Shown: piece after piece, positions 1-64,000 of the stretch | Numbering within the stretch: position 1 is the first letter of the stretch | Layout: each line of letters begins with the position of its first letter | NCBI RefSeq assembly: GCF_001468225.1 | Contig: NZ_LNRU01000002.1 | Coordinates: forward strand, 124,001 to 188,000 | Length of the DNA stretch: 64,000 bases | Reading direction: 5' to 3' | Origin: Sphingopyxis sp. H053 | Lineage (GTDB): Bacteria; Pseudomonadota; Alphaproteobacteria; Sphingomonadales; Sphingomonadaceae | Notes under the pieces: model-generated | Told to the model about the DNA's origin: nothing | The model's database searches: none | What the model saw: the letters and a program-made list of their open reading frames with translations, nothing else | Position numbers and translations under genes: made by a program

Positions 1-400
1 CCCCGACATTTTCGTCGGCCGCCACCCCTTCCCCGGCCCCGGCCTCGCGATCCGCATCCCTGGCGAAGTATCGAAGGAACGCTGCGACATATTGCGCAAG
101 GCCGACGCGGTCTATCTCGAGGAAATCCGCAACGCGGGGCTCTATGATGCGATCTGGCAGGCGTTCGCGGTGCTGCTGCCCGTCAAGACCGTCGGCGTGA
201 TGGGCGACGGCCGCACCTACGATCATGTCTGCGCGCTGCGCGCCGTAACCTCGACCGACGGCATGACGGCCGACATCTATCCATTCGACGCAAGCTTCCT
301 CAGTCGCTGCGCGACGCGCATCATCAACGAGGTACAGGGCATCAACCGCGTGGTGTATGACTATACGTCGAAACCGCCGGGCACGATCGAGTGGGAGTGA
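1..400 (+). CDS. guaA: GMP synthase (glutamine-hydrolysing), C-terminal part
   Basis: The last 132 codons of guaA; the gene is cut by the window edge and its frame starts at base 2. GMP synthase aminates XMP to GMP in cytoplasmic purine synthesis. The visible part is the dimerisation domain with the family hallmarks [12 protein letters not shown], the [15 protein letters not shown] stretch and the invariant ending KPPGTIEWE just before TGA. Nothing is missing at the 3' end. The final codons lie inside a 61-bp sequence that is repeated at 34292-34352, so this 3' end is the likely integration target of the island that follows. In many bacteria the guaA 3' end is used by tyrosine-recombinase islands. 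Identification is certain. Confidence 0.97.
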
Positions 401-449
401 CGGTATCAATCGATATCAATCGACTACAATCGGCAGAAGCACTTCGATT
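389..449 (+). repeat. Left copy of 61-bp direct repeat (putative attL)
   Basis: This sequence starts in the last guaA codons (GAGTGGGAGTG) and matches 34292-34352 at 56 of 61 positions, with an identical 31-base core at 403-433. The core is three 10-bp tandem units: TATCAATCGA twice and CTACAATCGG (404-413, 414-423, 424-433). The guaA stop codon TGA is kept in this copy. A direct repeat anchored on a gene 3' end and spanning 33.9 kb is the usual footprint of site-specific integration. The rest of the gap to the next gene (450-512) holds a T7 run (454-460) and nothing else I recognise. Confidence 0.8.
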
Positions 450-512
450 AGGATTTTTTTGCCATAGTTTCCTTCGCGGAGGCCATTGATATGCCCTGCA
501 CTTCCGACAGCC

Positions 513-1691
513 TCACTGACGCAATTGGGCGCCACCGAGCCGTTGCACGATCATGGCGGCCCCCACGCCCATAGCCCCAGTCAAGACGACCATTCCATAA
601 CGCCCGTTGCAGGCATCAAGGGCGTCGAGCAGCGTCGACGTCAGAATCGCGCCGCTGGCGCCCATCGGATGACCCTTCGCCAAGTGCCCGCCGCCGACAT
701 TGACGCACGACGGATCGGCGTCGCGGTCGCGGAGGAATTTGGCGATGGTGACGGCAAAGGCCTCCATGAATTCGATCCGGTCGAGATCCGCGAGACCAAG
801 GCCGGCGCGCGCGAGCACCTTGTCCATCGCGGCGAAGCCAGCGGTCAGCGAGGCGGCCGGATCGCCGCCGCTTTCGGCAAAGGCGATCGCGCGCGCGCGC
901 GGGGCGGGGCCGAGCCCTTCGGCGCCAACGAGCGCGAGGCCCGCGCCGTCGCAGATCGGCGGGGCGTGGGCGATGCTGTGGAGCGGCTCGAAGGTCGCGC
1001 CGTCGAGCGCGCCGGCATATTGCGGCTGCAAGTCGCCGAAGGCAGGCGGCGCGGCGGCGAGCGATTCGGCCGTCGTCTGCGGCCGGATGCATTCCTCGCC
1101 GGTCAGCGCGCCGGTCGCGATGCGCGAATGCTGCAAGCGCGGGTCGGCATCCGCTGCCGCGGCCTTTTGCTGCGAGGCGAGAGCAACCGCGTCGAGCTCG
1201 GCGCGGGTGATGCCTTCGGCGTTCGCGAGCCGGTCGGCGGCGAGCACCGGCGGGACAAAGCGCGCGCGGGCCGGCAGGCTATCGTCGTCATAATAGGCCG
1301 CGCGGTCGCCCAGAAACGGGCTCCGGCTCATCAATTCGATCCCGCCCGCGAGGATGCACGTGGCTTCGCCGCTCGCGACCTTTGCGACCGCTTGACCGAT
1401 CGCCGACAGCCCCGATGCGCAATAATTGTTGATGCTGTGCGCCGCCGTCGTGTCGGGCAGGCCCGCATGGAGCTTTGACACCAGCGCGATATGCCCGCCC
1501 TGCGCGCCGCTTTGCGTGACGCAGCCGAGGAGCAGCGCATCGGGATTGGCCGCGACATTGCCGCAGCGCGCCGCGAGCGCCGCCGCCTGCTGGCGCACGA
1601 GTTCCTGCGGGGTCAGCGCGGCGAGACCGCCATCGGGCCGCGCCTTGCCGCGCGGTGTCCGCACCGCGTCATAGAGATAGACGTTGGTCAA
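513..1691 (-). CDS. Thiolase-like protein (acetyl-CoA acetyltransferase family)
   Basis: A 392-aa thiolase-superfamily protein, the last gene of the minus-strand operon 7086-513, 3 bases after the preceding thiolase gene. Biosynthetic and degradative thiolases condense or cleave 3-ketoacyl-CoA in the cytoplasm. The nucleophile motif NNYCASGLSAI (about residue 91) and the GHPMGASGA histidine motif are present. Two other signatures are altered: the usual NEAF is MEAFA, and the second catalytic cysteine (CxGGG motif near the C-terminus) aligns with threonine in LTGAMGVG. It may therefore be an altered thiolase or a partner subunit rather than a standard acetyltransferase. Context suggests thiolysis of a CoA ester made by the upstream ligase. 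Confidence 0.85.
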   Translation of the reverse strand: MTNVYLYDAVRTPRGKARPDGGLAALTPQELVRQQAAALAARCGNVAANPDALLLGCVTQSGAQGGHIALVSKLHAGLPDTTAAHSINNYCASGLSAIGQAVAKVASGEATCILAGGIELMSRSPFLGDRAAYYDDDSLPARARFVPPVLAADRLANAEGITRAELDAVALASQQKAAAADADPRLQHSRIATGALTGEECIRPQTTAESLAAAPPAFGDLQPQYAGALDGATFEPLHSIAHAPPICDGAGLALVGAEGLGPAPRARAIAFAESGGDPAASLTAGFAAMDKVLARAGLGLADLDRIEFMEAFAVTIAKFLRDRDADPSCVNVGGGHLAKGHPMGASGAILTSTLLDALDACNGRYGMVVLTGAMGVGAAMIVQRLGGAQLRQ

Positions 1692-1694
1692 GAA

Positions 1695-2924
1695 TCAGAC
1701 GCCGACGACGAAGCTGACCGCGGTCGTTGCGCTGCCGCCGACGTTGAAGGTCGCGAAATTGCGCGCACCCTCGACCTGATAATCGCCGGCGTTGCCGGTG
1801 ACCTGGCGCCAGCTGTCGAGCAGCATCCGAACCCCCGTTGCACCGACCGGATGGCCAAGGCCAATCAGCCCGCCCGACGGATTGACCGGCAGCTTCCCGC
1901 CGAGCCCAATCGTCCCATCCTCGACCGCGCGCCAGCTTTCGCCCGGCGGCGTGATGCCGAAATGGTCGATCGCCATATATTCGGTGATCGAGAAACAGTC
2001 GTGCACCTCGACCCCGTCGCACGCATAGACGTCGGGCATTTCGGCGCGGCGCAGCGCATCCATCATCGCCTTGCGCACGCTCGGGAAGACATAGGGCGCA
2101 CCGCGGCTTCCCGCGACCTTGGTCGAGTAAAGCAAAGGCGCGGTCGAATGGCCCCAGCCCTTGATGCGCGGGATCGCGTCGACAGAAATGCCCCGCCGCT
2201 TCGCATAGGCTTCGGCAACCGCGCGCGAGGCGAGGAAGATCGCCGCGGCGCCGTCGGTGACCTGGCCGCAGTCGGATTTGCGCAGGCTTCCCTCGATTAG
2301 CGGATTGACCTCGTCATTCTCGCCGAGATGATCGTCAGTGACCGCCCAGCCGCGCGTCTGCGAGTTCGGGTTCTTCTTCGCATTGGCGAAATTATTCGCC
2401 GAAATGCCACGCAGATGGGCGTGGTCGAGCCCGAAGCGTTCGTCATATTCCTCGGCGACGCGCGCGAACATATACGGCCAGACGTAGCGCGCCTCCTGCG
2501 CTTCACGCCCTGCCCAGGCCGCGGCACCAAGATATTCGGCGGCGCGCTGGCCGGGGACGTTGCGCATCAGCTCGATGCCGAGCACGAGCGCGAGGCCGTA
2601 GCGCTCGGCCTCGATCTCCGCCGCGGCGGCGAGGATCGCGATGCTGCCCGACGCGCAGGCGGCCTCATGCCGCGACGCCGGAACGCCCGCCAGATCGGGA
2701 TGGACATGGCCGAAGAAGCCGCCGAGCTGGCCTTGCCCCGCGAACAGCTCGCCGACGAAATTGCCGACATGCGCGGTTTCGACCTCTTTCGGCTCGATGC
2801 CCGTCGCGACGAAGGCGGCCTCGGCGACCTCGCGGAACAGCTCGAACAATCCGCCGCCTTCGCGTTCGAGGTTGCGCGCAAAGTCGGTCTGGGCGCCGCC
2901 CAGGATGAAGACGTCCTTGGCCAT
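1695..2924 (-). CDS. SCP2-type thiolase, acetyl-CoA acetyltransferase
   Basis: A 409-aa protein of the sterol-carrier-protein-2 (SCPx) type of thiolases, which cleave branched or bulky 3-ketoacyl-CoA such as steroid or isoprenoid side chains. Visible catalytic features are the cysteine in HEAACASGS (about residue 90), the histidine in VHDCFSITEY, and the GLGHPVGATG motif near the C-terminus. Length matches the family. It lies 1 base after the acyl-CoA ligase stop on the minus strand and 3 bases before the second thiolase, so the pair is probably co-translated and may form a complex. The substrate is not readable from sequence. Confidence 0.9.
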   Translation of the reverse strand: MAKDVFILGGAQTDFARNLEREGGGLFELFREVAEAAFVATGIEPKEVETAHVGNFVGELFAGQGQLGGFFGHVHPDLAGVPASRHEAACASGSIAILAAAAEIEAERYGLALVLGIELMRNVPGQRAAEYLGAAAWAGREAQEARYVWPYMFARVAEEYDERFGLDHAHLRGISANNFANAKKNPNSQTRGWAVTDDHLGENDEVNPLIEGSLRKSDCGQVTDGAAAIFLASRAVAEAYAKRRGISVDAIPRIKGWGHSTAPLLYSTKVAGSRGAPYVFPSVRKAMMDALRRAEMPDVYACDGVEVHDCFSITEYMAIDHFGITPPGESWRAVEDGTIGLGGKLPVNPSGGLIGLGHPVGATGVRMLLDSWRQVTGNAGDYQVEGARNFATFNVGGSATTAVSFVVGV

Positions 2925-2925
2925 G

Positions 2926-4617
2926 TCAGGCCTCCTTTTCGAGAGTGGCGAGCGCCATTTCGCGCACGTCGCTACGCATCACCTTGTTGGTGACGTTGCG
3001 CGGCAGCGCGTCGAAGCGGAACAGTCGCTCGGGCAGCTTGAAGACCGCGAGATCCTTTTCGCGGAGATAGTCGGCGACCTCGCCGATCCCGACATCGCCC
3101 GGCCCACGCGGAACATAGGCGAGGCCGATGCGCTCGCCCATCACCGGGTCGGGGAGCGAGAAGGTGCAGGCTTCGGCGAGCAAAGGATGGCCGCCGAGCA
3201 ACTGGTCGATTTCCTCGGGCGAGATGTTGACCCCGCCACGGATGATGAGATCCTTGCAGCGCCCGACGAAGCGATAGAAATCGCCGCCTTCGGCAATCTC
3301 GAACAGGTCGCCGGTGCGGAACCAGCCGTCGCCGGTGAAAGCTTCGGCGGTGCGTTCGGGGGCGTTGTGATAGCCCTCGAACAAGGTCGGGCCGCGGATC
3401 TGGAGTTCGCCAGATACGCCATCTTCCTCGATCGGATCGCCCCCATTTGGCGGCACCAGCCGGCTCTCGATATTATACGCCCGCCCCTCGCCATAGGGCG
3501 GGGCGTATCGGCCGCGGCGCGGGAACAGGCTCGCGCGCTTGTCGGGATCGGGCATGTCGCCCTCGCCGGTGATGAAGCTCATCCCCTCGTTCGACCCGAA
3601 GACGTTGACGATGATGATCCCGAGCTTTTCCTGAAAGCCGCGCACCATCGCGGGCGCGAGCGGCGCCGAGCCCGAGGCGATGACGCGCAGGCTCGACAAG
3701 TCGACCGACGCAAGCAAGGCCTCATTCTGCAGCAGCATGTTGAGCACCGCGGGCGGCGCGATCGTCAGGCTCGGCCGCTCGGTCGCGATCTGCTTGAGGT
3801 AGACGCCGGGGTCGAAGGGATGATGGAGCACCATCGTCCCCGCGCTCGTCAGCCAGCACATGGTGATGCCGCCGATGCTCGCCATATTGATCAGCGGGAA
3901 GGGGTTGAGCAGCACGTCGCCCGGCCCGACCCTCATCGCCTCATAGCCCGCCCCCGCGACCGCGATCCAGTGATTGTGACTGCGCGGCACGCCCTTCGGG
4001 ATGCCGGTGGTGCCCGACGTCCAGCAGATGGTGAAGATGTCGTCGGCGTCGACCGGGTTCGCCGCGACATGCGCCGCGAGGCTCGCTTCGTCTCCCCTGG
4101 CGACCGAGAGGTCGAGGGCATCCACCGGCGGGTTCGGGCCGAAAGTCATCAGCCGGATGCCGTCGAGTAGCGGTGCCGCGACGCCGACATGGTCGCAGCC
4201 CTTGACCTGCGTCGCACAGACGAACGCCTTGGGTTCGACGACGCCGATCATGGCTTTCAGCTCGTGGCTGCGATACTGCACCGCCGCCGGGCTGACGATC
4301 GCGCCGATCTGTGCGGCGGCGAAATAGAGCGCAACGAACTCGCTGATGTTGGGCAATTGGACGAGCAGCACGTCATCCTTGCCGATCCCTGCGACGACCA
4401 GAGCGCCAGCCAGCCGGTCAATTTCGGCCTCGAGTTCAGCATAGGTCAGACGTTGCGGTTCGCCGAAGGCAAAGTCGCCGCGATTGGGTGCATCGACCAG
4501 CGCCAGCCGATCGGGATGCGCCACCGCGTTGGCGAAAAACAGGTCGGCGAAACTCTTGTCGCCCCACCAGCCGCTTTCGCGATGCTGTCGCCGTTTATCC
4601 TCTCCCGCGGCGATCAT
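2926..4617 (-). CDS. Acyl-CoA synthetase (AMP-forming)
   Basis: A 564-aa member of the adenylate-forming family, which activates a carboxylic acid with ATP and CoA. The ATP motif TSGTTGIPKGV lies near residue 190, the GSNEG motif near 340, and GRCKDLIIRGG with VNISPEEID marks the hinge before the C-terminal domain; the catalytic lysine is in NVTNKVMR near the end. I place the start at 4617 (ATGATCGCC); only one base separates it from the stop codon of the upstream oxygenase gene, while an open frame extending further upstream overlaps that gene and lacks family similarity. Context suggests it activates an acid produced by oxidative cleavage. Confidence 0.9.
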   Translation of the reverse strand: MIAAGEDKRRQHRESGWWGDKSFADLFFANAVAHPDRLALVDAPNRGDFAFGEPQRLTYAELEAEIDRLAGALVVAGIGKDDVLLVQLPNISEFVALYFAAAQIGAIVSPAAVQYRSHELKAMIGVVEPKAFVCATQVKGCDHVGVAAPLLDGIRLMTFGPNPPVDALDLSVARGDEASLAAHVAANPVDADDIFTICWTSGTTGIPKGVPRSHNHWIAVAGAGYEAMRVGPGDVLLNPFPLINMASIGGITMCWLTSAGTMVLHHPFDPGVYLKQIATERPSLTIAPPAVLNMLLQNEALLASVDLSSLRVIASGSAPLAPAMVRGFQEKLGIIIVNVFGSNEGMSFITGEGDMPDPDKRASLFPRRGRYAPPYGEGRAYNIESRLVPPNGGDPIEEDGVSGELQIRGPTLFEGYHNAPERTAEAFTGDGWFRTGDLFEIAEGGDFYRFVGRCKDLIIRGGVNISPEEIDQLLGGHPLLAEACTFSLPDPVMGERIGLAYVPRGPGDVGIGEVADYLREKDLAVFKLPERLFRFDALPRNVTNKVMRSDVREMALATLEKEA

Positions 4618-4618
4618 G

Positions 4619-6115
4619 TCAGGCGGCCAGCACGCTGTTGTCGCCCATGCCGATATCGTCGCCGGACGCCCAGACGGTGTGCGTTCCCGAACAGATGCGC
4701 TCGGGCAGGATGATCCGGCACACCGGCCCCGCCGCGACATTCTTGGCGTCGATCAGCACGCATTCGGATGTGTCGGTCTCAAGGTCGGCGATGAAGGAGA
4801 CGAGATAGCCGTCGTCCTCGTCCTTCGCATCGATCCGCGGCGCGAAGGGGGCCTCGCTGCCGAAGCGGCCGGGGCCGAATTCATAGGATTCGCTCGTGCG
4901 GGCGTTGAGGTCGTGCTTCACCAGCCCGCGGAACAGGAACCAGCCCGGCTCGGGGATCGCGCTATAGGCGTAGCGATAGGGCTTGCCCGCATAGCGGTGG
5001 TTGAACATCCCGAATTCGAGGTCGCGGTCGTCGAGCCGCTCCTCGACTGTCTCGCCGGTCTTCAAATTGAAGCGCCAGCGGTGGAGGCGCGGCTTGAGCA
5101 GCCCCTGGTCGAGATACGCCATCATCCGCTCGAGCCCCTCGGGCGCGTTCGGATAGGATTTGGGCATCGGCTCTTCTTGATAATAGCCGTCGAGGATGAT
5201 CTCGTCCCCTTCCTCCCATGCGTTGAGCCAGTGGAGGGTGTAGGTCGGCTCGGCCGTAAACCAGCGAATATCCTCGGGCTGCCCGTGCCGCGGGATGATC
5301 GCAAAGCGCGTCTTTTCGTCGGGGTGGAACTGGACGACGTGCAGATTCCGCTCGAGCAGTTCCTCGTTCCAGTAGAGCGGCATGTCGTTGAGGATCGTGT
5401 AATTCTTGGTGAACGCCATGTCGTGCGGCAGGCGCGGCCCGGCGAGCGGGATCGGGATATAATGTTTGAGCCTGTTGTCCGCGCCGACGACGCCATAATG
5501 CATGAAGGGCGCGTGCTTCGAATAGTTGAAGAACATCAGCTCCCCGGTCGCGAGGTCGACCTTGCAATGCGCCGAAATGCCGTCGAGCGGCACCCAGCTT
5601 TCGGTGCCGAACTGTTCGAGCGTGAAGGGGTCGAGCCGATAGGCTTCGCCGCACTGGTAGAAGGTCGAGATGATCCGGCCCGCGTGGATCGCGACGTCGG
5701 TCGACGATGAATCCTTGAGCCACTCCTGCGCGCCCCAGCCGTGGCGCGTCGATTTGTGCGGCGGCTCCATCAGCCCCGCCCACAGCGAGCGGCCGGCTTC
5801 CTTCTCCGCCTCGAACCCCTTGGTGCGCACGAAGCGGCTGCGATAGCTTGCGCGCCCGTCCTTGAACGAGATCGAATGGATGAAGCCGTCGCCGTCGAAG
5901 GGGTGATAGCGGCCGATCGGCTCGTGAATCTGGTTTTCGCCGGTGCGCACGTAAACGCCGTCGATGTCGGTCGGGATATTGCCGATCACCTCGGCATCGC
6001 CATTGGCGAAGATCGCGTTCCATTCATTATAGGTCGGCCGCCACGCGCCCTTCATATAAGGGTGGTCGTTCGGCTGGATCGTCGATGCGATCGTCTCGAC
6101 AAGCTGGGCGGTCAT
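4619..6115 (-). CDS. Carotenoid-cleavage-type dioxygenase (RPE65/CCD family)
   Basis: A 498-aa protein of the carotenoid oxygenase family, non-haem Fe(II) enzymes that split a C=C bond of carotenoids, apocarotenoids or hydroxystilbenes into two carbonyl products. The four iron-binding histidines of the beta-propeller can be placed in ISAHCKVD, LPHDMAFT, TLHWLNAWEEGD and GTHTVW (last strand). The N-terminal GRYHPFDGDGFIHS blade is typical. There is no signal peptide, so it is cytoplasmic. Its start overlaps the upstream flavoprotein stop by 4 bases (ATGA) and its stop is 1 base before the CoA ligase start: tight translational coupling. Sphingomonads are known for lignostilbene dioxygenases of this family; whether the substrate here is a stilbene or a terpenoid cannot be told. 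Confidence 0.9.
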   Translation of the reverse strand: MTAQLVETIASTIQPNDHPYMKGAWRPTYNEWNAIFANGDAEVIGNIPTDIDGVYVRTGENQIHEPIGRYHPFDGDGFIHSISFKDGRASYRSRFVRTKGFEAEKEAGRSLWAGLMEPPHKSTRHGWGAQEWLKDSSSTDVAIHAGRIISTFYQCGEAYRLDPFTLEQFGTESWVPLDGISAHCKVDLATGELMFFNYSKHAPFMHYGVVGADNRLKHYIPIPLAGPRLPHDMAFTKNYTILNDMPLYWNEELLERNLHVVQFHPDEKTRFAIIPRHGQPEDIRWFTAEPTYTLHWLNAWEEGDEIILDGYYQEEPMPKSYPNAPEGLERMMAYLDQGLLKPRLHRWRFNLKTGETVEERLDDRDLEFGMFNHRYAGKPYRYAYSAIPEPGWFLFRGLVKHDLNARTSESYEFGPGRFGSEAPFAPRIDAKDEDDGYLVSFIADLETDTSECVLIDAKNVAAGPVCRIILPERICSGTHTVWASGDDIGMGDNSVLAA

Positions 6116-7086
6116 GCGATGACTCCTTCGGCGGGGGCAAATCGCGGCCTTGCGGCGGCGGCATCATATTCGGAAACGAGGCGATCGACGATAGTCGCGA
6201 CGGGTTCGACACCGCGCACCGCGCCGACACCTTGCCCGGCGGACCAGACATTCTTCCACGCCTTGGCATCGTCCTGCGCGTCGGAGAAGTTGGGACGCTT
6301 GTCCTCGGGCATGTTCGCGGGGTCATAACCCGCGGCGATCAGGCTCGATTTCAGCCAGTTGGCGGTCACACCGGTGATACCCTTTGAAGGAATAATGTCC
6401 TCGGCGCCGGCGGCGACGACCATATCCTTATACCCCGGCACCGCCATGCTCTCGGCACAGGCGATCAGCGAGGTGCCGAGATAGGCGAAATCGGCGCCCA
6501 ATATTTCGGCGGCACGGACCGCATGCCCCGTCGAGATCGCTCCGCCAAGCACGAGCGGTCCGTCCCAGAATTGCCGAACCTCCTCGACGAAGGCGAAGCC
6601 GGCGGTCGCGCCGGTGTGCCCGCCCGCGCCCGCGGCGACGAGCACCAGCCCGTCGACACCCGCGGCCGCCGCCTTGCGCGCAAAGCCCACCGAATTGACG
6701 TCAGCGAAGACGAGCCCGCCATAGGAATGGATTTCCTCGACCACCCGCGCCGGGCTGCCCAGCGCGGTGATGACGAGCGGCACCTTGTGCCGCACGACGC
6801 AGGCGATATCGTCGGGCAACCGGCTGTTCGACGGATGGACGACCAGGTTCACCGCCCACGCCGCCGCCTCGGGATCGTTCGACAGCGCCGCATCGATCCG
6901 GCTCACCCAATCCTCAAGGTCGGCGGAAGTGCGCGCATTGGGCGCGGGGAAACTGCCGATCACGCCCGCGCGCGAGGCCGCGATCACCATCTCGGGGCTC
7001 GACACGAGGAACATCGGCGCCGCGATCGCGGGCAGGCGCAAATTGCGCGTTAGCGCTGGTGGAAGGCCGTGTCCCGGCAAGGTCAA
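6112..7086 (-). CDS. Nitronate monooxygenase / FMN-dependent NPD-like protein
   Basis: A 324-aa TIM-barrel flavoprotein of the nitronate monooxygenase / FabK family. The N-terminus PAIAAPMFLVSSPE, the FMN-phosphate motif AAGAGGHTG near residue 150 and GGAISTGHAV followed by GADFAYLGTSLIA are family hallmarks. Members oxidise nitronates or reduce enoyl substrates in the cytoplasm. It is the first gene of a five-gene operon and is divergent from a TonB receptor gene, with 113 bases between the starts. In this operon a reductase or oxidase role on the compound cleaved by the neighbouring oxygenase is more plausible than nitroalkane detoxification, but this is inference. Confidence 0.85.
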   Translation of the reverse strand: MTLPGHGLPPALTRNLRLPAIAAPMFLVSSPEMVIAASRAGVIGSFPAPNARTSADLEDWVSRIDAALSNDPEAAAWAVNLVVHPSNSRLPDDIACVVRHKVPLVITALGSPARVVEEIHSYGGLVFADVNSVGFARKAAAAGVDGLVLVAAGAGGHTGATAGFAFVEEVRQFWDGPLVLGGAISTGHAVRAAEILGADFAYLGTSLIACAESMAVPGYKDMVVAAGAEDIIPSKGITGVTANWLKSSLIAAGYDPANMPEDKRPNFSDAQDDAKAWKNVWSAGQGVGAVRGVEPVATIVDRLVSEYDAAAARPRFAPAEGVIA

Positions 7087-7199
7087 TCCTCTCTCAAATT
7101 ATCTGACTTGCATAGTGATACTTAAAGCCCTTATGAGTCGCAAGGCAAGAAAAACATCGCGGCGGTGGTCGCCAAGACGATGGTGCGTGGGAGGACCCT

Positions 7200-9500
7200 A
7201 TGAAGAGCTATTTTGTCGCGCTGCTTACCGCATCGGCACTCGCCAGCCCTGGCATCGCTTTCGCTCAGGACGCAGCGCCTGCCTCCGAATCCACCGAGGA
7301 TCAGGGCGGGCTCGAGGAAATCATCGTTACCGCGCAAAAGCGCGCCGAAGGCCTGTCCGACGTGCCGATCTCGATCTCGGCGGTCAGCGGAAAGCAGGTC
7401 GAAAGCTATGGCCAGACCAACCTCGAACAGATTTCGTCATCGGTCCCGAATCTGAAGATCACCCAGACCGCGATCGCCAACCGCATCGCGATTCGCGGCA
7501 TCGCCTCGGGCGACAACAAGGGCTTCGAACAGTCGGTCGCGATGTTCGTCGACGGCGTCTATTACGGCCGCGACCAGCTCTCGCGCCTGCCGCTGATCGA
7601 CATGGAGCGCGTCGAGGTGCTGCGCGGGCCGCAGCCGACCCTGTTCGGCAAGAATGCGATCGCCGGCGCGGTGAACATCACGACGCGCAGCCCGACCGAC
7701 GAATTCGAAGGCTCGGTGACCGGCCTCTATGAATTCAACCACAAGGAATTCCAGCTCAACGGCGTACTCTCCGGTCCGCTGAGCGACGGCGTCGAGGCGC
7801 GCGTCGTCGGTTATTATCGGACCATGGACGGCTATTTCTATAACCAGAAGCTGGACCGCGACGAGCCGAGCGTTGACGAGAAATATGTCCGCGGCAAGAT
7901 CGAGTTCGACAAGGGCGGGCCGTTCGCCGCCGAACTCAAGCTCGAATATGCCGACTTCGAGGCGAAGGGACAGCCGCGCGACGTGTTCGGCGCGGTCGGC
8001 AACTACAATACCGTCTTCCAGGGGCCGTTTTTTGTCAGCACGAACCCCGATTATGTCCGCGAGGACAATGGCTATGAAAGCCGCAACAAGGTGTTCGGCG
8101 CGACACTGAACGCCGACCTCGAAATCGGCGAACATACGCTGACCTCGATCAGTTCGCTGCTCGACTACAAGACGCGCGAGATCGTCGACGTCGATTTTTC
8201 GGGGATCAGCTTCCTCGACGGCACGAACCTGCGCGAGGATTATCGCCAATATTCGCAGGAACTCCGCCTGGCCTCCCCCGGCGGCGAGACGTTCAACTAT
8301 ATCGGCGGCGTCTATTACCAGCATGCGAAGCTCGACGTGCAGGACTTCACGCGGTTCAACCCGACCTTCCTCGCGCTCGGCGCGCCGTTCAGCGCGCTCG
8401 GCGACACGCGCAACGACCGCGACTATGCGCAGAAATCGGACCTGATCTCTGCCTTTGCGCAGGGCGAACTATCGGTGACCGACCAGCTTCGCATCACCGC
8501 CGGCGCACGCTTCAACCATGAGAAGAAGAGCGGCCGCCGCACGCTCGCCATCGTCAAGGGGCCGCTCAGCACCGCGCCGTTGCCGGTCGTCACCGCGGTG
8601 TTCCGCGCGCTCAATATCGAGGCGCACAGCGTCTCGGGCAAATTGAGCGAGGACAGCTTCAACCCGATGGTCAACGTCCAGTATGACGCCACCGATGATT
8701 TGATGCTCTATGCGTCCTTTGCCCGCGGCACGAAAGCGGGCGGCTTCGACATTCGTTCGAACTCGCTGCCGACTTCGACGACGGTGGCGAAACCTGGTGC
8801 CTTCATGTTCGAGGATGAGAGCGCCGACAATTTCGAGGCGGGGCTGAAATACAAGGGGCGCAATATCGCCTTCAACCTGTCGCTCTATCGCACCAAATAC
8901 AAGGATCTGCAGGTCAACATCTTCGACGGCACGCTCAATTTCAACGTCCGCAACGCCGCCGCCGCGACGACACAGGGGGTCGAGGCCGATTTTCGCGCCG
9001 CGATCGCCGACGGGCTGACGATCAGCGGCGCGGTCGCCTACCTCGACTTCAAATTCACCAACTTCACCGACGGTCAGTGCTTCTATTTGCAGGCGCCGGG
9101 GCCGAACGGCTTCTGCGACTATTCGGGCAAGCGCAACGCGCTCAGCCCCAAATGGTCGGGCAATTTGAACGTCGACTATACGACGCCGGTGACGAGCGAC
9201 ATCAAGGTCGCATTCAACGTCAACGCCGACTTCTCCTCCTCCTATATTGCCGCGGCGAACCTCGATCCGCGCACCCATCAGGATGGGTATGTGAAGCTCG
9301 GTGCACGGCTCGCGCTGGCGCAGGTCGACGATCGCTGGGAAGTGGCGCTGATCGGGCGCAACCTTACCAACCAGCGCATCCTGCAGACCGGAAGCGCGAT
9401 GCCGCTGGCGACGACGATCACGCGCGGCGCTGGCAACGCCTATAATGGCATCGTCGACCGGCCGCGCACGATCGCGGTGCAGCTGACCGGGCGCTTCTGA
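7200..9500 (+). CDS. TonB-dependent receptor
   Basis: A 766-aa outer-membrane receptor. Residues 1-22 form a signal peptide ending in AFAQ. The TonB-box-like LEEIIVTAQKRAE follows, then the plug with MERVEVLRGPQPTLFGKNAIAG, and a 22-strand barrel ending in the aromatic terminus QLTGRF. A strong ribosome site (GGGAGG) lies just before the ATG. Such receptors import bulky nutrients with energy from TonB-ExbBD. It diverges from the oxygenase/CoA ligase/thiolase operon, which suggests it imports the substrate of that pathway. Its plug has RGPQPTLFG where RGPQGTLFG is usual. Confidence 0.93.
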   Translation: MKSYFVALLTASALASPGIAFAQDAAPASESTEDQGGLEEIIVTAQKRAEGLSDVPISISAVSGKQVESYGQTNLEQISSSVPNLKITQTAIANRIAIRGIASGDNKGFEQSVAMFVDGVYYGRDQLSRLPLIDMERVEVLRGPQPTLFGKNAIAGAVNITTRSPTDEFEGSVTGLYEFNHKEFQLNGVLSGPLSDGVEARVVGYYRTMDGYFYNQKLDRDEPSVDEKYVRGKIEFDKGGPFAAELKLEYADFEAKGQPRDVFGAVGNYNTVFQGPFFVSTNPDYVREDNGYESRNKVFGATLNADLEIGEHTLTSISSLLDYKTREIVDVDFSGISFLDGTNLREDYRQYSQELRLASPGGETFNYIGGVYYQHAKLDVQDFTRFNPTFLALGAPFSALGDTRNDRDYAQKSDLISAFAQGELSVTDQLRITAGARFNHEKKSGRRTLAIVKGPLSTAPLPVVTAVFRALNIEAHSVSGKLSEDSFNPMVNVQYDATDDLMLYASFARGTKAGGFDIRSNSLPTSTTVAKPGAFMFEDESADNFEAGLKYKGRNIAFNLSLYRTKYKDLQVNIFDGTLNFNVRNAAAATTQGVEADFRAAIADGLTISGAVAYLDFKFTNFTDGQCFYLQAPGPNGFCDYSGKRNALSPKWSGNLNVDYTTPVTSDIKVAFNVNADFSSSYIAAANLDPRTHQDGYVKLGARLALAQVDDRWEVALIGRNLTNQRILQTGSAMPLATTITRGAGNAYNGIVDRPRTIAVQLTGRF

Positions 9501-9508
9501 TGGCGGGC

Positions 9509-9533
9509 GGGAGGGCGGAGGCTCCGCCCTCCC
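9509..9533 (+). terminator. Hairpin after TonB receptor gene
   Basis: Two perfect 12-base arms, GGGAGGGCGGAG and CTCCGCCCTCCC, are separated by one base and begin 8 bases after the receptor stop codon. The stem is very GC-rich but has no U-run behind it, so it may be a terminator that needs no poly-U or an mRNA 3' end stabiliser. Confidence 0.55.
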
Positions 9534-9605
9534 CCTCCCGGCGCACGCCTTGTCGATGCACCCGTCCTGGTTTAGGGGCATGGCGACGCAAGGGATGGCT
9601 TTGGC

Positions 9606-10559
9606 TTGAAACACGACCGCACGATCAGGGCCTGTTCGATCTGGCGCGCGCTGGAGGTGGTCGGCGACGTTCCCGTCCTGCTTATCATGGAACAGGCGTT
9701 TCTGGGTGTGCATGGCTTTGACGAATTCGTCGCGCGCACGGGGCTTGCCCGCTCGGTCGTCAACGGCCGCCTCAAAAAGCTGGTCGAGGAAGATTGCCTG
9801 GCCAAGCAGCCCAAAAAGGGCGGACGCGGTTACCATTATATGCTCACGCCAAAGGGGCGCGACCAGTTTCCCAACGCACTGATGATGCTGCGTTGGCAGC
9901 ATAAATGGGAAGCGGCGAGCCGCGATTTACAGGTTCGGCTCTATCATGCCACCTGTGGCAGTGCGACCGAACCGGTCCCGGTCTGTCATTGCTGCCGCGC
10001 CGAAATCGACCCGCGCGACGTCGCATGGCGCGAGGGGCCGGGCCTGGTCCAGGTCACCCCCGCCTATGAACGCCGCCGCTTTTGCGGCGATGTCGGCAGT
10101 CGCCGACCGGGCGGCCGGCCCCTGGTCGACACGATGATCGAATTGTTCGGCGACCGCTGGGCGACCTTGGTCGTCCGCGCGATGTTCACCCGCATCAATC
10201 GCTTCGACGAGATTCAGCGCGATACGCTGATGGCCACAAACATCCTGACCGGCCGCCTGGACCGCCTCGTCAAGCAGGGCATCTTGTACGCCGCGCCCTA
10301 TTCGGCGCACGCGGATCGCTTTGACTACCGTCTCACCGAAAAGGGCCGCGACCTCTACCCCGTGATCCTCGCGCTCCTGCAATGGGGCGACCACTGGTTT
10401 TCCGACGAGCGCGGGCCGCCGGTCCTTTTGACCCACACCCCGTGCGGCAATGATCTCAAGATGGTCGTTGCGTGCAGCCATTGCGGCGACGAGCTTGCCC
10501 TGGGCAACAGCTCATTCGAAATTCAGGCGACCGGGCATCGCGCAAGCGGAGAATGTTAG
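9606..10559 (+). CDS. Tandem double HxlR-family transcriptional regulator
   Basis: A 317-aa protein made of two complete HxlR winged-helix modules in one chain. Module 1 (about residues 8-140) has CSIWRALEVVGD, RLKKLVEEDCL and the wing LTPKGRD; module 2 (about 160-305) has MIELFGDRWATLVV, GRLDRLVKQGIL and LTEKGRD. Each module ends with an HxxCG...CxxC segment (CHCC near 128, CSHC near 292), which is common at HxlR C-termini. Normal HxlR proteins are about 110-160 aa and dimerise, so this is probably a covalent pseudo-dimer. A TTG start at 9606 is the only one that keeps the first helix. It stands alone between a receptor and the damaged esterase gene; targets are unknown. Confidence 0.85.
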   Translation: MKHDRTIRACSIWRALEVVGDVPVLLIMEQAFLGVHGFDEFVARTGLARSVVNGRLKKLVEEDCLAKQPKKGGRGYHYMLTPKGRDQFPNALMMLRWQHKWEAASRDLQVRLYHATCGSATEPVPVCHCCRAEIDPRDVAWREGPGLVQVTPAYERRRFCGDVGSRRPGGRPLVDTMIELFGDRWATLVVRAMFTRINRFDEIQRDTLMATNILTGRLDRLVKQGILYAAPYSAHADRFDYRLTEKGRDLYPVILALLQWGDHWFSDERGPPVLLTHTPCGNDLKMVVACSHCGDELALGNSSFEIQATGHRASGEC

Positions 10560-10584
10560 GCCAAGGATAGAGCCTCATCATTTG

Positions 10585-12143
10585 TCAGCCGGGTCCATCG
10601 GGACCGACAAGATCGAGCCTGTCCGACCACGGGTCGTTTCCAGACCGCGCCGCGCCATCGGAGGCGAAGTCCATCACCTCGCCGCCACGAAAGCGGGGCC
10701 AGGCGGCGAGGCCAGGCCCGTTCGGATCTCCGGTTTTCACGAAGTTGACGACATAAGCGCTGATGGTCCGGGCGATCGCCCTGTCCCCGGCGATGGTCGC
10801 CGGGCCATATTTGGTGGCGACCGTATCGAGAAAATAGGGGATCTCGCTCGCGTGCGCCGCGCCCTTCGACCCCGCGCGCGCCGACTCGGCGACATAGGAA
10901 AAGCGATAGTGATAGGCGGGCTGCGCGGCCTCGGCGGCGCGTCCGGCGACATAGCGCGCCGGCTCGATCATGAACCTGTCGCCGCCGACCTTGAGCGCCA
11001 CGTCGAAAAAGCTGCCGTCGCCCGCAGGATCATATATCGCCCGCGCCTTCGCGGCATTCGCGCCGAAACCGGCAAATATCTCCTCTTTCGACTTTGCGGC
11101 CACGAAACCGATATCGGCGCTTGTTGCGCCGATCATCACCGGCACCTTCGCCTGAAGGCCGCGGTCGAACATCGCCTCGACGCTTGCCGTCTTCGTCCGC
11201 CCGTCGGTGAACGGTCCCGACCAGGTCGGGGCGCCGGAGGGCGGCGCGAAGAGGCTCGCGAGATTGAGACCCGACACGATTTTTTCCGCCGGCAGGGCGC
11301 GGAGCCGCGCGAGCGCCGCCGCGTCGGTGCCGTCGATGCCGATGCTCTTCGCGAAATTCAGGCCGATCGCCTCGGCCGACGGGGCGCCCGGCAGGTCACG
11401 CGTCGCATCGCGCTGGAGGCCGGCGGTCCGCCCGCCACCCGACATGATGATGGCGCCATGAAACAGGTCGCGGACCGATGGCGAACCCAGCAGGTTCAGG
11501 ACCGACATGCCGCCCGCCGATTCGCCCATGATCGTGACGCGGCCAGGATCGCCGCCGAACGCTGTGATATTGTCGCGGGTCCAGCGAAGCGCGGCCTGTT
11601 GATCCATCAGCCCCCAATTGCCGGCCGGGCCTTCGCCGGCCGCCGGCAGCGCCGGATGCGCAAAGAAGCCGAAGCGGCCGACCCGGTAATTGAAGCTGAC
11701 GAAGATCACTCCGGCGCGCGCGAGGGCGGCGCCGTCATAAACCGCTGGCGAAGATCCGCCATTCACGAACCCGCCGCCATAGATCCAGAAAAGGACCGGC
11801 AGCTTCCTGCCCTTCGCGTCGGCCGGCGCCCAGACATTGACGGTCAGGCAGTCTTCCGAGGGCGGCGTGCCGAGGGGGCGGCATCGCTCGGGAACGGCAG
11901 CTGCATGCAGTCGTGCCCGAAGGCGGTCGCATCGCGAACGCCTGCCCAGGGAATGACCGGCTGCGGCGCGCGCCAGCGGAGTGCGCCGACCGGCGGAGCC
12001 GCGAAAGGAATGCCGCGAAAGGTCGCGACATCCCCTTCGACCGAGCCTGCGACATTTCCGCCGGTCACCGGCACGACAGGCGCCTGCTGGGCAGCAGCCG
12101 GCAGGGCGGCTCCCAGCAAGGCAATGGCGGCGAATATCCTCAT
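10585..12143 (-). pseudogene. Type-B carboxylesterase, frameshifted
   Basis: A secreted alpha/beta-hydrolase of the carboxylesterase type B family, split over two frames. The N-terminal part starts at 12143 with signal peptide MRIFAAIALLGAALPAAAQ and the family motif RGIPFAAPPVGALRWRAPQP; the rest, including SEDCLTVNVWAP, the nucleophile motif GESAGGMS and HASEIPYF, is in the next frame. By comparison with the paralogue at 30860-32413 (DAAPLG.KPSEDCL) the break is a missing base in the G5 run at 11874-11878. One inserted base would restore a protein of about 520 aa with all catalytic motifs. It is either a fresh pseudogene or a homopolymer sequencing error. Confidence 0.8.
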
Positions 12144-12181
12144 GGCCCGTTCTCCCTGTCGTTTGACGCCCGCTCCGGCCG

Positions 12182-14362
12182 CTAGAATTTGAAGCCGGCG
12201 CGAACGCCATAGGTTCGCGGATCGGCGAAGGTCGCGCTGGTGCCGTTCTGCGCCGACAGGTTCGACAGCGTGATCACATTCTCCAGATTTTTCGCATAGA
12301 GCTGGACATAATAGCGATCCTCAGCCGCCGTATAGGTCAACGCCAGATCGGTCTTGTGGAAGCTCGGCTGGCGGAACTGCACCGGAACGGCATAGTCGGT
12401 CAGGACATAGGAATCGCTGAGCCGGATGCGCGCATTCGCCTCGATGCGGCCGCCATTGCCCAGCTCGAGCGTGAAATTATAGCCCGCCGAGGCGGTGAGC
12501 GCCGGCGAGCGATCGAGATCGCGGCCGGCAAAATCGATCCCCGGCCGGGGGATGAAGCGATCGTAGCGCGCGTCGAGATAGTTGACGCCGAAATCGAAAC
12601 GATGGTTCGGGTGCGGGTGCAGGCTGGCCTCGACCTCGATCCCGTCGACCTTCGCCGCGCCGGCGTTGGTCGTGATCTGGCATGGCCCGCCGCAGCTGTT
12701 CGACTGGAAGCTCAGCTGCAGCCCCTTATAGTCATAGTGAAACACCGAGGCGTTGAGGCGCACCGCACCGTCGGCAAAGCGCGTTTTGATCCCGCCTTCA
12801 TAGGCAGTGAGCGTTTCGGGGTCGTAATAGAGAATGTCGGCCGGCAGCGCGCATCCCGTGGCCGTGCCCGCTTCGCAGCCATCGTTGAACCCGCCGGCCT
12901 TGTAGCCGGTCGAGACGGTCGCATAGAGCAATGTATCGCCGAAATCATAGTCGACGCCGGCACGCCAGGTCACCTTGCTGAAGGTGCGGCGCGCATTGTT
13001 CTGCTGCGTCGGGATCTGCCCCACCGGCGCCGGGAAGATAATCACGGTCTGCCCGACGCGCGACTTGAGGTCGTGCGAATAGCGGACGCCACCGGTCAGC
13101 TTGAGCCCGGGAACCAGTTCATAGCTGAGCTGCCCGAACACCGCCTTGGACTCGGCGATCGTCGGATCCTGCGGAAAGCCATAGGCGAGCGCGCCGGGAA
13201 CGAAGGGCGGGTTGAGGATGAAGGCCCCGATCCCTGACTTTTCCTTGAAATAATAGCCGCCGACCTGGCCGGTGAGCGGGCCGTCATTGTCGAAGGCGAA
13301 GCGCAGTTCCTGCGAATTCTGCCAATATTCGCCATCGAACACGCCGACAAAGGCGGTGGGCAAACCGAAATCCTGCGGCCCGCCTTCGTGACGCTCCAGC
13401 TCGCGGTAGCTGCCAAGATAGGTCATCGTCACCGGTCCGAACGCCCAGTTGAGCTCGGCCGAAACGCCCCACGTATCATTGTCGGTAAACGACGGCGTGC
13501 CGTCATTGTGCAGACGCATCCGCTGACGCGTCGATCCGAGGTCGATATATTGCGGCTGCCCACCCGGCGTGAAAGGCCGCGTGAAGAAATTGGTCAGGCG
13601 GACGCTGTGCGCCGGACGCCCCTTGATCCGGCTATAGTCGCCCTTGACGAGAAGGCTGACGTCGGGGCCGAGCTCGAGCAGCGCCGACAGGCGGGCCGAC
13701 AAATTGTTCTTGGCGGGGTCGAGCTTGAAGGGCGACGTCGGCGACTGGATCACGAAACTGTCGCGGCGGTCGTAATTGACCGCTCCGCGCAGCGCGAAAC
13801 CGCTGGTGACCGGCACATTGACCATCGCCGTCGCCTGGATGGCGTCGAAATTGCCATAGGCGGCGTCGAACGACGCCGCAAAATGATCGAGAGGACGCGC
13901 CGAAATCACCTGCACCGCCCCCGCGGTCGTGTTGCGCCCGAACAGCGTTCCCTGCGGCCCGCGCAGCACCTCGACCCGCTCGATGTCGAAGAAGCTGACC
14001 TCCTGCGCCTGCGGCCGCGCGATATAGACGCCGTCGAGCAGGAAGGCGGCCGAGGGGTCGCCCTTCTCCGTACCGTCGGTGCTGGTCACGCCGCGGATCG
14101 TGATCTGAAGCCCGTTGGCGCGGTCGATCGACAGGTTGGGAACCACGTCGGCGAGCTGCGTCGGGTTGGAAATGCCCGCATCGCGCAGCCCTTCCGCGCC
14201 GATCGCCGTCAAAGCGATCGGCGTTTTCGAGGCCAGTGTTTCGGTGCGCGTCGCCGTCACGACGATGTCGCCGTCCTGCGGCGCTCCCCGCCCTTGCGCG
14301 AGCGCGGGTGACGCGATGAGTGCGACGGTGACGCAAAGATGAATTCGCAGACGATGTGCCAT
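12182..14362 (-). CDS. TonB-dependent receptor
   Basis: A 726-aa outer-membrane receptor with a signal peptide (cleavage about residue 22 after SPALAQ), TonB-box region GDIVVTATRTE, plug motif IERVEVLRGPQGTLFGRN and a barrel ending in GVRAGFKF. It lies 38 bases downstream of the frameshifted esterase gene on the same strand as read from the other side, so the two could be co-transcribed from the 14.4-14.5 kb promoter region. That region carries two perfect palindromes of the LacI operator kind (14448-14459 and 14492-14505), one of which matches the sites next to the MFS and cytochrome genes. I infer it imports the glycoside used by the neighbouring cluster. Confidence 0.93.
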   Translation of the reverse strand: MAHRLRIHLCVTVALIASPALAQGRGAPQDGDIVVTATRTETLASKTPIALTAIGAEGLRDAGISNPTQLADVVPNLSIDRANGLQITIRGVTSTDGTEKGDPSAAFLLDGVYIARPQAQEVSFFDIERVEVLRGPQGTLFGRNTTAGAVQVISARPLDHFAASFDAAYGNFDAIQATAMVNVPVTSGFALRGAVNYDRRDSFVIQSPTSPFKLDPAKNNLSARLSALLELGPDVSLLVKGDYSRIKGRPAHSVRLTNFFTRPFTPGGQPQYIDLGSTRQRMRLHNDGTPSFTDNDTWGVSAELNWAFGPVTMTYLGSYRELERHEGGPQDFGLPTAFVGVFDGEYWQNSQELRFAFDNDGPLTGQVGGYYFKEKSGIGAFILNPPFVPGALAYGFPQDPTIAESKAVFGQLSYELVPGLKLTGGVRYSHDLKSRVGQTVIIFPAPVGQIPTQQNNARRTFSKVTWRAGVDYDFGDTLLYATVSTGYKAGGFNDGCEAGTATGCALPADILYYDPETLTAYEGGIKTRFADGAVRLNASVFHYDYKGLQLSFQSNSCGGPCQITTNAGAAKVDGIEVEASLHPHPNHRFDFGVNYLDARYDRFIPRPGIDFAGRDLDRSPALTASAGYNFTLELGNGGRIEANARIRLSDSYVLTDYAVPVQFRQPSFHKTDLALTYTAAEDRYYVQLYAKNLENVITLSNLSAQNGTSATFADPRTYGVRAGFKF

Positions 14363-14447
14363 TGGCTCTCTCCCTCCTGTTTTATCTATGAACTCGATTA
14401 CAGTTCACGTTTTCTAAGGGTAAAACCGATGTCTTTGGCAGAGTCAA

Positions 14448-14459
14448 GTAATCGATTAC
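14448..14459. promoter_or_regulatory. LacI-type operator GTAATCGATTAC
   Basis: A perfect 12-bp palindrome 86 bases upstream of the TonB receptor start. It shares the GTAAT-NN-ATTAC pattern with 18284-18299 and, with one or two changes, with 21760-21771 and 21835-21854. A lone half-site CGATTACA lies at 14395-14402. The likely ligand is the LacI protein encoded at 18378-19388. Confidence 0.65.
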
Positions 14460-14491
14460 AAATCTATCTCGAATCGTAACATTTTCATGCT

Positions 14492-14505
14492 TGATAACGT
14501 TATCA
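14492..14505. promoter_or_regulatory. Second palindrome TGATAACGTTATCA
   Basis: A perfect 14-bp palindrome 130 bases upstream of the receptor start and 32 bases from its neighbour. The AACGTT centre is a classic LacI/GalR-family core, but the arms differ from the GTAAT sites, so it may bind a different family member. Confidence 0.5.
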
Positions 14506-14541
14506 TTTAGACCTCACGTATGAAGCATCCCCAGCGGCGGC

Positions 14542-15564
14542 TCAGCCCCTGTCAGCGCCTCCGGCAAAGTCGTCGAACGCCCGATCGGTCACGCGGATGA
14601 TGCGGTCGGCGATGAACCCGGCGCCCTCGCGCGCGCCGTCCTCGGGATGCTTCAGGCAGCATTCCCATTCGAGCACTGCCCAGCCCGGGAAATCATATTG
14701 CGCGAGCTTGGAGAAGATCGTGCGGAAATCGATCTGACCATCGCCCAGCGAGCGGAAGCGTCCGGGGCGGTCGATCCAGTCCTGATACCCGCCATAGACC
14801 CCCGACCGGCCGCTCGGCCGGAACTCGGCGTCCTTCACATGGAACGCCTTGATGCGTTCGTGATAGAGATCGATGAAGGCGAGATAGTCGAGCTGCTGGA
14901 GCAGGAAGTGGCTCGGGTCATAGAGGATGTTCGCACGCGGGTGATCGTCGACGGCGGCAAGGAAGCGTTCGAAAGTCGCGCCGTCGTGGAGATCCTCGCC
15001 CGGATGGATCTCATAGGCGACATCGACCCCGACATCGTCGAAGGCGTCGAGGATCGGACGCCAGCGGCGCGCGAGTTCGGCGAAGGCCTCGTCAATCATC
15101 CCCGCCGGACGCTGCGGCCAGGGATAGAAATTCGCCCACGCGAGCGCGCCCGAGAAGGTGACATGCGTATCGAGCCCGAGATTGCGGCTCGCCTTCGCGG
15201 CGAGCAGCAGCTGTTCGGTCGCCCATTGCCGGCGCGCCTCGGGCTTGCCGTGCAGATGCGCGGGCGCGAAGGCATCGAACAGCCGGTCCTGCGCCGGATC
15301 GACCGCGATCAGCTGCCCTTGCAGGTGTGTCGACAGCTCAGTGATCGCGAGGCCATGTTCGGCGAGCGTGCCGGCCAGCTCGTCGCAATAGTCGCGGCTC
15401 TCCGCTGCAAGCGCGAGGTTCACCAGCCGTCCGCCGGTAGGAAGCTGGAGCCCCTTGTAGCCGAACCCCGCCGCCCAGCCCGCCATTCCGGCGAGGCAGT
15501 CAAAGGGTGCCTCGTCGCTCTCGAACTGTGCCAGAAAGATCGCGGGGCCTTTTATCGTTCGCAT
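14542..15564 (-). CDS. Sugar phosphate isomerase/epimerase (TIM barrel)
   Basis: A 340-aa cytoplasmic protein of the xylose-isomerase-like TIM-barrel (AP endonuclease 2) superfamily. The metal ligands can be placed: glutamate in YEIHPGEDLHD, aspartate in LYDPSHF, histidine in AFHVKDAEF and glutamate in LEWECC. Members isomerise or epimerise sugars, and several act on 3-keto-sugars or split 3-keto-glycosides by beta-elimination. It is the third gene of the minus-strand operon MFS, Gfo/Idh, isomerase (23 bases after Gfo/Idh), downstream of the LacI operator at 18284. With the periplasmic dehydrogenase nearby, a 3-keto-glycoside role is likely but unproven. Confidence 0.87.
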   Translation of the reverse strand: MRTIKGPAIFLAQFESDEAPFDCLAGMAGWAAGFGYKGLQLPTGGRLVNLALAAESRDYCDELAGTLAEHGLAITELSTHLQGQLIAVDPAQDRLFDAFAPAHLHGKPEARRQWATEQLLLAAKASRNLGLDTHVTFSGALAWANFYPWPQRPAGMIDEAFAELARRWRPILDAFDDVGVDVAYEIHPGEDLHDGATFERFLAAVDDHPRANILYDPSHFLLQQLDYLAFIDLYHERIKAFHVKDAEFRPSGRSGVYGGYQDWIDRPGRFRSLGDGQIDFRTIFSKLAQYDFPGWAVLEWECCLKHPEDGAREGAGFIADRIIRVTDRAFDDFAGGADRG

Positions 15565-15587
15565 GGAAATCCTTTCGGAGGGGAGGG

Positions 15588-16748
15588 TCAGTTATGCGGC
15601 CCGGTTTCTTCGACCGGTTGCCATGTGCCGCCTTGTGCCGAAGACCGGAGCGCGGCGTCGACGAAGCGCAGCCCGCGCACACCGTCTTCGATCCCGCAAA
15701 GCGGCGTTTGCGCGATCGGCGTCGCGGTGCGGATCGCGCCGGCGAAATCGCGGTAGATGTTCGCGAACGCCTCGATGAAGCCTTCGGGATGACCCGCCGG
15801 CAACCGCGTCGCGCCAGTGGCAAGCGGACCCAGCCAGGGCCCGCCGGCGCTGACGATCTCGTCGGGACGGTCGGGCCAGCGCAGATAGAGATTCTGGCTG
15901 TCGGCGTGCGACCATTGCAACCCGCCGCGATCACCCCAGATGCTGAGGCGCAGGTCGTTGCGCGCGCCCGCAGCGATCTGCGTCGCCGCGACAAAGCCCC
16001 GCGCGCCGCCGGCAAAGCGAAGCAGCAGCGTCGCATCGTCGTCGATCCGGCGGCCCGGCACAACCGCGACGAGATCGGCGAGCAGATGGTCGATCCGCTC
16101 GCCCGATACATATTCGGCAAGGTTGAGGGCATGGACACCGATGTCCGAAATGCAGCCGCCGACGCCCGTGCGGGCGGGATCGGTGCGCCAGCCCGCCTGT
16201 TTGTTGTCGCCATGCTCGACCGGATCGGCCAGCCAGCCTTGCGGATATTCGACATGGACCCGGCGAATGCGCCCAAGGTCGCCACGCGCGGCGCGCTCGC
16301 GCGCCTCGCGAACCAGCGGATAGCCGGTGTAGGTGTAGGTCATAGCATAGAGCGCGTTTGACGCGGCGACATGGCGCTGCAACGCCAGCGCCTCGCCCAG
16401 TGTCGCGGTCGCGGGCTTGTCGCTCATCACATGCACGCCCGCCGCGAGCGCGGCGGCGGCGATCGGAAGATGCGTGTCATTGGGGGTCGTGATGGCAACG
16501 AAGGCGATGCCGTCGGGGCGCTGCGCCTCCGCGGCAAGCATGGCCGCGACGTCGGGATAGGCGCGATCGGAATCGATGCCATATCCCGCCGCCGCCGTCA
16601 GCGAACGCGCATGATCGCGGCTGAACACCCCCGCGCGCAGGCGTATCGCGCCGTCGAGTTCGGCCGCCATGCGGTGCACCGGCCCGATAAACGAGCCGGG
16701 GCCGCCCCCGACCATCCCCATGGCGAGGGGCTGCGCGGGCAAGGTCAT
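15588..16748 (-). CDS. Gfo/Idh/MocA family oxidoreductase
   Basis: A 386-aa NAD(P)-dependent sugar oxidoreductase. The Rossmann motif GMVGGGPGSFIGPVHR is at the N-terminus, the EKP-type motif appears as SDKPATATLGEA near residue 105, and the catalytic region ISDIGVHALNLAEY with its histidine lies near residue 195. These enzymes oxidise or reduce one hydroxyl of sugars and inositols, commonly at C3. The start overlaps the MFS stop by 4 bases (ATGA). With an isomerase behind it and a sugar carrier in front, it probably reduces an imported keto-sugar or oxidises the free sugar. Confidence 0.9.
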   Translation of the reverse strand: MTLPAQPLAMGMVGGGPGSFIGPVHRMAAELDGAIRLRAGVFSRDHARSLTAAAGYGIDSDRAYPDVAAMLAAEAQRPDGIAFVAITTPNDTHLPIAAAALAAGVHVMSDKPATATLGEALALQRHVAASNALYAMTYTYTGYPLVREARERAARGDLGRIRRVHVEYPQGWLADPVEHGDNKQAGWRTDPARTGVGGCISDIGVHALNLAEYVSGERIDHLLADLVAVVPGRRIDDDATLLLRFAGGARGFVAATQIAAGARNDLRLSIWGDRGGLQWSHADSQNLYLRWPDRPDEIVSAGGPWLGPLATGATRLPAGHPEGFIEAFANIYRDFAGAIRTATPIAQTPLCGIEDGVRGLRFVDAALRSSAQGGTWQPVEETGPHN

Positions 16749-18265
16749 GCCTCGCTCCGCGCCGCCGCCAGAGTGACGGGAGCATAGCCCCCGCGCGACC
16801 GGAAGAAGAGGATCAGCGCGAGATAGATTGCGAGCATCATTATCGGCAGCAGCGCGACTTCGCGCAGCGCCCCCTTCTTGCCCTCAACGACCACCGTCTC
16901 GATCGCCTGCCGTTCGGTTTCGGGTGCTCGTGCGACCGATGCCGCGTCGAGCGCGCGGTACGAGCCGAACACACCCTGCTTCGGCGCCGACAAATGGGTG
17001 TCGGCGAGCCGCGTTTCGTGCGCCCGGTCATAGGCGGCGAGCCCCGCCGCGGTCGAACGGTCCTGGATCGTGCCGAGCAGGCTCGCCCCGACGATTCCGG
17101 CCGCGAGCATCCCCGCGCCCGCCATGACGTTCACCGTCACCGCGCCGCCCTTGGGAAAACGCTCCGACGCGACGGCAAGGCTGGTGCCCCAGAAGAAGCT
17201 CTTGCCGATGCCATAGAGCGTGGCCGCCGCGAGCAGCGCAGCGCCGCTCGATCCCGCCATCCAGAACAGGCCGATCGCGGCGAGCGCCGACGCGATTGCC
17301 AGCGTTCCGAGCGGGGTGGCGACGCGCACGATCGATCCCGCGAACAGGCGGATCACGAAAACGATCGCGGCGGTGTAGACGAGCACCCAGCCCGCCTCGA
17401 TCCCCCAGCGTGCCAGTTCGGGCTCCATCAGCGAGACGATCCAGCTGTCGGTGCTGAGCTCGGTGATCGCGAGCGGGATCATCACGAGCACGAGGACAAT
17501 ATAGAGCGGATGCCCCGCCGAGCGGGCGTAGAGGGCATAGAGCGCGGTCAGCGCCGCGACGGCGAAGACGACGAGCGTCCCGGGCAGGTCGGCGACCCGC
17601 CCGATCTCGACGCACATCAGCGACAGGATCACGAAGGCGCTGACGAAGCCCGCTTCCTTCAGCATCTCGCGATAGGAAACGCCCGCCGCGACGCGCTCGC
17701 TGACGGGGAAACGCTGCCCCCAGAGCGCGATCGCATAGATAAGGACGGGGACCGCCATGATCGCGGTCTTCGCGCGCCAGTCGACATGCGCGCCAAAGGC
17801 GATGGCGATCACCCCGCCCAGCATCAGCCCCAGCGGCCAGGCGGCGTGGAGCCGGTTGAGCCAGCGCGGCTTGTCCTCGCTGTAGAGCGTCGCGACGAGC
17901 GGATTGGCGGCGGCCTCGACCGCGCCGTTCCCCAGCGCCATGATGAAGGTGCCGGCATAGAGCGACCAATAGCCGCCCGCGGTCACCAATATGCCGAGCC
18001 CGACGATGTGGCAGACGGCCGCGAAACCGAAGGCGCGGCGAAATCCGATCCGGTCGATCACGAGACTGAGCAGCACGATGGTAATCGCGAAGGGCCACAG
18101 GCCGACACCCAGCAATTCGCCCTTCTGGGTTTCCGACAGGCCAAAGGCCACACCCCATTCGTCGACGACCATCGCACGCAGCACGAAGCAGAAGGATGTC
18201 GCCGTGATGGCGGCGAAAGATATGCCGAAAAGCCGCCGCCGCGTATCAAAAGGTCCGATCACCAA
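16745..18265 (-). CDS. MFS sugar transporter
   Basis: A 506-aa inner-membrane carrier of the major facilitator superfamily with about 12-14 hydrophobic segments. The VIDRIGFRRAFG loop between helices 2 and 3 is the MFS A-like motif, and a long soluble loop rich in charged residues lies between about residues 400 and 465. Overall layout resembles FucP/NupG-like sugar or nucleoside proton symporters. First gene of the operon, 18 bases from the operator palindrome at 18284-18299 and divergent from the LacI gene, so repressor binding would block it directly. Confidence 0.85.
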   Translation of the reverse strand: MVIGPFDTRRRLFGISFAAITATSFCFVLRAMVVDEWGVAFGLSETQKGELLGVGLWPFAITIVLLSLVIDRIGFRRAFGFAAVCHIVGLGILVTAGGYWSLYAGTFIMALGNGAVEAAANPLVATLYSEDKPRWLNRLHAAWPLGLMLGGVIAIAFGAHVDWRAKTAIMAVPVLIYAIALWGQRFPVSERVAAGVSYREMLKEAGFVSAFVILSLMCVEIGRVADLPGTLVVFAVAALTALYALYARSAGHPLYIVLVLVMIPLAITELSTDSWIVSLMEPELARWGIEAGWVLVYTAAIVFVIRLFAGSIVRVATPLGTLAIASALAAIGLFWMAGSSGAALLAAATLYGIGKSFFWGTSLAVASERFPKGGAVTVNVMAGAGMLAAGIVGASLLGTIQDRSTAAGLAAYDRAHETRLADTHLSAPKQGVFGSYRALDAASVARAPETERQAIETVVVEGKKGALREVALLPIMMLAIYLALILFFRSRGGYAPVTLAAARSEA

Positions 18266-18283
18266 CCCCTCCCCAATTTATCT

Positions 18284-18299
18284 ATGTAATGGATTACAT
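18284..18299. promoter_or_regulatory. LacI operator between MFS and lacI-type genes
   Basis: A 16-bp inverted repeat, ATGTAAT arms around GG. It lies 18 bases upstream of the MFS start and 78 bases upstream of the LacI start, in the only gap between the divergent genes. It shares its core with 14448, 21760 and 21835. Confidence 0.7.
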
Positions 18300-18377
18300 T
18301 ATGCACAGTGGCGTTGAATCGCAAGGCCAATAATACTAAGCTTCCCAACGCTTTTCACGATGAGAGAACGTTTCCAA

Positions 18378-19388
18378 ATGACGACAATTGCAGATGTGGC
18401 ACGCGCGGCAGGTGTTTCGACCGCCACAGTGTCGCGCGCACTAAGCAACCCCGATGCGGTCAGCGAACCGCGGCGCAGCCAGGTGCTGCAGGCGGCGAAG
18501 GCGCTCGGCTATACGCCCAACTATGCCGCGCAGAGCCTGCGCACCACCCGGTCGCAGCGGATCATCCTGACCGTTCCCGACATCTCCAACCCCTTTTTCT
18601 CCGCCGTGATCCGCGGCGCCGAGGAGGCCGCGCTCGCCGCGCGTTACTCGCTGCTGATCGGCGACACGCATCACGACAGCGAGCGCGAGGAATATTATGC
18701 CGCGATGCTGACGCGCCGCGAGGCCGACGGCATGATCTTCCTCGGCCACCGGCTCGCGCCGACGATGGTCGCGCTGGTGGCCAAGCAGGGCGAGAAGGCG
18801 CCGATCGTCAACGGCTGCGAGTTCGAACCCGGCCTCAACGTCTCGAGCGTCCATATCGCCAATGCCGTCGCGGCGGCGGAGGCGATGCAGCATCTCTATG
18901 ACCTCGGGCACCAGCGGATCGGCGTCATCACCGGCCCGCTGCTGAGCCCGATCAGCCGCGACCGGTTGAGCGGCGTTCAGGGCGCCGCGGCGGGGCAGCG
19001 CCTGTGGGACGAGGTACTGGTGCGGACGGGCGATTTCTCGGTCGATTCGGGCGAGGCGCTGACGCACGAACTGATGGCCGAGGCGGCGCCGCCGACCGCG
19101 ATCTTCTGCTTTAGCGACGAAATGGCGATCGGCGCGATCGCGGCGCTTCGCGAACGCGGCCTCGATTGCCCACGCGACGTTTCGGTCGTCGGTTTCGACG
19201 ACATACGCTACGCCCGCGCCTTCCATCCCGCGCTCACCACGATCAGTCAGCCCAAGGAAACGATCGGGCGCAAGGCGGTCGAGATGCTGCTCGCGATCCT
19301 CTCCAAGAAGGCGGAGGGTCTCGCGTCGATCACCCTCCCCCACGAACTGGTGGTGCGCGAAAGCACGGCGCCGCCGCCCGCGCGCTGA
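18378..19388 (+). CDS. LacI-family transcriptional regulator
   Basis: A 336-aa repressor with the canonical N-terminal helix-turn-helix TIADVARAAGVSTATVSRAL followed by a periplasmic-binding-protein-like ligand domain (DISNPFFSAVIRGAEEAA, then VVGFDDIRYARAFHPALT). I choose the ATG at 18378 because the helix-turn-helix begins right after it and GAGAG lies upstream; a frame start at 18360 would add six unusual residues. It is divergent from the MFS operon and convergent with the GMC gene (17 bases between stops). Four GTAAT-type palindromes in the cluster are its likely sites, including one at its own promoter, so it would be autoregulated and released by a sugar ligand. Confidence 0.93.
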   Translation: MTTIADVARAAGVSTATVSRALSNPDAVSEPRRSQVLQAAKALGYTPNYAAQSLRTTRSQRIILTVPDISNPFFSAVIRGAEEAALAARYSLLIGDTHHDSEREEYYAAMLTRREADGMIFLGHRLAPTMVALVAKQGEKAPIVNGCEFEPGLNVSSVHIANAVAAAEAMQHLYDLGHQRIGVITGPLLSPISRDRLSGVQGAAAGQRLWDEVLVRTGDFSVDSGEALTHELMAEAAPPTAIFCFSDEMAIGAIAALRERGLDCPRDVSVVGFDDIRYARAFHPALTTISQPKETIGRKAVEMLLAILSKKAEGLASITLPHELVVRESTAPPPAR

Positions 19389-19405
19389 GGCAGCGGCCAG
19401 CCCCT

Positions 19406-21094
19406 TCAGAGCTGGCCGGCCTTGAGCCGTTCGACCGCATGATTGGCGGCGCGTGCCGTCAACGCCATATAGGTCAGCGACGGATTCTGCGCCGCGGTCG
19501 ACGTCATGCACGCGCCGTCGGTGACGAACAGGTTGGACACCTCGTGCGACTGGTTGAAGCCGTTCAGATAGGATGTCGTCGGATCGCGCCCCATGCGCGC
19601 CGTGCCCATTTCGTGGATCGCGAGGCCACCGGGCGGTAGCGCCGTCCGGATCGCGCTCACGCCCACGGCGCCCGCCGCGGTCAGCATCGCCACCGCCTCT
19701 TTCGATATATCCTCGGCCATCAGCTTTTCGTTCGCGCCCCATTCGAACCGCGTGTTGAGGATAGGAATGCCCCATTTGTCCTTCTTCTGCGCATCAAGGC
19801 TCAGCCGGTTGTCGTAATTGGGCAGGCACTCGCCGAAGCCGGCGATATAGATGAACCACGGCCCCGGCTCGCGCAGCGATTGTTTCAGCGGCGCGCCGAA
19901 ACCCGGCGTCATCGCGCCGCGCGTCCAGTTGGAGCGCGCGGCGGCGCCCTGCAGGCCATAGCCGCGCAGGAAGGGCGCATCCTTCTTTCCGACATTGCGG
20001 AAACGCGGCATGTAAAGGCCCGCGGGACGATTGCCGATCGGCTGGCTGTCGAGCATCCCGGGCACGATGCCAAAGGCGCCGCCGGTCATCAGATGGTCCA
20101 TCAGATAATGACCGAGCACCCCGCTTCTGTTGCCGATACCGTCCGGATATTGCTCGCTCGTCGAGTTGAGCAGGATCTGCGTGGAGCCGAGCGTCGACGC
20201 GTTCAGGAAGACGATCCGCCCGCGATAGGTCGTGCGCGTTCCCTTGGCGGAGTCGATGACCCGCACCCCCGACACCTTGCGCGTAGCGGGATCGTGATCG
20301 AGCCCCTCGACGATCGCGTCGGTGACGATCGTCAGATTGCCCGTCGCTTCGGCGGCGGGGAGCGTCGAGCTGATCGAGCTGAAATAGGATCCGGTCGAAC
20401 AGCCGCGCTGGCACGGCCCGCAATAATGGCACGCCGCGCGGTCGCCCAGATCCTGTGTCAGGATCGCCGACGGCGCGATCATCAACCGCCGGTCGGGATA
20501 GGTTTTCGCGATCCCCTCGGCGACATGCGCCTCGCAGCGATTGAGCGGCATCCCCGGCTGGAAACGGCCGACCGGGGCCGTCGGCGCGTCATAGTCCGAC
20601 TGCCCCGAGACGCCGATGAAGCGTTCGACATGGTCGTACCAGGGGCGGATGTCCTCATAGCGGATCGGCCAGTCGACGCCGTGGCCGTCCTCGGCATTTT
20701 CGGTGAAGTTGATCGGCCCCAGCCGCGGCGTGACGCGCCCCCAGGTGAGCGAGCGGCCGCCGAGATGATAGCCGCGGATCCAGCTGAACGGATGCTCGGC
20801 ATCCTGCCCATAGGGATGTGCGCTGTCGCTCACGAAGAAATGGTCGGTCGACTCGCCAAAGGCGTAGCAGGTGCGCTGGATCGGATAGTCGCGCTCGTAG
20901 CGATGCCGGTCGCCGAGGTCGCGGAAGGGGAACTCCCACGCCGCCTTGTGCTCGCCGACATAATCTTCGGGCGTGATCGACCGCCCACGCTCGATGAGCA
21001 GAACCTTCAATCCCTTTTCGGTCAACTCCTTCGCGGCCCAGCCGCCCGAGATGCCCGAGCCGACGACGATCGCATCGAAATCCTGATTCGACAT
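19406..21094 (-). CDS. GMC oxidoreductase, large subunit of periplasmic sugar dehydrogenase
   Basis: A 562-aa FAD flavoprotein. The dinucleotide motif IVVGSGISGGWAAKEL opens the protein, and the C-terminus has HEMGTARMG and the active-site block with AAQNPSLTYMALT. A cysteine cluster CHYCGPCQRGC near residue 225 matches the iron-sulfur site of FAD-glucose dehydrogenase alpha subunits. It has no signal peptide of its own; in this family the large subunit is carried across the membrane with its Tat-signal partner, here encoded 14 bases upstream. Related complexes oxidise glucose, gluconate or glycosides (glucoside 3-dehydrogenase) and pass electrons to cytochrome c. The c-type cytochrome at 21885 fits that role. 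Confidence 0.9.
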   Translation of the reverse strand: MSNQDFDAIVVGSGISGGWAAKELTEKGLKVLLIERGRSITPEDYVGEHKAAWEFPFRDLGDRHRYERDYPIQRTCYAFGESTDHFFVSDSAHPYGQDAEHPFSWIRGYHLGGRSLTWGRVTPRLGPINFTENAEDGHGVDWPIRYEDIRPWYDHVERFIGVSGQSDYDAPTAPVGRFQPGMPLNRCEAHVAEGIAKTYPDRRLMIAPSAILTQDLGDRAACHYCGPCQRGCSTGSYFSSISSTLPAAEATGNLTIVTDAIVEGLDHDPATRKVSGVRVIDSAKGTRTTYRGRIVFLNASTLGSTQILLNSTSEQYPDGIGNRSGVLGHYLMDHLMTGGAFGIVPGMLDSQPIGNRPAGLYMPRFRNVGKKDAPFLRGYGLQGAAARSNWTRGAMTPGFGAPLKQSLREPGPWFIYIAGFGECLPNYDNRLSLDAQKKDKWGIPILNTRFEWGANEKLMAEDISKEAVAMLTAAGAVGVSAIRTALPPGGLAIHEMGTARMGRDPTTSYLNGFNQSHEVSNLFVTDGACMTSTAAQNPSLTYMALTARAANHAVERLKAGQL

Positions 21095-21108
21095 GGTGAT
21101 GCTCCCGC

Positions 21109-21726
21109 TTAGTAGGCGCTGAAAGGCGACAGCGAATAGAGGATGAAGGAATCGGCGCGGTCACCCGGCTTGAACGGCGCGTCGGGCCGATATTCGTTCG
21201 GGACCATGTCGAGCCGCAGTTCGACCGATGCGCCGAGCTCGCTCGTATAATAGCCATAGACGGTGAGCCGCTTCATCAGCACCGCAAAGGGCGTGCGCGG
21301 CCGCACGCCGGCGCCGGGCGCCGCCATCGCCGCGCCGGCGGCAGCGAGCTGCTTGCCATAATAATCGTCCTTCGCGGCCTGCGCGAGTTCGGCGAACGGC
21401 TTCCCATGCGCTGCGCGTGCGCCGTCGCCAAAGGCGGCCATCCCGTCCATGAAGTGCGTCCGCTCGGCCGGGTTGAACCAGTCGGCCACCATCATTTCAA
21501 TGAAGGCCGGCACACCCGCTGCCTTCGCCCCGCCGGTATCGGTCGCGGGAATGATCGTTTCGGCAATGTCGGCAATCAGCGCCCGCCGGTCCGGAGACCA
21601 TGGCTCCGGCGCCGCCATGGTGGCGCGCGCGGCGGGGGTCACCAACCCGACACCGAGCAAGGCGGCAAGCTTGAGCAAATCGCGGCGACCGGTAAGGGCG
21701 TCGCCGGCAGTCTGGGCGGATGGCAT
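21109..21726 (-). CDS. Gluconate 2-dehydrogenase subunit 3 family protein (Tat)
   Basis: A 205-aa small subunit. Residues 14-34 form a twin-arginine signal (GRRDLLKLAALLGVG) ending near ARATMA. The mature part contains IADIAETIIPATDTGGAKAAG, the characteristic start of the gluconate 2-dehydrogenase subunit 3 domain. In known complexes this subunit carries the flavoprotein through the Tat system and stabilises it. The gene lies directly upstream of the GMC gene with 14 bases between, in one operon, and its promoter region contains two LacI-type palindromes shared with the divergent cytochrome c gene. Confidence 0.9.
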   Translation of the reverse strand: MPSAQTAGDALTGRRDLLKLAALLGVGLVTPAARATMAAPEPWSPDRRALIADIAETIIPATDTGGAKAAGVPAFIEMMVADWFNPAERTHFMDGMAAFGDGARAAHGKPFAELAQAAKDDYYGKQLAAAGAAMAAPGAGVRPRTPFAVLMKRLTVYGYYTSELGASVELRLDMVPNEYRPDAPFKPGDRADSFILYSLSPFSAY

Positions 21727-21759
21727 TGACCTCTCCCTTGCTTATGTTATGATGATTGA

Positions 21760-21771
21760 GTAATCGATTGC
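21760..21771. promoter_or_regulatory. LacI-type operator (one mismatch)
   Basis: GTAATCGATTGC, one base from the perfect site at 14448. It lies 34 bases upstream of the Tat small subunit gene. Confidence 0.55.
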
Positions 21772-21834
21772 AAATACCTATGCAAGAGGGTAAATCGGCA
21801 TAAATATACAAATGAAAGCCCCTACTGCGACGCT

Positions 21835-21854
21835 ATATGTAATCATTTACATAT
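21835..21854. promoter_or_regulatory. LacI-type operator before cytochrome c gene
   Basis: A 20-bp inverted repeat, ATATGTAA arms around TCAT, 31 bases upstream of the cytochrome c start. Its inner TGTAAT...TTTACA resembles 18284-18299. Paired with 21760, its centre lies about 79 bases away, a spacing that would allow a small repression loop. Confidence 0.6.
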
Positions 21855-21884
21855 GGCACGACCGGGGAAAAAGAGGGATCGAGG

Positions 21885-22286
21885 ATGAACAAGAAGGCTA
21901 TGCCCGTGCGGCGGTTCGCCATCGCATCGGCGATTGCGACCGGCGCCCTGCTGTTCGCGGCACCCGGCGCAACCGGCGCCGACGCCCCCAACCCGAAAGC
22001 GCGCGTCGCGTTTCAGGCCTGCGCCGCCTGCCATTCGGACAAGGCCGGCGTGACCCGGCTCGGGCCCAGCCTCGCCGGCATCTTCGGCAAGCCCGCCGCG
22101 CAGGCGAAAGGCTTTCGCTATTCCCCCGCGCTCGCCAAGGCGAAGCTGCGCTGGGACCGCAAGACGCTCGACGCCTTTATCGCGAACCCCAAGGCGGTCG
22201 TTCCGGGCAATCGCATGAGCTACCCCGGCGTTTCGGACCCGGCCAAGCGCGCCGCGATCATCGACTATATGCAAGGCCTGCGCTGA
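21885..22286 (+). CDS. Cytochrome c (periplasmic, small class I type)
   Basis: A 133-aa secreted protein with signal peptide (residues 1-32, ending GATGA). The haem site CAACH lies near residue 47 and the axial methionine is probably in GNRMSYPG near 110; LGPSLAGIFGK is typical of cytochrome c2-like proteins. It accepts electrons in the periplasm. It is divergent from the dehydrogenase genes and shares their operator region, so it is very probably the electron acceptor of that GMC complex. The secreted TIM-barrel gene follows 40 bases later on the same strand. Confidence 0.92.
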   Translation: MNKKAMPVRRFAIASAIATGALLFAAPGATGADAPNPKARVAFQACAACHSDKAGVTRLGPSLAGIFGKPAAQAKGFRYSPALAKAKLRWDRKTLDAFIANPKAVVPGNRMSYPGVSDPAKRAAIIDYMQGLR

Positions 22287-22326
22287 CACCGGCCAAACCG
22301 ACAACGAGAATGAAAGGGACAGGATT

Positions 22327-23349
22327 ATGAAGGGTCGCCACATCGCACCGCTCCTGATGATTTCGTCGGCCCTCGCCGCCGGGGGGGCCTCTGCCCACGA
22401 CCATAGCGCGCACAAGAAGGCGCCCGCCGCCGCCCGGTGCCTTGGCCTGCCGGTCGAGAAGGTCGCGATCCAGACCTATGTCTTCGCCAGCACGGTCGCG
22501 AACATCCCTATCCCCGCCGAATGGGACACGATGCCCGTCGGCGAGAAGTTCGAGCGGCTCAAGCCATCCTTCGCCAAGCTCGCCGGCGCGAAGCCCGACC
22601 CGGCACGGCTCGAGTCGGTGCTCGAGCAGATTTCGGCGATCGGCTATCGCAATATCGAGGGGATGGACCTGATCGGCGGCAGCGACCCGGCCGCCTATGC
22701 AAAATTGCTCAAGGACAACGGCCTGCAGGCGGTGGCGAGCCACGCATCGCTCGACAACGCCAAATGGCCCGCGACTCTCGCCGCCGCAAAGGCGCGCGGG
22801 CAACGCTTCATCGGTTCGGGCGGGTTCGGCCAGCCCGGGCTCGACACGCTCGACCATGTCCTCGAAACCGCGCGCAACCTCAACGCGCTCGGCGAAGCCG
22901 CCAGCGCCGAGGGGCTCACCCTCTATGTCCACAATCATACCGGCGAGTTCGACAGCCGCTTCCCCTATGATCATGGCGACGGCAAGCCGGTGATGACGAG
23001 CGCGTGGGAGATCGTCGCCGCGAATACCGACCCGCGCTTCGTCCAGTTCGAGGTCGACATCTTCTGGGCACGTCTGGCGTTCAAGCCCGATCGCCTCGAC
23101 GACCTGCTCGCCTTCCTCGAAAAATATCGCAGCCGCATCGCGCTCCTGCACATGAAAGATCTCGCGCCCAACGGCGCCGTCACCGACCTGGGGGCCGGCA
23201 CGACCGACTGGCGCCGTGTTATCGAGGCCGCGGGACCGCAGATCGCCTATTATGTCTATGAGTTCGACTTTCCGGCCGATCCGGTGAAATCAGCGAAGAC
23301 CGGCTTCAACTATCTGACTTGCGGCGAAAAGAAGCCGGCTGGCACGTAA
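22327..23349 (+). CDS. Secreted TIM-barrel sugar isomerase/epimerase-like protein
   Basis: A 340-aa protein with a signal peptide (residues 1-23, ending GGASA) and a histidine-rich mature start (HDHSAHKK). The rest is a xylose-isomerase-like barrel: IGYRNIEGMDL, VHNHTGEF, FEVDIFW, LLHMKDL and YYVYEFDF hold the expected metal ligands. Isomerases acting on sugar phosphates are cytoplasmic, so export argues for a free sugar or glycoside as substrate. Co-transcribed with cytochrome c and placed beside a periplasmic glycoside-type dehydrogenase, it is a good candidate for cleaving 3-keto-glycosides. This role is inferred; the fold assignment is firm. Confidence 0.85.
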   Translation: MKGRHIAPLLMISSALAAGGASAHDHSAHKKAPAAARCLGLPVEKVAIQTYVFASTVANIPIPAEWDTMPVGEKFERLKPSFAKLAGAKPDPARLESVLEQISAIGYRNIEGMDLIGGSDPAAYAKLLKDNGLQAVASHASLDNAKWPATLAAAKARGQRFIGSGGFGQPGLDTLDHVLETARNLNALGEAASAEGLTLYVHNHTGEFDSRFPYDHGDGKPVMTSAWEIVAANTDPRFVQFEVDIFWARLAFKPDRLDDLLAFLEKYRSRIALLHMKDLAPNGAVTDLGAGTTDWRRVIEAAGPQIAYYVYEFDFPADPVKSAKTGFNYLTCGEKKPAGT

Positions 23350-23416
23350 TCGGGAGCGTGTCGGGCGAGAAGGGCGCACGCCTGACTGCCGAGCCGATAC
23401 CTCCCTCTTCCGGACC

Positions 23417-24445
23417 CTAAGTGGTGCCTCGCACAACAAGCCTCGTCGGCAACAGAATATTTCCCGTGCTGAAACCCTCGGGATCCGCGACGAGACGCAC
23501 CGCCTGAAAGGCCAGGTCCGCTATCGGCTGATGAATGGTCGTAAGCGGCGGCCAGACGAGCTGGGCAATATAGCTGTCGTCGAACCCCGCGACCGCTATG
23601 TCTTCGGGGACCGAGCGGCCAAGCTCGCGAATGGCTGCCATGGCGCCGATCGCAACCTCGTCGTTGAAGGCGAAGATCGCGTCGGGCAGCGGGTTCGAGC
23701 CGCGCAGAAGATCTAGCGTTGCAATGCGCCCGGCTTCCGCAATCGATTCATTCAGTTCGATGCGAGTCAGCGCGACACCCGCGGGATCGCCGCCCAAGGC
23801 GCCCAGCGCGTCGCAGAAGGCCCGCTCGCGGACCATCGCGGCTGCATGATCGGCGGGGCCGGCAATGATCGCGAAACGGCGGCGTCCGGCGTCCCACAAA
23901 TGCCTCACCAACTGCTCCACCGCTCGACGCTCGTCGGCGCCGACCGCGACCGAGCGGCCAAGCTGCTTGCCGGGGGCGATGCGCACATAGGGCAGGCCGT
24001 CGCGATCGAGGGCGTCGAGCAGCTTTTCATCGTCGCAGACCGGCGGCGTCAGGATCAATGCGTCGCAATGGGCGCCGCGCAGCCCCTGCTCGTAGCGGTC
24101 GACGACGCTGTCCGCGCCATGGTCGAACTCCTCGAGGACGAGGTGATAGCCATATTGCCGGCAGGCCTTCGCCGCCCCCCGGAATATCTCAGCGAAATAG
24201 AAGGACGAAAGGTGCGGCATGAACGCGCCGATCAGGAAGGAGCGTGACGCCGCCAGCGACCGCGCCGCCTGATTCACGCGATAGCCGGTTTCGCGGATTG
24301 CCGCCTCGATGCGTTCGCGCGTCGCGGCGCTGACATTGACGTCGCGGTTGACGACGCGCGACACGGTCTTTGCCGATACGCCGGCGATCGCGGCGACATC
24401 GTCCAGGGTGGCAGGCCTTTTCACGGCGGGACCAATAGGATTCAT
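23417..24445 (-). CDS. LacI-family transcriptional regulator
   Basis: A 342-aa repressor with helix-turn-helix TLDDVAAIAGVSAKTVSRVV at residues 12-31, hinge QAARSLAASRS and a sugar-binding core ending in VAGFDDSYIAQLVWPPLT. It is divergent from the GH3 glycosidase gene. Two perfect TGTCAGCGCTGACA palindromes fill the gap, 43 and 66 bases from its start, so it probably represses itself and the GH3-TonB receptor-phosphatase-esterase genes. Its operator is unlike that of the other LacI protein in the window, so the two regulators should not cross-talk. Confidence 0.93.
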   Translation of the reverse strand: MNPIGPAVKRPATLDDVAAIAGVSAKTVSRVVNRDVNVSAATRERIEAAIRETGYRVNQAARSLAASRSFLIGAFMPHLSSFYFAEIFRGAAKACRQYGYHLVLEEFDHGADSVVDRYEQGLRGAHCDALILTPPVCDDEKLLDALDRDGLPYVRIAPGKQLGRSVAVGADERRAVEQLVRHLWDAGRRRFAIIAGPADHAAAMVRERAFCDALGALGGDPAGVALTRIELNESIAEAGRIATLDLLRGSNPLPDAIFAFNDEVAIGAMAAIRELGRSVPEDIAVAGFDDSYIAQLVWPPLTTIHQPIADLAFQAVRLVADPEGFSTGNILLPTRLVVRGTT

Positions 24446-24487
24446 CGCGCCTTGTTAGACGCGGAATACGTATCCAGTCCACCCTTT

Positions 24488-24503
24488 ATGTCAGCGCTGA
24501 CAT
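24488..24503. promoter_or_regulatory. LacI-type operator, proximal copy
   Basis: Perfect 16-bp palindrome with core TGTCAGCGCTGACA and central CG, the LacI/GalR pattern. Centre to centre it is 22 bases from the second copy, about two helical turns, so dimers would sit on the same face. Confidence 0.75.
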
Positions 24504-24510
24504 TTTTCAT

Positions 24511-24524
24511 TGTCAGCGCTGACA
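24511..24524. promoter_or_regulatory. LacI-type operator, distal copy
   Basis: Perfect 14-bp palindrome TGTCAGCGCTGACA, identical to the core of 24488-24503. It lies 47 bases upstream of the GH3 start, over the expected promoter. Confidence 0.75.
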
Positions 24525-24571
24525 TAATTAGATAGCTAGCGATTCGAAAACAGAAGAAATGGGAGAGTTTG

Positions 24572-26782
24572 ATGGGGTCGTGGCTTTGCCGCGCGGCGTT
24601 GCTGGCCGCCTGTTCGACATCGGCTATCGCACCGGGAGTCCATGCGCAGGATGCGGCCGACGACGCCGATCGCCGCGCCGCCACCACCGAAGCCGCGATG
24701 ACCAATGCCGAGCGGGTGACCCTGCTGAACGGCATCATGGCTATGCCCCTTGGCGACGTAAAAATCCCCGAAGGCGTTCCGTTCGGCGCCGGCTATATTC
24801 CCGGCATTCCTCGCCTTGACGTTCCTGCGCTCACCGAAACCGATGCCAGCCTTGGCGTTTCCTATGTCGGCGGCCTGCGCGGCGACGGCGCGACCGCGCT
24901 TCCGTCGGGAATGGCGATGGGATCGACATGGAGCCCGGACCTCATGCGAAAGGGCGGCGCGCTGATCGGCGGCGAAGCTCATGCCAAGGGTTTCAATGTC
25001 CTGCTCGCGGGCGGCATCAACCTGATCCGCGATCCGCGCGGCGGCCGCGCCTTCGAATATCTGGGCGAAGACCCGCTGCATTCGGGACTGCTCGGCGGGG
25101 CGGCGGTTGCAGGCATCCAGTCGCGGGGCGTGATTTCGACGATCAAGCATTTCATACTCAATCCGACCGAGATCGGGCGGCAGTTCCACAATGGCATGAT
25201 CGACGAAGGCGCGCTGCGCATGAGCGATCTCCTCGCGTTCGAGATCGCGATCGAAAAGGGCCAGCCCGGATCGGTCATGTGCGCCTATAACAAGGTCAAT
25301 GGCGCGCAGGCGTGCGGCAACGATCGCATGCTGAACGGCATCCTCAAAGGCGACTGGGGCTACAAGGGCTGGGTGATGTCCGACTGGGGATCGGTCCGGG
25401 CGACCGATTTCGCGCTCCATGGCCTCGACCAGCAATCGGGCTCGCAGCTCGACGCGGCGGTGTTCTTTGGCCAGCCGCTGCTCGACGCAGCCAATCGCGA
25501 CAAGCGCTACCAGCGTCGCATCGCCGACATGAGCCGGCGCGTGCTGCGCTCCATCTACGCCGTCGGGGTCGATCGCAACCCGCCGCGCAAGGCGCCGATC
25601 GATGTCGCCGCCGGGGCCGCGGTCGCGCAGGAGATCGCCGAAAAGGGCATGGTCCTGCTTCAGAACCGCGGCAATATCCTGCCACTCGCCGTCTCGGCAA
25701 AGCGCATACTGGTAGTCGGCGGCTATGCCGACGCGGGCGTGCTTTCGGGGGCGGGATCGTCGCAGGTGCAGGGTCAGGGCGGCCCGGCGGTGTCGCTTCC
25801 GACCGTGAAGGACGGGCCGTTCACCGCGCTGATGGCGCAAAATTATCACCGCTCTTCGCCGCTCGACGCCATTCGCGCCCGCGCGCCGCAGGCGGAGGTC
25901 GTCTTTCGCGATGGTCGCTACCCGGCCGAAGCGGCGATCGCGGCGAAGAACGCCGACCTCGTCATCGTCTTCGGTACGCAGTGGATGACCGAAGGGCTCG
26001 ACGTCCCCGACCTCTCGCTGCCGCAGGGGCAGGATGCGGTGATCGCAGCGGTGGCGAAGGCCAATCCGAAGACGGTCGTCGTCCTCGAAACCGGCGGCCC
26101 CGTCGCGATGCCGTGGAAGGACGATGTCGGCGCGATCCTCGCGGCTTGGTATCCCGGCGCGCGCGGCGGCGAGGCGATCGCCAGGGTGCTGTTCGGCGAC
26201 GTCAATCCGTCGGGCCGCCTGCCCGTAACCTTTCCCGCTTCGATCGCGCAGCTTCCGCGCCCCGCCCTTCCCGGCGCCGAGACCGTCGAGCCCAGCTTCG
26301 CCGGACATGGCAAGCCGGGCCAGACGCTCGACATCGACTATAATATCGAAGGCGCCGACGTCGGTTACCGCTGGTTCGCGCGCCAGCAGGCGAAGCCGCT
26401 CTATCCGTTCGGTTTCGGGCTCAGCTACACCCGCTTCGAACGCTCGGGCCTTGCCGTAACGGACGGGGCGAGCCCCACGGCTGCCTTCACGCTGCGCAAT
26501 AGCGGTGCGCGCGACGGCGCCGATGTCGGACAAGTCTATCTGGTCGAAACGCCGCGCGGAAAAACGCGCCGGCTGGTCGCCTTTGCGCGCGTCGACCTGA
26601 AACCCGGCGAGACGCGCCGGGTCGACGTGCCCATCGACCCGCGCCTGCTCGCCGACTGGGGCCCCAAGGGCTGGGCGATCGCGCCCGGCACCTATCGCTT
26701 CGCGCTCGGCGCGTCGGCCGAAGACCTGATCGAGGAAACGGGCGTCACGCTCGCCGGAAGGACCTGGAACTACCGCAAATAG
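24572..26782 (+). CDS. Glycoside hydrolase family 3 (beta-glucosidase type)
   Basis: A 736-aa exported GH3 enzyme that removes beta-linked sugars with retention. Signal peptide residues 1-26 (ending GVHAQ). The (beta/alpha)8 domain has ETDASLG, GGINLIRDPRGGR, IKHFILNP and the nucleophile aspartate in VMSDWGS (about residue 271). The alpha/beta sandwich (EKGMVLLQNRGNILPL) and a C-terminal fibronectin III-like domain (YPFGFGLSYTRFE onward) are complete. Start at ATG 24572, behind GGGAGAG; an in-frame TTG lies one codon upstream. Followed 24 bases later by a TonB receptor gene. The substrate cannot be read; it may act on imported glycosides in the periplasm. Confidence 0.93.
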   Translation: MGSWLCRAALLAACSTSAIAPGVHAQDAADDADRRAATTEAAMTNAERVTLLNGIMAMPLGDVKIPEGVPFGAGYIPGIPRLDVPALTETDASLGVSYVGGLRGDGATALPSGMAMGSTWSPDLMRKGGALIGGEAHAKGFNVLLAGGINLIRDPRGGRAFEYLGEDPLHSGLLGGAAVAGIQSRGVISTIKHFILNPTEIGRQFHNGMIDEGALRMSDLLAFEIAIEKGQPGSVMCAYNKVNGAQACGNDRMLNGILKGDWGYKGWVMSDWGSVRATDFALHGLDQQSGSQLDAAVFFGQPLLDAANRDKRYQRRIADMSRRVLRSIYAVGVDRNPPRKAPIDVAAGAAVAQEIAEKGMVLLQNRGNILPLAVSAKRILVVGGYADAGVLSGAGSSQVQGQGGPAVSLPTVKDGPFTALMAQNYHRSSPLDAIRARAPQAEVVFRDGRYPAEAAIAAKNADLVIVFGTQWMTEGLDVPDLSLPQGQDAVIAAVAKANPKTVVVLETGGPVAMPWKDDVGAILAAWYPGARGGEAIARVLFGDVNPSGRLPVTFPASIAQLPRPALPGAETVEPSFAGHGKPGQTLDIDYNIEGADVGYRWFARQQAKPLYPFGFGLSYTRFERSGLAVTDGASPTAAFTLRNSGARDGADVGQVYLVETPRGKTRRLVAFARVDLKPGETRRVDVPIDPRLLADWGPKGWAIAPGTYRFALGASAEDLIEETGVTLAGRTWNYRK

Positions 26783-26806
26783 ACCATCACAGAACAGGGG
26801 GACGAC

Positions 26807-29071
26807 ATGAAGAGGATTTGGACTTCCGCCACCGCGCTCGGCGCTGTGCTCGCGGCCACGACGCCGGCCTTCGCGCAGGATAGCGCGGCGACCGACGAAC
26901 AGACCGGCGGCTTCGGCGAAATCATCGTTACTGCGCAGAAACGCGCCGAAAACCTCCAGGACGTGCCGATCTCGGCAACCGTCGTCAGCGCGGATGCACT
27001 TGCTTCGCGCCAGATTTTCGACCCGTCGCAGCTCCAGCTCGTCGCGCCCAGCCTGCAGGTCAAAAGCTTCAACGCGGCGCTCGGCGCATCCAATTTCTCG
27101 ATCCGCGGCGTCGGCACATTGAGCTTCTCGAACTCGATCGAAGCGAGCGTGACCTCGGTGATCGACGGCGTGGTCATGGGCAACCCGTCGCTCGGCTTCA
27201 TGAACTATCTCGACCTCGCGCAGATCGAAGTGCTCAACGGGCCGCAGGGCATGTTGTTCGGCAAGAACGCCTCTGCCGGCCTCGTCAACATCACGACGCG
27301 CCGCCCGGAAATCGGCCGTTTCGACGGGCAGGTGATGGGCGAGATCGCACAGATGAAGGTGCCCGGCGACGGATTGCTCTATCGTCTGCAAGGCATCGTC
27401 AACGTTCCGCTGGGCGATAAGGCCGCGCTGCGCGTCAGCGCGTCGCAGACGCATACCGATCCCGTCATCACGAATCTGGTCGACGTTCCGGGCAGCCAAT
27501 ATGGCCAGAACCAGACCAGCCTGCGCGCCAAATTGTTGTGGGAACCGACCGCCGAGCTCAGCATCTATATCGCCGGCGACTATGCCCATTCCTCGGGCGT
27601 CGGATCGGGCGGCAGCGCCGACCGGATCGTCCGGCCCACGAGCCGCTTCGCCGCCGAAAACGCCGCACTCGGCATCGTCGCCAACCCCGACAATTTCTTC
27701 TCGAGCTATGGCGCGCCGACGCGGGCCAATTTCGATGTCGGCGGGCTTCAGGCCAATATAGATTATGAGTTCGAAAGCGGTCACACGCTGACCAGCATCA
27801 CTGCCTGGCGAAAGTTCGACGCCGACAACCTCTTCGATTCGGACAAGCACCGCATCAACCTGCTCGATACGAACCACCAGCTTTCGACGATCAGCCAGTT
27901 CACCGAAGAGCTGCGGCTGGCGTCGCCGGTCGGCCAGTTTTTCGAATATCAGTTCGGTCTCTATTATTACGATTCCAAGAGCGATTCCGACATCACCGCG
28001 GCGGGCGCCAACGGCGCGACAGCATCGCCGCCGGCCGGCTTCAATGCATGGCTCGGCATTCACTCGACCGGCTCGATGACGTCGAAAAGCTACGCAGGCT
28101 TCGGTCAGGGCACGCTCAATATCAGCGACCGCTTCCGGTTCACCTTCGGCGGTCGCTATACCTATGACAAGCTCAAGCTTCGCTCGGTCAGCGATGCGGC
28201 CGGGTTCGTCGTCCCGTTCGGCGCGGTGGGGTCGCGCAACCAGCGGATCAGCGAGGAAAATTTCTCGTGGCGCGTCGGCGCGCAATATGACGTGACCGAC
28301 GACGTCATGGCCTATGCCTCGGTGGCGCGCGGCTACAAGGGACCGGGTTTCAACCTGACGATCGATCCGCGCGCGCCGCTGATCATGCCCGAAATCCCGA
28401 CCTCCTATGAAGCCGGAATCAAGTCCACGCTGCTCGATCGCCACCTGATCTTCAACATCTCGGGCTACACCTCGACCTTCAAGAACTTCCAGGCGCAGGC
28501 GTTCGACACGGCGAGCAACGGCTATGTCCTGCTGAACGCGGGCGAACTCAAGTCGCGCGGGTTCGAGATCGAGGCGTCGGCGCTGCCCGCCGAAGGCCTC
28601 GTCTTCAATCTGGGGGTCAGCTATGTCGACGCCTTCTTCTCGGACTTCCAGGGTGACCGCTGCTATCCCTTCCAGCCGAACTGCCGCGCCAACGGGACGA
28701 TCGATTCGTCGGGCAACCGCTTGCCGAACGTGCCCAAATGGACGGTCAGCCTGACGGGCCGCTATGAAACGCCGGTCAGCGAAAGCCTCGCGGTATTTCT
28801 GCAGGGTGCGCTCTACGCTCGCACCGGTTCGAACTTCAGCTCGACCGAGGATCCGAACACGAAATTGCCCGGCTATTCGCTGTTCGACGCCAGCATCGGA
28901 CTCAAACAGATCGACGACAAGTTCAAGCTGACGCTCTTCTGCCGCAACTGCTTCGACAAGCGCCAGCCGACCTTCATCAACTCCAACTCGCAGTCGCGCG
29001 GCGACTATTACCACATGTTCGGGCTCAACTCGTTCCGGACGCTGGGCGTGTCGCTGGAAGGTCGTTTCTAA
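26807..29071 (+). CDS. TonB-dependent receptor
   Basis: A 754-aa outer-membrane receptor with signal peptide MKRIWTSATALGAVLAATTP... cleaved near FAQ (residue 24), TonB-box region FGEIIVTAQKRAENLQDVPIS, plug motif IEVLNGPQGMLFGKNASAG and a barrel ending in LGVSLEGRF. The LNGPQGMLFG stretch departs from the usual LRGPQGTLFG. It follows GH3 by 24 bases and is probably in the same transcript under the twin TGTCAG operators. Likely function: uptake of the oligomer or glycoside that GH3 then hydrolyses. Confidence 0.93.
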   Translation: MKRIWTSATALGAVLAATTPAFAQDSAATDEQTGGFGEIIVTAQKRAENLQDVPISATVVSADALASRQIFDPSQLQLVAPSLQVKSFNAALGASNFSIRGVGTLSFSNSIEASVTSVIDGVVMGNPSLGFMNYLDLAQIEVLNGPQGMLFGKNASAGLVNITTRRPEIGRFDGQVMGEIAQMKVPGDGLLYRLQGIVNVPLGDKAALRVSASQTHTDPVITNLVDVPGSQYGQNQTSLRAKLLWEPTAELSIYIAGDYAHSSGVGSGGSADRIVRPTSRFAAENAALGIVANPDNFFSSYGAPTRANFDVGGLQANIDYEFESGHTLTSITAWRKFDADNLFDSDKHRINLLDTNHQLSTISQFTEELRLASPVGQFFEYQFGLYYYDSKSDSDITAAGANGATASPPAGFNAWLGIHSTGSMTSKSYAGFGQGTLNISDRFRFTFGGRYTYDKLKLRSVSDAAGFVVPFGAVGSRNQRISEENFSWRVGAQYDVTDDVMAYASVARGYKGPGFNLTIDPRAPLIMPEIPTSYEAGIKSTLLDRHLIFNISGYTSTFKNFQAQAFDTASNGYVLLNAGELKSRGFEIEASALPAEGLVFNLGVSYVDAFFSDFQGDRCYPFQPNCRANGTIDSSGNRLPNVPKWTVSLTGRYETPVSESLAVFLQGALYARTGSNFSSTEDPNTKLPGYSLFDASIGLKQIDDKFKLTLFCRNCFDKRQPTFINSNSQSRGDYYHMFGLNSFRTLGVSLEGRF

Positions 29072-29083
29072 AAAGAGGGGAGG

Positions 29084-29113
29084 CGCCGGGCCGTCGATTG
29101 GGACGGCCCGGCG
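29084..29113 (+). terminator. Strong intergenic hairpin
   Basis: Perfect 12-base stem, CGCCGGGCCGTC and its complement, around loop GATTGG, starting 12 bases after the TonB receptor stop. No U-run follows, and the phosphatase start is only 20 bases further, so it may reduce read-through or protect the upstream mRNA rather than end transcription fully. Confidence 0.5.
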
Positions 29114-29133
29114 TCACGCCCGGGAGGGTTCGG

Positions 29134-30843
29134 ATGACCAAGAAATGGATCGCGGCTGCGGTCAGCGCCATCGCCATGGCCGCATTTTCGGCGACACCCG
29201 CCGCCGCCGAGGAAACGCCCGGCAAACCAAAGCTGGTCGTCCTGATTTCGATCGACCAGTTCTCGGCCGATCTGTTCAACGCGAGCCGGAGCGAATTTCA
29301 TGACGGGCTCGCCAGGCTGGCGCAGGGCATCGTCTATTCGAACGGTTTTCATGCGCAGGGCGTGACCGAAACCTGCGCGGGCCATGCGGTGATTGCGAGC
29401 GGCCGGCATCCTGCTGCGACGGGGATTATCGCGAACCAATGGTACGACCAGCGCGCCGGAGCCGATCGCTATTGCACCGACGACGGCGTCCATGTCGCGG
29501 CACGCGCCAGCCGCAAACTCGGCACCGGACCGGCGATGCTCGAGGTGTCGACGCTCGGCGACTGGCTCAAGGCCGCCTCGCCCGCCAATCGCGTCTTTTC
29601 GGTCGCGGGCAAGGATCGGTCGGCGATCATGATGGGCGGCCGCCATCCCGACGGGGCGTTCTGGTTCGATGGCAAGCAGGGATTCGACACCTGGGGCACC
29701 GATGCTGAGGACGCGCAGCGCCGCCTCGCGCCGCTTGCAAAGCTCAATGCCGGGTTTGCGCGGCGGCTGAAGGCCGCACCCGCCTGGACCTACCGGCGCG
29801 AAAGCTGCCGCGTACGCGAGGCGGTGATTCCCCTCCCCGGCGGCAAGAGTTTCCACGCGCACCTGCCGCCCGATCCGCCGGCCGCGATCCCGGGCCAGCC
29901 GCCCGCGAGCGGCGCGGCGCTGCCGCCCTGGTTTTATGACCAGATCACAATCGACGCGGCGATCGACCTGCTCGACGGACAAAAGCTTGGCCAATCGCCC
30001 GGAACCGACCTGCTCGCGGTCGGCCTGTCGGCGACCGATATGGTCGGCCATGCCTATGGCACGCAGGGACCCGAGATGTGCGACCAGATGGCCCGGGTCG
30101 ACGAGGCGGTCGGTCGCCTCCTCAAACGGATCGCGGAACTGAAGATTCCCGTACTCGTCGCGCTCACCGCCGACCATGGCGGCGGCGACATCCCCGAACG
30201 GCTGGCGGAGCGCGGCTATCGCGATGCCGGGCGGATCGATGCCGCCGCGCTGCTCGCCGATCTCAACGCCGCGGCGCGCGCCGCGACAGGCGTCGACTGG
30301 AACCCGCTGCGTCCGGCGTTCTTCGACCCGACGCAGCTTGTCGTCGTCGACGCCGGCGGGCAGTCGCTCGCCGATACCGCGCTCAAGAACCGCATCGCCG
30401 AAGCGACCGCGGCGCGCGCGCTCACCCGGCCGGGCATCGCTGGTGCCTGGACGGCGGCGCAATTGCAGGGGCGGAAACCCGACCCGCGCCTGTCCCCCGA
30501 CCTGCTGCCGGTCGCCGACCGCATGGCGCTGTCCTTCTATCCCGGGCGTAGCGGCGACATATTGCTCGCGACCGACCCGCTGAAGATCGCCGCGCCGCCG
30601 CTCCCCGGCCTGTTCATGATGGGCCATTCGGGCCCCAGCGACTTCAACCGGCGCGTCCCCATCCTCTTCTGGTGGCCCGGTGTGGCGCATCAGGAACGCG
30701 CCCTGCCGGTACAGGTGGCCGATGTGGCGCCAACACTTGCCGCCGCCATACGGGTCGCGCCGGACGGTCCGGTCGATGGAGAATGCCTCGCACTCGGCGG
30801 AACGGGGACAGGCTGTCCCCTTCCGGCAGCATCGCGGCGATAA
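29134..30843 (+). CDS. Secreted alkaline phosphatase / phosphodiesterase (PhoK/PafA type)
   Basis: A 569-aa periplasmic enzyme of the alkaline phosphatase superfamily. Signal peptide ends near PAAAEE (residue 26). The first metal aspartate is in LISIDQF, the nucleophile threonine in GVTETCAGHAVIASGRHP, and the other metal ligands in DMVGHAYG and ALTADHGGGDIPE. The TETCxGH motif is that of PhoK from Sphingomonas and PafA, which use threonine. Start ATG 29134, behind GGGAGGG; an upstream in-frame ATG would overlap the hairpin. It could free phosphate from phosphorylated sugars or other monoesters taken up by the preceding receptor. Confidence 0.88.
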   Translation: MTKKWIAAAVSAIAMAAFSATPAAAEETPGKPKLVVLISIDQFSADLFNASRSEFHDGLARLAQGIVYSNGFHAQGVTETCAGHAVIASGRHPAATGIIANQWYDQRAGADRYCTDDGVHVAARASRKLGTGPAMLEVSTLGDWLKAASPANRVFSVAGKDRSAIMMGGRHPDGAFWFDGKQGFDTWGTDAEDAQRRLAPLAKLNAGFARRLKAAPAWTYRRESCRVREAVIPLPGGKSFHAHLPPDPPAAIPGQPPASGAALPPWFYDQITIDAAIDLLDGQKLGQSPGTDLLAVGLSATDMVGHAYGTQGPEMCDQMARVDEAVGRLLKRIAELKIPVLVALTADHGGGDIPERLAERGYRDAGRIDAAALLADLNAAARAATGVDWNPLRPAFFDPTQLVVVDAGGQSLADTALKNRIAEATAARALTRPGIAGAWTAAQLQGRKPDPRLSPDLLPVADRMALSFYPGRSGDILLATDPLKIAAPPLPGLFMMGHSGPSDFNRRVPILFWWPGVAHQERALPVQVADVAPTLAAAIRVAPDGPVDGECLALGGTGTGCPLPAASRR

Positions 30844-30859
30844 TGTGAAAGGACAGACA

Positions 30860-32413
30860 ATGCGGATATTCCCCACCGTCGCGCTCGCGCTGGCGCTCGT
30901 TTCTCCCGCGATGGCGGCCGACACCGCGCCGCAGCCGGTCGTCGACACGCGTAGCGGTGCCGTGCAGGGCGTCGCCGAAGGCCAGAGCATCGCCTATCGG
31001 GGGATTCCCTATGCCCTGCCCCCCGTCGGCGATCTGCGCTGGCGCGCGCCGCAGCCCGCCGATCGCTGGACCCAGGTTCGCGTCGCCGACCAGTACGGCC
31101 CCGATTGCATGCAGATTCCCTTCAAGGCCGATGCCGCGCCGCTGGGGGTGAAGCCGTCCGAGGACTGCCTCTATCTCAACGTCTGGACCCCGGCCGAACG
31201 GTCGCGCAAGAAACGCCCGGTGATGGTCTGGATCTATGGCGGCGGTTTCGTCAACGGCGGCAGCTCGCCGCCGGTCTATACGGGCCGGTCTTTTGCCGAA
31301 TCGGATGTGGTTTTCGTCAGCTTCAACTACCGGCTCGGCCGTTTCGGCTTTTTCGCCCACCCGGCCCTCAAGCGCGAAGCCGCTGGCGCGCCGACGGGCA
31401 ATTATGCGATCCTCGACCAGATCGCGGCGCTGAAATGGGTGCAGGAAAATATCGCGGCCTTCGGCGGCGATCCCGGCAACGTCACCATTTTCGGTGAATC
31501 GGCCGGCGGCATGTCGGTACACGCGCTGACGACGACCCCGCTTGCGAAGGGACTGTTTCACAAGGCGATCTCCATGTCGGGCGGCGGGCGCGATCTGATG
31601 GGCCCGCTGCGCACCGCGACCGAGGCCGAAGCGATCGGCGCCGGCTTTGCGCGGGCAAAGGGGATAGAGGGCGATGAGGCCGGCGCACTCGCAGCGCTTC
31701 GCGCCCTGCCGGCCGACAGCGTGATGAGCGGGCTCAACCTGATGAGCCTGTTCGGCGCGAAGGATTTCACCCCGCTCTATGCCGACGGACAGATCGTGCG
31801 CCGGTCGATCGATGCGGCCTATGCCGCCGGCGACGGCGCAAAGATTCCGATGGTCATCGGCGCGAACGATGCCGACGGCTTCTTCTTCGGCGGGGGTGTC
31901 GATCAGGCCTATGCCCCGCTGGCAGCGGTGCGGGCAGAGGCCGAGCCGGTCTATGACCCCGAAGCGCGCAAGGACGCGATGCGCATCGGCATCGCGGTTT
32001 CGGCCGACACGATGTTCCTCGAACCCGCGCGGCACGTCGCCCGGATCATCGCGGGGCGCGGGCAGCCCGTCTTCACCTACCGCTTCGGCTATGTGCCCGA
32101 ATATCTGCGCGCCAAGATGCCGGGCGCCTTTCATGCCAGCGAATTGCCCTTTTTCTTCGGCACCGTCGACGCCCGGCACGGCGCCGCGACATCGCCCGCC
32201 GATCGCGCGGCGGCGCGGCTGGTACAGGATTATTGGGTCAATTTCGCAAAGACCGGCGTGCCCTCGGCAACGGACGGCGGGCACTGGTCGCCCGGCGGCG
32301 TGGCTGCCGACACCATCATGACCTTCGACGCGGCCGGCGCCCGCGAAGGTCCCGACCCGATCCGCTCGCGGCTCGACTTCGTCGAGCGCGTCGTGGCCGC
32401 CAGAGCGCCCTGA
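30860..32413 (+). CDS. Type-B carboxylesterase, secreted
   Basis: A 517-aa alpha/beta-hydrolase. Signal peptide MRIFPTVALALALVSPAMA, then RGIPYALPPVGDLRWRAPQP, SEDCLYLNVW, YGGGFVNGG (oxyanion region), the nucleophile elbow GESAGGMS (about residue 213) and FHASELPFFF with the catalytic histidine. Start ATG 30860 with AAAGGACAG before it, 17 bases after the phosphatase stop. It is the intact paralogue of the frameshifted gene at 10585-12143, with matching DCMQ(I/L)PF and SAGGMSV stretches. Family members hydrolyse carboxylic esters such as acyl or phenolic esters of plant material. Confidence 0.92.
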   Translation: MRIFPTVALALALVSPAMAADTAPQPVVDTRSGAVQGVAEGQSIAYRGIPYALPPVGDLRWRAPQPADRWTQVRVADQYGPDCMQIPFKADAAPLGVKPSEDCLYLNVWTPAERSRKKRPVMVWIYGGGFVNGGSSPPVYTGRSFAESDVVFVSFNYRLGRFGFFAHPALKREAAGAPTGNYAILDQIAALKWVQENIAAFGGDPGNVTIFGESAGGMSVHALTTTPLAKGLFHKAISMSGGGRDLMGPLRTATEAEAIGAGFARAKGIEGDEAGALAALRALPADSVMSGLNLMSLFGAKDFTPLYADGQIVRRSIDAAYAAGDGAKIPMVIGANDADGFFFGGGVDQAYAPLAAVRAEAEPVYDPEARKDAMRIGIAVSADTMFLEPARHVARIIAGRGQPVFTYRFGYVPEYLRAKMPGAFHASELPFFFGTVDARHGAATSPADRAAARLVQDYWVNFAKTGVPSATDGGHWSPGGVAADTIMTFDAAGAREGPDPIRSRLDFVERVVAARAP

Positions 32414-32431
32414 CCGGTGCGCCCGATTCCG

Positions 32432-34042
32432 ATGCGCTTTCTGTCGCGTCTCGCCGCCCTGACCGGCGCTCTCTTGTTCGCGCCGCCCGTGGCGGCGCAA
32501 GAGGTGGTGGCGAAGGTTGAAAGCGGCGAGATCGGCGGAACCGTCGACAACGGCGTCGTTCGCTTCCTCGGCGTCCCCTATGCCGCGCCGCCCGTCGGCG
32601 AACGGCGCTGGGCCGCCCCCGAAGCGCCGCCGCCGTGGTCCGGGCGGCGCGATGCGAAGGCGCATGGCCCCGGCTGCGTCCAGACAATCACCCCCGGCGG
32701 CTTCGGTCCGTGGACCCGCGAATATGTCGCGCCGGCCCCGGTTTCGGAGGATTGCCTCACCCTCAACATCTGGGCGCCGGCGGAGCATGACGGCCGGCCG
32801 CTGCCGGTGATGATATGGATTCACGGCGGCGCCTTCATGTCGGGGTCGAATGCGGTTCCGATCTATGACGGCGCGGCGCTGGCGCGGCAGGGCATCATTG
32901 TCGTGTCGATCAACTATCGCCTGGGCGTCTTCGGCTTTGCCGCCTTTCGCGACCTCGCGGGCGATCCCGGCGGCGGCGCCAATTTCGGGTTGCAGGACAT
33001 ATTGGCGGCGCTGCGCTGGACGCAGCGCAATATCGCCGGCTTTGGGGGCGATCCCGGACAGGTGACGATCGCCGGTCAGTCGGCAGGTGCCATAGCCGTC
33101 CATATGCTGCTCCTCTCGCCGAAAGCGGACGGCCTGTTCGCGCGCGCGATCGCACAAAGCGGCATTGTCGAAACCCCGCTCCCTGATCGCATCGAAGCCG
33201 ACCGCCGCGGCGCCGACCTGCTCGCCCGCGCGAGGCTCCCCGGTATCGCAGCGCTGCGGCACCTGCCGGCGGATCGGGTGATGGCGCTGCTCGAAACCGG
33301 CCCGCTCGCCGGCGCTGGAGATGTCGGCGGCATGCCGCTGCTCGGCCCGGTCGTCGACGGATCGATCCTGCCCGGACAGGTTGCCGCGATGGAAGCGGAG
33401 GGCCGGCGGCGCGCCGTGCCGGTGATGGTCGGGCTGAACGCCGACGAAGGCGTGTTGAGCCCCGGTTATTTCCGCGCGGCGCCTGCGGATGTGCGTGCGC
33501 TCGCCGCCCGGATCGCGGGCGACGCCGGCGCCGATGCACTACTGGCGGACATCCCGCTCGATAGCGAGATGACGGCGCTCGCCGCGCGCCGGCAACTGAC
33601 CCGCCTGTACGGCCTTGCATCGCTTGTCGACTGGGCGCGCATGCACCACGCCCCCGCCTTTGCCTATTATTACACCCATCCCGAACCGGGCCCGGGACAG
33701 GAGATGTTCGGCGCGTTCCACTCGGCCGAAATGCCCTACACTTTCAATTCGTTGAGAACCTCGCCCGACCGCCCCTTCACGGAATACGACCGCTCGGTTG
33801 CTGCTACCATGTCGCAACTATGGGCAACTTTCGTGAAGCGCGGCGACCCCAACGGCCCGGGTTTGCCACAATGGCCGGAGTTCGCGAACAGGTCAGGCGG
33901 CGTGATGGAACTGGGCGCACATTTTGCGCCATACCGAACCGAGGAGCAGAAGCTGCACCTTGTGCTTGGCAGATTCGCCATTGGCCCGGGACGGTCAATC
34001 TTCGGCATCGAAAGCTTCGTGGAAACGTCACGGGACCGATGA
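32432..34042 (+). CDS. Type-B carboxylesterase, secreted
   Basis: A 536-aa carboxylesterase with signal peptide MRFLSRLAALTGALLFAPPVAAQ. Motifs: LGVPYAAPPVGERRW, SEDCLTLNIW, IHGGAFMSGS, nucleophile elbow GQSAGAIA (about residue 218) and FHSAEMPYTF with histidine. The start is taken at ATG 32432, just before the signal peptide; a GTG at 32417 is an alternative. It follows the previous esterase by 18 bases and is more distant in sequence from the other two, so it is not a recent duplicate. Last gene before the right repeat of the island. Confidence 0.9.
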   Translation: MRFLSRLAALTGALLFAPPVAAQEVVAKVESGEIGGTVDNGVVRFLGVPYAAPPVGERRWAAPEAPPPWSGRRDAKAHGPGCVQTITPGGFGPWTREYVAPAPVSEDCLTLNIWAPAEHDGRPLPVMIWIHGGAFMSGSNAVPIYDGAALARQGIIVVSINYRLGVFGFAAFRDLAGDPGGGANFGLQDILAALRWTQRNIAGFGGDPGQVTIAGQSAGAIAVHMLLLSPKADGLFARAIAQSGIVETPLPDRIEADRRGADLLARARLPGIAALRHLPADRVMALLETGPLAGAGDVGGMPLLGPVVDGSILPGQVAAMEAEGRRRAVPVMVGLNADEGVLSPGYFRAAPADVRALAARIAGDAGADALLADIPLDSEMTALAARRQLTRLYGLASLVDWARMHHAPAFAYYYTHPEPGPGQEMFGAFHSAEMPYTFNSLRTSPDRPFTEYDRSVAATMSQLWATFVKRGDPNGPGLPQWPEFANRSGGVMELGAHFAPYRTEEQKLHLVLGRFAIGPGRSIFGIESFVETSRDR

Positions 34043-34052
34043 TTCGACAAAG

Positions 34053-34147
34053 GTGCGCGTTCAAATCGACTTACGGCATTTGTCCGCGAAAGGCCTGAGG
34101 CTAAGGTGCCGATCGTGAAAGCGCCGAGGCTCGAATGTAGCCGAATG
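34053..34147. repeat. Diverged repeat next to the island's right end (copy 1)
   Basis: About 95 bases here match 62798-62888 with scattered differences; shared blocks include AATCGACT, GGGGCTA/GAGGCTA, CCGATC and TCGAATG in the same order. A further AT-rich match (CTTTGAATTTCAAAAGCTTAT here, CTTTAATTTTCAATATCTTAT near 62901) extends the similarity. Downstream to 34291 the sequence is AT-rich, holds no gene and leads into the second att-like repeat. Function unknown; it could be the end of an integrative element. Confidence 0.5.
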
Positions 34148-34291
34148 TCTTCGAATTTGAGATTTGGTCGAATCGGGAATTTTTTCTTTGAATTTCAAAA
34201 GCTTATTTTTTTGCGGACCGCTGCTCGGTCATTCCGGACCAAATATTTTTTGTCCATTATTTTTCAGTTTGTTATGTCTAATTGAACAATT

Positions 34292-34352
34292 GAGTGGGAG
34301 TGGCCGTATCAATCGATATCAATCGACTACAATCGGTGGGAGCACTTCGATT
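34292..34352 (+). repeat. Right copy of 61-bp direct repeat (putative attR)
   Basis: It matches the guaA-end sequence 389-449 at 56 of 61 positions; the 31-base core (34306-34336) is identical. Here the guaA end is not in a gene and the stop codon position reads TGG. It sits in a 375-base gap (34043-34417) that is much more AT-rich than the flanks. The rest of the gap, 34353-34417, shows nothing recognisable. Confidence 0.8.
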
Positions 34353-34417
34353 GCTCCACTATCCCACCTCAGCCGCCTTAAGCATCGGTAATAACTAACA
34401 ATCCGACGAAACCCGCT

Positions 34418-34708
34418 TCACTCTGTCGGTTCGACGGGCGCAGTTCTGCGTTGGCGGATTTTGGGTGCGGGCGCCACCTTCGCGCGACCTTCCAAGCTGC
34501 TTTGGCGACGCTCTGCGATCCAAGCTTCGATCTCCTCCAAATCCCACACATCGCGGCGTGAGATTGAATCGACGCGGACCGGAATCGTCCCTCTTCCCGG
34601 CAGTTTCATTGATCCTGATTGGACAGCGACTAACTTCCCGTGCCGTTGTCGTTTCGGTTCACTTAAATGCCTCGCGCTCGACTTTTTCCCGATTGCCGCC
34701 CTCCACAA
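34418..34708 (-). CDS. AlpA/excisionase-like remnant
   Basis: A 96-aa open frame just right of the putative attR. Residues 40-68 read PVRVDSISRRDVWDLEEIEAW and then IAERR, which resembles the C-terminal half of AlpA-type phage regulators and excisionases (...RAVGWRESEIDAWIAERI). The N-terminal helix-turn-helix expected in AlpA is not visible; residues 1-35 are unlike the family. It may be a decayed or shifted gene. Such genes usually lie beside integrases, so it is a plausible leftover of the element that used the guaA site. The coding call itself is uncertain. Confidence 0.4.
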   Translation of the reverse strand: MWRAAIGKKSSARHLSEPKRQRHGKLVAVQSGSMKLPGRGTIPVRVDSISRRDVWDLEEIEAWIAERRQSSLEGRAKVAPAPKIRQRRTAPVEPTE

Positions 34709-34777
34709 TCCAAATTAGACATCGCTTCACCGCTGGGCGCCAAGCACTTGCGGAACAGGGGTTGGGGGCTGCACCGA

Positions 34778-36418
34778 ATGAACGCGATCTTCGCCCGAGC
34801 GGGGCTAGTTGCGCTTGCGCTTGGGATCACCGTGTCCGCCCATGCGGGCGTGTCGGAGGATTTCTCCGAATGCGACGGGCTTAAGAAACCCAAGAGCAGC
34901 GACGACGGGATGCGGGGCGAGGCGACTTTCCCCTCCTACCGCTTCAGCGGTCGCGATGCGCCCAGCCAGACGCTGGCCGCGTGCGACCGCGTGCTAGAGA
35001 GCGGGAAACTCCTGCCCGAGCAGACACTGCGCCGCGCCCATGTGATGCGCGCCCGCGCTGCCGCGAAGCTGGAGCTCGGGGATGCCGCCGGTGCGCTCGC
35101 CGATATCGATGCCGCTCAAGAGGCTGGTAAGGCCTACGCCGGCGATTTCTTTTACGATCGCAGCATGGGCGTCTCGCTCGATCTGCTGCGCGCTCTTGCC
35201 CTGAACGAGACGGGCGAGCGCAAAGCTGCGCTGGCGCTGGCTGAAGCGGCGGCGGCCAAGCGCACCTATGCGCTCGAGGTGCAGCGTGTCGCAGGCATGC
35301 TCCGCGCCGCCAATGGTGACAAGCCGGCCGATCCGACGATCTGGCAGGGCCTCGCCCGCATCGATCCAGCTACTCGGGGCATTTTCTCGCAGCTCGCGTC
35401 CCAGTCCGGCGATCTCGCCGAACTGGCGGCCTCGGCTGGGACGCCCTCTGTAGCCATGCCCGAAGCGCCTTCGCTCAAGGCGATTATGACCAATGGCGGG
35501 AATATCGCGCCGCTACTGTCCGAGTGGTCGGCCCCCGTCAGAGGGGCAATGACCAAGGCCTATGCGCTTGCCGCCCATGGCCAGCCTGCAGCCGCCCGTG
35601 CCTGGGTAGAGGCGACCCGCGCGGCGCTCGACGCCGCCCGTCCGGCAGGGAATTCACAGGGCGAGGCGGGCAAGCAGGCTCCCAAGGATATCGTTACCCT
35701 GTTAGTCGAAATGGCGCGTGCCGAACATTTCAAACCGTTGGCCGATCTGGTCGACGCCCGCATTGCCATCGCCGAGGGCCGGCTCGCCGATGCCGCCGCC
35801 GCGCTTCAGGGCAAGCAATTGCGCGCGACCCCGGTGACGGAAGAATTCCACGCCGCCTATGCCGCCGCGCGTAGCGCCAGCGCCCTGAGCGCACCCGATT
35901 TGCCTCCGCTGGGGCCCGCTGCCAAACGCGGTCCGGCGCGTCTCTCCGGAATGGCGGACGATCTTCTGATCCGCCCCGAATCGCAACGCAAGCTGATCGA
36001 CTACGAAAAATCGCGCCCGAATATTCTCGGCGCGCTGGTCGGCGCGGCGTTTTCGATGGGCACAACGTTGCTCGGGGGGATCGACCGCACGGCGGGATTC
36101 CGTTCGACCCCGAACGATGACGGTTCGATCAAGGTCGAATATACCGGTAATACCACCTCCGGACCGGTGGTTCAGGAAATGACTCTACTACGGGCGGCCG
36201 AACTCGCGCGCGAGGCGGGCAAGTCGCATTTTCACGTCGTCGGGCGGAACGATTACCAGCGTTATCTTACTCAGACGATGAACGGCGTGCCGATGAACCG
36301 GACGCTGACTGGCTATAAGACCGAACTGACCATCCGCCTGCTGGGCGAAGGCGAAGCCGACGCGCTCGACGCCGTCGCTGTAATCGATGCGCTGGGGCCG
36401 GTCTATTACGAAAGCTGA
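34778..36418 (+). CDS. Secreted protein of unknown function, helical repeats
   Basis: A 546-aa protein with a signal peptide (MNAIFARAGLVALALGITVSAHA). I do not recognise a named family. Residues 70-330 are alanine-rich amphipathic helices in pairs (RRAHVMRARAAAKLELGDAAGALADI and similar), like tetratricopeptide repeats. A short hydrophobic stretch ILGALVGAAFSMGTTLLGG is near residue 425, followed by a beta-rich tail ending PVYYES. It is a single gene between the island's edge and a convergent serine hydrolase. A periplasmic scaffold or lipoprotein-less assembly factor is possible. Start chosen at 34778 because the signal peptide begins there; the open frame extends 37 codons further upstream without similarity. 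Confidence 0.75.
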   Translation: MNAIFARAGLVALALGITVSAHAGVSEDFSECDGLKKPKSSDDGMRGEATFPSYRFSGRDAPSQTLAACDRVLESGKLLPEQTLRRAHVMRARAAAKLELGDAAGALADIDAAQEAGKAYAGDFFYDRSMGVSLDLLRALALNETGERKAALALAEAAAAKRTYALEVQRVAGMLRAANGDKPADPTIWQGLARIDPATRGIFSQLASQSGDLAELAASAGTPSVAMPEAPSLKAIMTNGGNIAPLLSEWSAPVRGAMTKAYALAAHGQPAAARAWVEATRAALDAARPAGNSQGEAGKQAPKDIVTLLVEMARAEHFKPLADLVDARIAIAEGRLADAAAALQGKQLRATPVTEEFHAAYAAARSASALSAPDLPPLGPAAKRGPARLSGMADDLLIRPESQRKLIDYEKSRPNILGALVGAAFSMGTTLLGGIDRTAGFRSTPNDDGSIKVEYTGNTTSGPVVQEMTLLRAAELAREAGKSHFHVVGRNDYQRYLTQTMNGVPMNRTLTGYKTELTIRLLGEGEADALDAVAVIDALGPVYYES

Positions 36419-36476
36419 GCGTGGGTGCAGGACCGGGCTCAACCGCGCAGGCAAGAGCAGCACAAGGGCTCCAGAA

Positions 36477-36494
36477 CTGGCCGGTAGCGGCCAG
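36477..36494 (+). terminator. Possible hairpin in convergent gap
   Basis: CTGGCC and GGCCAG arms around GGTAGC, 59 bases after the stop of the unknown secreted protein and facing the serine hydrolase gene. No U-run. Weak evidence for a bidirectional terminator. Confidence 0.3.
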
Positions 36495-36563
36495 CCTGCT
36501 TATTGGCTTAGGAGATCATAAGCTGTCATCAAAGGTGGAAGATGGGCAGCCCTTCAAGAACGC

Positions 36564-38108
36564 CTATTCGCGTGCAAATATGTCGCCGCCGAGTTCCAGA
36601 GTGGCAATCTCTCCATCCGGAGCGAAGGTGAACCCGACGGAGGTCTGACCGGTTATACTCCTCTGGCCAGGGCTATCCCACTGCGCCTTGAACATATCGT
36701 TGCGATCATGGTTGAGCACCGCTGTCGCCTGCGGACGTGCGAGCTTGAGCTTGCCGTCGGCCAGCGTGATTGCAATCTCACCGAGCAGGTCGCTCGAGTA
36801 GGTTCCGACATAGCGATCGAGCGGCAGTCGCGCGGGCGCAATCGTCACTGAACCCGACGTCGCCGCTGCCTTTTCACGCGCAATCCGGACCGCGTCATCG
36901 CTCTCCTGCTTCATGACAGCGCTGTGATCGGTCGCAGGACCGCCAAGGAAGGCATCCAGCACTCGCAGTTCCACGGCCGTAGCCAGCTTTGTGCGCAGGC
37001 CGTTGGTCAGCACAACCACGCCGAGCTTTCTTTCCGGTATCATCGCGACCATGCTCTGCATCCCATCGATCGCGCCGGAATGCTGGACAATCTTTTGACC
37101 GCGATATTCCTGCATGCCCCAGCCAAGGCCGTATTCACTGAACTTGAAGAGTGCGTCGGTTCCTCCGCGCGGGACGATCTGACCGCTATGCATTTCCGTC
37201 AGCGTCGTGGAGGCGATCAGCCGCTTACCCTCGAACGTGCCGCCGCCTAGTTGCAGGCGCACCCACTGCGCCATGTCGCGCGCACTGGAGTTGATCACGC
37301 CGGCGCCGCCGACATTGTCGATCATGCGATATTCGACCGGCGTCGCCTTGCCGTCCAGCAGCGCATGCGGGGTGGCAACGTTGGCCAGCCCCTTGAGGGC
37401 AGTGACACTGGTGTTGGTGCGGCGCATGCCCAGCGGCTCGAAGATGCGGCCGGCGATGAACTGGTCATAGCTGGTGCCGGTCACCGCGGAGACTATCTCG
37501 CCCGCCACGATGAACATCTCGTTCTGATACTGATACTGGTTACGGAAGCCGAGCGTCTCGGTCTGGAAGCGTAACCGCCGCATGATTTCCCGGCGGTCGA
37601 ACCCCGATCCATACCAGAGCCCGCCGTTGGTAACGACGCCGGTACGATGCGACAGCAGATCGCGTACCGTCACGTGGCGGGTGACATAGGGGTCGTGAAG
37701 TTCGAACGACGGCATATAATCGTGCACCGCGCCGTCCCATTCGATCTTCTTATCATCGACCAGCATGCCGAGCGCCGCGGCGGTGAAAGCCTTGGTCGCC
37801 GATCCGATCGCGAAGACCGTATCGGCGTCGACCTTGCCGGGCTTGCCTGCTTCGCGGACACCGAAACCTCTGGAATACACAATCCGGTCATCCCTGACGA
37901 TGGCGATGGACAGGCCGGGTACGTGCCACGCTTTCCGGGCGCTCTCGATATAAGCGTCGAGGCCGCCGAGCGCTTCTGCCGTCGTGGGTGATACCTCGGG
38001 CGCTGGAACAGGCGTCTCCGCAACGGTCTGTGCGAATGCGGGACTGGCGAGCAGGACCAGACTCAGGGCGGGCAGGACGACATATTTCAATCGCTTACAC
38101 GAGATCAT
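36564..38108 (-). CDS. Serine hydrolase, beta-lactamase/DD-peptidase (class C) family
   Basis: A 514-aa exported protein with signal peptide MISCKRLKYVVLPALSLVLLASPAFAQ. The class C catalytic SxxK appears as GSATKAFT near residue 100 and the YxN motif as YQYQNEMF near 190; a HSGAIDG motif near 350 takes the place of KTG. A C-terminal domain (about 410-514, YVGTYSSDLLGE onward) is the DUF3471-like beta domain of such esterases and peptidases. The start at 38108 follows GGGA; the frame continues 29 codons upstream without a ribosome site. Substrates may be D-amino-acid peptides or esters. It is monocistronic. Confidence 0.88.
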   Translation of the reverse strand: MISCKRLKYVVLPALSLVLLASPAFAQTVAETPVPAPEVSPTTAEALGGLDAYIESARKAWHVPGLSIAIVRDDRIVYSRGFGVREAGKPGKVDADTVFAIGSATKAFTAAALGMLVDDKKIEWDGAVHDYMPSFELHDPYVTRHVTVRDLLSHRTGVVTNGGLWYGSGFDRREIMRRLRFQTETLGFRNQYQYQNEMFIVAGEIVSAVTGTSYDQFIAGRIFEPLGMRRTNTSVTALKGLANVATPHALLDGKATPVEYRMIDNVGGAGVINSSARDMAQWVRLQLGGGTFEGKRLIASTTLTEMHSGQIVPRGGTDALFKFSEYGLGWGMQEYRGQKIVQHSGAIDGMQSMVAMIPERKLGVVVLTNGLRTKLATAVELRVLDAFLGGPATDHSAVMKQESDDAVRIAREKAAATSGSVTIAPARLPLDRYVGTYSSDLLGEIAITLADGKLKLARPQATAVLNHDRNDMFKAQWDSPGQRSITGQTSVGFTFAPDGEIATLELGGDIFARE

Positions 38109-38581
38109 GATGCATTCCCTTTTCGCCAAACAGAAGTTTCTAAACGGAGAATATTTTCGCATTTGGACATAATTGCCCCGAGAAAAAATTGTCAACGACT
38201 TCCCGCCAGCGCCTTCAGGAATTCGAACCAGCGCGGCCTGAGAGATTTGGTTTTCCGGGAAATTGGCAAGAACTTACGCTTGCGAGCCCCTTGCGATGGG
38301 CGTGCCCGTCTGCGTTCAGGCCATTTGGTGAAATCGGGACGAGCGGACATCGGAGAATCCACACCCGATATGATAGTTGCTCCCTTGAAGCTTCGCTATC
38401 TCGCTATGACCTATCAAGGAACCAGTATGGACAGTCGGTGCGCTCGTCGGCACCGTCTGATCACGCTACGCAGGCACCCGCGCATCCGGTCGGCAAAAGA
38501 AGCAGCGTTGGATAATTATGCCGGTGTCCCTATCAGCCCGGCGTGAAGCATTCGTCGATAGTCAAGTGGAGCAAGTTTTTC
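38109..38581. other. Gene-free 473-base gap
   Basis: Upstream region shared by the minus-strand serine hydrolase and the plus-strand aminotransferase. Open frames here are short and resemble nothing. I see no repeat, RNA or clear operator. It is lower in GC than the neighbouring genes and may hold both promoters. Confidence 0.5.
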
Positions 38582-39742
38582 ATGCCGGTCGAGATCGATC
38601 CCTTTCACGCCATCGCCATAAGCCGTCTCGCGCATCAGCTGCGAGCCGAGGGGCGGTCCGTGATTCATATGGAGTTCGGCCAACCCTCGACCGGTGCTCC
38701 GGCAGCAGCGATCGAGACCGCGCACCACATCCTCGACAAGGATGGCATGGGCTATTGGGAAAGTCCGGGGCTCAAGGCGCGTATCGCGGCACATTATGGC
38801 GAAGCCTACGGGGTGTCCGTCAATCCGGAACAGGTCATCCTCACGTGCGGCGCTTCGCCCGCCTTCGTCCTCGCACTCTCCTGCCTGTTTTCGCCTGGCG
38901 CGAGGGTCGCCTTGGCTCGGCCCGGTTATGTTGCCTACAGAAACACCCTGAAGGCGCTGCATCTCGAGCCGGTCGAACTCGCCTGCGGCGAAGCCGAGCG
39001 GTTCCAGATCACGGCCGACGCAGTCGAACGAATGGAGCCGGCGCCGGATGGACTGATCGTCGCGAGCCCTGCCAACCCCACCGGCACGATCATCCCGCCC
39101 GAGGAGCTTCGGGCGCTGGCGGCCGTCTGCGAGCGCCGTGGCATCGCTCTCGTGTCGGACGAAATCTATCACGGGCTGAGCTATACGCTGCCCGCCGAAT
39201 CCATGCTGCAGCACGCGCCGGGCGCGCTGGTCGTCAACAGCTTCTCCAAATATTTCAGCATGGCGGGCTGGCGCCTTGGATGGCTCATCGTTCCCGAAAG
39301 CCTGATCGACGCCGCGCGCGCGCGAATGGGCAATCTGTTCCTGACGCCGCCCTCGCTCGCCCAGCACGCCGGCCTGATAGCGTTTGACTGCCGCGACGAA
39401 CTCGAAGGCCATATCCATACCTATGCGCGCAATCGCGAACTCCTGCTCCAGGCCCTTCCGAACATGGGTCTTCGGCGCATCGCGCCCCCCGACGGGGCTT
39501 TCTATATCTATGCGGATGTCGGCCATCTCACGAATGACAGCCTCTCCTTCTGCGAAGCCTTGTTGCGCGATACGGGTGTCGCCGTGGCTCCGGGACTCGA
39601 TTTCGATCCGGTCGATGGCAACAGTTTCATACGCCTCAGCTTCGCCGTCTCGACCGACCTCGTCGAAGAAGCGATCCGGCGCATCGAACCATGGTTGACC
39701 GCCAGAGCGATCAGCGGTGCAGCCGCTCCTCTCGTCGAATGA
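38582..39742 (+). CDS. Class I/II pyridoxal-phosphate aminotransferase
   Basis: A 386-aa fold-type I aminotransferase. Family features: GYWESPGLKARIAAHYGE, ASPANPTGTIIP, SDEIYHGLSY and the PLP lysine in NSFSKYFSMAGWRLGW (about residue 230), with an arginine in FIRLSFA near the end. It transfers amino groups between amino acids and 2-oxo acids in the cytoplasm; the substrate is not evident. Start ATG 38582 is preferred because GGAG lies upstream; a GTG at 38543 lacks one. The Lrp regulator gene lies convergent to it. Confidence 0.88.
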   Translation: MPVEIDPFHAIAISRLAHQLRAEGRSVIHMEFGQPSTGAPAAAIETAHHILDKDGMGYWESPGLKARIAAHYGEAYGVSVNPEQVILTCGASPAFVLALSCLFSPGARVALARPGYVAYRNTLKALHLEPVELACGEAERFQITADAVERMEPAPDGLIVASPANPTGTIIPPEELRALAAVCERRGIALVSDEIYHGLSYTLPAESMLQHAPGALVVNSFSKYFSMAGWRLGWLIVPESLIDAARARMGNLFLTPPSLAQHAGLIAFDCRDELEGHIHTYARNRELLLQALPNMGLRRIAPPDGAFYIYADVGHLTNDSLSFCEALLRDTGVAVAPGLDFDPVDGNSFIRLSFAVSTDLVEEAIRRIEPWLTARAISGAAAPLVE

Positions 39743-39842
39743 GGCTCATACCAATCGAAGCCGGGAACGAGAGCGCCGCAGATGACCGTCGGAGCCCATA
39801 GAAATAGCCATTTCCCGAGGATGGTTGGGTATGGACAGACAA

Positions 39843-40361
39843 TCATTCGCCCGGAAGCGGAACGGCTGTCTGATATTTGACCGCCCTGAGTGCGAAGTGC
39901 GACGCAGCCCCGGCGACCGCTTCATTTCTGAGCAGCCTTTGCATCAGAAACGCTTCGTAGTCGGCGACATCGGTTGCGACGACGCGCACCTGATAATCCC
40001 ACTCGCCCGACATCGACAGGCATTCCATGATGCGATCCTGGTCCCGGACAAAATTTTCGAACATCGCGGTATGTTCGGCCGAATGGCTCTTGAGCCGGAT
40101 ATTGCAGAGGACGTTGACGCTCTGTCCGACCCGTGCCGCGTCGACGAGCCACACATTTTTCGTCAGCACGCCGGCGGCCTCAAGCGCTCTGACGCGGCGC
40201 CAGCACGACGGGCCCGTGCTTCCCACCCGCTCGGCAAGCTCGCCGTTGCTCTGCGCGCCATCGCGCTGCAATTCGCCGAGGATGCGACGGTCGAGCGAGT
40301 CGAGTTTGACAATTTCTTTCATAATTCTGACATTATCTGAAATAGATTCACTTTCAAACAT
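39843..40361 (-). CDS. Lrp/AsnC-family transcriptional regulator
   Basis: A 172-aa feast/famine regulator: winged-helix domain KLDSLDRRILGELQRDG with RVGSTGPSCWRRVRALEAAG, then the RAM ligand domain (ECLSMSGEWDYQVRVVATD). Start 40361 has an ideal GGAGGA ribosome site. It is divergent from the aromatic aminotransferase gene with 55 bases between starts, so it probably controls that gene and fumarylacetoacetase in response to an amino acid. The 55-base gap is AT-rich. Confidence 0.93.
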   Translation of the reverse strand: MFESESISDNVRIMKEIVKLDSLDRRILGELQRDGAQSNGELAERVGSTGPSCWRRVRALEAAGVLTKNVWLVDAARVGQSVNVLCNIRLKSHSAEHTAMFENFVRDQDRIMECLSMSGEWDYQVRVVATDVADYEAFLMQRLLRNEAVAGAASHFALRAVKYQTAVPLPGE

Positions 40362-40416
40362 GCTATTTCCTCCAGTTTGAGAAGATTTTTCGCCGATTTA
40401 TTGCGATATCTCGCGC

Positions 40417-41646
40417 ATGAAACTCGACACCCTGCCCGCCCGCGCCATCTCGACCAGCCTGCCGTTCGATACGCTGGCTGCGCAGCCCGCCGACGCGTTG
40501 CTGAGCCTCATCGCGCTGTACCGCGCGGATGATCGGCCGCAGAAAATCGACCTCGGTGTCGGCGTGTTTCGCAACGATGCGGGTGACACACCCGTGATGC
40601 GCGCGGTGAAGGCGGCCGAGGCGGTGCTGCTCGAGACGCAGGTCACCAAATCCTATCTCGGGGCCGAAGGCGACACCGCCTACACCGCGCTGCTCGCGGA
40701 GATCGTCTTCGGCGACCGGACGGCGGGCGAACGATTGAACGGCGTTCAGACGCCCGGCGGCACCGGCGCGCTTCGCCTGGGCGCCGAGCTTCTCGCGCGT
40801 GCGGGCCGCGAAGCGCAGGTCTGGATCGGCACCCCGACATGGCCCAACCATGCCCCCATCTTTGCCGAAGCGGGACTGTCGACGCGGAGCCACCGTTTCC
40901 AGGACGCGGCGTCGGGCTGCATCGATTTTGAGGCGATGCTGGACGACCTAGCCGATGCGCATCCCGGCGACATCCTGTTGCTGCATGGCTGTTGTCACAA
41001 CCCGACCGGAAGCGCCTTTACCTCAGAGCAATGGCGCGCCGTAGCCGATCTGTGCGCGGCGCGCGGGCTGATTCCCTTCGTCGACCTCGCCTATCAGGGG
41101 CTGGGTGACGGGCTGGACGAGGATGCGGCGGCGACGCGGATGATCTTCGAAGCGCTGCCCACCGCGCTCGTCGCCTATAGCTGCGACAAGAATTTCGGCC
41201 TCTATCGCGAACGCGTCGGCGCGCTGTGGGTCCTGTCGGCGACCAACGCGATCGCCGACCGCGTCCGCACCAATATGCTCTCGCTCGCGCGCAGCCTCTG
41301 GTCGATGCCGCCCGATCATGGCGCCGCGATCGTCCGGACGATCCTTGAGAATGACGCGCTGCGCGCCGACTGGCGGGACGATCTCGACACAATGCGCGCG
41401 CGCCTGAACGGCCTCCGCGCGGCGCTCGCCGCAACGCATCCGCGTCTGGCGGCGATCGCGGACCAGCGCGGCATGTTCGCGATGCTGCCGCTATCGCCCG
41501 AAGCCGTCGCGGCGCTGCGCGAAGAGCATGGCATATACATGGCCGGGAACGGGCGCATCAACATCGCGGGCCTGCGCGCCGACACGGTGCCGGTTTTTGC
41601 GCAGGCGCTCCGGCCGCACCTCGAAGCCCTGAACGGCCACGCGTGA
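40417..41646 (+). CDS. Aromatic/aspartate aminotransferase (TyrB/AspC type)
   Basis: A 409-aa subgroup I-alpha aminotransferase. Typical features: PFDTLAAQPADALLSL at the N-terminus, KIDLGVGVFRNDAG, GGTGALRLGAEL, HGCCHNPTG, the PLP lysine in SCDKNFGLYRERVGA (about residue 255) and GNGRINIAGL near the end. It converts aromatic amino acids or aspartate to 2-oxo acids. Its stop overlaps the fumarylacetoacetase start by 4 bases (GTGA), which fits a tyrosine or phenylalanine route. The middle genes of that route (4-hydroxyphenylpyruvate and homogentisate dioxygenases) are not in this window. Confidence 0.9.
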   Translation: MKLDTLPARAISTSLPFDTLAAQPADALLSLIALYRADDRPQKIDLGVGVFRNDAGDTPVMRAVKAAEAVLLETQVTKSYLGAEGDTAYTALLAEIVFGDRTAGERLNGVQTPGGTGALRLGAELLARAGREAQVWIGTPTWPNHAPIFAEAGLSTRSHRFQDAASGCIDFEAMLDDLADAHPGDILLLHGCCHNPTGSAFTSEQWRAVADLCAARGLIPFVDLAYQGLGDGLDEDAAATRMIFEALPTALVAYSCDKNFGLYRERVGALWVLSATNAIADRVRTNMLSLARSLWSMPPDHGAAIVRTILENDALRADWRDDLDTMRARLNGLRAALAATHPRLAAIADQRGMFAMLPLSPEAVAALREEHGIYMAGNGRINIAGLRADTVPVFAQALRPHLEALNGHA

Positions 41647-42944
41647 CCCGCCCGCACATCGACGCGACGCACGATCCGGCGCGGACGAGCTGGGTCGAAT
41701 CGGCGAACGGCCATCGCGACTTTCCGGTCCAGAACCTGCCTTACGGGATTTTTGCGCCCGCGGACCGCGACCCGCGCCCCGGCGTCGCCATCGGCGACAA
41801 GATACTGGACCTTCGCGCCGCAGCGGCCGCCGGCTTGCTGCCCGCGCGCGCCGCGTTCGCTTGCGACGGCGACACGCTCAACGCGATGATGGCGCTCGCG
41901 CCGGCCGATCGCCGCACGCTGCGCGAACGGCTGAGCGCAATGCTGTCGGATCCCATGCGGGAGGCCGAGCTGGCGCCGATGCTGCATGAGGCAGCAAGCT
42001 GCGCGATGCACCTTCCCGCCCGGATCGGCGACTACACCGACTTTTATGTCGGCATCCATCATGCGAACAATGTCGGGCGGCAGTTCCGGCCCGACAATCC
42101 GCTGCTCCCCAATTATAAATATGTGCCGATCGGCTATCATGGGCGCGCGTCGTCTGTGCGCCCCTCGGGCGAACCCGTCGTGCGCCCGCGCGGCCAGCGC
42201 AAACCGCCCGAGGCCGACGCCCCGATTTTCGAGCCGACGCAGCGGCTCGACTATGAACTCGAGCTTGGCGTGTGGATCGGCGAAGGCAATGCGCTGGGCG
42301 CACCGATCCCGATCGGCGAAGCGGCGCGGCATATCGCGGGGTTGTCGCTGTTCAACGACTGGTCGGCGCGCGATTTCCAGGCGTGGGAGTATCAGCCGCT
42401 CGGCCCCTTCCTCGCCAAGAATTTCCATTCGACCATCGCGCCGTGGGTGATCACGACCGAGGCGCTAGCGCCCTTTCGTATCGCGCAGCCACCGCGGCCC
42501 GAGGGTGACCCCGCGCCGCTGCCCTATCTTTGGGATGCCGACGATCAGGCGCATGGCGCGCTCGGCGTCACGCTCGAGGTTCTTCTTCTCACCGCCGGCA
42601 TGCGTGCGGCAGGCGCCGAGCCCTTTCGCCTGAGCCGCGGCCCGGCGACGAGCATGTACTGGACGATCGCGCAGATCGTCGCGCATCACGCGTCGAACGG
42701 CTGCAACCTGAACCCCGGCGACCTGCTCGGCACGGGGACGATCTCGGCCCAGGGCCGCGAGGGGTTCGGCAGCCTGCTCGAACTGACGACCGGCGGGTCG
42801 GAGCCCATCCAGCTGCCCAATGGCGAACGACGCGGTTTCCTCGAGGACGGCGACGAGATCATCATGCGCGCGAGCGCCGCAGCGGACGGTTTCGTACCGA
42901 TCGGTTTCGGCGAATGCCGCGCGGTCATCCTTCCCGCACGCTGA
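41643..42944 (+). CDS. fahA: Fumarylacetoacetase
   Basis: A 433-aa cytoplasmic hydrolase that splits 4-fumarylacetoacetate to fumarate and acetoacetate, the last step of tyrosine breakdown. Hallmarks: DYTDFYVGIHHANNVGRQFR, YHGRASSV, LDYELELGVWIG (metal glutamates), LFNDWSARDFQAWEYQPLGPF and the SMYWTIAQIVAHHASNGCN stretch with NPGDLLGTGTISG-like LGTGTISAQGREGFG. Length is normal. GTG start, overlapping the aminotransferase stop, so translation is coupled. Confidence 0.95.
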   Translation: MTRPHIDATHDPARTSWVESANGHRDFPVQNLPYGIFAPADRDPRPGVAIGDKILDLRAAAAAGLLPARAAFACDGDTLNAMMALAPADRRTLRERLSAMLSDPMREAELAPMLHEAASCAMHLPARIGDYTDFYVGIHHANNVGRQFRPDNPLLPNYKYVPIGYHGRASSVRPSGEPVVRPRGQRKPPEADAPIFEPTQRLDYELELGVWIGEGNALGAPIPIGEAARHIAGLSLFNDWSARDFQAWEYQPLGPFLAKNFHSTIAPWVITTEALAPFRIAQPPRPEGDPAPLPYLWDADDQAHGALGVTLEVLLLTAGMRAAGAEPFRLSRGPATSMYWTIAQIVAHHASNGCNLNPGDLLGTGTISAQGREGFGSLLELTTGGSEPIQLPNGERRGFLEDGDEIIMRASAAADGFVPIGFGECRAVILPAR

Positions 42945-42958
42945 TCGCCGTCCCGCGT

Positions 42959-43855
42959 TCAGGTCAAAAACGCGCCCAGTTCGGCAAGCAATAATTCGGG
43001 CACCTCTTCCTGCGGGCTGTGCCCGCACGGCAGCGCGCACCCGCGCACATCGCGCGCCTTCGAACGCCAGCTTTCCATGACGTCGAAGAGCGTGCCCACC
43101 GTGCCATATTCGCCCCAAAGCAGCAGCAAGGGCGCCTCGATCCGCCGGTCATCATCGGCTGCATCATGTTCGAGATCGATGCTCGCCGCAGCGCGATAGT
43201 CCTCGCAGATCGCGTGGCGCGTCGAGGGGTCACGGTAGCAGCGGCGATATTCGGCGACGACGCGCGGATCGAGCGAGCCGTCGACCTTGATCTGGCCGGC
43301 AAGGTGGCGGTCGAGAAAATGGTCGGGATCGGCCGCGATCATCCGCTCGGGCAGGTCGAACGGCTGGATGAGGAAGAACCACCAGAAATAGCGCGTCGCG
43401 AATTCTCTGGTCGTCTGCGCATACATCGTCGCGGTCGGCGCGATGTCGAGCAGCACGAGCCGCGCGACGCGGTCCGGGTGGTCGAGCGCCATGCGATGCG
43501 CGACGCGCGCACCGCGATCATGCGCGACGACATCGAAACGGTCGAAACCGAGCGTCGTCATCACCGCGACCTGATCGGCCGTCATCGCGCGTTTGGAATA
43601 ATTCGCATGCGCCGGATCGCCCGGCAGTTTTTCGCTGTCGCCATAACCGCGCAGGTCGGTCGCGACGACCGTGAAGCGCTTCGCCAGCGCGGGCACGACC
43701 TTGTGCCAGGTCAGATGCGTCTGCGGGTGGCCGTGGAGCAGCAGCAGCGGCGGCCCCGAACCGCCGACCGCGGCACGGATGCGCACGCCGTCCGCATCGA
43801 CGTCCTGCCAATGGAACCCCGGCATGAGTTCGGGATATTCGGGACTATTGCTCAT
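42959..43855 (-). CDS. Alpha/beta hydrolase, haloacetate-dehalogenase-like
   Basis: A 298-aa hydrolase. The nucleophile elbow is VAHDRGARVAH with aspartate (D113) instead of serine, as in fluoroacetate dehalogenases; LLLLHGHPQTHLTWHK holds the oxyanion region, LVLLDIAPTATMY follows, and the catalytic histidine is in PCGHSPQEEVPE. The segment YFWWFFLIQP aligns with the YxHWFF halide pocket, with tryptophan where a pocket histidine is expected, so the real substrate may not be a haloacid. Start ATG 43855 overlaps the leuD-like stop by 4 bases; an open frame extends upstream only as a shadow of leuD. Third gene of the leuC-leuD operon. Confidence 0.85.
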   Translation of the reverse strand: MSNSPEYPELMPGFHWQDVDADGVRIRAAVGGSGPPLLLLHGHPQTHLTWHKVVPALAKRFTVVATDLRGYGDSEKLPGDPAHANYSKRAMTADQVAVMTTLGFDRFDVVAHDRGARVAHRMALDHPDRVARLVLLDIAPTATMYAQTTREFATRYFWWFFLIQPFDLPERMIAADPDHFLDRHLAGQIKVDGSLDPRVVAEYRRCYRDPSTRHAICEDYRAAASIDLEHDAADDDRRIEAPLLLLWGEYGTVGTLFDVMESWRSKARDVRGCALPCGHSPQEEVPELLLAELGAFLT

Positions 43856-44466
43856 CGCTCGGCACCCATAAGCCAGGGCTTGCGGCCGAGATAGGCTTTC
43901 TCGAACGCGCGGATGCGGTCGGCGTGCGTCAGCGTCTCGCCGATCCGGTCGAGCCCGAGCATCAGCGCGCGCCGCGTGGCGGGATCGATATCGAAGCCGG
44001 CCGCATAGGCGCCCATCGCGATACGCTGCGCATCGAGGTCGACCGTCATCTCGCCTGCCCCGTCGCCCAGTTCCGCCATCAGCGCCGCGACCTGTTCGAG
44101 CGGCAGCGACAGAAGCAGCAGGCCGTTGTTCGCGGCATTGTCGGCGAAGATCGCGCCATAGGAGGAGCCGATGATGCCGCGGATGCCATATTGGAGCATC
44201 CCCCACACAGCATGTTCGCGCGACGAACCACAGCCGAAATTGGGCCCGACGAGCAGGAAGCGCGTCTCCGCCATGTCCGCGCGGTTGAGGATGAAATCGT
44301 CCCGCACCGCGCCGTTTTCATCGAAGCGGAGGTCGTGAAAAAGACCCGCGGCGAGCCCCGAGCGGTCGATGCCTTTCAGAAACGCCTTGGGCATGATGAC
44401 GTCGGTGTCGATATTGGCGGCGGGCATCGCGGCGGCGCGGCCCGACAGGCGGATGAAACGCTCCAT
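43852..44466 (-). CDS. leuD: 3-isopropylmalate dehydratase small-subunit-like protein
   Basis: A 204-aa swivel-domain subunit of the aconitase/isopropylmalate isomerase family. NIDTDVIMPKAFLKG, NFGCGSSREHAVWGM and ADNAANNGLL are hallmark motifs. With the large subunit encoded 1 base upstream (overlapping TGATG), it forms a 4Fe-4S hydro-lyase. Because the operon is next to a LysR regulator and carries a dehalogenase-like hydrolase but no leuA or leuB, the complex may act on another alkylmalate or maleate rather than in leucine synthesis. The symbol reflects family only. Confidence 0.88.
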   Translation of the reverse strand: MERFIRLSGRAAAMPAANIDTDVIMPKAFLKGIDRSGLAAGLFHDLRFDENGAVRDDFILNRADMAETRFLLVGPNFGCGSSREHAVWGMLQYGIRGIIGSSYGAIFADNAANNGLLLLSLPLEQVAALMAELGDGAGEMTVDLDAQRIAMGAYAAGFDIDPATRRALMLGLDRIGETLTHADRIRAFEKAYLGRKPWLMGAER

Positions 44467-45902
44467 CAGTCAAACTCCTCCGCCGCAAGCTCTCGCACAT
44501 CGGCAAGCCTTCCGGTGACCGCGGCCGCCGCCACCATCGCCGGACTCATCAGATGCGTACGGCCGCCGATCCCCTGCCGGCCCTCGAAATTCCGGTTGGT
44601 GCTCGACGCGCAGCGTTCGCCCGGCGCGAGGCTGTCGTCGTTCATCGCGAGGCAGAGCGAGCAGCCCGAACGGCGCCACTCGAACCCGGCTTCGATGAAG
44701 ATGCGGTCGATCCCCTCTTCTTCGGCGGCGCGGCGGACGCCACTGCTGCCCGGCGAAATCATCGCGCGAACGCCGGGTGCAACCTTGCGTCCCTTCAATA
44801 TCCGTGCCGCATCGCGCAGATCGGTGAGGCGCGCGTTGGTGCACGAACCGATGAAGGCACGATCGATCGCGATATCCTGCAGCGGGGTGTGCGGCGCGAG
44901 GCCCATATAGGCCATCGCGCGGATCGCATCGGCGCGACGCTCAGCGGGGAGGTCATCAGGATCGGGGACGATGCCGGTGATCGCGAGCGACTGGTCGGGA
45001 CTGGTCCCCCAGCTCACCATCGGCGGAATGTCGCCGGCATCGAGCGCGATCTCCTTGTCGAACCGCGCGCCCGGGTCGCTGCGCAGGACCTGCCATTCGG
45101 CGCGCGCCTGGGCAAGCAGACCTGCCGACGGCGCGCGCGGGCACCCCGCGATATATTCGACGACCTTGTCGTCGGGCGCCATCAGCGCGACGCGCGCGCC
45201 GCATTCGACCGCCATGTTGCAGATCGTCATGCGCGCCTCGACCCCGAGCGCACCGATCGCTTCGCCCGCAAATTCGACGGCATGCCCCGCCGCGCCATCG
45301 GCGCCGATCCGGCGGATCACCTCCATGATCAGGTCCTTCGCGGTCACCCCGGGCGCCAGCGTCCCGTCGATCGTGATGCGCATCGTCCGGAGGCGGCGAT
45401 AGACGAGCGTCTGCGTCGCCAGCAGATGTTCGATGTCCGACGTACCGATACCGAAGCCGACGACGCCGAACGCGCCATAGGTCGTCGAATGGCTGTCGCC
45501 CGCCGCGATGACCATGCCCGGCAGCACCAGACCGAGCTCGGGCATCACGACATGCTCGATCCCCTGCCGCGGATCGAAGAGGTCGAAGATTTCGATGCCG
45601 AAATCGCGGCCATTCTCACCCAGATATTCGATCTGCCGCCGCGCGCCGTCGTCGAGTTCGCCCGCCTCGCTGTCGGGGTTGGTCGAATTGACATGATCGA
45701 CGACGCCCAGCGATGCCGCGGGCCGCCAGGGCGCCCGCCCGGCGGCGCGGAGGCCGCTGAACGCCTGGGGGCTTGTATATTCATTGAGCACCGTTCTATC
45801 GATATAGAGCAATAATCGTTCGCCAGCTTCGCCGGATTCGTCGAAAGACAATATGCGGTGTTCGTCGACGATCTTGTCATAAAGCGTTTTTGGCGCCGAC
45901 AT
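44466..45902 (-). CDS. leuC: 3-isopropylmalate dehydratase large-subunit-like protein
   Basis: A 478-aa aconitase-family large subunit. TLYDKIVDEHRI at the start, AAGDSHSTTYGAFGVVGFGIG, the cluster cysteines in GSCTNARL and SGCSLCLAMNDD, and the C-terminal STNRNFEGRQG motif are present. One usually constant site reads VDHVNSTNP where VDHN is expected, and the residues between 35 and 60 are unusual, both signs of a divergent paralogue. Divergent from a LysR gene with 101 bases between. Role in leucine synthesis is possible, but a catabolic hydro-lyase (for example on a 2-alkylmalate) suits the context better. Confidence 0.85.
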   Translation of the reverse strand: MSAPKTLYDKIVDEHRILSFDESGEAGERLLLYIDRTVLNEYTSPQAFSGLRAAGRAPWRPAASLGVVDHVNSTNPDSEAGELDDGARRQIEYLGENGRDFGIEIFDLFDPRQGIEHVVMPELGLVLPGMVIAAGDSHSTTYGAFGVVGFGIGTSDIEHLLATQTLVYRRLRTMRITIDGTLAPGVTAKDLIMEVIRRIGADGAAGHAVEFAGEAIGALGVEARMTICNMAVECGARVALMAPDDKVVEYIAGCPRAPSAGLLAQARAEWQVLRSDPGARFDKEIALDAGDIPPMVSWGTSPDQSLAITGIVPDPDDLPAERRADAIRAMAYMGLAPHTPLQDIAIDRAFIGSCTNARLTDLRDAARILKGRKVAPGVRAMISPGSSGVRRAAEEEGIDRIFIEAGFEWRRSGCSLCLAMNDDSLAPGERCASSTNRNFEGRQGIGGRTHLMSPAMVAAAAVTGRLADVRELAAEEFD

Positions 45903-45976
45903 TCTTCTACCCTTCCTGCGGTTTCGCAGGCCGGGATTACCGTCAGCGGTTCGGACGAAGCCAATGCCGGGACAGT

Positions 45977-45986
45977 ATCAATTGAT
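45977..45986. promoter_or_regulatory. Candidate LysR site ATCAATTGAT
   Basis: A perfect 10-bp palindrome in the leuC-LysR gap, 18 bases before the LysR start. It shares ATCAAT with the palindrome beside the paralogous LysR gene (59402-59415). Position and symmetry fit an autoregulatory site. Confidence 0.4.
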
Positions 45987-46003
45987 GCGACGAGTGGATT
46001 CAA

Positions 46004-46921
46004 ATGGATATCATGTGGCTCGAGGACTTCATCAAGCTCGCTGATGAAGGCAATTTTTCCCGCGCAGCCGAAGCGCGCAACCTGACCCAGCCGGCGTTCA
46101 GCCGCCGCATCCGTGCGCTCGAGGACTGGGTCGGCGCGACGCTGGTCGATCGCGACACGCACCGGATCGCGCTGACCGAAGCGGGACAGGCGTTTCGCGT
46201 CCTCGCCGAAGAGATCATGCGGCGCCTGACGCTGGGCCGCGACCATGTCCGCGAAATCGGCGGCACGCTGAGCAATGAAATCCGTTTCGCCTCGACGCAC
46301 GCGCTGTCGACAACCTTTTTCCCCGCATGGCTCCGCAGCCTCCACGGCGGACAGGAGGCCGGGACGATCACGCTGATCGCCGACAATATGGCCGCGTGCG
46401 AACGCTTCATGCTCGAAGGCAAGGCCGATTTCCTCCTGTGCCACCATCATACGGCGGCGCAGCATCGCCTCGACCCGGCGGGCTTCACCTCGCTCGCGCT
46501 CGGCGAGGATGTGCTGATGCCGGTGACCGCGCCGCTCGGCAACGGGGCACCCACGCACGTCCTGCCGGGCAGCGGCGACCAGCCGCTCCCCTATCTGGAG
46601 TTCGAGGAAAAATCGGGCATGGGCCGCATTCTGCAGGCCGCGCAGGTGATTTCGGCGGGTTCGGCATCGCTCCGCACCGTGTTTCGTTCGCATATGGCGA
46701 CCGCGCTGCTGTCGATGGCGCGCGACGGGCGCGGCGTGTGCTGGGCGCCGCTCAGCGTCGCCGCCGCCGACCTTGAGAGCGGTCGCCTTGTCGCCGCGGG
46801 CGATGCGCGCTGGCACGTTCCGATCGAGATCCGCATCTACAAACCGATCGCGCGGCGCAGCCCGAGCGTCGAGGCCTTCTGGACGATGCTGAAGAACCGG
46901 TTGAAGGCCGAGGCCAATTAG
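46004..46921 (+). CDS. LysR-family transcriptional regulator
   Basis: A 305-aa regulator with winged helix MWLEDFIKLADEGNFSRAAE then QPAFSRRIRALEDWVG, and a ligand-binding domain. It resembles the YjiE/HypT-like subgroup and is a clear paralogue of 59487-60386 (shared motifs: FSRRIRALE, ITHALS/VTHALA, SPS.EAFW). Divergent from the leuC-leuD-hydrolase operon, its probable target. The stop codon TAG (46919-46921) lies inside the terminal repeat of the element 46918-47187, so the original C-terminus may have been changed by that insertion. Confidence 0.92.
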   Translation: MDIMWLEDFIKLADEGNFSRAAEARNLTQPAFSRRIRALEDWVGATLVDRDTHRIALTEAGQAFRVLAEEIMRRLTLGRDHVREIGGTLSNEIRFASTHALSTTFFPAWLRSLHGGQEAGTITLIADNMAACERFMLEGKADFLLCHHHTAAQHRLDPAGFTSLALGEDVLMPVTAPLGNGAPTHVLPGSGDQPLPYLEFEEKSGMGRILQAAQVISAGSASLRTVFRSHMATALLSMARDGRGVCWAPLSVAAADLESGRLVAAGDARWHVPIEIRIYKPIARRSPSVEAFWTMLKNRLKAEAN

Positions 46922-47187
46922 GGTCCAGACCCGCTACTTACGGGTCCGAGGTTTGAAGCGATTTTGCTCAGGGCGAGGAAGCAAGGCGCAGGCATATTGG
47001 AATATTCCAAGACTTGCTGACGCGGCCATGGGCAAAATCGGTCAAATCCCGAAGGGACGTCGAAATGGCTTCGATCTCGGGCCCGCGCGGCCTTGCGGGT
47101 AGCGATGCTACCCGCTGCACCCACCCGAACCCGATATCTTCGCCATTTCGACGCCTCGGACCCGTAAGTAGCGGGTCTGGACCCTAA
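46918..47187. mobile_element. 270-bp MITE-like element with 34-bp perfect terminal inverted repeats
   Basis: The ends 46918-46951 and 47154-47187 are exact reverse complements (TTAGGGTCCAGACCCGCTAC... and its complement). TA lies at both outer edges, as for elements that duplicate a TA target, though no longer duplication is visible. Inside are a perfect 14-bp palindrome TTGGAATATTCCAA (46997-47010), a 12-bp inverted pair CGTCGAAATGGC (47058-47069 with 47142-47153) and a 9-bp stem GCGGGTAGC (47095-47115). No open frame of significance. The left end supplies the stop codon of the LysR gene. The remaining gap to 47352 shows nothing. Confidence 0.75.
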
Positions 47188-47352
47188 ATCGCCGACGGCG
47201 TAATAAAACTGCGCAGACGCCCCTCGCACCGCACGAATGATTCTATGTCGAACCGGCATTGGGATCGATGGCCGCATGTCCATAGACAGAATGGGCCCAT
47301 GCACTAACCGACGAACGGACGGCTTTGGCAGGGTTCAGGGCGGAGAAAAAAA

Positions 47353-50300
47353 ATGATCCAGGGACCGGCAACGGCGGAGAGCAACAAGTTCAAGATTTCC
47401 ACATCGCTTCTCGCGATTTCCCTTTTTGCGGGGCTGACAGGCGTGGCGGGCACCGCACACGCACAGGACACACCGGCACCCGCGCCGGACGACAGTGCGG
47501 CGACGGAGGGCGCCAGCGACATCGTCGTGACCGGGTCGCGCATCGGTCGCCCGGTCCTCGACTTGCCGACCCCGGTCGGCGTGGTGAGTTCCGAAACGCT
47601 CGGCGCGAACAACGCACAGTTCGACATCGGCCGCGCCCTTGCCCAGCAACCCGCGATCGGCTTTTCGGGCAGCATGCAGCAGAGCCAGCAGAGCGGTGCC
47701 TCGGGCTCGCGCGGCGAGAATAGCGGCGGCCTCGCCGTCGTCGATCTGCGCAGCCTCGGGTCAAACCGCACGCTCGTCCTCGTCAACGGCAAGCGCCGCG
47801 TCGCCGGCGCCACCGACAGCGCGGCGCTCGACCTCAATTCGATCAATCCCAATCTGATCGAACGCGTCGAAATCATCACCGGCGGCGCGTCGGCCATCTA
47901 TGGCTCGGACGCGGTCTCGGGCGTCGTGAACATCATCACCAAGGATGATTTCGACGGCGTTCGCCTGTCGTTCAGCGGATCGCAGCCGGCGCGCGACCCC
48001 GAAGGCTTCACCTATGGCGGAAGCATCGTAGCGGGGAAGAATTTCGCCCAGGGTCGCGGCAACATCACCGTCGCAGCCGACTATACGAAGGTGAAGGAAA
48101 TCACCCCGCGTCAGGCCGACATGCGAAACAATGTCGCGATGATCAATCCGGCCGATACCGGGCCGAACGACGGCATTCCCGATCTGATCATCGTTCCCGG
48201 CGGCGAAGCCTTTCAATATTCGGGCTATGGCGCGGTGGGCCTGCGCGGCGACACGGGCGGCCTCGGTGCGTTCGTCTTCAACGATGACGGCACACCGCGC
48301 CGTGCGCCGACGCCGCTTTTCACCGACGGCAGCCTGTTCGGGAAATTCGACAATTGCGGACCGGCCTGCTTCCGCTTCGACGATTCGATTTCGATCGTTC
48401 CCGACATCGAGCGCTACAACCTCAACCTCAGCACCCATTTCGACTTCAGCGACAATGTGCGGGCCTATTTCGGCGCCGACTATAACAACACGTCGAGCTA
48501 TGGACGCGGGCAGCCCGTGCTCCGCGCGGCACAGCCGATCAACATCGCGCAGAACGCGTTCCTCAATGAGCCCTTCCGCCAGCAATTGCTGGCGGCCGGC
48601 GCGACGACACTGGCTCTCGATCGCCTCTACACCGATGTCGGGCTGCGCTTCAGCCAGGTCGATCGCAACAGCCTGTCGTTCGTCGGCGGGCTGAAGGGCG
48701 AGTTCGAGACCGGATTCTCCGATCTCCGCTACGACATCTATGGCACCTACGGCCGCACCAAGGCGAAGTTCATCGGCTACAACCGCATGCTCCTGCCCAA
48801 TCTGCGCGCGGCGCTCGACGCCGTCGTCGATCCCGGTTCGGGGCAGATCCGCTGCCGCATGGACGTCCCCTCGCTTCAACCCGTCGGCTATGTCCGGCCC
48901 GCCATCGTCGGCAGCGGCCCCTGCGTGCCCTTCAATCCGTTCGGTTCGACCGCCAGCTCGCAGGAAGCACGCGACTTCGTCAGCACAACAACGGTGTCCA
49001 ACGCCTTCGTCCGCCAGACGACGGCGGGCTTCTCGCTCTCCGGGGATTCGAGCAAGTTCCTGACCATGCCGGGCGGCGGGTCGATCGGCATCGCCCTCGG
49101 CGCGGAGTATCGGAAGGAACGCAACGGCCGGACCACCGATCCGCTGATCAAGGCCGGCGTGACCAACCAGGCGTCGTCGCAGGATTATGAGGGTGGCTAT
49201 CATGTTACCGAACTGTTCGGCGAACTCAGCATACCCCTCTTGACCGACATGCCCTTTGCCAAGCTGTTGTCGGTCGAAGGCGCGGTGCGCCACGCCGATT
49301 ATAGCCACGCGGGACAGGCGACCTCGTGGAAAGCGGGTGCGATCTGGGAGCCGGTCGACGGATTCCGTCTGCGCGCGACGCTGAGCCGCGCCATTCGCGC
49401 GCCGAACATCTTCGAAGCCTTCCGGCCGAGCGAGGGTCAGACGACCAACGTCAACGACCCCTGTTCGCAAAACAACCTTGGTCAAAACCCCAATCGTGCC
49501 GCCAACTGCGCCGCGCTGGGCCGTCCGGCGGGCTTCGTGCCCGTCAGCGGCGGGATCGGCGTTCCCTTCATCGTGTCGGGCAATCAGGATCTTCGCCCCG
49601 AAGTTTCGGACAGCTGGACGGCCGGCTTCGTGCTGACACCGAATTTCCTGCCCGGCCTTCAGATTTCGGCCGACTGGTTCGACATCAAGATCGAGGACGC
49701 GATCAGCTTCCTCAGCCCGCAAGCGATCGCCGAAAATTGCGTCGACCGCGCCGGCGGCCCCGATCCGGACCTGTGTGCGCTGATCACCCGCGACACGACC
49801 CCCGGCGCAAACTTCTTCAGCATCACCGGCGGTAGAAGCACCTATGTCAACACATCGAAGCTGCAGACCTCAGGCCTCGACACGCAGGTATTTTACGCCC
49901 GCCCGCTGGGCGAGGGTCGCATCTCGGCCAACCTCGCCTTCACCTATCTGCATCGCCTGCGGACCTTCACCTTCCAGGCGCGGCCCGACCTCTACACCGT
50001 GCTCGAGGGTTTTTACGGCTACCCCAAATATAAGGGCGTCGTCGGGCTGAACTATTCGGTCGGCGGCCTGACGGTCGGCTGGCAGGGGCGGTATCAGTCG
50101 AGCCAGGCGCTGACCGACATTTCGCCGGGGATTAGCCGCGAGCTGCTGTCGCCCGACCGGACGGGTTCGCGCTTCTACAACGATATTTCGGCCTCCTATA
50201 CGCTGCCGATGAACGGGAAGCAGGAAGCCAAATTCTCATTCGGTGTTACAAATCTTCTCAACGAAAAGCTGCCGGTGATGGAATCGGTCCAGGTCATCGA

Positions 50301-50367
50301 TCCGTCGGGGGGCGGCTTCGATCAGTTCGGACCGGTTATCCGTCTCGGACTCGAAGTGAACTTCTGA
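47353..50367 (+). CDS. Large TonB-dependent receptor
   Basis: A 1004-aa outer-membrane receptor. A 37-residue signal (ending GTAHAQ) is followed by an acidic linker, the TonB-box region ASDIVVTGSRIGRP, a plug with NRTLVLVNGKRRVAG and IERVEIITGGASAIYGSDAVSG, and a barrel ending LGLEVNF. This longer type, with VLVNGRR in the plug, is common in sphingomonads and xanthomonads next to peptidase and amidase genes. GGAG precedes the ATG. It heads the cluster AbgT, M20, acylase, so uptake of peptides or N-acyl amino acids is likely. Confidence 0.93.
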   Translation: MIQGPATAESNKFKISTSLLAISLFAGLTGVAGTAHAQDTPAPAPDDSAATEGASDIVVTGSRIGRPVLDLPTPVGVVSSETLGANNAQFDIGRALAQQPAIGFSGSMQQSQQSGASGSRGENSGGLAVVDLRSLGSNRTLVLVNGKRRVAGATDSAALDLNSINPNLIERVEIITGGASAIYGSDAVSGVVNIITKDDFDGVRLSFSGSQPARDPEGFTYGGSIVAGKNFAQGRGNITVAADYTKVKEITPRQADMRNNVAMINPADTGPNDGIPDLIIVPGGEAFQYSGYGAVGLRGDTGGLGAFVFNDDGTPRRAPTPLFTDGSLFGKFDNCGPACFRFDDSISIVPDIERYNLNLSTHFDFSDNVRAYFGADYNNTSSYGRGQPVLRAAQPINIAQNAFLNEPFRQQLLAAGATTLALDRLYTDVGLRFSQVDRNSLSFVGGLKGEFETGFSDLRYDIYGTYGRTKAKFIGYNRMLLPNLRAALDAVVDPGSGQIRCRMDVPSLQPVGYVRPAIVGSGPCVPFNPFGSTASSQEARDFVSTTTVSNAFVRQTTAGFSLSGDSSKFLTMPGGGSIGIALGAEYRKERNGRTTDPLIKAGVTNQASSQDYEGGYHVTELFGELSIPLLTDMPFAKLLSVEGAVRHADYSHAGQATSWKAGAIWEPVDGFRLRATLSRAIRAPNIFEAFRPSEGQTTNVNDPCSQNNLGQNPNRAANCAALGRPAGFVPVSGGIGVPFIVSGNQDLRPEVSDSWTAGFVLTPNFLPGLQISADWFDIKIEDAISFLSPQAIAENCVDRAGGPDPDLCALITRDTTPGANFFSITGGRSTYVNTSKLQTSGLDTQVFYARPLGEGRISANLAFTYLHRLRTFTFQARPDLYTVLEGFYGYPKYKGVVGLNYSVGGLTVGWQGRYQSSQALTDISPGISRELLSPDRTGSRFYNDISASYTLPMNGKQEAKFSFGVTNLLNEKLPVMESVQVIDPSGGGFDQFGPVIRLGLEVNF

Positions 50368-50461
50368 TTCCGGGCCGACAAGGTGGGGCTCGCGCCGCGT
50401 GCGCGGGCCTCATATTGTCTCTGTACAGCGATATGAATCCAGCCTGGCAGGAGGCGCAATT

Positions 50462-52069
50462 ATGAGTGCTGAAACCATCCGCCCTGCCCGTCAGAGGGGG
50501 TTTCTCGGCGTCGTCGAGCGCGTCGGCAATCTGCTGCCCGACCCGACGATCATCTTCCTCTACCTGATCATCATATTGATGATCATATCGGCGGTCGGCG
50601 CGGGGTTCGGGTGGAGCGCATCGCTGCCCTATTCGGGCAAGGAGGCGCCCGCCGGCGCCGAGCTCGCGGGCGGCGTCCTGACCTATCGCGCGTCGAGCCT
50701 GTTCTCGGCCGAGAATATCGCGCGGCTGTTCACCGAGATGCCGCGCACCTATGCCAGCTTCACCCCGCTCGGCATCATCCTGACGATCATGATGGGCGCC
50801 GCGGTCGCCGAGCGGTCGGGGCTGTTCTTCGCGCTGATCCGCGGTTCGCTGCGGGGTACGCCGCGCCGCTATATGACGCCGATCATCGCGGTGGTGGGCA
50901 TGGTGTCGCACCATGCCGCCGACGCCGCTTATGTCGTGCTGATCCCTATGGCGGCGGTGCTCTTCGCGTCGGTCGGGCGTCACCCGCTCGCGGGAATTGC
51001 CGCTGCGCTCGCCGCGGTGTCGGGGGGCTATGCCGGCAACATCATGCCCGGCCAGCTCGACGTCCTGCTGTTCGGCTTTACACAGGAAGCCGCGCGTATC
51101 GTCGAGCCCGGCTGGACGATGAACCCGCTCGGCAACTGGTATTTCATCCTCGGCATCGTCGTCTTTTTCACGCCGATCATCTGGTTCATCACCGACAAGG
51201 TGGTCGAACCGCGGCTCGGAACCTGGAGCGAGGAGGTCGACGAAGAGCTTCGCGCCGATCTCGAAAAAGGCGACCTCAGCGGCGATGAGCGGCGGGGGCT
51301 TCGCCACGCCGGCATTGCGGCGCTGTTGGTCACAGCGCTGTTCGCCGCGCTTTGTCTGTGGCCGGGCTACACGCCCTTCATCGATCAGGATGCCGAGGGC
51401 CCGATCCGCCTGCAGCCACTCTACGCCTCGATGATCGCGGCGCTGTTCCTGCTGTTCCTGCTGACCGGCGTCGTTTTCGGGCGCGCCGTCGGCACGGTCA
51501 AAAATTCGAACGACGTGATCGCAATGATGCGCGAGGGCGTAAAGACGATCGCGCCCTATCTGGTCTTCGTTTTCTTCGCGGCGCATTTCGTGGCGATGTT
51601 CAACTGGTCGGGTATCGGCCCGATCCTCGCGATCGGCGGGGCGGAGAAACTGCAGGGCATGAACCTGCCCCCGGCGCTGCTTCTCGTCTGCGTGCTGTTG
51701 CTGTCGTCCTTGATGGACCTGTTCATCGGATCATCGACCGCCAAATGGAGCGTCCTGTCGTCGGTCGTCGTGCCGATGTTCATGCTGCTGGGCATCAGCC
51801 CCGAAATGACGACCGCCGCCTATCGCATGGGCGACAGTTACACCAACATCATGACCCCGCTGATGAGCTATTTCCCGCTCGTCCTCGTCTTCTGTCAGCG
51901 CTGGGACAAGTCGATGGGGGTCGGATCGCTGCTCGCGCTGATGCTGCCCTATGCGCTGTGCTTTATGGCGACGGGGATCACGATGGTCGTCGCATGGGTG
52001 GTCTTCGACCTGCCCCTCGGCCCGCACGCGCAGGTCTTTTATCAGGTCGCGGCGCACGCCGTGCCGTGA
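50462..52069 (+). CDS. AbgT-family transporter
   Basis: A 535-aa inner-membrane protein with about 11-12 hydrophobic segments, of the AbgT (p-aminobenzoyl-glutamate) family. Family features are VERVGNLLPDPTIIFLYLI, MMGAAVAERSGLF and MDLFIGSSTAKWSVLSSVVVP. Known members import p-aminobenzoyl-glutamate or export sulfonamides. Start ATG 50462 behind GGAGG. The M20 amidohydrolase that follows is the usual partner (AbgA/AbgB type hydrolases), so import and hydrolysis of an N-acyl amino acid is the simplest reading. Two short gaps around it hold no features. Confidence 0.92.
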   Translation: MSAETIRPARQRGFLGVVERVGNLLPDPTIIFLYLIIILMIISAVGAGFGWSASLPYSGKEAPAGAELAGGVLTYRASSLFSAENIARLFTEMPRTYASFTPLGIILTIMMGAAVAERSGLFFALIRGSLRGTPRRYMTPIIAVVGMVSHHAADAAYVVLIPMAAVLFASVGRHPLAGIAAALAAVSGGYAGNIMPGQLDVLLFGFTQEAARIVEPGWTMNPLGNWYFILGIVVFFTPIIWFITDKVVEPRLGTWSEEVDEELRADLEKGDLSGDERRGLRHAGIAALLVTALFAALCLWPGYTPFIDQDAEGPIRLQPLYASMIAALFLLFLLTGVVFGRAVGTVKNSNDVIAMMREGVKTIAPYLVFVFFAAHFVAMFNWSGIGPILAIGGAEKLQGMNLPPALLLVCVLLLSSLMDLFIGSSTAKWSVLSSVVVPMFMLLGISPEMTTAAYRMGDSYTNIMTPLMSYFPLVLVFCQRWDKSMGVGSLLALMLPYALCFMATGITMVVAWVVFDLPLGPHAQVFYQVAAHAVP

Positions 52070-52183
52070 GGGAGTCCATGATGAAATCCGCCGCCAAACA
52101 TGCAACCATGTCCAATCAGCATTGGGGTCGGCCGCGCACCGCCCCTAGCCTGCCTTCGCCGCTGCGCCAGGAGGTCCGTCCCC

Positions 52184-53380
52184 ATGTCCGTTGACCTCAA
52201 ATCGCTCGAAACCGACATGACCGCCTGGCGCCGGCACATCCACCAACATCCCGAGCTCGGCTTTCACGAACAGGGCACGGTCCGCTTCATCCTCGACCTG
52301 CTCGAAAGCTTCGGAGTCGACGAGGTCCACACCGGCATCGGCGGCACCGGCATCGTCGCGACGATCCGCGCCGGCGGGTCGGACCGCGCGATCGGCATCC
52401 GCGCCGACATCGACGCGTTGCCGATGACCGAACTGACCGAGTCCGATCACAAGTCCTGCACCCCGGGCGTGATGCACGCCTGCGGCCACGACGGGCACAC
52501 GACGATGCTGCTCGGCGCGGCGAAGCATCTCGCCGCGACGCGCAATTTCGACGGCGCGGTCCACTTGATCTTCCAGCCCGCCGAGGAATCGCTCGGCTAT
52601 CAGGGGCCGGGCGGTGACCCCGACGGCGGCGCGAGCGCGATGATCCGCGACGGATTGTTCGACCGTTTCCCGATGGACGCCATCTTCGGCATCCACAACC
52701 GCCCGGGCATCGCTGCGGGCAAGCTCGCGGGGCGCGCGGGCGCACTCTATGCAGCGGCGGACAAATTCGAGATCGTCGTCACCGGCAAGGGCGGCCACGC
52801 GGCGCGCCCGCACCTGACGGTCGACCCCGTACTCGTCGCCGCGCAGATCATCGTCGCGGTGCAGAGCATCGTCGCGCGCAGCACCGACCCGATGGACGCC
52901 GCGGTCGTCTCGATCTGCAAGGTCGAGGCGGGCACCGCGTTCAACATCATCGCGGACGAGGCGCGCATGGGCGGCACGGTGCGCACGCTGTCGCGTGCCA
53001 GCCAGGATGCGACCGAACAGCGGCTGCGCGAGATCGTGACCGGCGTTGCCGCGTCATTCGGCGCGAAGGCGGAGCTGCATTACGAACGCGGCTATCCTGC
53101 GCTGCACAATCCGGCCGGCCTCTATGCGAAGGTCCGCAAGATCGCGATTGGCATCGTCGGCCCCGACCGCTTCGTCGATCTCGAGGTGCCGGGCATGGGG
53201 GGCGAGGATTTCGCGCGCTATCTCGACGTCGTTCCCGGCTGTTTCCTGCTGCTCGGCAACGGCGACGAGGGGCCGGGGTCGGTGATGCTGCACAATTCGC
53301 ACTATGCCTATGACGACAGCATTTCGCCGACCGGCGCCGCGCTGTGGGTCGCCTTGGCCGAGACATTCCTGCCAAAATAG
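52184..53380 (+). CDS. M20 family amidohydrolase (aminoacylase/AbgB type)
   Basis: A 398-aa cytoplasmic metallopeptidase that hydrolyses N-acyl amino acids. RRHIHQHPELGFHE, GIRADIDALPM, the metal site MHACGHDGHTTML, QPAEE, IFGIHN, the dimerisation domain GKGGHAARPH and PGMGGEDFARY are all present. Start ATG 52184 with AGGAGG 12 bases before it. Third gene of the TonB receptor-AbgT-M20-acylase row (114 bases after AbgT). Hippurate-like, p-aminobenzoyl-glutamate or indole-acyl amino acids are possible substrates. Confidence 0.93.
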   Translation: MSVDLKSLETDMTAWRRHIHQHPELGFHEQGTVRFILDLLESFGVDEVHTGIGGTGIVATIRAGGSDRAIGIRADIDALPMTELTESDHKSCTPGVMHACGHDGHTTMLLGAAKHLAATRNFDGAVHLIFQPAEESLGYQGPGGDPDGGASAMIRDGLFDRFPMDAIFGIHNRPGIAAGKLAGRAGALYAAADKFEIVVTGKGGHAARPHLTVDPVLVAAQIIVAVQSIVARSTDPMDAAVVSICKVEAGTAFNIIADEARMGGTVRTLSRASQDATEQRLREIVTGVAASFGAKAELHYERGYPALHNPAGLYAKVRKIAIGIVGPDRFVDLEVPGMGGEDFARYLDVVPGCFLLLGNGDEGPGSVMLHNSHYAYDDSISPTGAALWVALAETFLPK

Positions 53381-53401
53381 ATAATCCAGGGAGATTTTTT
53401 G

Positions 53402-55831
53402 ATGCGCCGTTCGACTGCCACCCTGCTCCATGGTTCCGCCGCACTGTTGCTTGCGGCGACGGCACCGACACAGGCACAGGAAAAGGTGGCCATCTACCGC
53501 GACGATTTCGGCGTGCCGCATGTGCAGGCGGAGACGTCGGACGCGGTGATGTTCGGCGCGGGCTATGCGATCGCGCACGACCGCCTCGCCGCTATGGAAC
53601 TCGCGCGGCACAATACGCAGGGCCGCCGCGCTGAGCTTGTCGGGAAATCGGCGATCGAAGGCGACAAGATGATGCGCGGCCGGAGGCTTTCCGACGCGGT
53701 GCTGATGCAGCGCTACAAGGCGCTGGCGCCCGAACATCGCAAGATGATCCAGGCGATGGTCGATGGCATCAACAAGCGCATCGACGAAGTGAATGCCGAC
53801 CCCGCGCGGCTGACCCCGCTCGAATTCATCCGCTGGGGGATCAAGCCGACGCGCTGGAGCCTCACCGAATATCTGACGCTCATCACCGCCGCACCGCTGG
53901 GGCGCGACACCTATGAAATCCGCAACCTCGAATTTCTGAAGGCAATGACGGCGCGCTACGGTCAGGAGAAGGCGTGGGCGATTTTCAACGACGTCGTGCC
54001 GATTTCCGACCCCCATTCTCCGACCACCATCCCCGCGGGCGACGATCTCGCGCCAGCCCGGCCGATGCCCACCCCGGTCCTCGCTCCGGCGCAACTGGCC
54101 CCCAATCGCAATGTGGCGTCAGCGGCGGCGCAGACGAAGCCCACCGAACCGGTGAAAGGCGCCAGCCGCTGCATGGTGATCGGCCCCGAAAAATCGGCGA
54201 GCGGAAAGGTGCTGATGCTGGAGGCCACCGCCGACGGCCCCGAAATCCATCTGAAGGGCGGCGGTTTCGACAATGCAGGGTTCGGGTCGACCGGCTGGGG
54301 TGTCCCGACGATGGGGCGCGGCGCGCAGCATGGCTGGCTGCTGGTGTCGGGCAGCAGCGAAGCCGGCACGACCTTCGCCGAAAAGCTCAATCCCAAGAAC
54401 CCATACGAATATTGGTATAAGGGCGCGTGGAAGACGATGGAGCACCGCACCGAAGCCTTCAAGGTCAAGGACGGCGCGCCCTTCACGCACGAAGTCGCGT
54501 GGACGATCCACGGCCCGGTGATCGCGTGGGATGTCGAAAACGGCACCGCCTATTCGCAGCAGATGGGCGTCCACGGCCGCGAACTCGACACATGGGTCGC
54601 CTTTGCCGAAATGGGCCGTGCCAAGAGCCTCGCCGAATTCAGGGCCAAGGGCGTCGATCGCGTCGGCTGGAATATCGGTGCCTGCTACGGCGGCGAAGAC
54701 GGCACGATCGCCTATTTCGAGGCGGGTGCGCTTCCCAAGAAGGCCGCGGGCGTCGATCCACGGCTGCCGACGCCGGGCACTGGCGAATATGAATGGACGG
54801 GCTTCCTGACCCCTGCGGAAAAGCCGCACACGATCAACCCGAAGCAGGGTTATCTCTTTTCGTGGAACAGCAAGGCGACCGGCTGGTCGCCGGAGGGCGA
54901 CAATGCCCGGATCGGCACGACCTTCCGCACCTGGCTCGGCGACCGGCTCGCGAAGGCGGGCCAGTCGCTGACCTTGCTCGACATGCGCGAGTTCAACGGC
55001 AAGATCTTCAACGCGCTCGGCGCGGTCGACCGCAATCAGGCGGCGCCCGACTTTTTCGCGCCCTATATTCAGGCCGCGATCGCGGCGAGCGACGACCCCG
55101 AGGTGAAGCGCGCGGGCGAATTGATGCTGAGCTTCAACGGCCTGTATCAGGACCGCGACGGCGATCAGCGCTACGACAATCCGGGACTGACGCTTTACCG
55201 GACCTGGCTCCAGACGGCGCCGAAAACGCTGTTCGGCGACGATATGGGCGACTGGTGGAAGACGATCGATACCGACCGCTACCTGACCTATCAATCCAGC
55301 CTGCTGCTGCGCGCCTTTCAGGGCGACAAGGCCGGATTGCCGCTGGGCGTCGACTATTTCAACGGGCGCGACCGCACCGCGATGATGATCGACACGATCA
55401 AGGCGACGATCGCCGAGGTCAAACCGCGCTTCCCCGGCAAGGACATGGCCGAGTGGAAGCAGCCGGTCTTCTGGAAATATTTCGACGCGTCGCTCGAGAC
55501 GCCTGACCGTCCGCAAATGGCGGAGGATTATCCCGAACATCGCCTGTCGGCGGTCCTGCGCCTCGGCCCGACGATGGCGCCGCACAATGGCGGCGAGAGC
55601 TGGGTCGGGCTGATGGAAATCGGCGCCGACCGGCGCGCGCTCTATTCGGTGATCGATGCGGGCGGCCAGAATCTGTTCATCGGTCCCGACGGCAAGGGGA
55701 ACCCGCACCTCGCCGACCAGACGATGATGCACGAGACCAACGAGCTCAAGAAGATCGAGCTTTCGCCCGACAGGATAAGCAAGACGGCCGCGTCGACGAT
55801 GACGCTCGAATATCGGCCGCCGGCCCGTTAG
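53402..55831 (+). CDS. Penicillin acylase family amidase (Ntn hydrolase)
   Basis: An 809-aa periplasmic self-processing amidase. Signal peptide ends near TQAQE (residue 26); the alpha chain starts IYRDDFGVPHVQAE. The autocatalytic serine that becomes the beta-chain N-terminus is in GASRCMVIGPEKSASGK (about Ser255); family members usually read SNxW here, so SRCM is a variant. EYEWTGFL, LFSWNSKATGWS and the C-terminal HNGGESWVGLMEIG are family regions. Homologues cleave penicillins, acyl-homoserine lactones or other N-acyl compounds. It follows M20 by 21 bases, start ATG 53402 behind CAGGGAG, and would release acyl groups before transport. Confidence 0.88.
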   Translation: MRRSTATLLHGSAALLLAATAPTQAQEKVAIYRDDFGVPHVQAETSDAVMFGAGYAIAHDRLAAMELARHNTQGRRAELVGKSAIEGDKMMRGRRLSDAVLMQRYKALAPEHRKMIQAMVDGINKRIDEVNADPARLTPLEFIRWGIKPTRWSLTEYLTLITAAPLGRDTYEIRNLEFLKAMTARYGQEKAWAIFNDVVPISDPHSPTTIPAGDDLAPARPMPTPVLAPAQLAPNRNVASAAAQTKPTEPVKGASRCMVIGPEKSASGKVLMLEATADGPEIHLKGGGFDNAGFGSTGWGVPTMGRGAQHGWLLVSGSSEAGTTFAEKLNPKNPYEYWYKGAWKTMEHRTEAFKVKDGAPFTHEVAWTIHGPVIAWDVENGTAYSQQMGVHGRELDTWVAFAEMGRAKSLAEFRAKGVDRVGWNIGACYGGEDGTIAYFEAGALPKKAAGVDPRLPTPGTGEYEWTGFLTPAEKPHTINPKQGYLFSWNSKATGWSPEGDNARIGTTFRTWLGDRLAKAGQSLTLLDMREFNGKIFNALGAVDRNQAAPDFFAPYIQAAIAASDDPEVKRAGELMLSFNGLYQDRDGDQRYDNPGLTLYRTWLQTAPKTLFGDDMGDWWKTIDTDRYLTYQSSLLLRAFQGDKAGLPLGVDYFNGRDRTAMMIDTIKATIAEVKPRFPGKDMAEWKQPVFWKYFDASLETPDRPQMAEDYPEHRLSAVLRLGPTMAPHNGGESWVGLMEIGADRRALYSVIDAGGQNLFIGPDGKGNPHLADQTMMHETNELKKIELSPDRISKTAASTMTLEYRPPAR

Positions 55832-55849
55832 CGCGCGGCGGAGCCTCGA

Positions 55850-57244
55850 TTGACCGCCGTCGTCTCAGCCGCCGACATCGGCAGCTATTGGCTGGCGAGT
55901 TGCGGAGATGATTTCACGCCGCGCCCTGCTCTGCCGGGCGACGCGACGGTCGATATCGCGATCATGGGGGGCGGCTTCACGGGTCTGTGGACCGCCTGGT
56001 ATCTGCTGCAAAATGATCCGGACCTGTCGATAGCAATCGTCGAGCGGCAATTTTGCGGCTTCGGCGCGTCGGGGCGCAACGGCGGCTGGTGCTCGCCGCG
56101 CTTTCCGATCAATCCCGCCGCCCTCACCCGTCGTTTCGGCGCGGCGACGGCTCGGGCGATGCTGCTCGCGCAGCAGGCGATGGTGGGTGAAGTCGGCCGC
56201 ATCTGCGAAGCGGAAGGCATCGACGCGCATTTCAATCCGGCAGGCGTCCTCACCCTCGCACGCAGTGCGGAGCAATTGCCGTCGCTGCGCCAGTCCTTCG
56301 ACGCTTATGCAAAGCTCGGCATGGAGGATGGCTGCGAATTGCTCGACGCCGATGCGGCGCGGGCGGCGGTGCATGCGACCGAGGTCCATGGCGCCCTGCG
56401 CCTGCGCGCCGGCGGCACAATCCACCCCGGCCGCCTCGTGCGCGGGCTCGCGCGCGCGCTCGAACGGCGCGGGGTGCGGATCTATGAGGGGACCGAGGTG
56501 CTGCAAACCACCGCGGGCATGCAACCGGCGCTCGTTACCTCAGGCGGCACGCTGCGCGCTCGCCGCGCGGTTCTGCTCGCAGGCGAAGCATATTTGACCG
56601 CGCAGCCCGCCTATCGCCGCCGGCTGATCCCGATGGCCTCGACGATCATGCTCACCGCGCCGCTCAGCGCCGAGCGGTGGGACAAGGTCGGCTGGGCCGG
56701 AGGCGAATGCCTCAGTTCCTATGTTCACACGACCAATTACCTCACCCGCACCGCCGACGGGCGCATCCTGTTCGGCAGCCGCGGCGCGCCCTATCGCTAT
56801 GGTTCCGACATGAGCGAGGCCGCGCTACGCGAAAACGCCAATTTCGGCTGGATCCGCGACCGGCTGACCGAATGGTGGCCGTCGCTGGACGGCGTCGAAT
56901 TCACGCATCAATGGGCCGGCTATCTCGGCATTCCGCGCGACTGGTTGCCGACGGTACATTTCGATGCCGTGCGCCGGATCGGGTATAGCTATGGCTATAC
57001 GGGGCATGGCGTGATCACCAGCGCGATCTGCGCGCGCGCACTCGCAGGGCTGGTCACCGGCGCCGCGGCCGATCTCCACGCGCCCTATGTCCGCGAGCGC
57101 GCCCCGAACTGGGAGGTCGAGCCGCTACGCTGGGCGGGCATCCGCTATGTCCAGAACGCCTTTCAGCGGATGGACGTGGCCGAAGCGGCCGGGCGGCGGC
57201 CGCCACCCGACGCAGGCTTGGCGAAACATCTGGGCGAGCCCTAG
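55850..57244 (+). CDS. FAD-dependent oxidoreductase (DAO family)
   Basis: A 464-aa D-amino-acid-oxidase-like flavoprotein. AIMGGGFTGLWTAWYL is the FAD site, FGASGRNGGWCS follows (typical of GlcD/YcjQ-like amine oxidases), and GYTGHGVITSAICARALAGL closes the FAD domain. Members oxidise amines or amino acids such as gamma-glutamylputrescine or sarcosine. TTG start at 55850, 18 bases after the acylase stop; no better start keeps the first strand. Likely to oxidise the amine released by the acylase or M20 enzyme. Convergent with the S9 peptidase (6 bases between stops). Confidence 0.87.
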   Translation: MTAVVSAADIGSYWLASCGDDFTPRPALPGDATVDIAIMGGGFTGLWTAWYLLQNDPDLSIAIVERQFCGFGASGRNGGWCSPRFPINPAALTRRFGAATARAMLLAQQAMVGEVGRICEAEGIDAHFNPAGVLTLARSAEQLPSLRQSFDAYAKLGMEDGCELLDADAARAAVHATEVHGALRLRAGGTIHPGRLVRGLARALERRGVRIYEGTEVLQTTAGMQPALVTSGGTLRARRAVLLAGEAYLTAQPAYRRRLIPMASTIMLTAPLSAERWDKVGWAGGECLSSYVHTTNYLTRTADGRILFGSRGAPYRYGSDMSEAALRENANFGWIRDRLTEWWPSLDGVEFTHQWAGYLGIPRDWLPTVHFDAVRRIGYSYGYTGHGVITSAICARALAGLVTGAAADLHAPYVRERAPNWEVEPLRWAGIRYVQNAFQRMDVAEAAGRRPPPDAGLAKHLGEP

Positions 57245-57250
57245 CGCCCC

Positions 57251-59326
57251 TTATTTCGTCCCATCCGCAAGCGCCCGTTCGAGGCCGGGGACAAACCCGG
57301 CGCCGGTCTTCAGATCTACCTGCGACCCGGCAAGGTCGTCGCCATAGGGCTCCGCGGGCCCGCCGAGGCATTTCGACAGGAAATGCTCGGCGATTGCCGC
57401 GAAGGAGATGTTCGTCGCGTCCTTCGCGTAGACATGACCCTCATCGGGGTAAAAGGCATAGGTCACGGGCTTGCCGCGCGCCTTCAACGCATCGACAATC
57501 TCTTCCGACTGGCTGGGAAAGATGCGCGGGTCGTTGGCGCCGTTGGTGACGAGCAAAGGTTTTGAAATTGCATCGACGCGCGCGATCGGCGAGCGCCGCA
57601 TGAGGTCCGCCGCGCCCTCCCTTGTCGCCGGATCGCCGACGCGATTAACGAACTGCGGGCGTTGCCAGGTCCACCAGTCGGGCATCAAGGCGACTTGCTT
57701 TACCAGATTGCTGGGCCCCGCAAGGTCGACGCCGCACTGGAAGGTGTCGGGCGTGAAGCTCAGCGACACGAGCGTCGAATAGCCGCCATAGGACAGCCCC
57801 ATCACCGCGACGCGGTCCTTCGCGGTCACGCCCTTGTCGATCGCCCACTGCACCCCGTCGAGCAGGTCGTCGTGCATCGTTTCCGACCATTTCCGGTCGC
57901 CCTTCGCCATGAAATCGCTGCCGAAGCCCCCCGACGCGCGAAAATTCACCGACAGCACCGCATAGCCGCGATCGGCGAGCCAGGCGTGTTGCGGATCGAA
58001 AGCCAGATCGTCGCGGAGCCAGGGGCCGCCATGGACGAGGAGCACCATCGGAACAGGGGTGACGGGCATCCCATCGGCGCCGAGCTTGGCGTTGGTCGGA
58101 AGCGTCAGATAGCTTGGCAAGGTCAGGCCGTCGCGCGACGCAATCTTCACGGGATTCCGGCGCGCGAGCGCCTGTTTCTCAAGATCGGGCCGCGTCGAGA
58201 GCAGCGGCACTAGCGTCCGGTCCTTGCGGTTCCACCAGCTATAGCGGTCGGGGCGGTTCGGAACCGTTTCGAGGAGCAGCCAGCGCGCATTGTCGGGGGT
58301 CTGGTCGACAATCTTGAACGGCCCCGCGGCCGCCGCTTGAAGCGCCGCGAACTCGGCGCGCACCTCGTCCGATCGCACCGTCCATTCGCTGACGAGCGGG
58401 TCCTCACGCGTCGCGAGCAGCGCGCCGCTGGCTTCGTCGAACAGCGTATCGACAATATCGGCGCGGCCCGACGCGGCGAGCGGGGTCTGCTTGCCCGTGG
58501 CGAGATCGACCGCGACGAGGTTCGCCTTGTCGCTGGTCCGGCTGTCGAACATCAACAGCTTGCCCGCACCGTCGAGCCCGAGGATTTTCGAATTGCGCAG
58601 CGAGGCCAGCGGGATCGTCATGAACTCGCTCGGTCCGGCGGGGTCCAGGCGGAAGTAAGTCGACGAGCCGTCGATATTGCCGCGGACGCCCAGCCGGATG
58701 TTGAAATCCGGATCGGCGACGACATCGATGTAATTTCGCTCGTTGCGGAGCACCTCGGTACGCTGCCCCGTCGCGAGGTCGATCCGGTAAATGTCGCGAT
58801 AGAGGCGGTCGCGAATGTTCATGCCGACCAGGATTTCGCCGGGACGGCGCTTCGAAAGCTTCACGATCTTTGTCTGCACCGCGGGATCGGCGGTCATATT
58901 GACGACCGTGCGCTTTTCGAGGTTCGCGACCCAGAGCTGGCTATGCTCCTCGCCGCCGACATCCTTCAGCACCAATATGTACCGCCCGTCGGGGCTCCAC
59001 TGGAAACTGTCGGGCGGCCGTGTATCGAAACGGGTGACCGGCGTCGCGGCCTTCAGATCGTCGAGCGGCGCGACCCAGACGTTGAGGACGCCGTTCAGCG
59101 GGTGGAGAAAGGCCAGCTGCTTGCCGTCGGGGCTGATCTGCAATTCGGAGTAAGTGGGCGAAGCAAAAAGCGCGTCGCGCGGCACCAGCGATGCCCGTGG
59201 CGCCGGCTCCGCGCCGACCGCCGGCAGGGCACCGACCATGATCGCTGCGCCCAGCATCGCGGCGGTCCACAGCGTTGCGCGACCGCCCCGAAGGCGCGGT
59301 TCGCGCCGCAACATGTCGAAACCCAT
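57251..59326 (-). CDS. Prolyl-oligopeptidase-like S9 peptidase, secreted
   Basis: A 691-aa peptidase. A twin-basic N-terminus precedes a hydrophobic segment (WTAAMLGAAIMVGALPAVGA). Residues 45-380 form a beta-propeller of WD40-like repeats (ISPDGKQLAF, WSPDGRYILV). The catalytic domain has VHGGPWLRDD, the nucleophile in GLSYGGYS (about residue 535), aspartate in NGANDPRIF and histidine in YPDEGHVYAK. Start ATG 59326 is chosen as the first of the frame that begins in the signal region; an open frame running on upstream overlaps the LysR gene on the other strand. Divergent from that LysR gene, its probable regulator. Confidence 0.9.
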   Translation of the reverse strand: MGFDMLRREPRLRGGRATLWTAAMLGAAIMVGALPAVGAEPAPRASLVPRDALFASPTYSELQISPDGKQLAFLHPLNGVLNVWVAPLDDLKAATPVTRFDTRPPDSFQWSPDGRYILVLKDVGGEEHSQLWVANLEKRTVVNMTADPAVQTKIVKLSKRRPGEILVGMNIRDRLYRDIYRIDLATGQRTEVLRNERNYIDVVADPDFNIRLGVRGNIDGSSTYFRLDPAGPSEFMTIPLASLRNSKILGLDGAGKLLMFDSRTSDKANLVAVDLATGKQTPLAASGRADIVDTLFDEASGALLATREDPLVSEWTVRSDEVRAEFAALQAAAAGPFKIVDQTPDNARWLLLETVPNRPDRYSWWNRKDRTLVPLLSTRPDLEKQALARRNPVKIASRDGLTLPSYLTLPTNAKLGADGMPVTPVPMVLLVHGGPWLRDDLAFDPQHAWLADRGYAVLSVNFRASGGFGSDFMAKGDRKWSETMHDDLLDGVQWAIDKGVTAKDRVAVMGLSYGGYSTLVSLSFTPDTFQCGVDLAGPSNLVKQVALMPDWWTWQRPQFVNRVGDPATREGAADLMRRSPIARVDAISKPLLVTNGANDPRIFPSQSEEIVDALKARGKPVTYAFYPDEGHVYAKDATNISFAAIAEHFLSKCLGGPAEPYGDDLAGSQVDLKTGAGFVPGLERALADGTK

Positions 59327-59401
59327 CCCCAAAGCCCCCTGAATCAAGCCTGTCTGCGCACACAATCTGCCGACCGGCGGGCGCAAGCTCCAATGCGCAA
59401 A

Positions 59402-59415
59402 ATGGATCAATCCAT
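59402..59415. promoter_or_regulatory. Candidate LysR site ATGGATCAATCCAT
   Basis: A 14-bp inverted repeat (ATGGAT arms around CA) in the gap between the S9 peptidase and LysR genes, 76 bases from the peptidase start. Shares ATCAAT with the site beside the paralogous LysR gene. Confidence 0.4.
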
Positions 59416-59486
59416 GCACATCAGGAGGGGTAGCCAGGCGCCCTCCCCGCACTACAACTTCCCAAGAGGCCGAAGGGGCATGAGTG

Positions 59487-60386
59487 ATGGAACTGGCATG
59501 GCTTGAGGATTTCGGTGCCTTGATACACGCGGGCAACTTCTCGCGCGCGGCATCGACGCGCTGCGTGACGCAGCCGGCTTTCAGCCGCCGCATTCGCGCG
59601 CTCGAAGAATGGCTCGGCGTGGAGCTTGTCGACCGCAGCACGCACCAGATGGTGCTGACCCCCGCCGGCAAGCGCTTCGCCGTCATCGCCGAAACCGTTC
59701 TGCGCGATATCGAACATGGCCGGCGCGAGGTGCAGGAGATTGCCGGCACCTCGGCGTCGATGGTCAAGATCCTGGTCACGCACGCTCTGGCGCTGAACTT
59801 CTTCCCGCAGTGGCTCGCGACGCTGCAGGCGATGACCGATATCGCGATCCCGATCCAGCTGACCGCCGACAATATGGGCACGTCCGAACAGATGATGCTC
59901 AGCGGCAAGGCGCATTTCTGCCTGTGCTATTTCCATCCCGGCGCGCCGTCGGTTCTCGATGGGGCGGGTTTCCAGTCGATATCGCTCGAATCCGATGCGC
60001 TCGTGCCGGTCAGCGCGCCGCGCGAAAGTGATGGAGCGCCGCTGCACGCGCTCGCCGATGACGCCGATCATCCGGTCCATCTTCTGGCCTATGGCGCGGA
60101 TTCAGGGATGGACCGTATCGTGTCGGCGACGCTCGATGCCAGTGCGACGCGCGCGAATTTCACGACCGTGTTCACGTCGCACACGCTGATCCTCGCGCGG
60201 ATGGCAAGGGATGGAAAGGGGCTGGCCTGGCTTCCGCTGAGCATCGTCGCGGATGATCTGAAGCGCGGCGCGTTGGTGCGGGCGGGCGATGCGCGCTGGG
60301 ACATTCCGGTCGACGTCCGGCTGTATCGGCCGCGCGGCCGGCAATCGCCGTCGGCCGAAGCATTCTGGAAGCTGGCGACGGCATAG
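59487..60386 (+). CDS. LysR-family transcriptional regulator
   Basis: A 299-aa regulator, paralogue of 46004-46921: same opening (WLEDF..L...GNFSRAA), QPAFSRRIRALEEWLG, and the ligand-domain motif SPSAEAFW at the end. Start is ATG 59487; a GTG directly before it is in frame. Divergent from the S9 peptidase gene and upstream of a HAD-PLP-RidA operon, so it may control both sides. A coinducer is unknown. Confidence 0.92.
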   Translation: MELAWLEDFGALIHAGNFSRAASTRCVTQPAFSRRIRALEEWLGVELVDRSTHQMVLTPAGKRFAVIAETVLRDIEHGRREVQEIAGTSASMVKILVTHALALNFFPQWLATLQAMTDIAIPIQLTADNMGTSEQMMLSGKAHFCLCYFHPGAPSVLDGAGFQSISLESDALVPVSAPRESDGAPLHALADDADHPVHLLAYGADSGMDRIVSATLDASATRANFTTVFTSHTLILARMARDGKGLAWLPLSIVADDLKRGALVRAGDARWDIPVDVRLYRPRGRQSPSAEAFWKLATA

Positions 60387-60564
60387 ACGGGAATGGCGCA
60401 TGCGAACGACGTCCATACGCGGCGGCATGAAACCATCAGCAACGGGCATTTGCCGGCCGGGCGGCCGCGTTGCTAATCGCTCGGCGCCATCCGGCGGAAT
60501 CCCCGACCCGAAGCCTGTGGAGCCGCAGACTCCGGGCATCATTATTGAATTTGGATCCCGATCT

Positions 60565-61197
60565 ATGAAACAGCTCGCTCCCGTCGAAGCGGTGGTCTTC
60601 GACCTTCTGACCGCACTTCTCGATTCCTGGTCGGTCTGGAACCGGGCGGCCGGGTCGGCGAGCGACGGGCTGCGCTGGCGCCGCGCCTATCTCGAGCTGA
60701 CCTATGGTTGCGGCGCTTACCGCCCCTATGAGGATCTCGTCCGCGAGGCGGCCGCCAAGGCGGGCGTGGCGGTCTCGGCACCCGATGCGCTGACTGCGGG
60801 CTGGAACACGCTCCAGCCCTGGCCGGAGGCGCCGCCGCTGCTTGCCGATCTCAGCGCGCGCGGCATCGCGCTCGGCGTCATCACGAACTGTTCGACAGCT
60901 TTGGGGCGGCAGGCTGCGGAACGGGTCGGCGTGACTTTTTCCGTTGTCCTGACATCCGAAGAAACGGGCTATTACAAACCGCGACCCGAATCCTACCGCG
61001 CCGTGCTGGACCGGCTCGGCACCGATCCGGCGCGGACGCTTTTCGTGGCGGGCTCGCCCGCGGACATTCCCGGCGCGGCGGGCGTCGGCATGCCGGTTTT
61101 CTGGCACAACCGCGCCCGCCTGCCCTTTGTCGCCGACGCGGCGCGGCCGTTCCTGATTGCCGATACGCTCGATCCGCTGCGCGAGTTGGTCCGATGA
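60565..61197 (+). CDS. HAD-superfamily hydrolase
   Basis: A 210-aa hydrolase of the haloacid-dehalogenase superfamily, close to L-2-haloacid dehalogenase/phosphatase types. Motif I is VVFDLLTALLDSW (the second aspartate of DxD is replaced by leucine), motif II is ITNCS, the motif III lysine is in YYKPRPES and motif IV is VAGSPADIPGA. Loss of the second aspartate is typical of dehalogenases rather than phosphatases. Start ATG 60565; the open frame begins earlier without similarity, and the 178-base gap before it is otherwise empty. Stop overlaps the next gene by 4 bases. Confidence 0.85.
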   Translation: MKQLAPVEAVVFDLLTALLDSWSVWNRAAGSASDGLRWRRAYLELTYGCGAYRPYEDLVREAAAKAGVAVSAPDALTAGWNTLQPWPEAPPLLADLSARGIALGVITNCSTALGRQAAERVGVTFSVVLTSEETGYYKPRPESYRAVLDRLGTDPARTLFVAGSPADIPGAAGVGMPVFWHNRARLPFVADAARPFLIADTLDPLRELVR

Positions 61198-62345
61198 GCG
61201 CGGCCACGATGTTCGCGGGATTGAACACCCCGCGCCTGATTCTCGACGCGGACCGGCTGGAGCGCAACGCCGCGCGCATGCGCGCCCGCTGCGACGCGCT
61301 GGGCGTCACGCTGCGCCCGCATCTGAAGACGGCCAAGTCGGCCGACGTCGCGCGTATCGCGGCGAACGGCGAGCAAGGGCCGATCACGGTCTCGACGCTG
61401 GCTGAAGCCGAATATTTCGCCGCGGCGGGCTGGCGCGACATCCTCTACACGACCGCGATCGCGCCCGCAAAACTGGCGCGCGTCCATCATATCCAGCGCG
61501 AGCATGGCGCACGGCTGCTGCTTGTCGTCGACGACGGGCAGGCCGCCACTGCGATGGGCGAAGCCGCGGCGGTGCTCGGCGCGCGCTTTGGCGTCCTGAT
61601 CGAGGTCGATTGCGGCGAACACCGCAGCGGCACCGAACCGGCGTCAGAAGAGCTTGTCGCGATCGCGGGGGTAATTGCGGCCTGTTCGCCGCAACTCGAA
61701 TTGATGGGCGTGATGACCCACGCGGGGCATAGCTACGCGTTCGACGATCCCGCGCCGATCCGGGCGCTCGCCGAAGTCGAGCGGCATGCGGCGGTCGCAT
61801 CGGCGGAATTGCTCCGCGCGCGCGGTTACACCTGCCCCATCGTCAGCGTCGGCTCGACCCCGACGGTGGTTTTCGCCGAACAATTGCGCGGCGTGACCGA
61901 AGTGCGGGCGGGCATCTACCTGTTCTGCGACCTTGCCCAATTGTCGCGGGGCGTCTGCGCGCAAGAGGATATTGCCGTCTCGGTGCTGGCGACGGTGATC
62001 GGCCACCAGCGCCGCGGCGCCGGCCCCAGCCTGATCCTCGATGCCGGCGCGCTCGCGCTGTCGAAGGATGTCGGGGCCAACCGCTTCATGCCGAACGCCG
62101 GATATGGGCTGGTCTGCGACGCCGCCACGCTCGAGCCGCTGGAATCGCTGACGGTCGTGACCGTGCATCAGGAACATGGCGGCGTGCCCGTGCCCGACGA
62201 AAGCTGGTTCAAACGCCTGCCGATCGGCAGCGTCGTCCGCATCCTGCCCAATCACGCCTGCCTGACCTGTGCCGCCTACACCTCCTACGACGTGATGCGC
62301 GGCGGGGTGCTGACCGAAGAATGGCCGCGGACCGGCGGATGGTGA
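61194..62345 (+). CDS. D-serine deaminase / D-threonine aldolase family PLP enzyme
   Basis: A 383-aa fold-type III (alanine-racemase-like) PLP enzyme. The PLP lysine is K45 in RPHLKTAKS, IEVDCGEHRSG and MTHAGHSYAF are typical, and the metal pair histidine and cysteine lies in LPNHACLTCAAY near the C-terminus. Such enzymes deaminate D-serine or split D-3-hydroxyamino acids in the cytoplasm. Start overlaps the HAD stop (ATGA). With RidA 19 bases downstream, the pathway would produce a 2-aminoacrylate-type imine, so a deaminase is favoured over an aldolase. Confidence 0.88.
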   Translation: MSAATMFAGLNTPRLILDADRLERNAARMRARCDALGVTLRPHLKTAKSADVARIAANGEQGPITVSTLAEAEYFAAAGWRDILYTTAIAPAKLARVHHIQREHGARLLLVVDDGQAATAMGEAAAVLGARFGVLIEVDCGEHRSGTEPASEELVAIAGVIAACSPQLELMGVMTHAGHSYAFDDPAPIRALAEVERHAAVASAELLRARGYTCPIVSVGSTPTVVFAEQLRGVTEVRAGIYLFCDLAQLSRGVCAQEDIAVSVLATVIGHQRRGAGPSLILDAGALALSKDVGANRFMPNAGYGLVCDAATLEPLESLTVVTVHQEHGGVPVPDESWFKRLPIGSVVRILPNHACLTCAAYTSYDVMRGGVLTEEWPRTGGW

Positions 62346-62364
62346 GGGACTTTCGGAGATCGAG

Positions 62365-62760
62365 ATGAAGGTTCAGAAAATGACAGAGATACGCTGCGCG
62401 GCGGCGCCGCCCCCCGGCGGGCATTATGCCCAGGCCATGTTGCACCGCGACACGCTTTATGTTTCGGGCCAGCTCGGCGTGACCGGCGAAACACCCGATC
62501 CCGAAAGCCGTTCGGTCGGCGAGCAGGTCAACTTTGCGCTCGGGAACATTGCGGCGATTGTCGGTGTGGTTGGCGCTTCGCCGGACGACATTGTCCGCTG
62601 CACCGTCTATGTGACCGACGTCGCGCATTGGGGCGAAGTCAACCGGGCCTATGCGGCGTTTTTTGGCGCGCACCGCCCCGCCCGATCGATCGTTCCCTCC
62701 GGTCCGCTGCACTTCAATGCGCTGGTGGAGATCGAAGCCGTCGTCGCGGTGAGTGTCTGA
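62365..62760 (+). CDS. RidA-family imine deaminase
   Basis: A 131-aa member of the YjgF/YER057c/UK114 family that hydrolyses reactive enamine and imine intermediates. YVSGQLGVTGETP, EQVNFALGNIAAIV, the arginine in ARSIVPSG and the glutamate in NALVEIEAVVAV are the conserved active-site region. Last gene of the HAD-PLP-RidA operon, and it fits the upstream deaminase, which releases its substrate. Trimeric, cytoplasmic. Confidence 0.93.
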   Translation: MKVQKMTEIRCAAAPPPGGHYAQAMLHRDTLYVSGQLGVTGETPDPESRSVGEQVNFALGNIAAIVGVVGASPDDIVRCTVYVTDVAHWGEVNRAYAAFFGAHRPARSIVPSGPLHFNALVEIEAVVAVSV

Positions 62761-62797
62761 GACCGGGCGCGAAGCGGACATAGCAAGGTAATAGTGG

Positions 62798-62888
62798 GCG
62801 CGCGCTTTAATCGACTGGCGGTATTTATCGGCGAGCGGTCTGGGGCTAGAGCCCCGATCATAGCGCGAGACTCGAACGCAATCGAATG
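62798..62888. repeat. Diverged copy of the island-end sequence (copy 2)
   Basis: It aligns with 34053-34147 over about 90 bases with the same order of blocks (AATCGACT, GGGGCTA, CCGATC, TCGAATG), plus the AT-rich CTTTAATTTTCAATATCTTAT downstream. It contains a GGGGCT-AG-AGCCCC stem (62842-62855) that copy 1 lacks. No copy of the 61-bp att core follows before the next gene at 62953. I cannot name it; a second, older element end is possible. Confidence 0.45.
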
Positions 62889-62952
62889 GTTTTGACTATT
62901 CTTTAATTTTCAATATCTTATGGCGGAGTGAATTTATGAATGGGACAGGGTC

Positions 62953-63549
62953 ATGGCCGCCGTCGAGGTAGATCCCAACAAGGTTCACGAATTCGTCGAC
63001 ATGGACGGTTTCTATGACTGGCTGGCCGCGCATCACACCACCGAGCGCGAGGTGTGGATCAAGGTCCACAAGGTCAAATCGGGCCTCGCGTCGATCACGC
63101 CCGAACAGGCGATCCACGCGGCGCTGTGCTGGGGATGGATCGACGCGATCCGCAAATCCTTCGACGAAAAAAGCTTCCTGCAACGCTATACGCCGCGTGG
63201 GCCGAAGAGCGTCTGGAGCCAGATCAATATCGACAATGTCGCGCGCCTGACCGCCGAGGGCCGGATGACCGGGCATGGGCTGAAACAGGTCGAGGCCGCG
63301 AAGGCCGATGGCCGCTGGGATCGCGCCTACCGCGTCAAGGGATCGGAAATTCCGGACGATTTGCAGGCGGCGATCGACGCCGAACCCCGGGCCAAGGCCA
63401 TGTTAGAAAAGCTGACCGCGCAGAACCGCTTCGCGCTGATCTTTCGCCTCGGTACAATCAAGACCGAGACCGGGCGGAAAAAGAAGATCGCCGACATGGT
63501 CGCGATGCTGAAGCGCGGCGAGACTTTTCACCCGCAAAAAGCGAAGTGA
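62953..63549 (+). CDS. YdeI/OmpD-associated-family protein
   Basis: A 198-aa cytoplasmic protein. DMDGFYDWLAAHHTTEREVWIKV, CWGWIDAIRKSFDEKSFLQR, YTPRGPKSVWSQIN and LTAQNRFALIFRL are typical of the YdeI (OmdA) family, whose members affect resistance to polymyxin and bacteriocins in a few bacteria; the mechanism is not known. Start ATG 62953 with AGGG before it. It is convergent with the HxlR gene (18 bases between stops). It is unlike its catabolic neighbours and may be the original chromosomal flank. Confidence 0.88.
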   Translation: MAAVEVDPNKVHEFVDMDGFYDWLAAHHTTEREVWIKVHKVKSGLASITPEQAIHAALCWGWIDAIRKSFDEKSFLQRYTPRGPKSVWSQINIDNVARLTAEGRMTGHGLKQVEAAKADGRWDRAYRVKGSEIPDDLQAAIDAEPRAKAMLEKLTAQNRFALIFRLGTIKTETGRKKKIADMVAMLKRGETFHPQKAK

Positions 63550-63567
63550 CCCCGCTGCGGAGCGGTT

Positions 63568-63921
63568 TCAACCGTTGGTCGCAGCAACGATAGCTGCGTC
63601 GGCATCAGCACCGCCCGCCACGGCATCCCACCAATCGCCGAGCGCGTCGATCAGCGGCACGAGCCGTTCGCCGTCGGTGGTCAGGTCATATTCGACCCGC
63701 CGGGGATAGCCTTCGAATTCGGTGCGCTGGACGATCCCCGCATCCTCGAGCTTGCGCAGTTCGAGCATCAGCATCTTGTGCGAGATCGTCGGATTGTCGC
63801 GGCGCAAGTCGCTGAACCTTTTGGTTCCGTCGCTGAGATAATAGAGGAGCAAGGTCGGCCAGCGGCCGCTCAGCACCTGCATCACTTCCTCTATCGGACA
63901 GCGCGAAACCAGATCTTTCAT
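63568..63921 (-). CDS. HxlR-family transcriptional regulator
   Basis: A 117-aa single-module HxlR winged helix: CPIEEVMQVLSGRWPTLLLYYL, FSDLRRDNPTISHKMLMLELRKLE and the wing VEYDLTTDGERLVPLI. Many members respond to aldehydes or redox through an N-terminal cysteine; here Cys8 is in that place. Its promoter region (63922-64000) is cut by the window end, so the divergent gene it may control is not visible. Compare the double version at 9606-10559. Confidence 0.92.
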   Translation of the reverse strand: MKDLVSRCPIEEVMQVLSGRWPTLLLYYLSDGTKRFSDLRRDNPTISHKMLMLELRKLEDAGIVQRTEFEGYPRRVEYDLTTDGERLVPLIDALGDWWDAVAGGADADAAIVAATNG

Positions 63922-64000
63922 CAGAGCCTCATGGTTACAAAAAGGTGCGTAATTTACGTGGCGACGGCGCGTCCTATATCTGGTTTCGCTGCGCAGCTCC

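Follow-up and report, generated by a model that had tools for sequence, protein, structure and literature searches.

A tandem array of integrase-less metabolic islands behind guaA in Sphingopyxis sp. H053

Introduction

Genomic islands with the core GAGTGGGA that occupy the 3ʹ end of guaA include GIsul2 and ICERspD18B (Song et al. 2012, as cited in PMC7775301). The position of this integration core in the guaA end is described in PMC9376610 and PMC7775301, and the former reports that the integrase of a guaA island can excise and integrate a unit that has none of its own. Among the Dehalococcoides islands at ssrA, as described in PMC3146451, 15 have no integration module and were suggested to be cis-mobilizable elements.

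A sequence-only reading of the window analysed here (64,000 nucleotides) proposed one 34-kb island (389–34352), acquired by a single integration, with a direct repeat as its attL and attR and chromosome from 34353 onward. Our analysis shows that the foreign stretch begins at guaA, reaches about 62,945 rather than 34,352, and is a tandem array of at least three units, I1, I2 and I3 (Table 1). We consider it very likely that this is a domesticated tandem accretion array of att-bounded, integrase-less (CIME-like) metabolic guaA islands.

Results

The repeat on which the sequence-only reading was built is real. Positions 389–449 and 34292–34352 agree at 56 of 61 bases, including an identical 31-bp stretch (403–433), and extension to 383–449 and 34286–34352 gives 60 of 67. 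A 45-base pattern from the repeat, with three mismatches allowed, matched the window twice (mean of 100 shuffles, 0.00). A whole-genome search with window 380–460 returned no place other than these two (E ≤ 0.001), so the repeat is not frequent genome-wide, which had been named as grounds for abandoning the island. The first copy begins within the final codons of guaA (GAG TGG GAG TGA), which hold GAGTGGGA; as claimed, the second lies outside genes, flanked by one ORF model that ends at 34042 and another that starts at 34667. An ORF at 34465–34884, with no Pfam match, overlaps the start of the latter model. The repeat is more than a duplicated target: 389–400 is guaA core, and the remainder (401–449) is not target-gene sequence but the left arm common to I1 and I2. 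Of the cores at the far borders, that at 34292 is intact GAGTGGGA and that at 62938 is decayed.

Table 1. Features of the guaA-proximal array in the window
Feature	Position	Strand	Evidence or remark
guaA 3ʹ part (GMP synthase C-terminal domain)	92–400	+	Pfam GMP_synt_C, E 4.7e-44
Integration core at guaA, left boundary of array	386–400	+	Common to displaced copy at 34289–34303; decayed at 62938–62945
I1, 33.9-kb integrase-less island, 23 ORF models	401–34302		Cargo border in three relatives
Compact left arm of I1, TATCAATCGA-type repeats	401–449	+	Shared with 34303–34352 and with G075 directly behind guaA
Right arm and core at I1 end	34152–34302	+	Conserved in genus
Second repeat copy: displaced guaA core and I2 left arm	34292–34352	+	Stop TGA now TGG
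I2, about 5.5 kb, begins at core, no right arm found	34303–39806		Left end like G075
I3, about 23 kb, 16 ORF models	~39807–62945		Kept behind I1 in G006, G027 and G098
Right arm and decayed core (GAATGGGA in TGAATGGGACAG) at I3 end	62797–62948	+	blastn, leave-one-out profile
First backbone gene (OmdA/YdeI family)	62953–63549	+	Directly behind guaA in G080
Start of genus backbone, HxlR regulator onward	63568–64000		Near guaA in many congeners

Where does the foreign DNA end? A single island would explain why the repeat brackets 33.9 kb with one copy in guaA, and in one congener (G075) guaA does join sequence like 34303–34522: it runs into an arm like 34303–34352 and onward, the I2 left end matching at 73% over 253 bp (window 34286–34522). 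In another congener (G080), however, guaA meets a homologue of window 62954 after five bases, with positions 6–595 behind its stop matching window 62954–63542 at 86.6%. The backbone found within 1 kb of guaA in 16 of 76 congeners likewise corresponds to 62954 onward, not to 34353 onward. The empty site that had been predicted thus exists in two forms, but the cargo behind the arm of G075 differs and G080 joins the homologue of 62954 rather than of 34353. Both a core repeated at the far border and an empty site in relatives, two of the marks of a guaA island, are present.

I3 has a right end of its own, which resembles that of I1 (blastn, 72% over 96 bp), is matched by a leave-one-out profile (62897–62945, E 3.1e-5) and has equivalent junctions in G091 and G076. 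Moreover, I1 adjoins I3 with no second repeat in three related species (G006, G027 and G098), so the repeat marks the start of I2 behind I1, not the far end of the insertion. In G098 window 11504–39786 is deleted and the border lost with it, which makes this genome uninformative on the I1/I2 border. With the backbone starting at about 62953 and I1 adjoining I3 in relatives that lack the repeat between them, we reject the single island as a very improbable account; the insertion runs to about 62,945.

We surveyed 42 ORF models between 513 and 62760, 40 of which have a Pfam match (E ≤ 0.001), and the families bear out the claim that the cargo is metabolic. I1 encodes thiolases, an acyl-CoA synthetase, an RPE65/carotenoid-oxygenase-type enzyme, TonB receptors, a GMC oxidoreductase set, GH3 and carboxylesterases. 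Its shared cargo begins at window 528 in G006, 445 in G027 and 449 in G098, and 11 of 25 match rows of one right-arm search stop exactly at 34302. I2 contains a β-lactamase/esterase family protein, an aminotransferase and an ORF of no known family (34667–36418), which matched neither Pfam (E ≤ 0.001) nor PHROGs (E ≤ 0.1). G006 and G027 lack I2, as does G098, where the larger deletion includes it; the breakpoint on its right side, at 39807, could be a scar left by a deletion. I3 carries AsnC, aminotransferase, FAA hydrolase, an aconitase-type pair, LysR, a TonB receptor, AbgT, M20, penicillin amidase, DAO, S9 peptidase, HAD, D-Ser-dehydratase-type and RidA-type genes, and one ORF without a family.

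No recombinase, relaxase, type IV secretion component or transposase was matched by Pfam among the 42 models. An HxlR-type regulator has a match to Replic_Relax below the cut-off (22.0 versus 25.3 bits). A tblastn search of the window and the next 20 kb, in which four guaA-type integrases and one further integrase served as queries, gave a best E of 0.30, in agreement with the earlier claim that the island holds no recombinase, and a search with guaA-type and other integrases for a decayed copy in I2 behind 34353 found none. The window's genome (G000) has no guaA-type integrase at E ≤ 1e-60, and hence no cognate one; its other tyrosine recombinases (16 of 19 places modelled) are at most about 35% identical to the four guaA-type integrases. 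The relaxase and type IV secretion genes of an ICE are thus absent from the 42 models, and Pfam, tblastn and the genome search (E ≤ 1e-60) found no integrase adjacent to guaA. The array is therefore classed only as an integrase-less derivative of guaA 3ʹ-end islands. I1 and I3 have the attributes of a CIME array: they retain their att sites, lack genes for integration and transfer, and stand in tandem. I2 does not qualify, because its right end is missing. An ORF behind guaA in G092 was considered as a second type of guaA integrase and rejected, since the guaA-type profile misses it and a recombinase at another locus of the window's genome (L033) matches it at 97% identity.

A conserved right arm ending at the core occurs in 25 of 80 genus genomes, the window's own included (E ≤ 0.01). 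Twenty of the 34 matches share a contig with guaA, and all 20 lie downstream on the guaA strand, although nine of them belonged to the profile's training set. We examined 28 right ends. In 16, the sequence that follows guaA in another species begins within 30 bases; four are followed by a left arm, one by I1 itself (G098) and seven by an unassigned flank. Half of the 28, and eight of the 16, are training sequences, but the far flanks were not used in training. Empty-site pairs elsewhere in the genus are G071/G029, G035/G018, G031/G080 and G092/G069. A segmental duplication of the guaA end, with no site-specific recombination, would also give a direct repeat, with nothing that favours it specifically. 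It is contradicted by the 16 of 28 right ends with an empty-site match and by right arms that abut the core in 25 of 80 genomes while their flanks differ. We reject it on these recurring arms and empty-site pairs, as an explanation with almost no credibility.

At the family level, right-arm matches occur in 27 of 397 genomes and 20 of 96 genera; nine of 11 inspected right ends stop at the core, and the other two loci were cut, hence misread and uninformative. The compact left arm was found in one of the 397, the window's own, in a sample that has 11 genomes of the genus and omits the arm-bearing G075. A second left-arm type was found in none of the 397, an empty answer that shows nothing by itself. 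The compact left arm of I1 weakly resembles that of integrase-bearing guaA islands: the similarity is short (about 24–41 bp, E 2e-6 to 0.008), the E of 3.5e-11 for G078 coming from a profile that includes the G078 arm itself. An integrase lies behind guaA in 13 of 80 genus genomes, at 287–317 bp in all 13, and among the best 80 loci of a wider integrase scan, which include a few of the same congeners, 75 have a guaA end within 800 bp upstream.

Long blocks of I1 and I3 are 93.6–95.1% identical to those of G006, G027 and G098, compared with 93–96% for guaA and 92.4–95.3% for the adjacent backbone. Because these values are alike, I1 and I3 look old and vertically inherited. From these comparisons we infer that the two were probably neighbours in the ancestor of the four species, with vertical descent since. 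Several observations count against accretion, among them the missing right arm of I2, the possible scar at 39807, the shortness of the arm similarity to integrase-bearing islands and the seven unassigned flanks. In addition, G006 and G027 lack 12 kb of I1 (11.0–23.3 kb); G006 has 191 bp of other sequence and no left arm, and in G027 the left arm has been replaced. With no arm at 34303 in G006 and G027, reading the I1/I2 border as an integration rests on the window and on the G075-like left end. In G027 and G098 the array and guaA are on different contigs, with no array in the 180 kb and 38 kb, respectively, behind guaA, so linkage to guaA is seen in G000 and G006 only.

Discussion

How might the array have formed? 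Its blocks are probably old, once mobile, and inserted successively at a single site. Each unit would have entered the guaA 3ʹ end when a tyrosine recombinase integrated it at GAGTGGGA, the 8-bp core. Integration there, which the sequence-only reading also proposed, is well supported by the agreement of core, arms and empty sites; the reaction itself we infer. Each entry would leave the element's left arm behind the core and push the earlier core outward, so the 61-bp repeat would consist of the core and, behind it, the left arms of two successive units. Displaced cores, by then non-coding, would decay, as in TGA to TGG at 34303 and GAATGGGA at 62938. Integrases may have been lost or never carried. 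I2 may have entered the core between I1 and I3 later, or survived only here, and would have lost its right end.

A reading compatible with accretion is that the array is still mobile as a set of CIMEs: visiting guaA islands would provide, in trans, an integrase that excises and reinserts I1, I2 or I3, and the compact left arms would be functional, not remnants. The compact arm precedes differing cargo (twice in the window, in G075 and, less clearly, in G035), complete congeneric units without a guaA integrase are precisely bounded (G033, G010 and G035), and PMC9376610 reports that, in the laboratory, the integrase of a guaA island mobilises a unit lacking one. Nonetheless, I1 and I3 diverge at about the backbone rate with their order kept, substitutions lie in or around the cores at 34292 and 62938, and this genome has no guaA integrase at E ≤ 1e-60. 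We consider present mobility unlikely. Of the earlier description of the island as decayed or trans-mobilised, decay stands; trans-mobilisation of these copies does not fit the I1 and I3 identities, which are close to those of guaA and backbone.

We tentatively propose, as a possibility for the genus as a whole, that the guaA end is a slow cassette platform at which integrase-less metabolic cassettes are inserted, stacked and exchanged by integrases acting in trans from passing guaA islands. If so, whole pathways would be stacked in an integron-like manner, in cassettes with no boundaries other than short arms and a core derived from guaA. Our data suggest that much of the catabolic repertoire behind guaA in this genus came in att-bounded units stacked on one another, of which a good share have no integrase of their own. 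The right arm and core provide a signature that delimits units even after integrase loss. The first direct repeat met need not mark the end of foreign DNA.

The array after accretion resembles GIsul2 and ICERspD18B in its target gene end, its 8-bp core and the direct repeat at its borders, and kin of these islands in the genus have an integrase about 290–320 bp behind guaA. Unlike them, the units in the window have no integrase, relaxase or transfer gene families that we could find, carry catabolic cargo, and are stacked with decayed displaced cores. CR2-sul2, as described in PMC9376610, is likewise an integrase-less stretch between guaA-type cores, stacked beside a guaA island. However, its mobility by the GIsul2 integrase has been demonstrated, whereas the units described here are known from sequence and their displaced cores have diverged; in contrast to CR2-sul2, no transposase family was found in them. 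The Dehalococcoides ssrA islands, as reported in PMC3146451, are also tandem metabolic islands at one target gene, with gene-end direct repeats, a conserved motif beside the repeat and many units without integration genes. They use ssrA and a serine-family integrase, where the array described here lies at guaA and would have used a tyrosine recombinase.

A probable array of islands behind guaA

The region behind guaA is very likely an array of guaA islands, each lacking an integrase, that grew by accretion and comprises at least three consecutive units (I1, I2 and I3). We claim no greater confidence because one congener, G098, is silent on I2, and because linkage of the array to guaA was seen in only two genomes. 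The sequence-only reading had proposed a single 34-kb catabolic island, flanked by a guaA-end direct repeat and lacking an integrase. The repeat was reproduced in its coordinates, its 56 of 61 identical positions and its 31-base identity, and extends to 60 of 67. It is not frequent genome-wide: no third copy was found within the window, or at E ≤ 0.001 across the 26 contigs of the same genome.

The array is, however, larger than first reported. Our genus sample comprised 80 genomes, the window's own included, with a guaA match at E ≤ 1e-20 in 78. With G095 and G101 (without such a match) and G096 (guaA at a contig end) left out, the DNA downstream of guaA was oriented for 76 congeners, mostly over 20 kb, with some stretches limited to a few hundred bases. 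Sixteen of these 76 have their first homology to the window region starting <1 kb from the guaA stop, at window 62954 or later; in the cleanest case, G080, the homologue of 62954–63542 starts 5 bases past the stop (86.6% identity). Since this backbone lies so close to guaA in these congeners, the insert in the window is ~62.5 kb, and not a single 34-kb island. G075 and G035 differ, with guaA followed by sequence resembling window 34303 onward or 34420 onward. The expected empty site is thus seen in two forms, one in G075, with different cargo behind it, and one in G080.

Coordinates of features in the window
Feature	Position	Remark
Direct repeat, copy 1	389–449	begins inside the final guaA codons
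Direct repeat, copy 2	34292–34352
I1	401–34302
I1 left arm	401–449
Part of I1 missing from relatives	11023–23321	TonB receptor, sugar oxidoreductase set, LacI regulators
I2	34303–~39806
I2 left arm	34303–34352
I3	~39807–62945
273-bp element	46920–47192	inverted terminal repeats
I3 right end	62897–62945
Backbone	from ~62953	genus chromosome

Right ends and left arms

A query with window 34040–34470 matched 20 of the 80 genomes, own included, in 25 rows, 11 of which stop exactly at 34302 (GAGTGGGARTG). R1, a sequence-only profile built from 14 aligned right ends, two of them the window's, matched 34 ends in 25 of the 80 genomes (E ≤ 0.01). All 20 matches that share a contig with guaA, nine of which were R1 training sequences, lie downstream on the guaA strand, 0.8–455 kb distant. 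The far flank was studied for 28 of the 34 ends (leaving out two in G006, G027:C13, the second in each of G074 and G098, and G096). Sixteen run within 30 bases into sequence found behind guaA in another species, four run into a recognised left arm, including the window's own I1/I2 border, and one (G098) runs into I1 itself; the remaining seven flanks matched none of these classes. The I3 end was recovered at E 3.1e-5 with a profile trained without it, and at 5.8e-5 with one trained without both window ends and the G027 copy. Among the right ends that share a contig with guaA, those of G091:C4, G077:C1 and G032:C16 lie 87–190 kb behind it, and that of G076:C2 455 kb. Barring intervening rearrangements, arrays at guaA, or else very large elements, may thus be longer than 100 kb.

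Integrase-bearing guaA islands have in common a ~215-base left arm between guaA and the integrase, whose profile gave 80 matches in the best 80 of 559 integrase-relative loci. The window's arms match only its inner part, weakly, over ~24–41 bases. Across 77 loci, the window's and those of the 76 congeners, 26 have a recognised arm directly behind guaA: 18 are of the integrase type, six of a second type, and two (the window and G075) compact only. Of these 26, 16 were training sequences of the three arm profiles (8, 5 and 3). A full-length guaA integrase accompanies 12 of the 18; G009 is cut by the contig, just a short ORF is present in G077, and G003, G020, G022 and G078 show no integrase in the analysed stretch behind guaA, apart from a 42-residue piece retained in G020. 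G021 has a guaA-type integrase and no recognised arm. At all six second-type loci, the analysed stretch behind guaA lacks a guaA-type integrase. The second type occurs, behind guaA or a right end, in G076, G007, G010, G033, G092, G017, G027:C10 and G089:C113; a partner integrase was sought and not found.

Integrase and cargo

Using a 420-residue tyrosine recombinase of G024 as query (E ≤ 1e-60), we found the guaA integrase in 13 of the 80 genomes, always directly behind guaA (287–317 bp). There was no such match in the window's genome, which has 19 other tyrosine recombinase matches. Among the best 80 of 559 relatives in a wider scan, a guaA end lies ≤800 bp upstream in 75 (246–300 bp); four of the five exceptions have ≤310 bp of upstream sequence, and one locus, L207, is a true exception. 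In G092:C1, a 320-residue tyrosine recombinase not of the guaA type lies behind guaA, and is 97% identical to one elsewhere in the window's genome (G000:C7:191312–191815).

The sequence-only reading saw no recombinase in its 34-kb island, and none was found in the whole array: of 42 ORF models (513–62760, chosen by codon-position GC), 40 have a Pfam match at E ≤ 0.001, and none falls in a family of recombinases, relaxases, secretion proteins or transposases. By Pfam, I1 encodes importers, GH3, GMC/gluconate-dehydrogenase-type oxidation, carboxylesterases, an oxygenase, a CoA ligase and thiolases; its cargo looks like a gene set acting on phenolic glycosides and esters of plant type, and that of I3 like an amino-acid and peptide set, the pathway names being suggested by Pfam families. 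The 273-bp element within I3 looks like a small non-autonomous repeat. It occurs at 14 genomic places including this one (12 at ≥212 bases and ≥81%, two partial), and its place is empty in G006 and G027.

Integrase-less units also occur in congeners. Those of G033 (28 kb) and G010 (23 kb), of the second arm type, each have as their borders an arm and a right end with an empty-site flank, and neither matched a tyrosine-recombinase profile. Of 20 ORF models scanned (10 of 32 and 10 of 23, respectively; not all models fall inside the unit), 17 belong to metabolic, transport or regulatory families and three to no family.

History of the array

G006 has the order guaA, I1 (without most of 11.0–23.3 kb), I3, backbone. 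G027 and G098 have a shortened I1 followed by I3, away from guaA's contig, and G098 runs on into backbone. Window 34303–~39785 is missing from all three, in G098 within a larger loss (11504–39786); in G027, ~140 bases separate the I1 core from window 39807. Therefore, I2 looks as if it either arrived later or has been lost elsewhere. Long blocks of I1 and I3 are 93.6–95.1% identical to relatives (exceptions: 92.6% over a piece of 190 bases and 98.3% over a part of 877 bases), on par with guaA (93–96%) and with the backbone of G006 and G098 (92.4–95.3% as far as window coordinate 84,528, apart from a single piece at 83.6%). I1 and I3 thus look like old residents, and the array is probably old. 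Other right ends lie left of I1 in G098 and G027, on contigs without guaA; this would fit a scheme in which newer units insert closest to guaA. Separately, ~12 kb of I1 is gone from G006 and G027 at the same junction; G098 retains 11023–11504, which suggests a deletion in those two genomes.

Relation to known systems

Islands at guaA with the core GAGTGGGA are already known (PMC9376610, PMC7775301). A guaA-island integrase was shown by experiment to excise and integrate an integrase-less unit, and GIsul2 has one report in Sphingopyxis granuli (both PMC9376610). Literature searched by title and abstract start yielded no description of the present array, which is not proof of absence. A further likeness is to Dehalococcoides ssrA, where tandem islands without integration modules were suggested to be cis-mobilizable elements (PMC3146451); the guaA array is likewise integrase-less.
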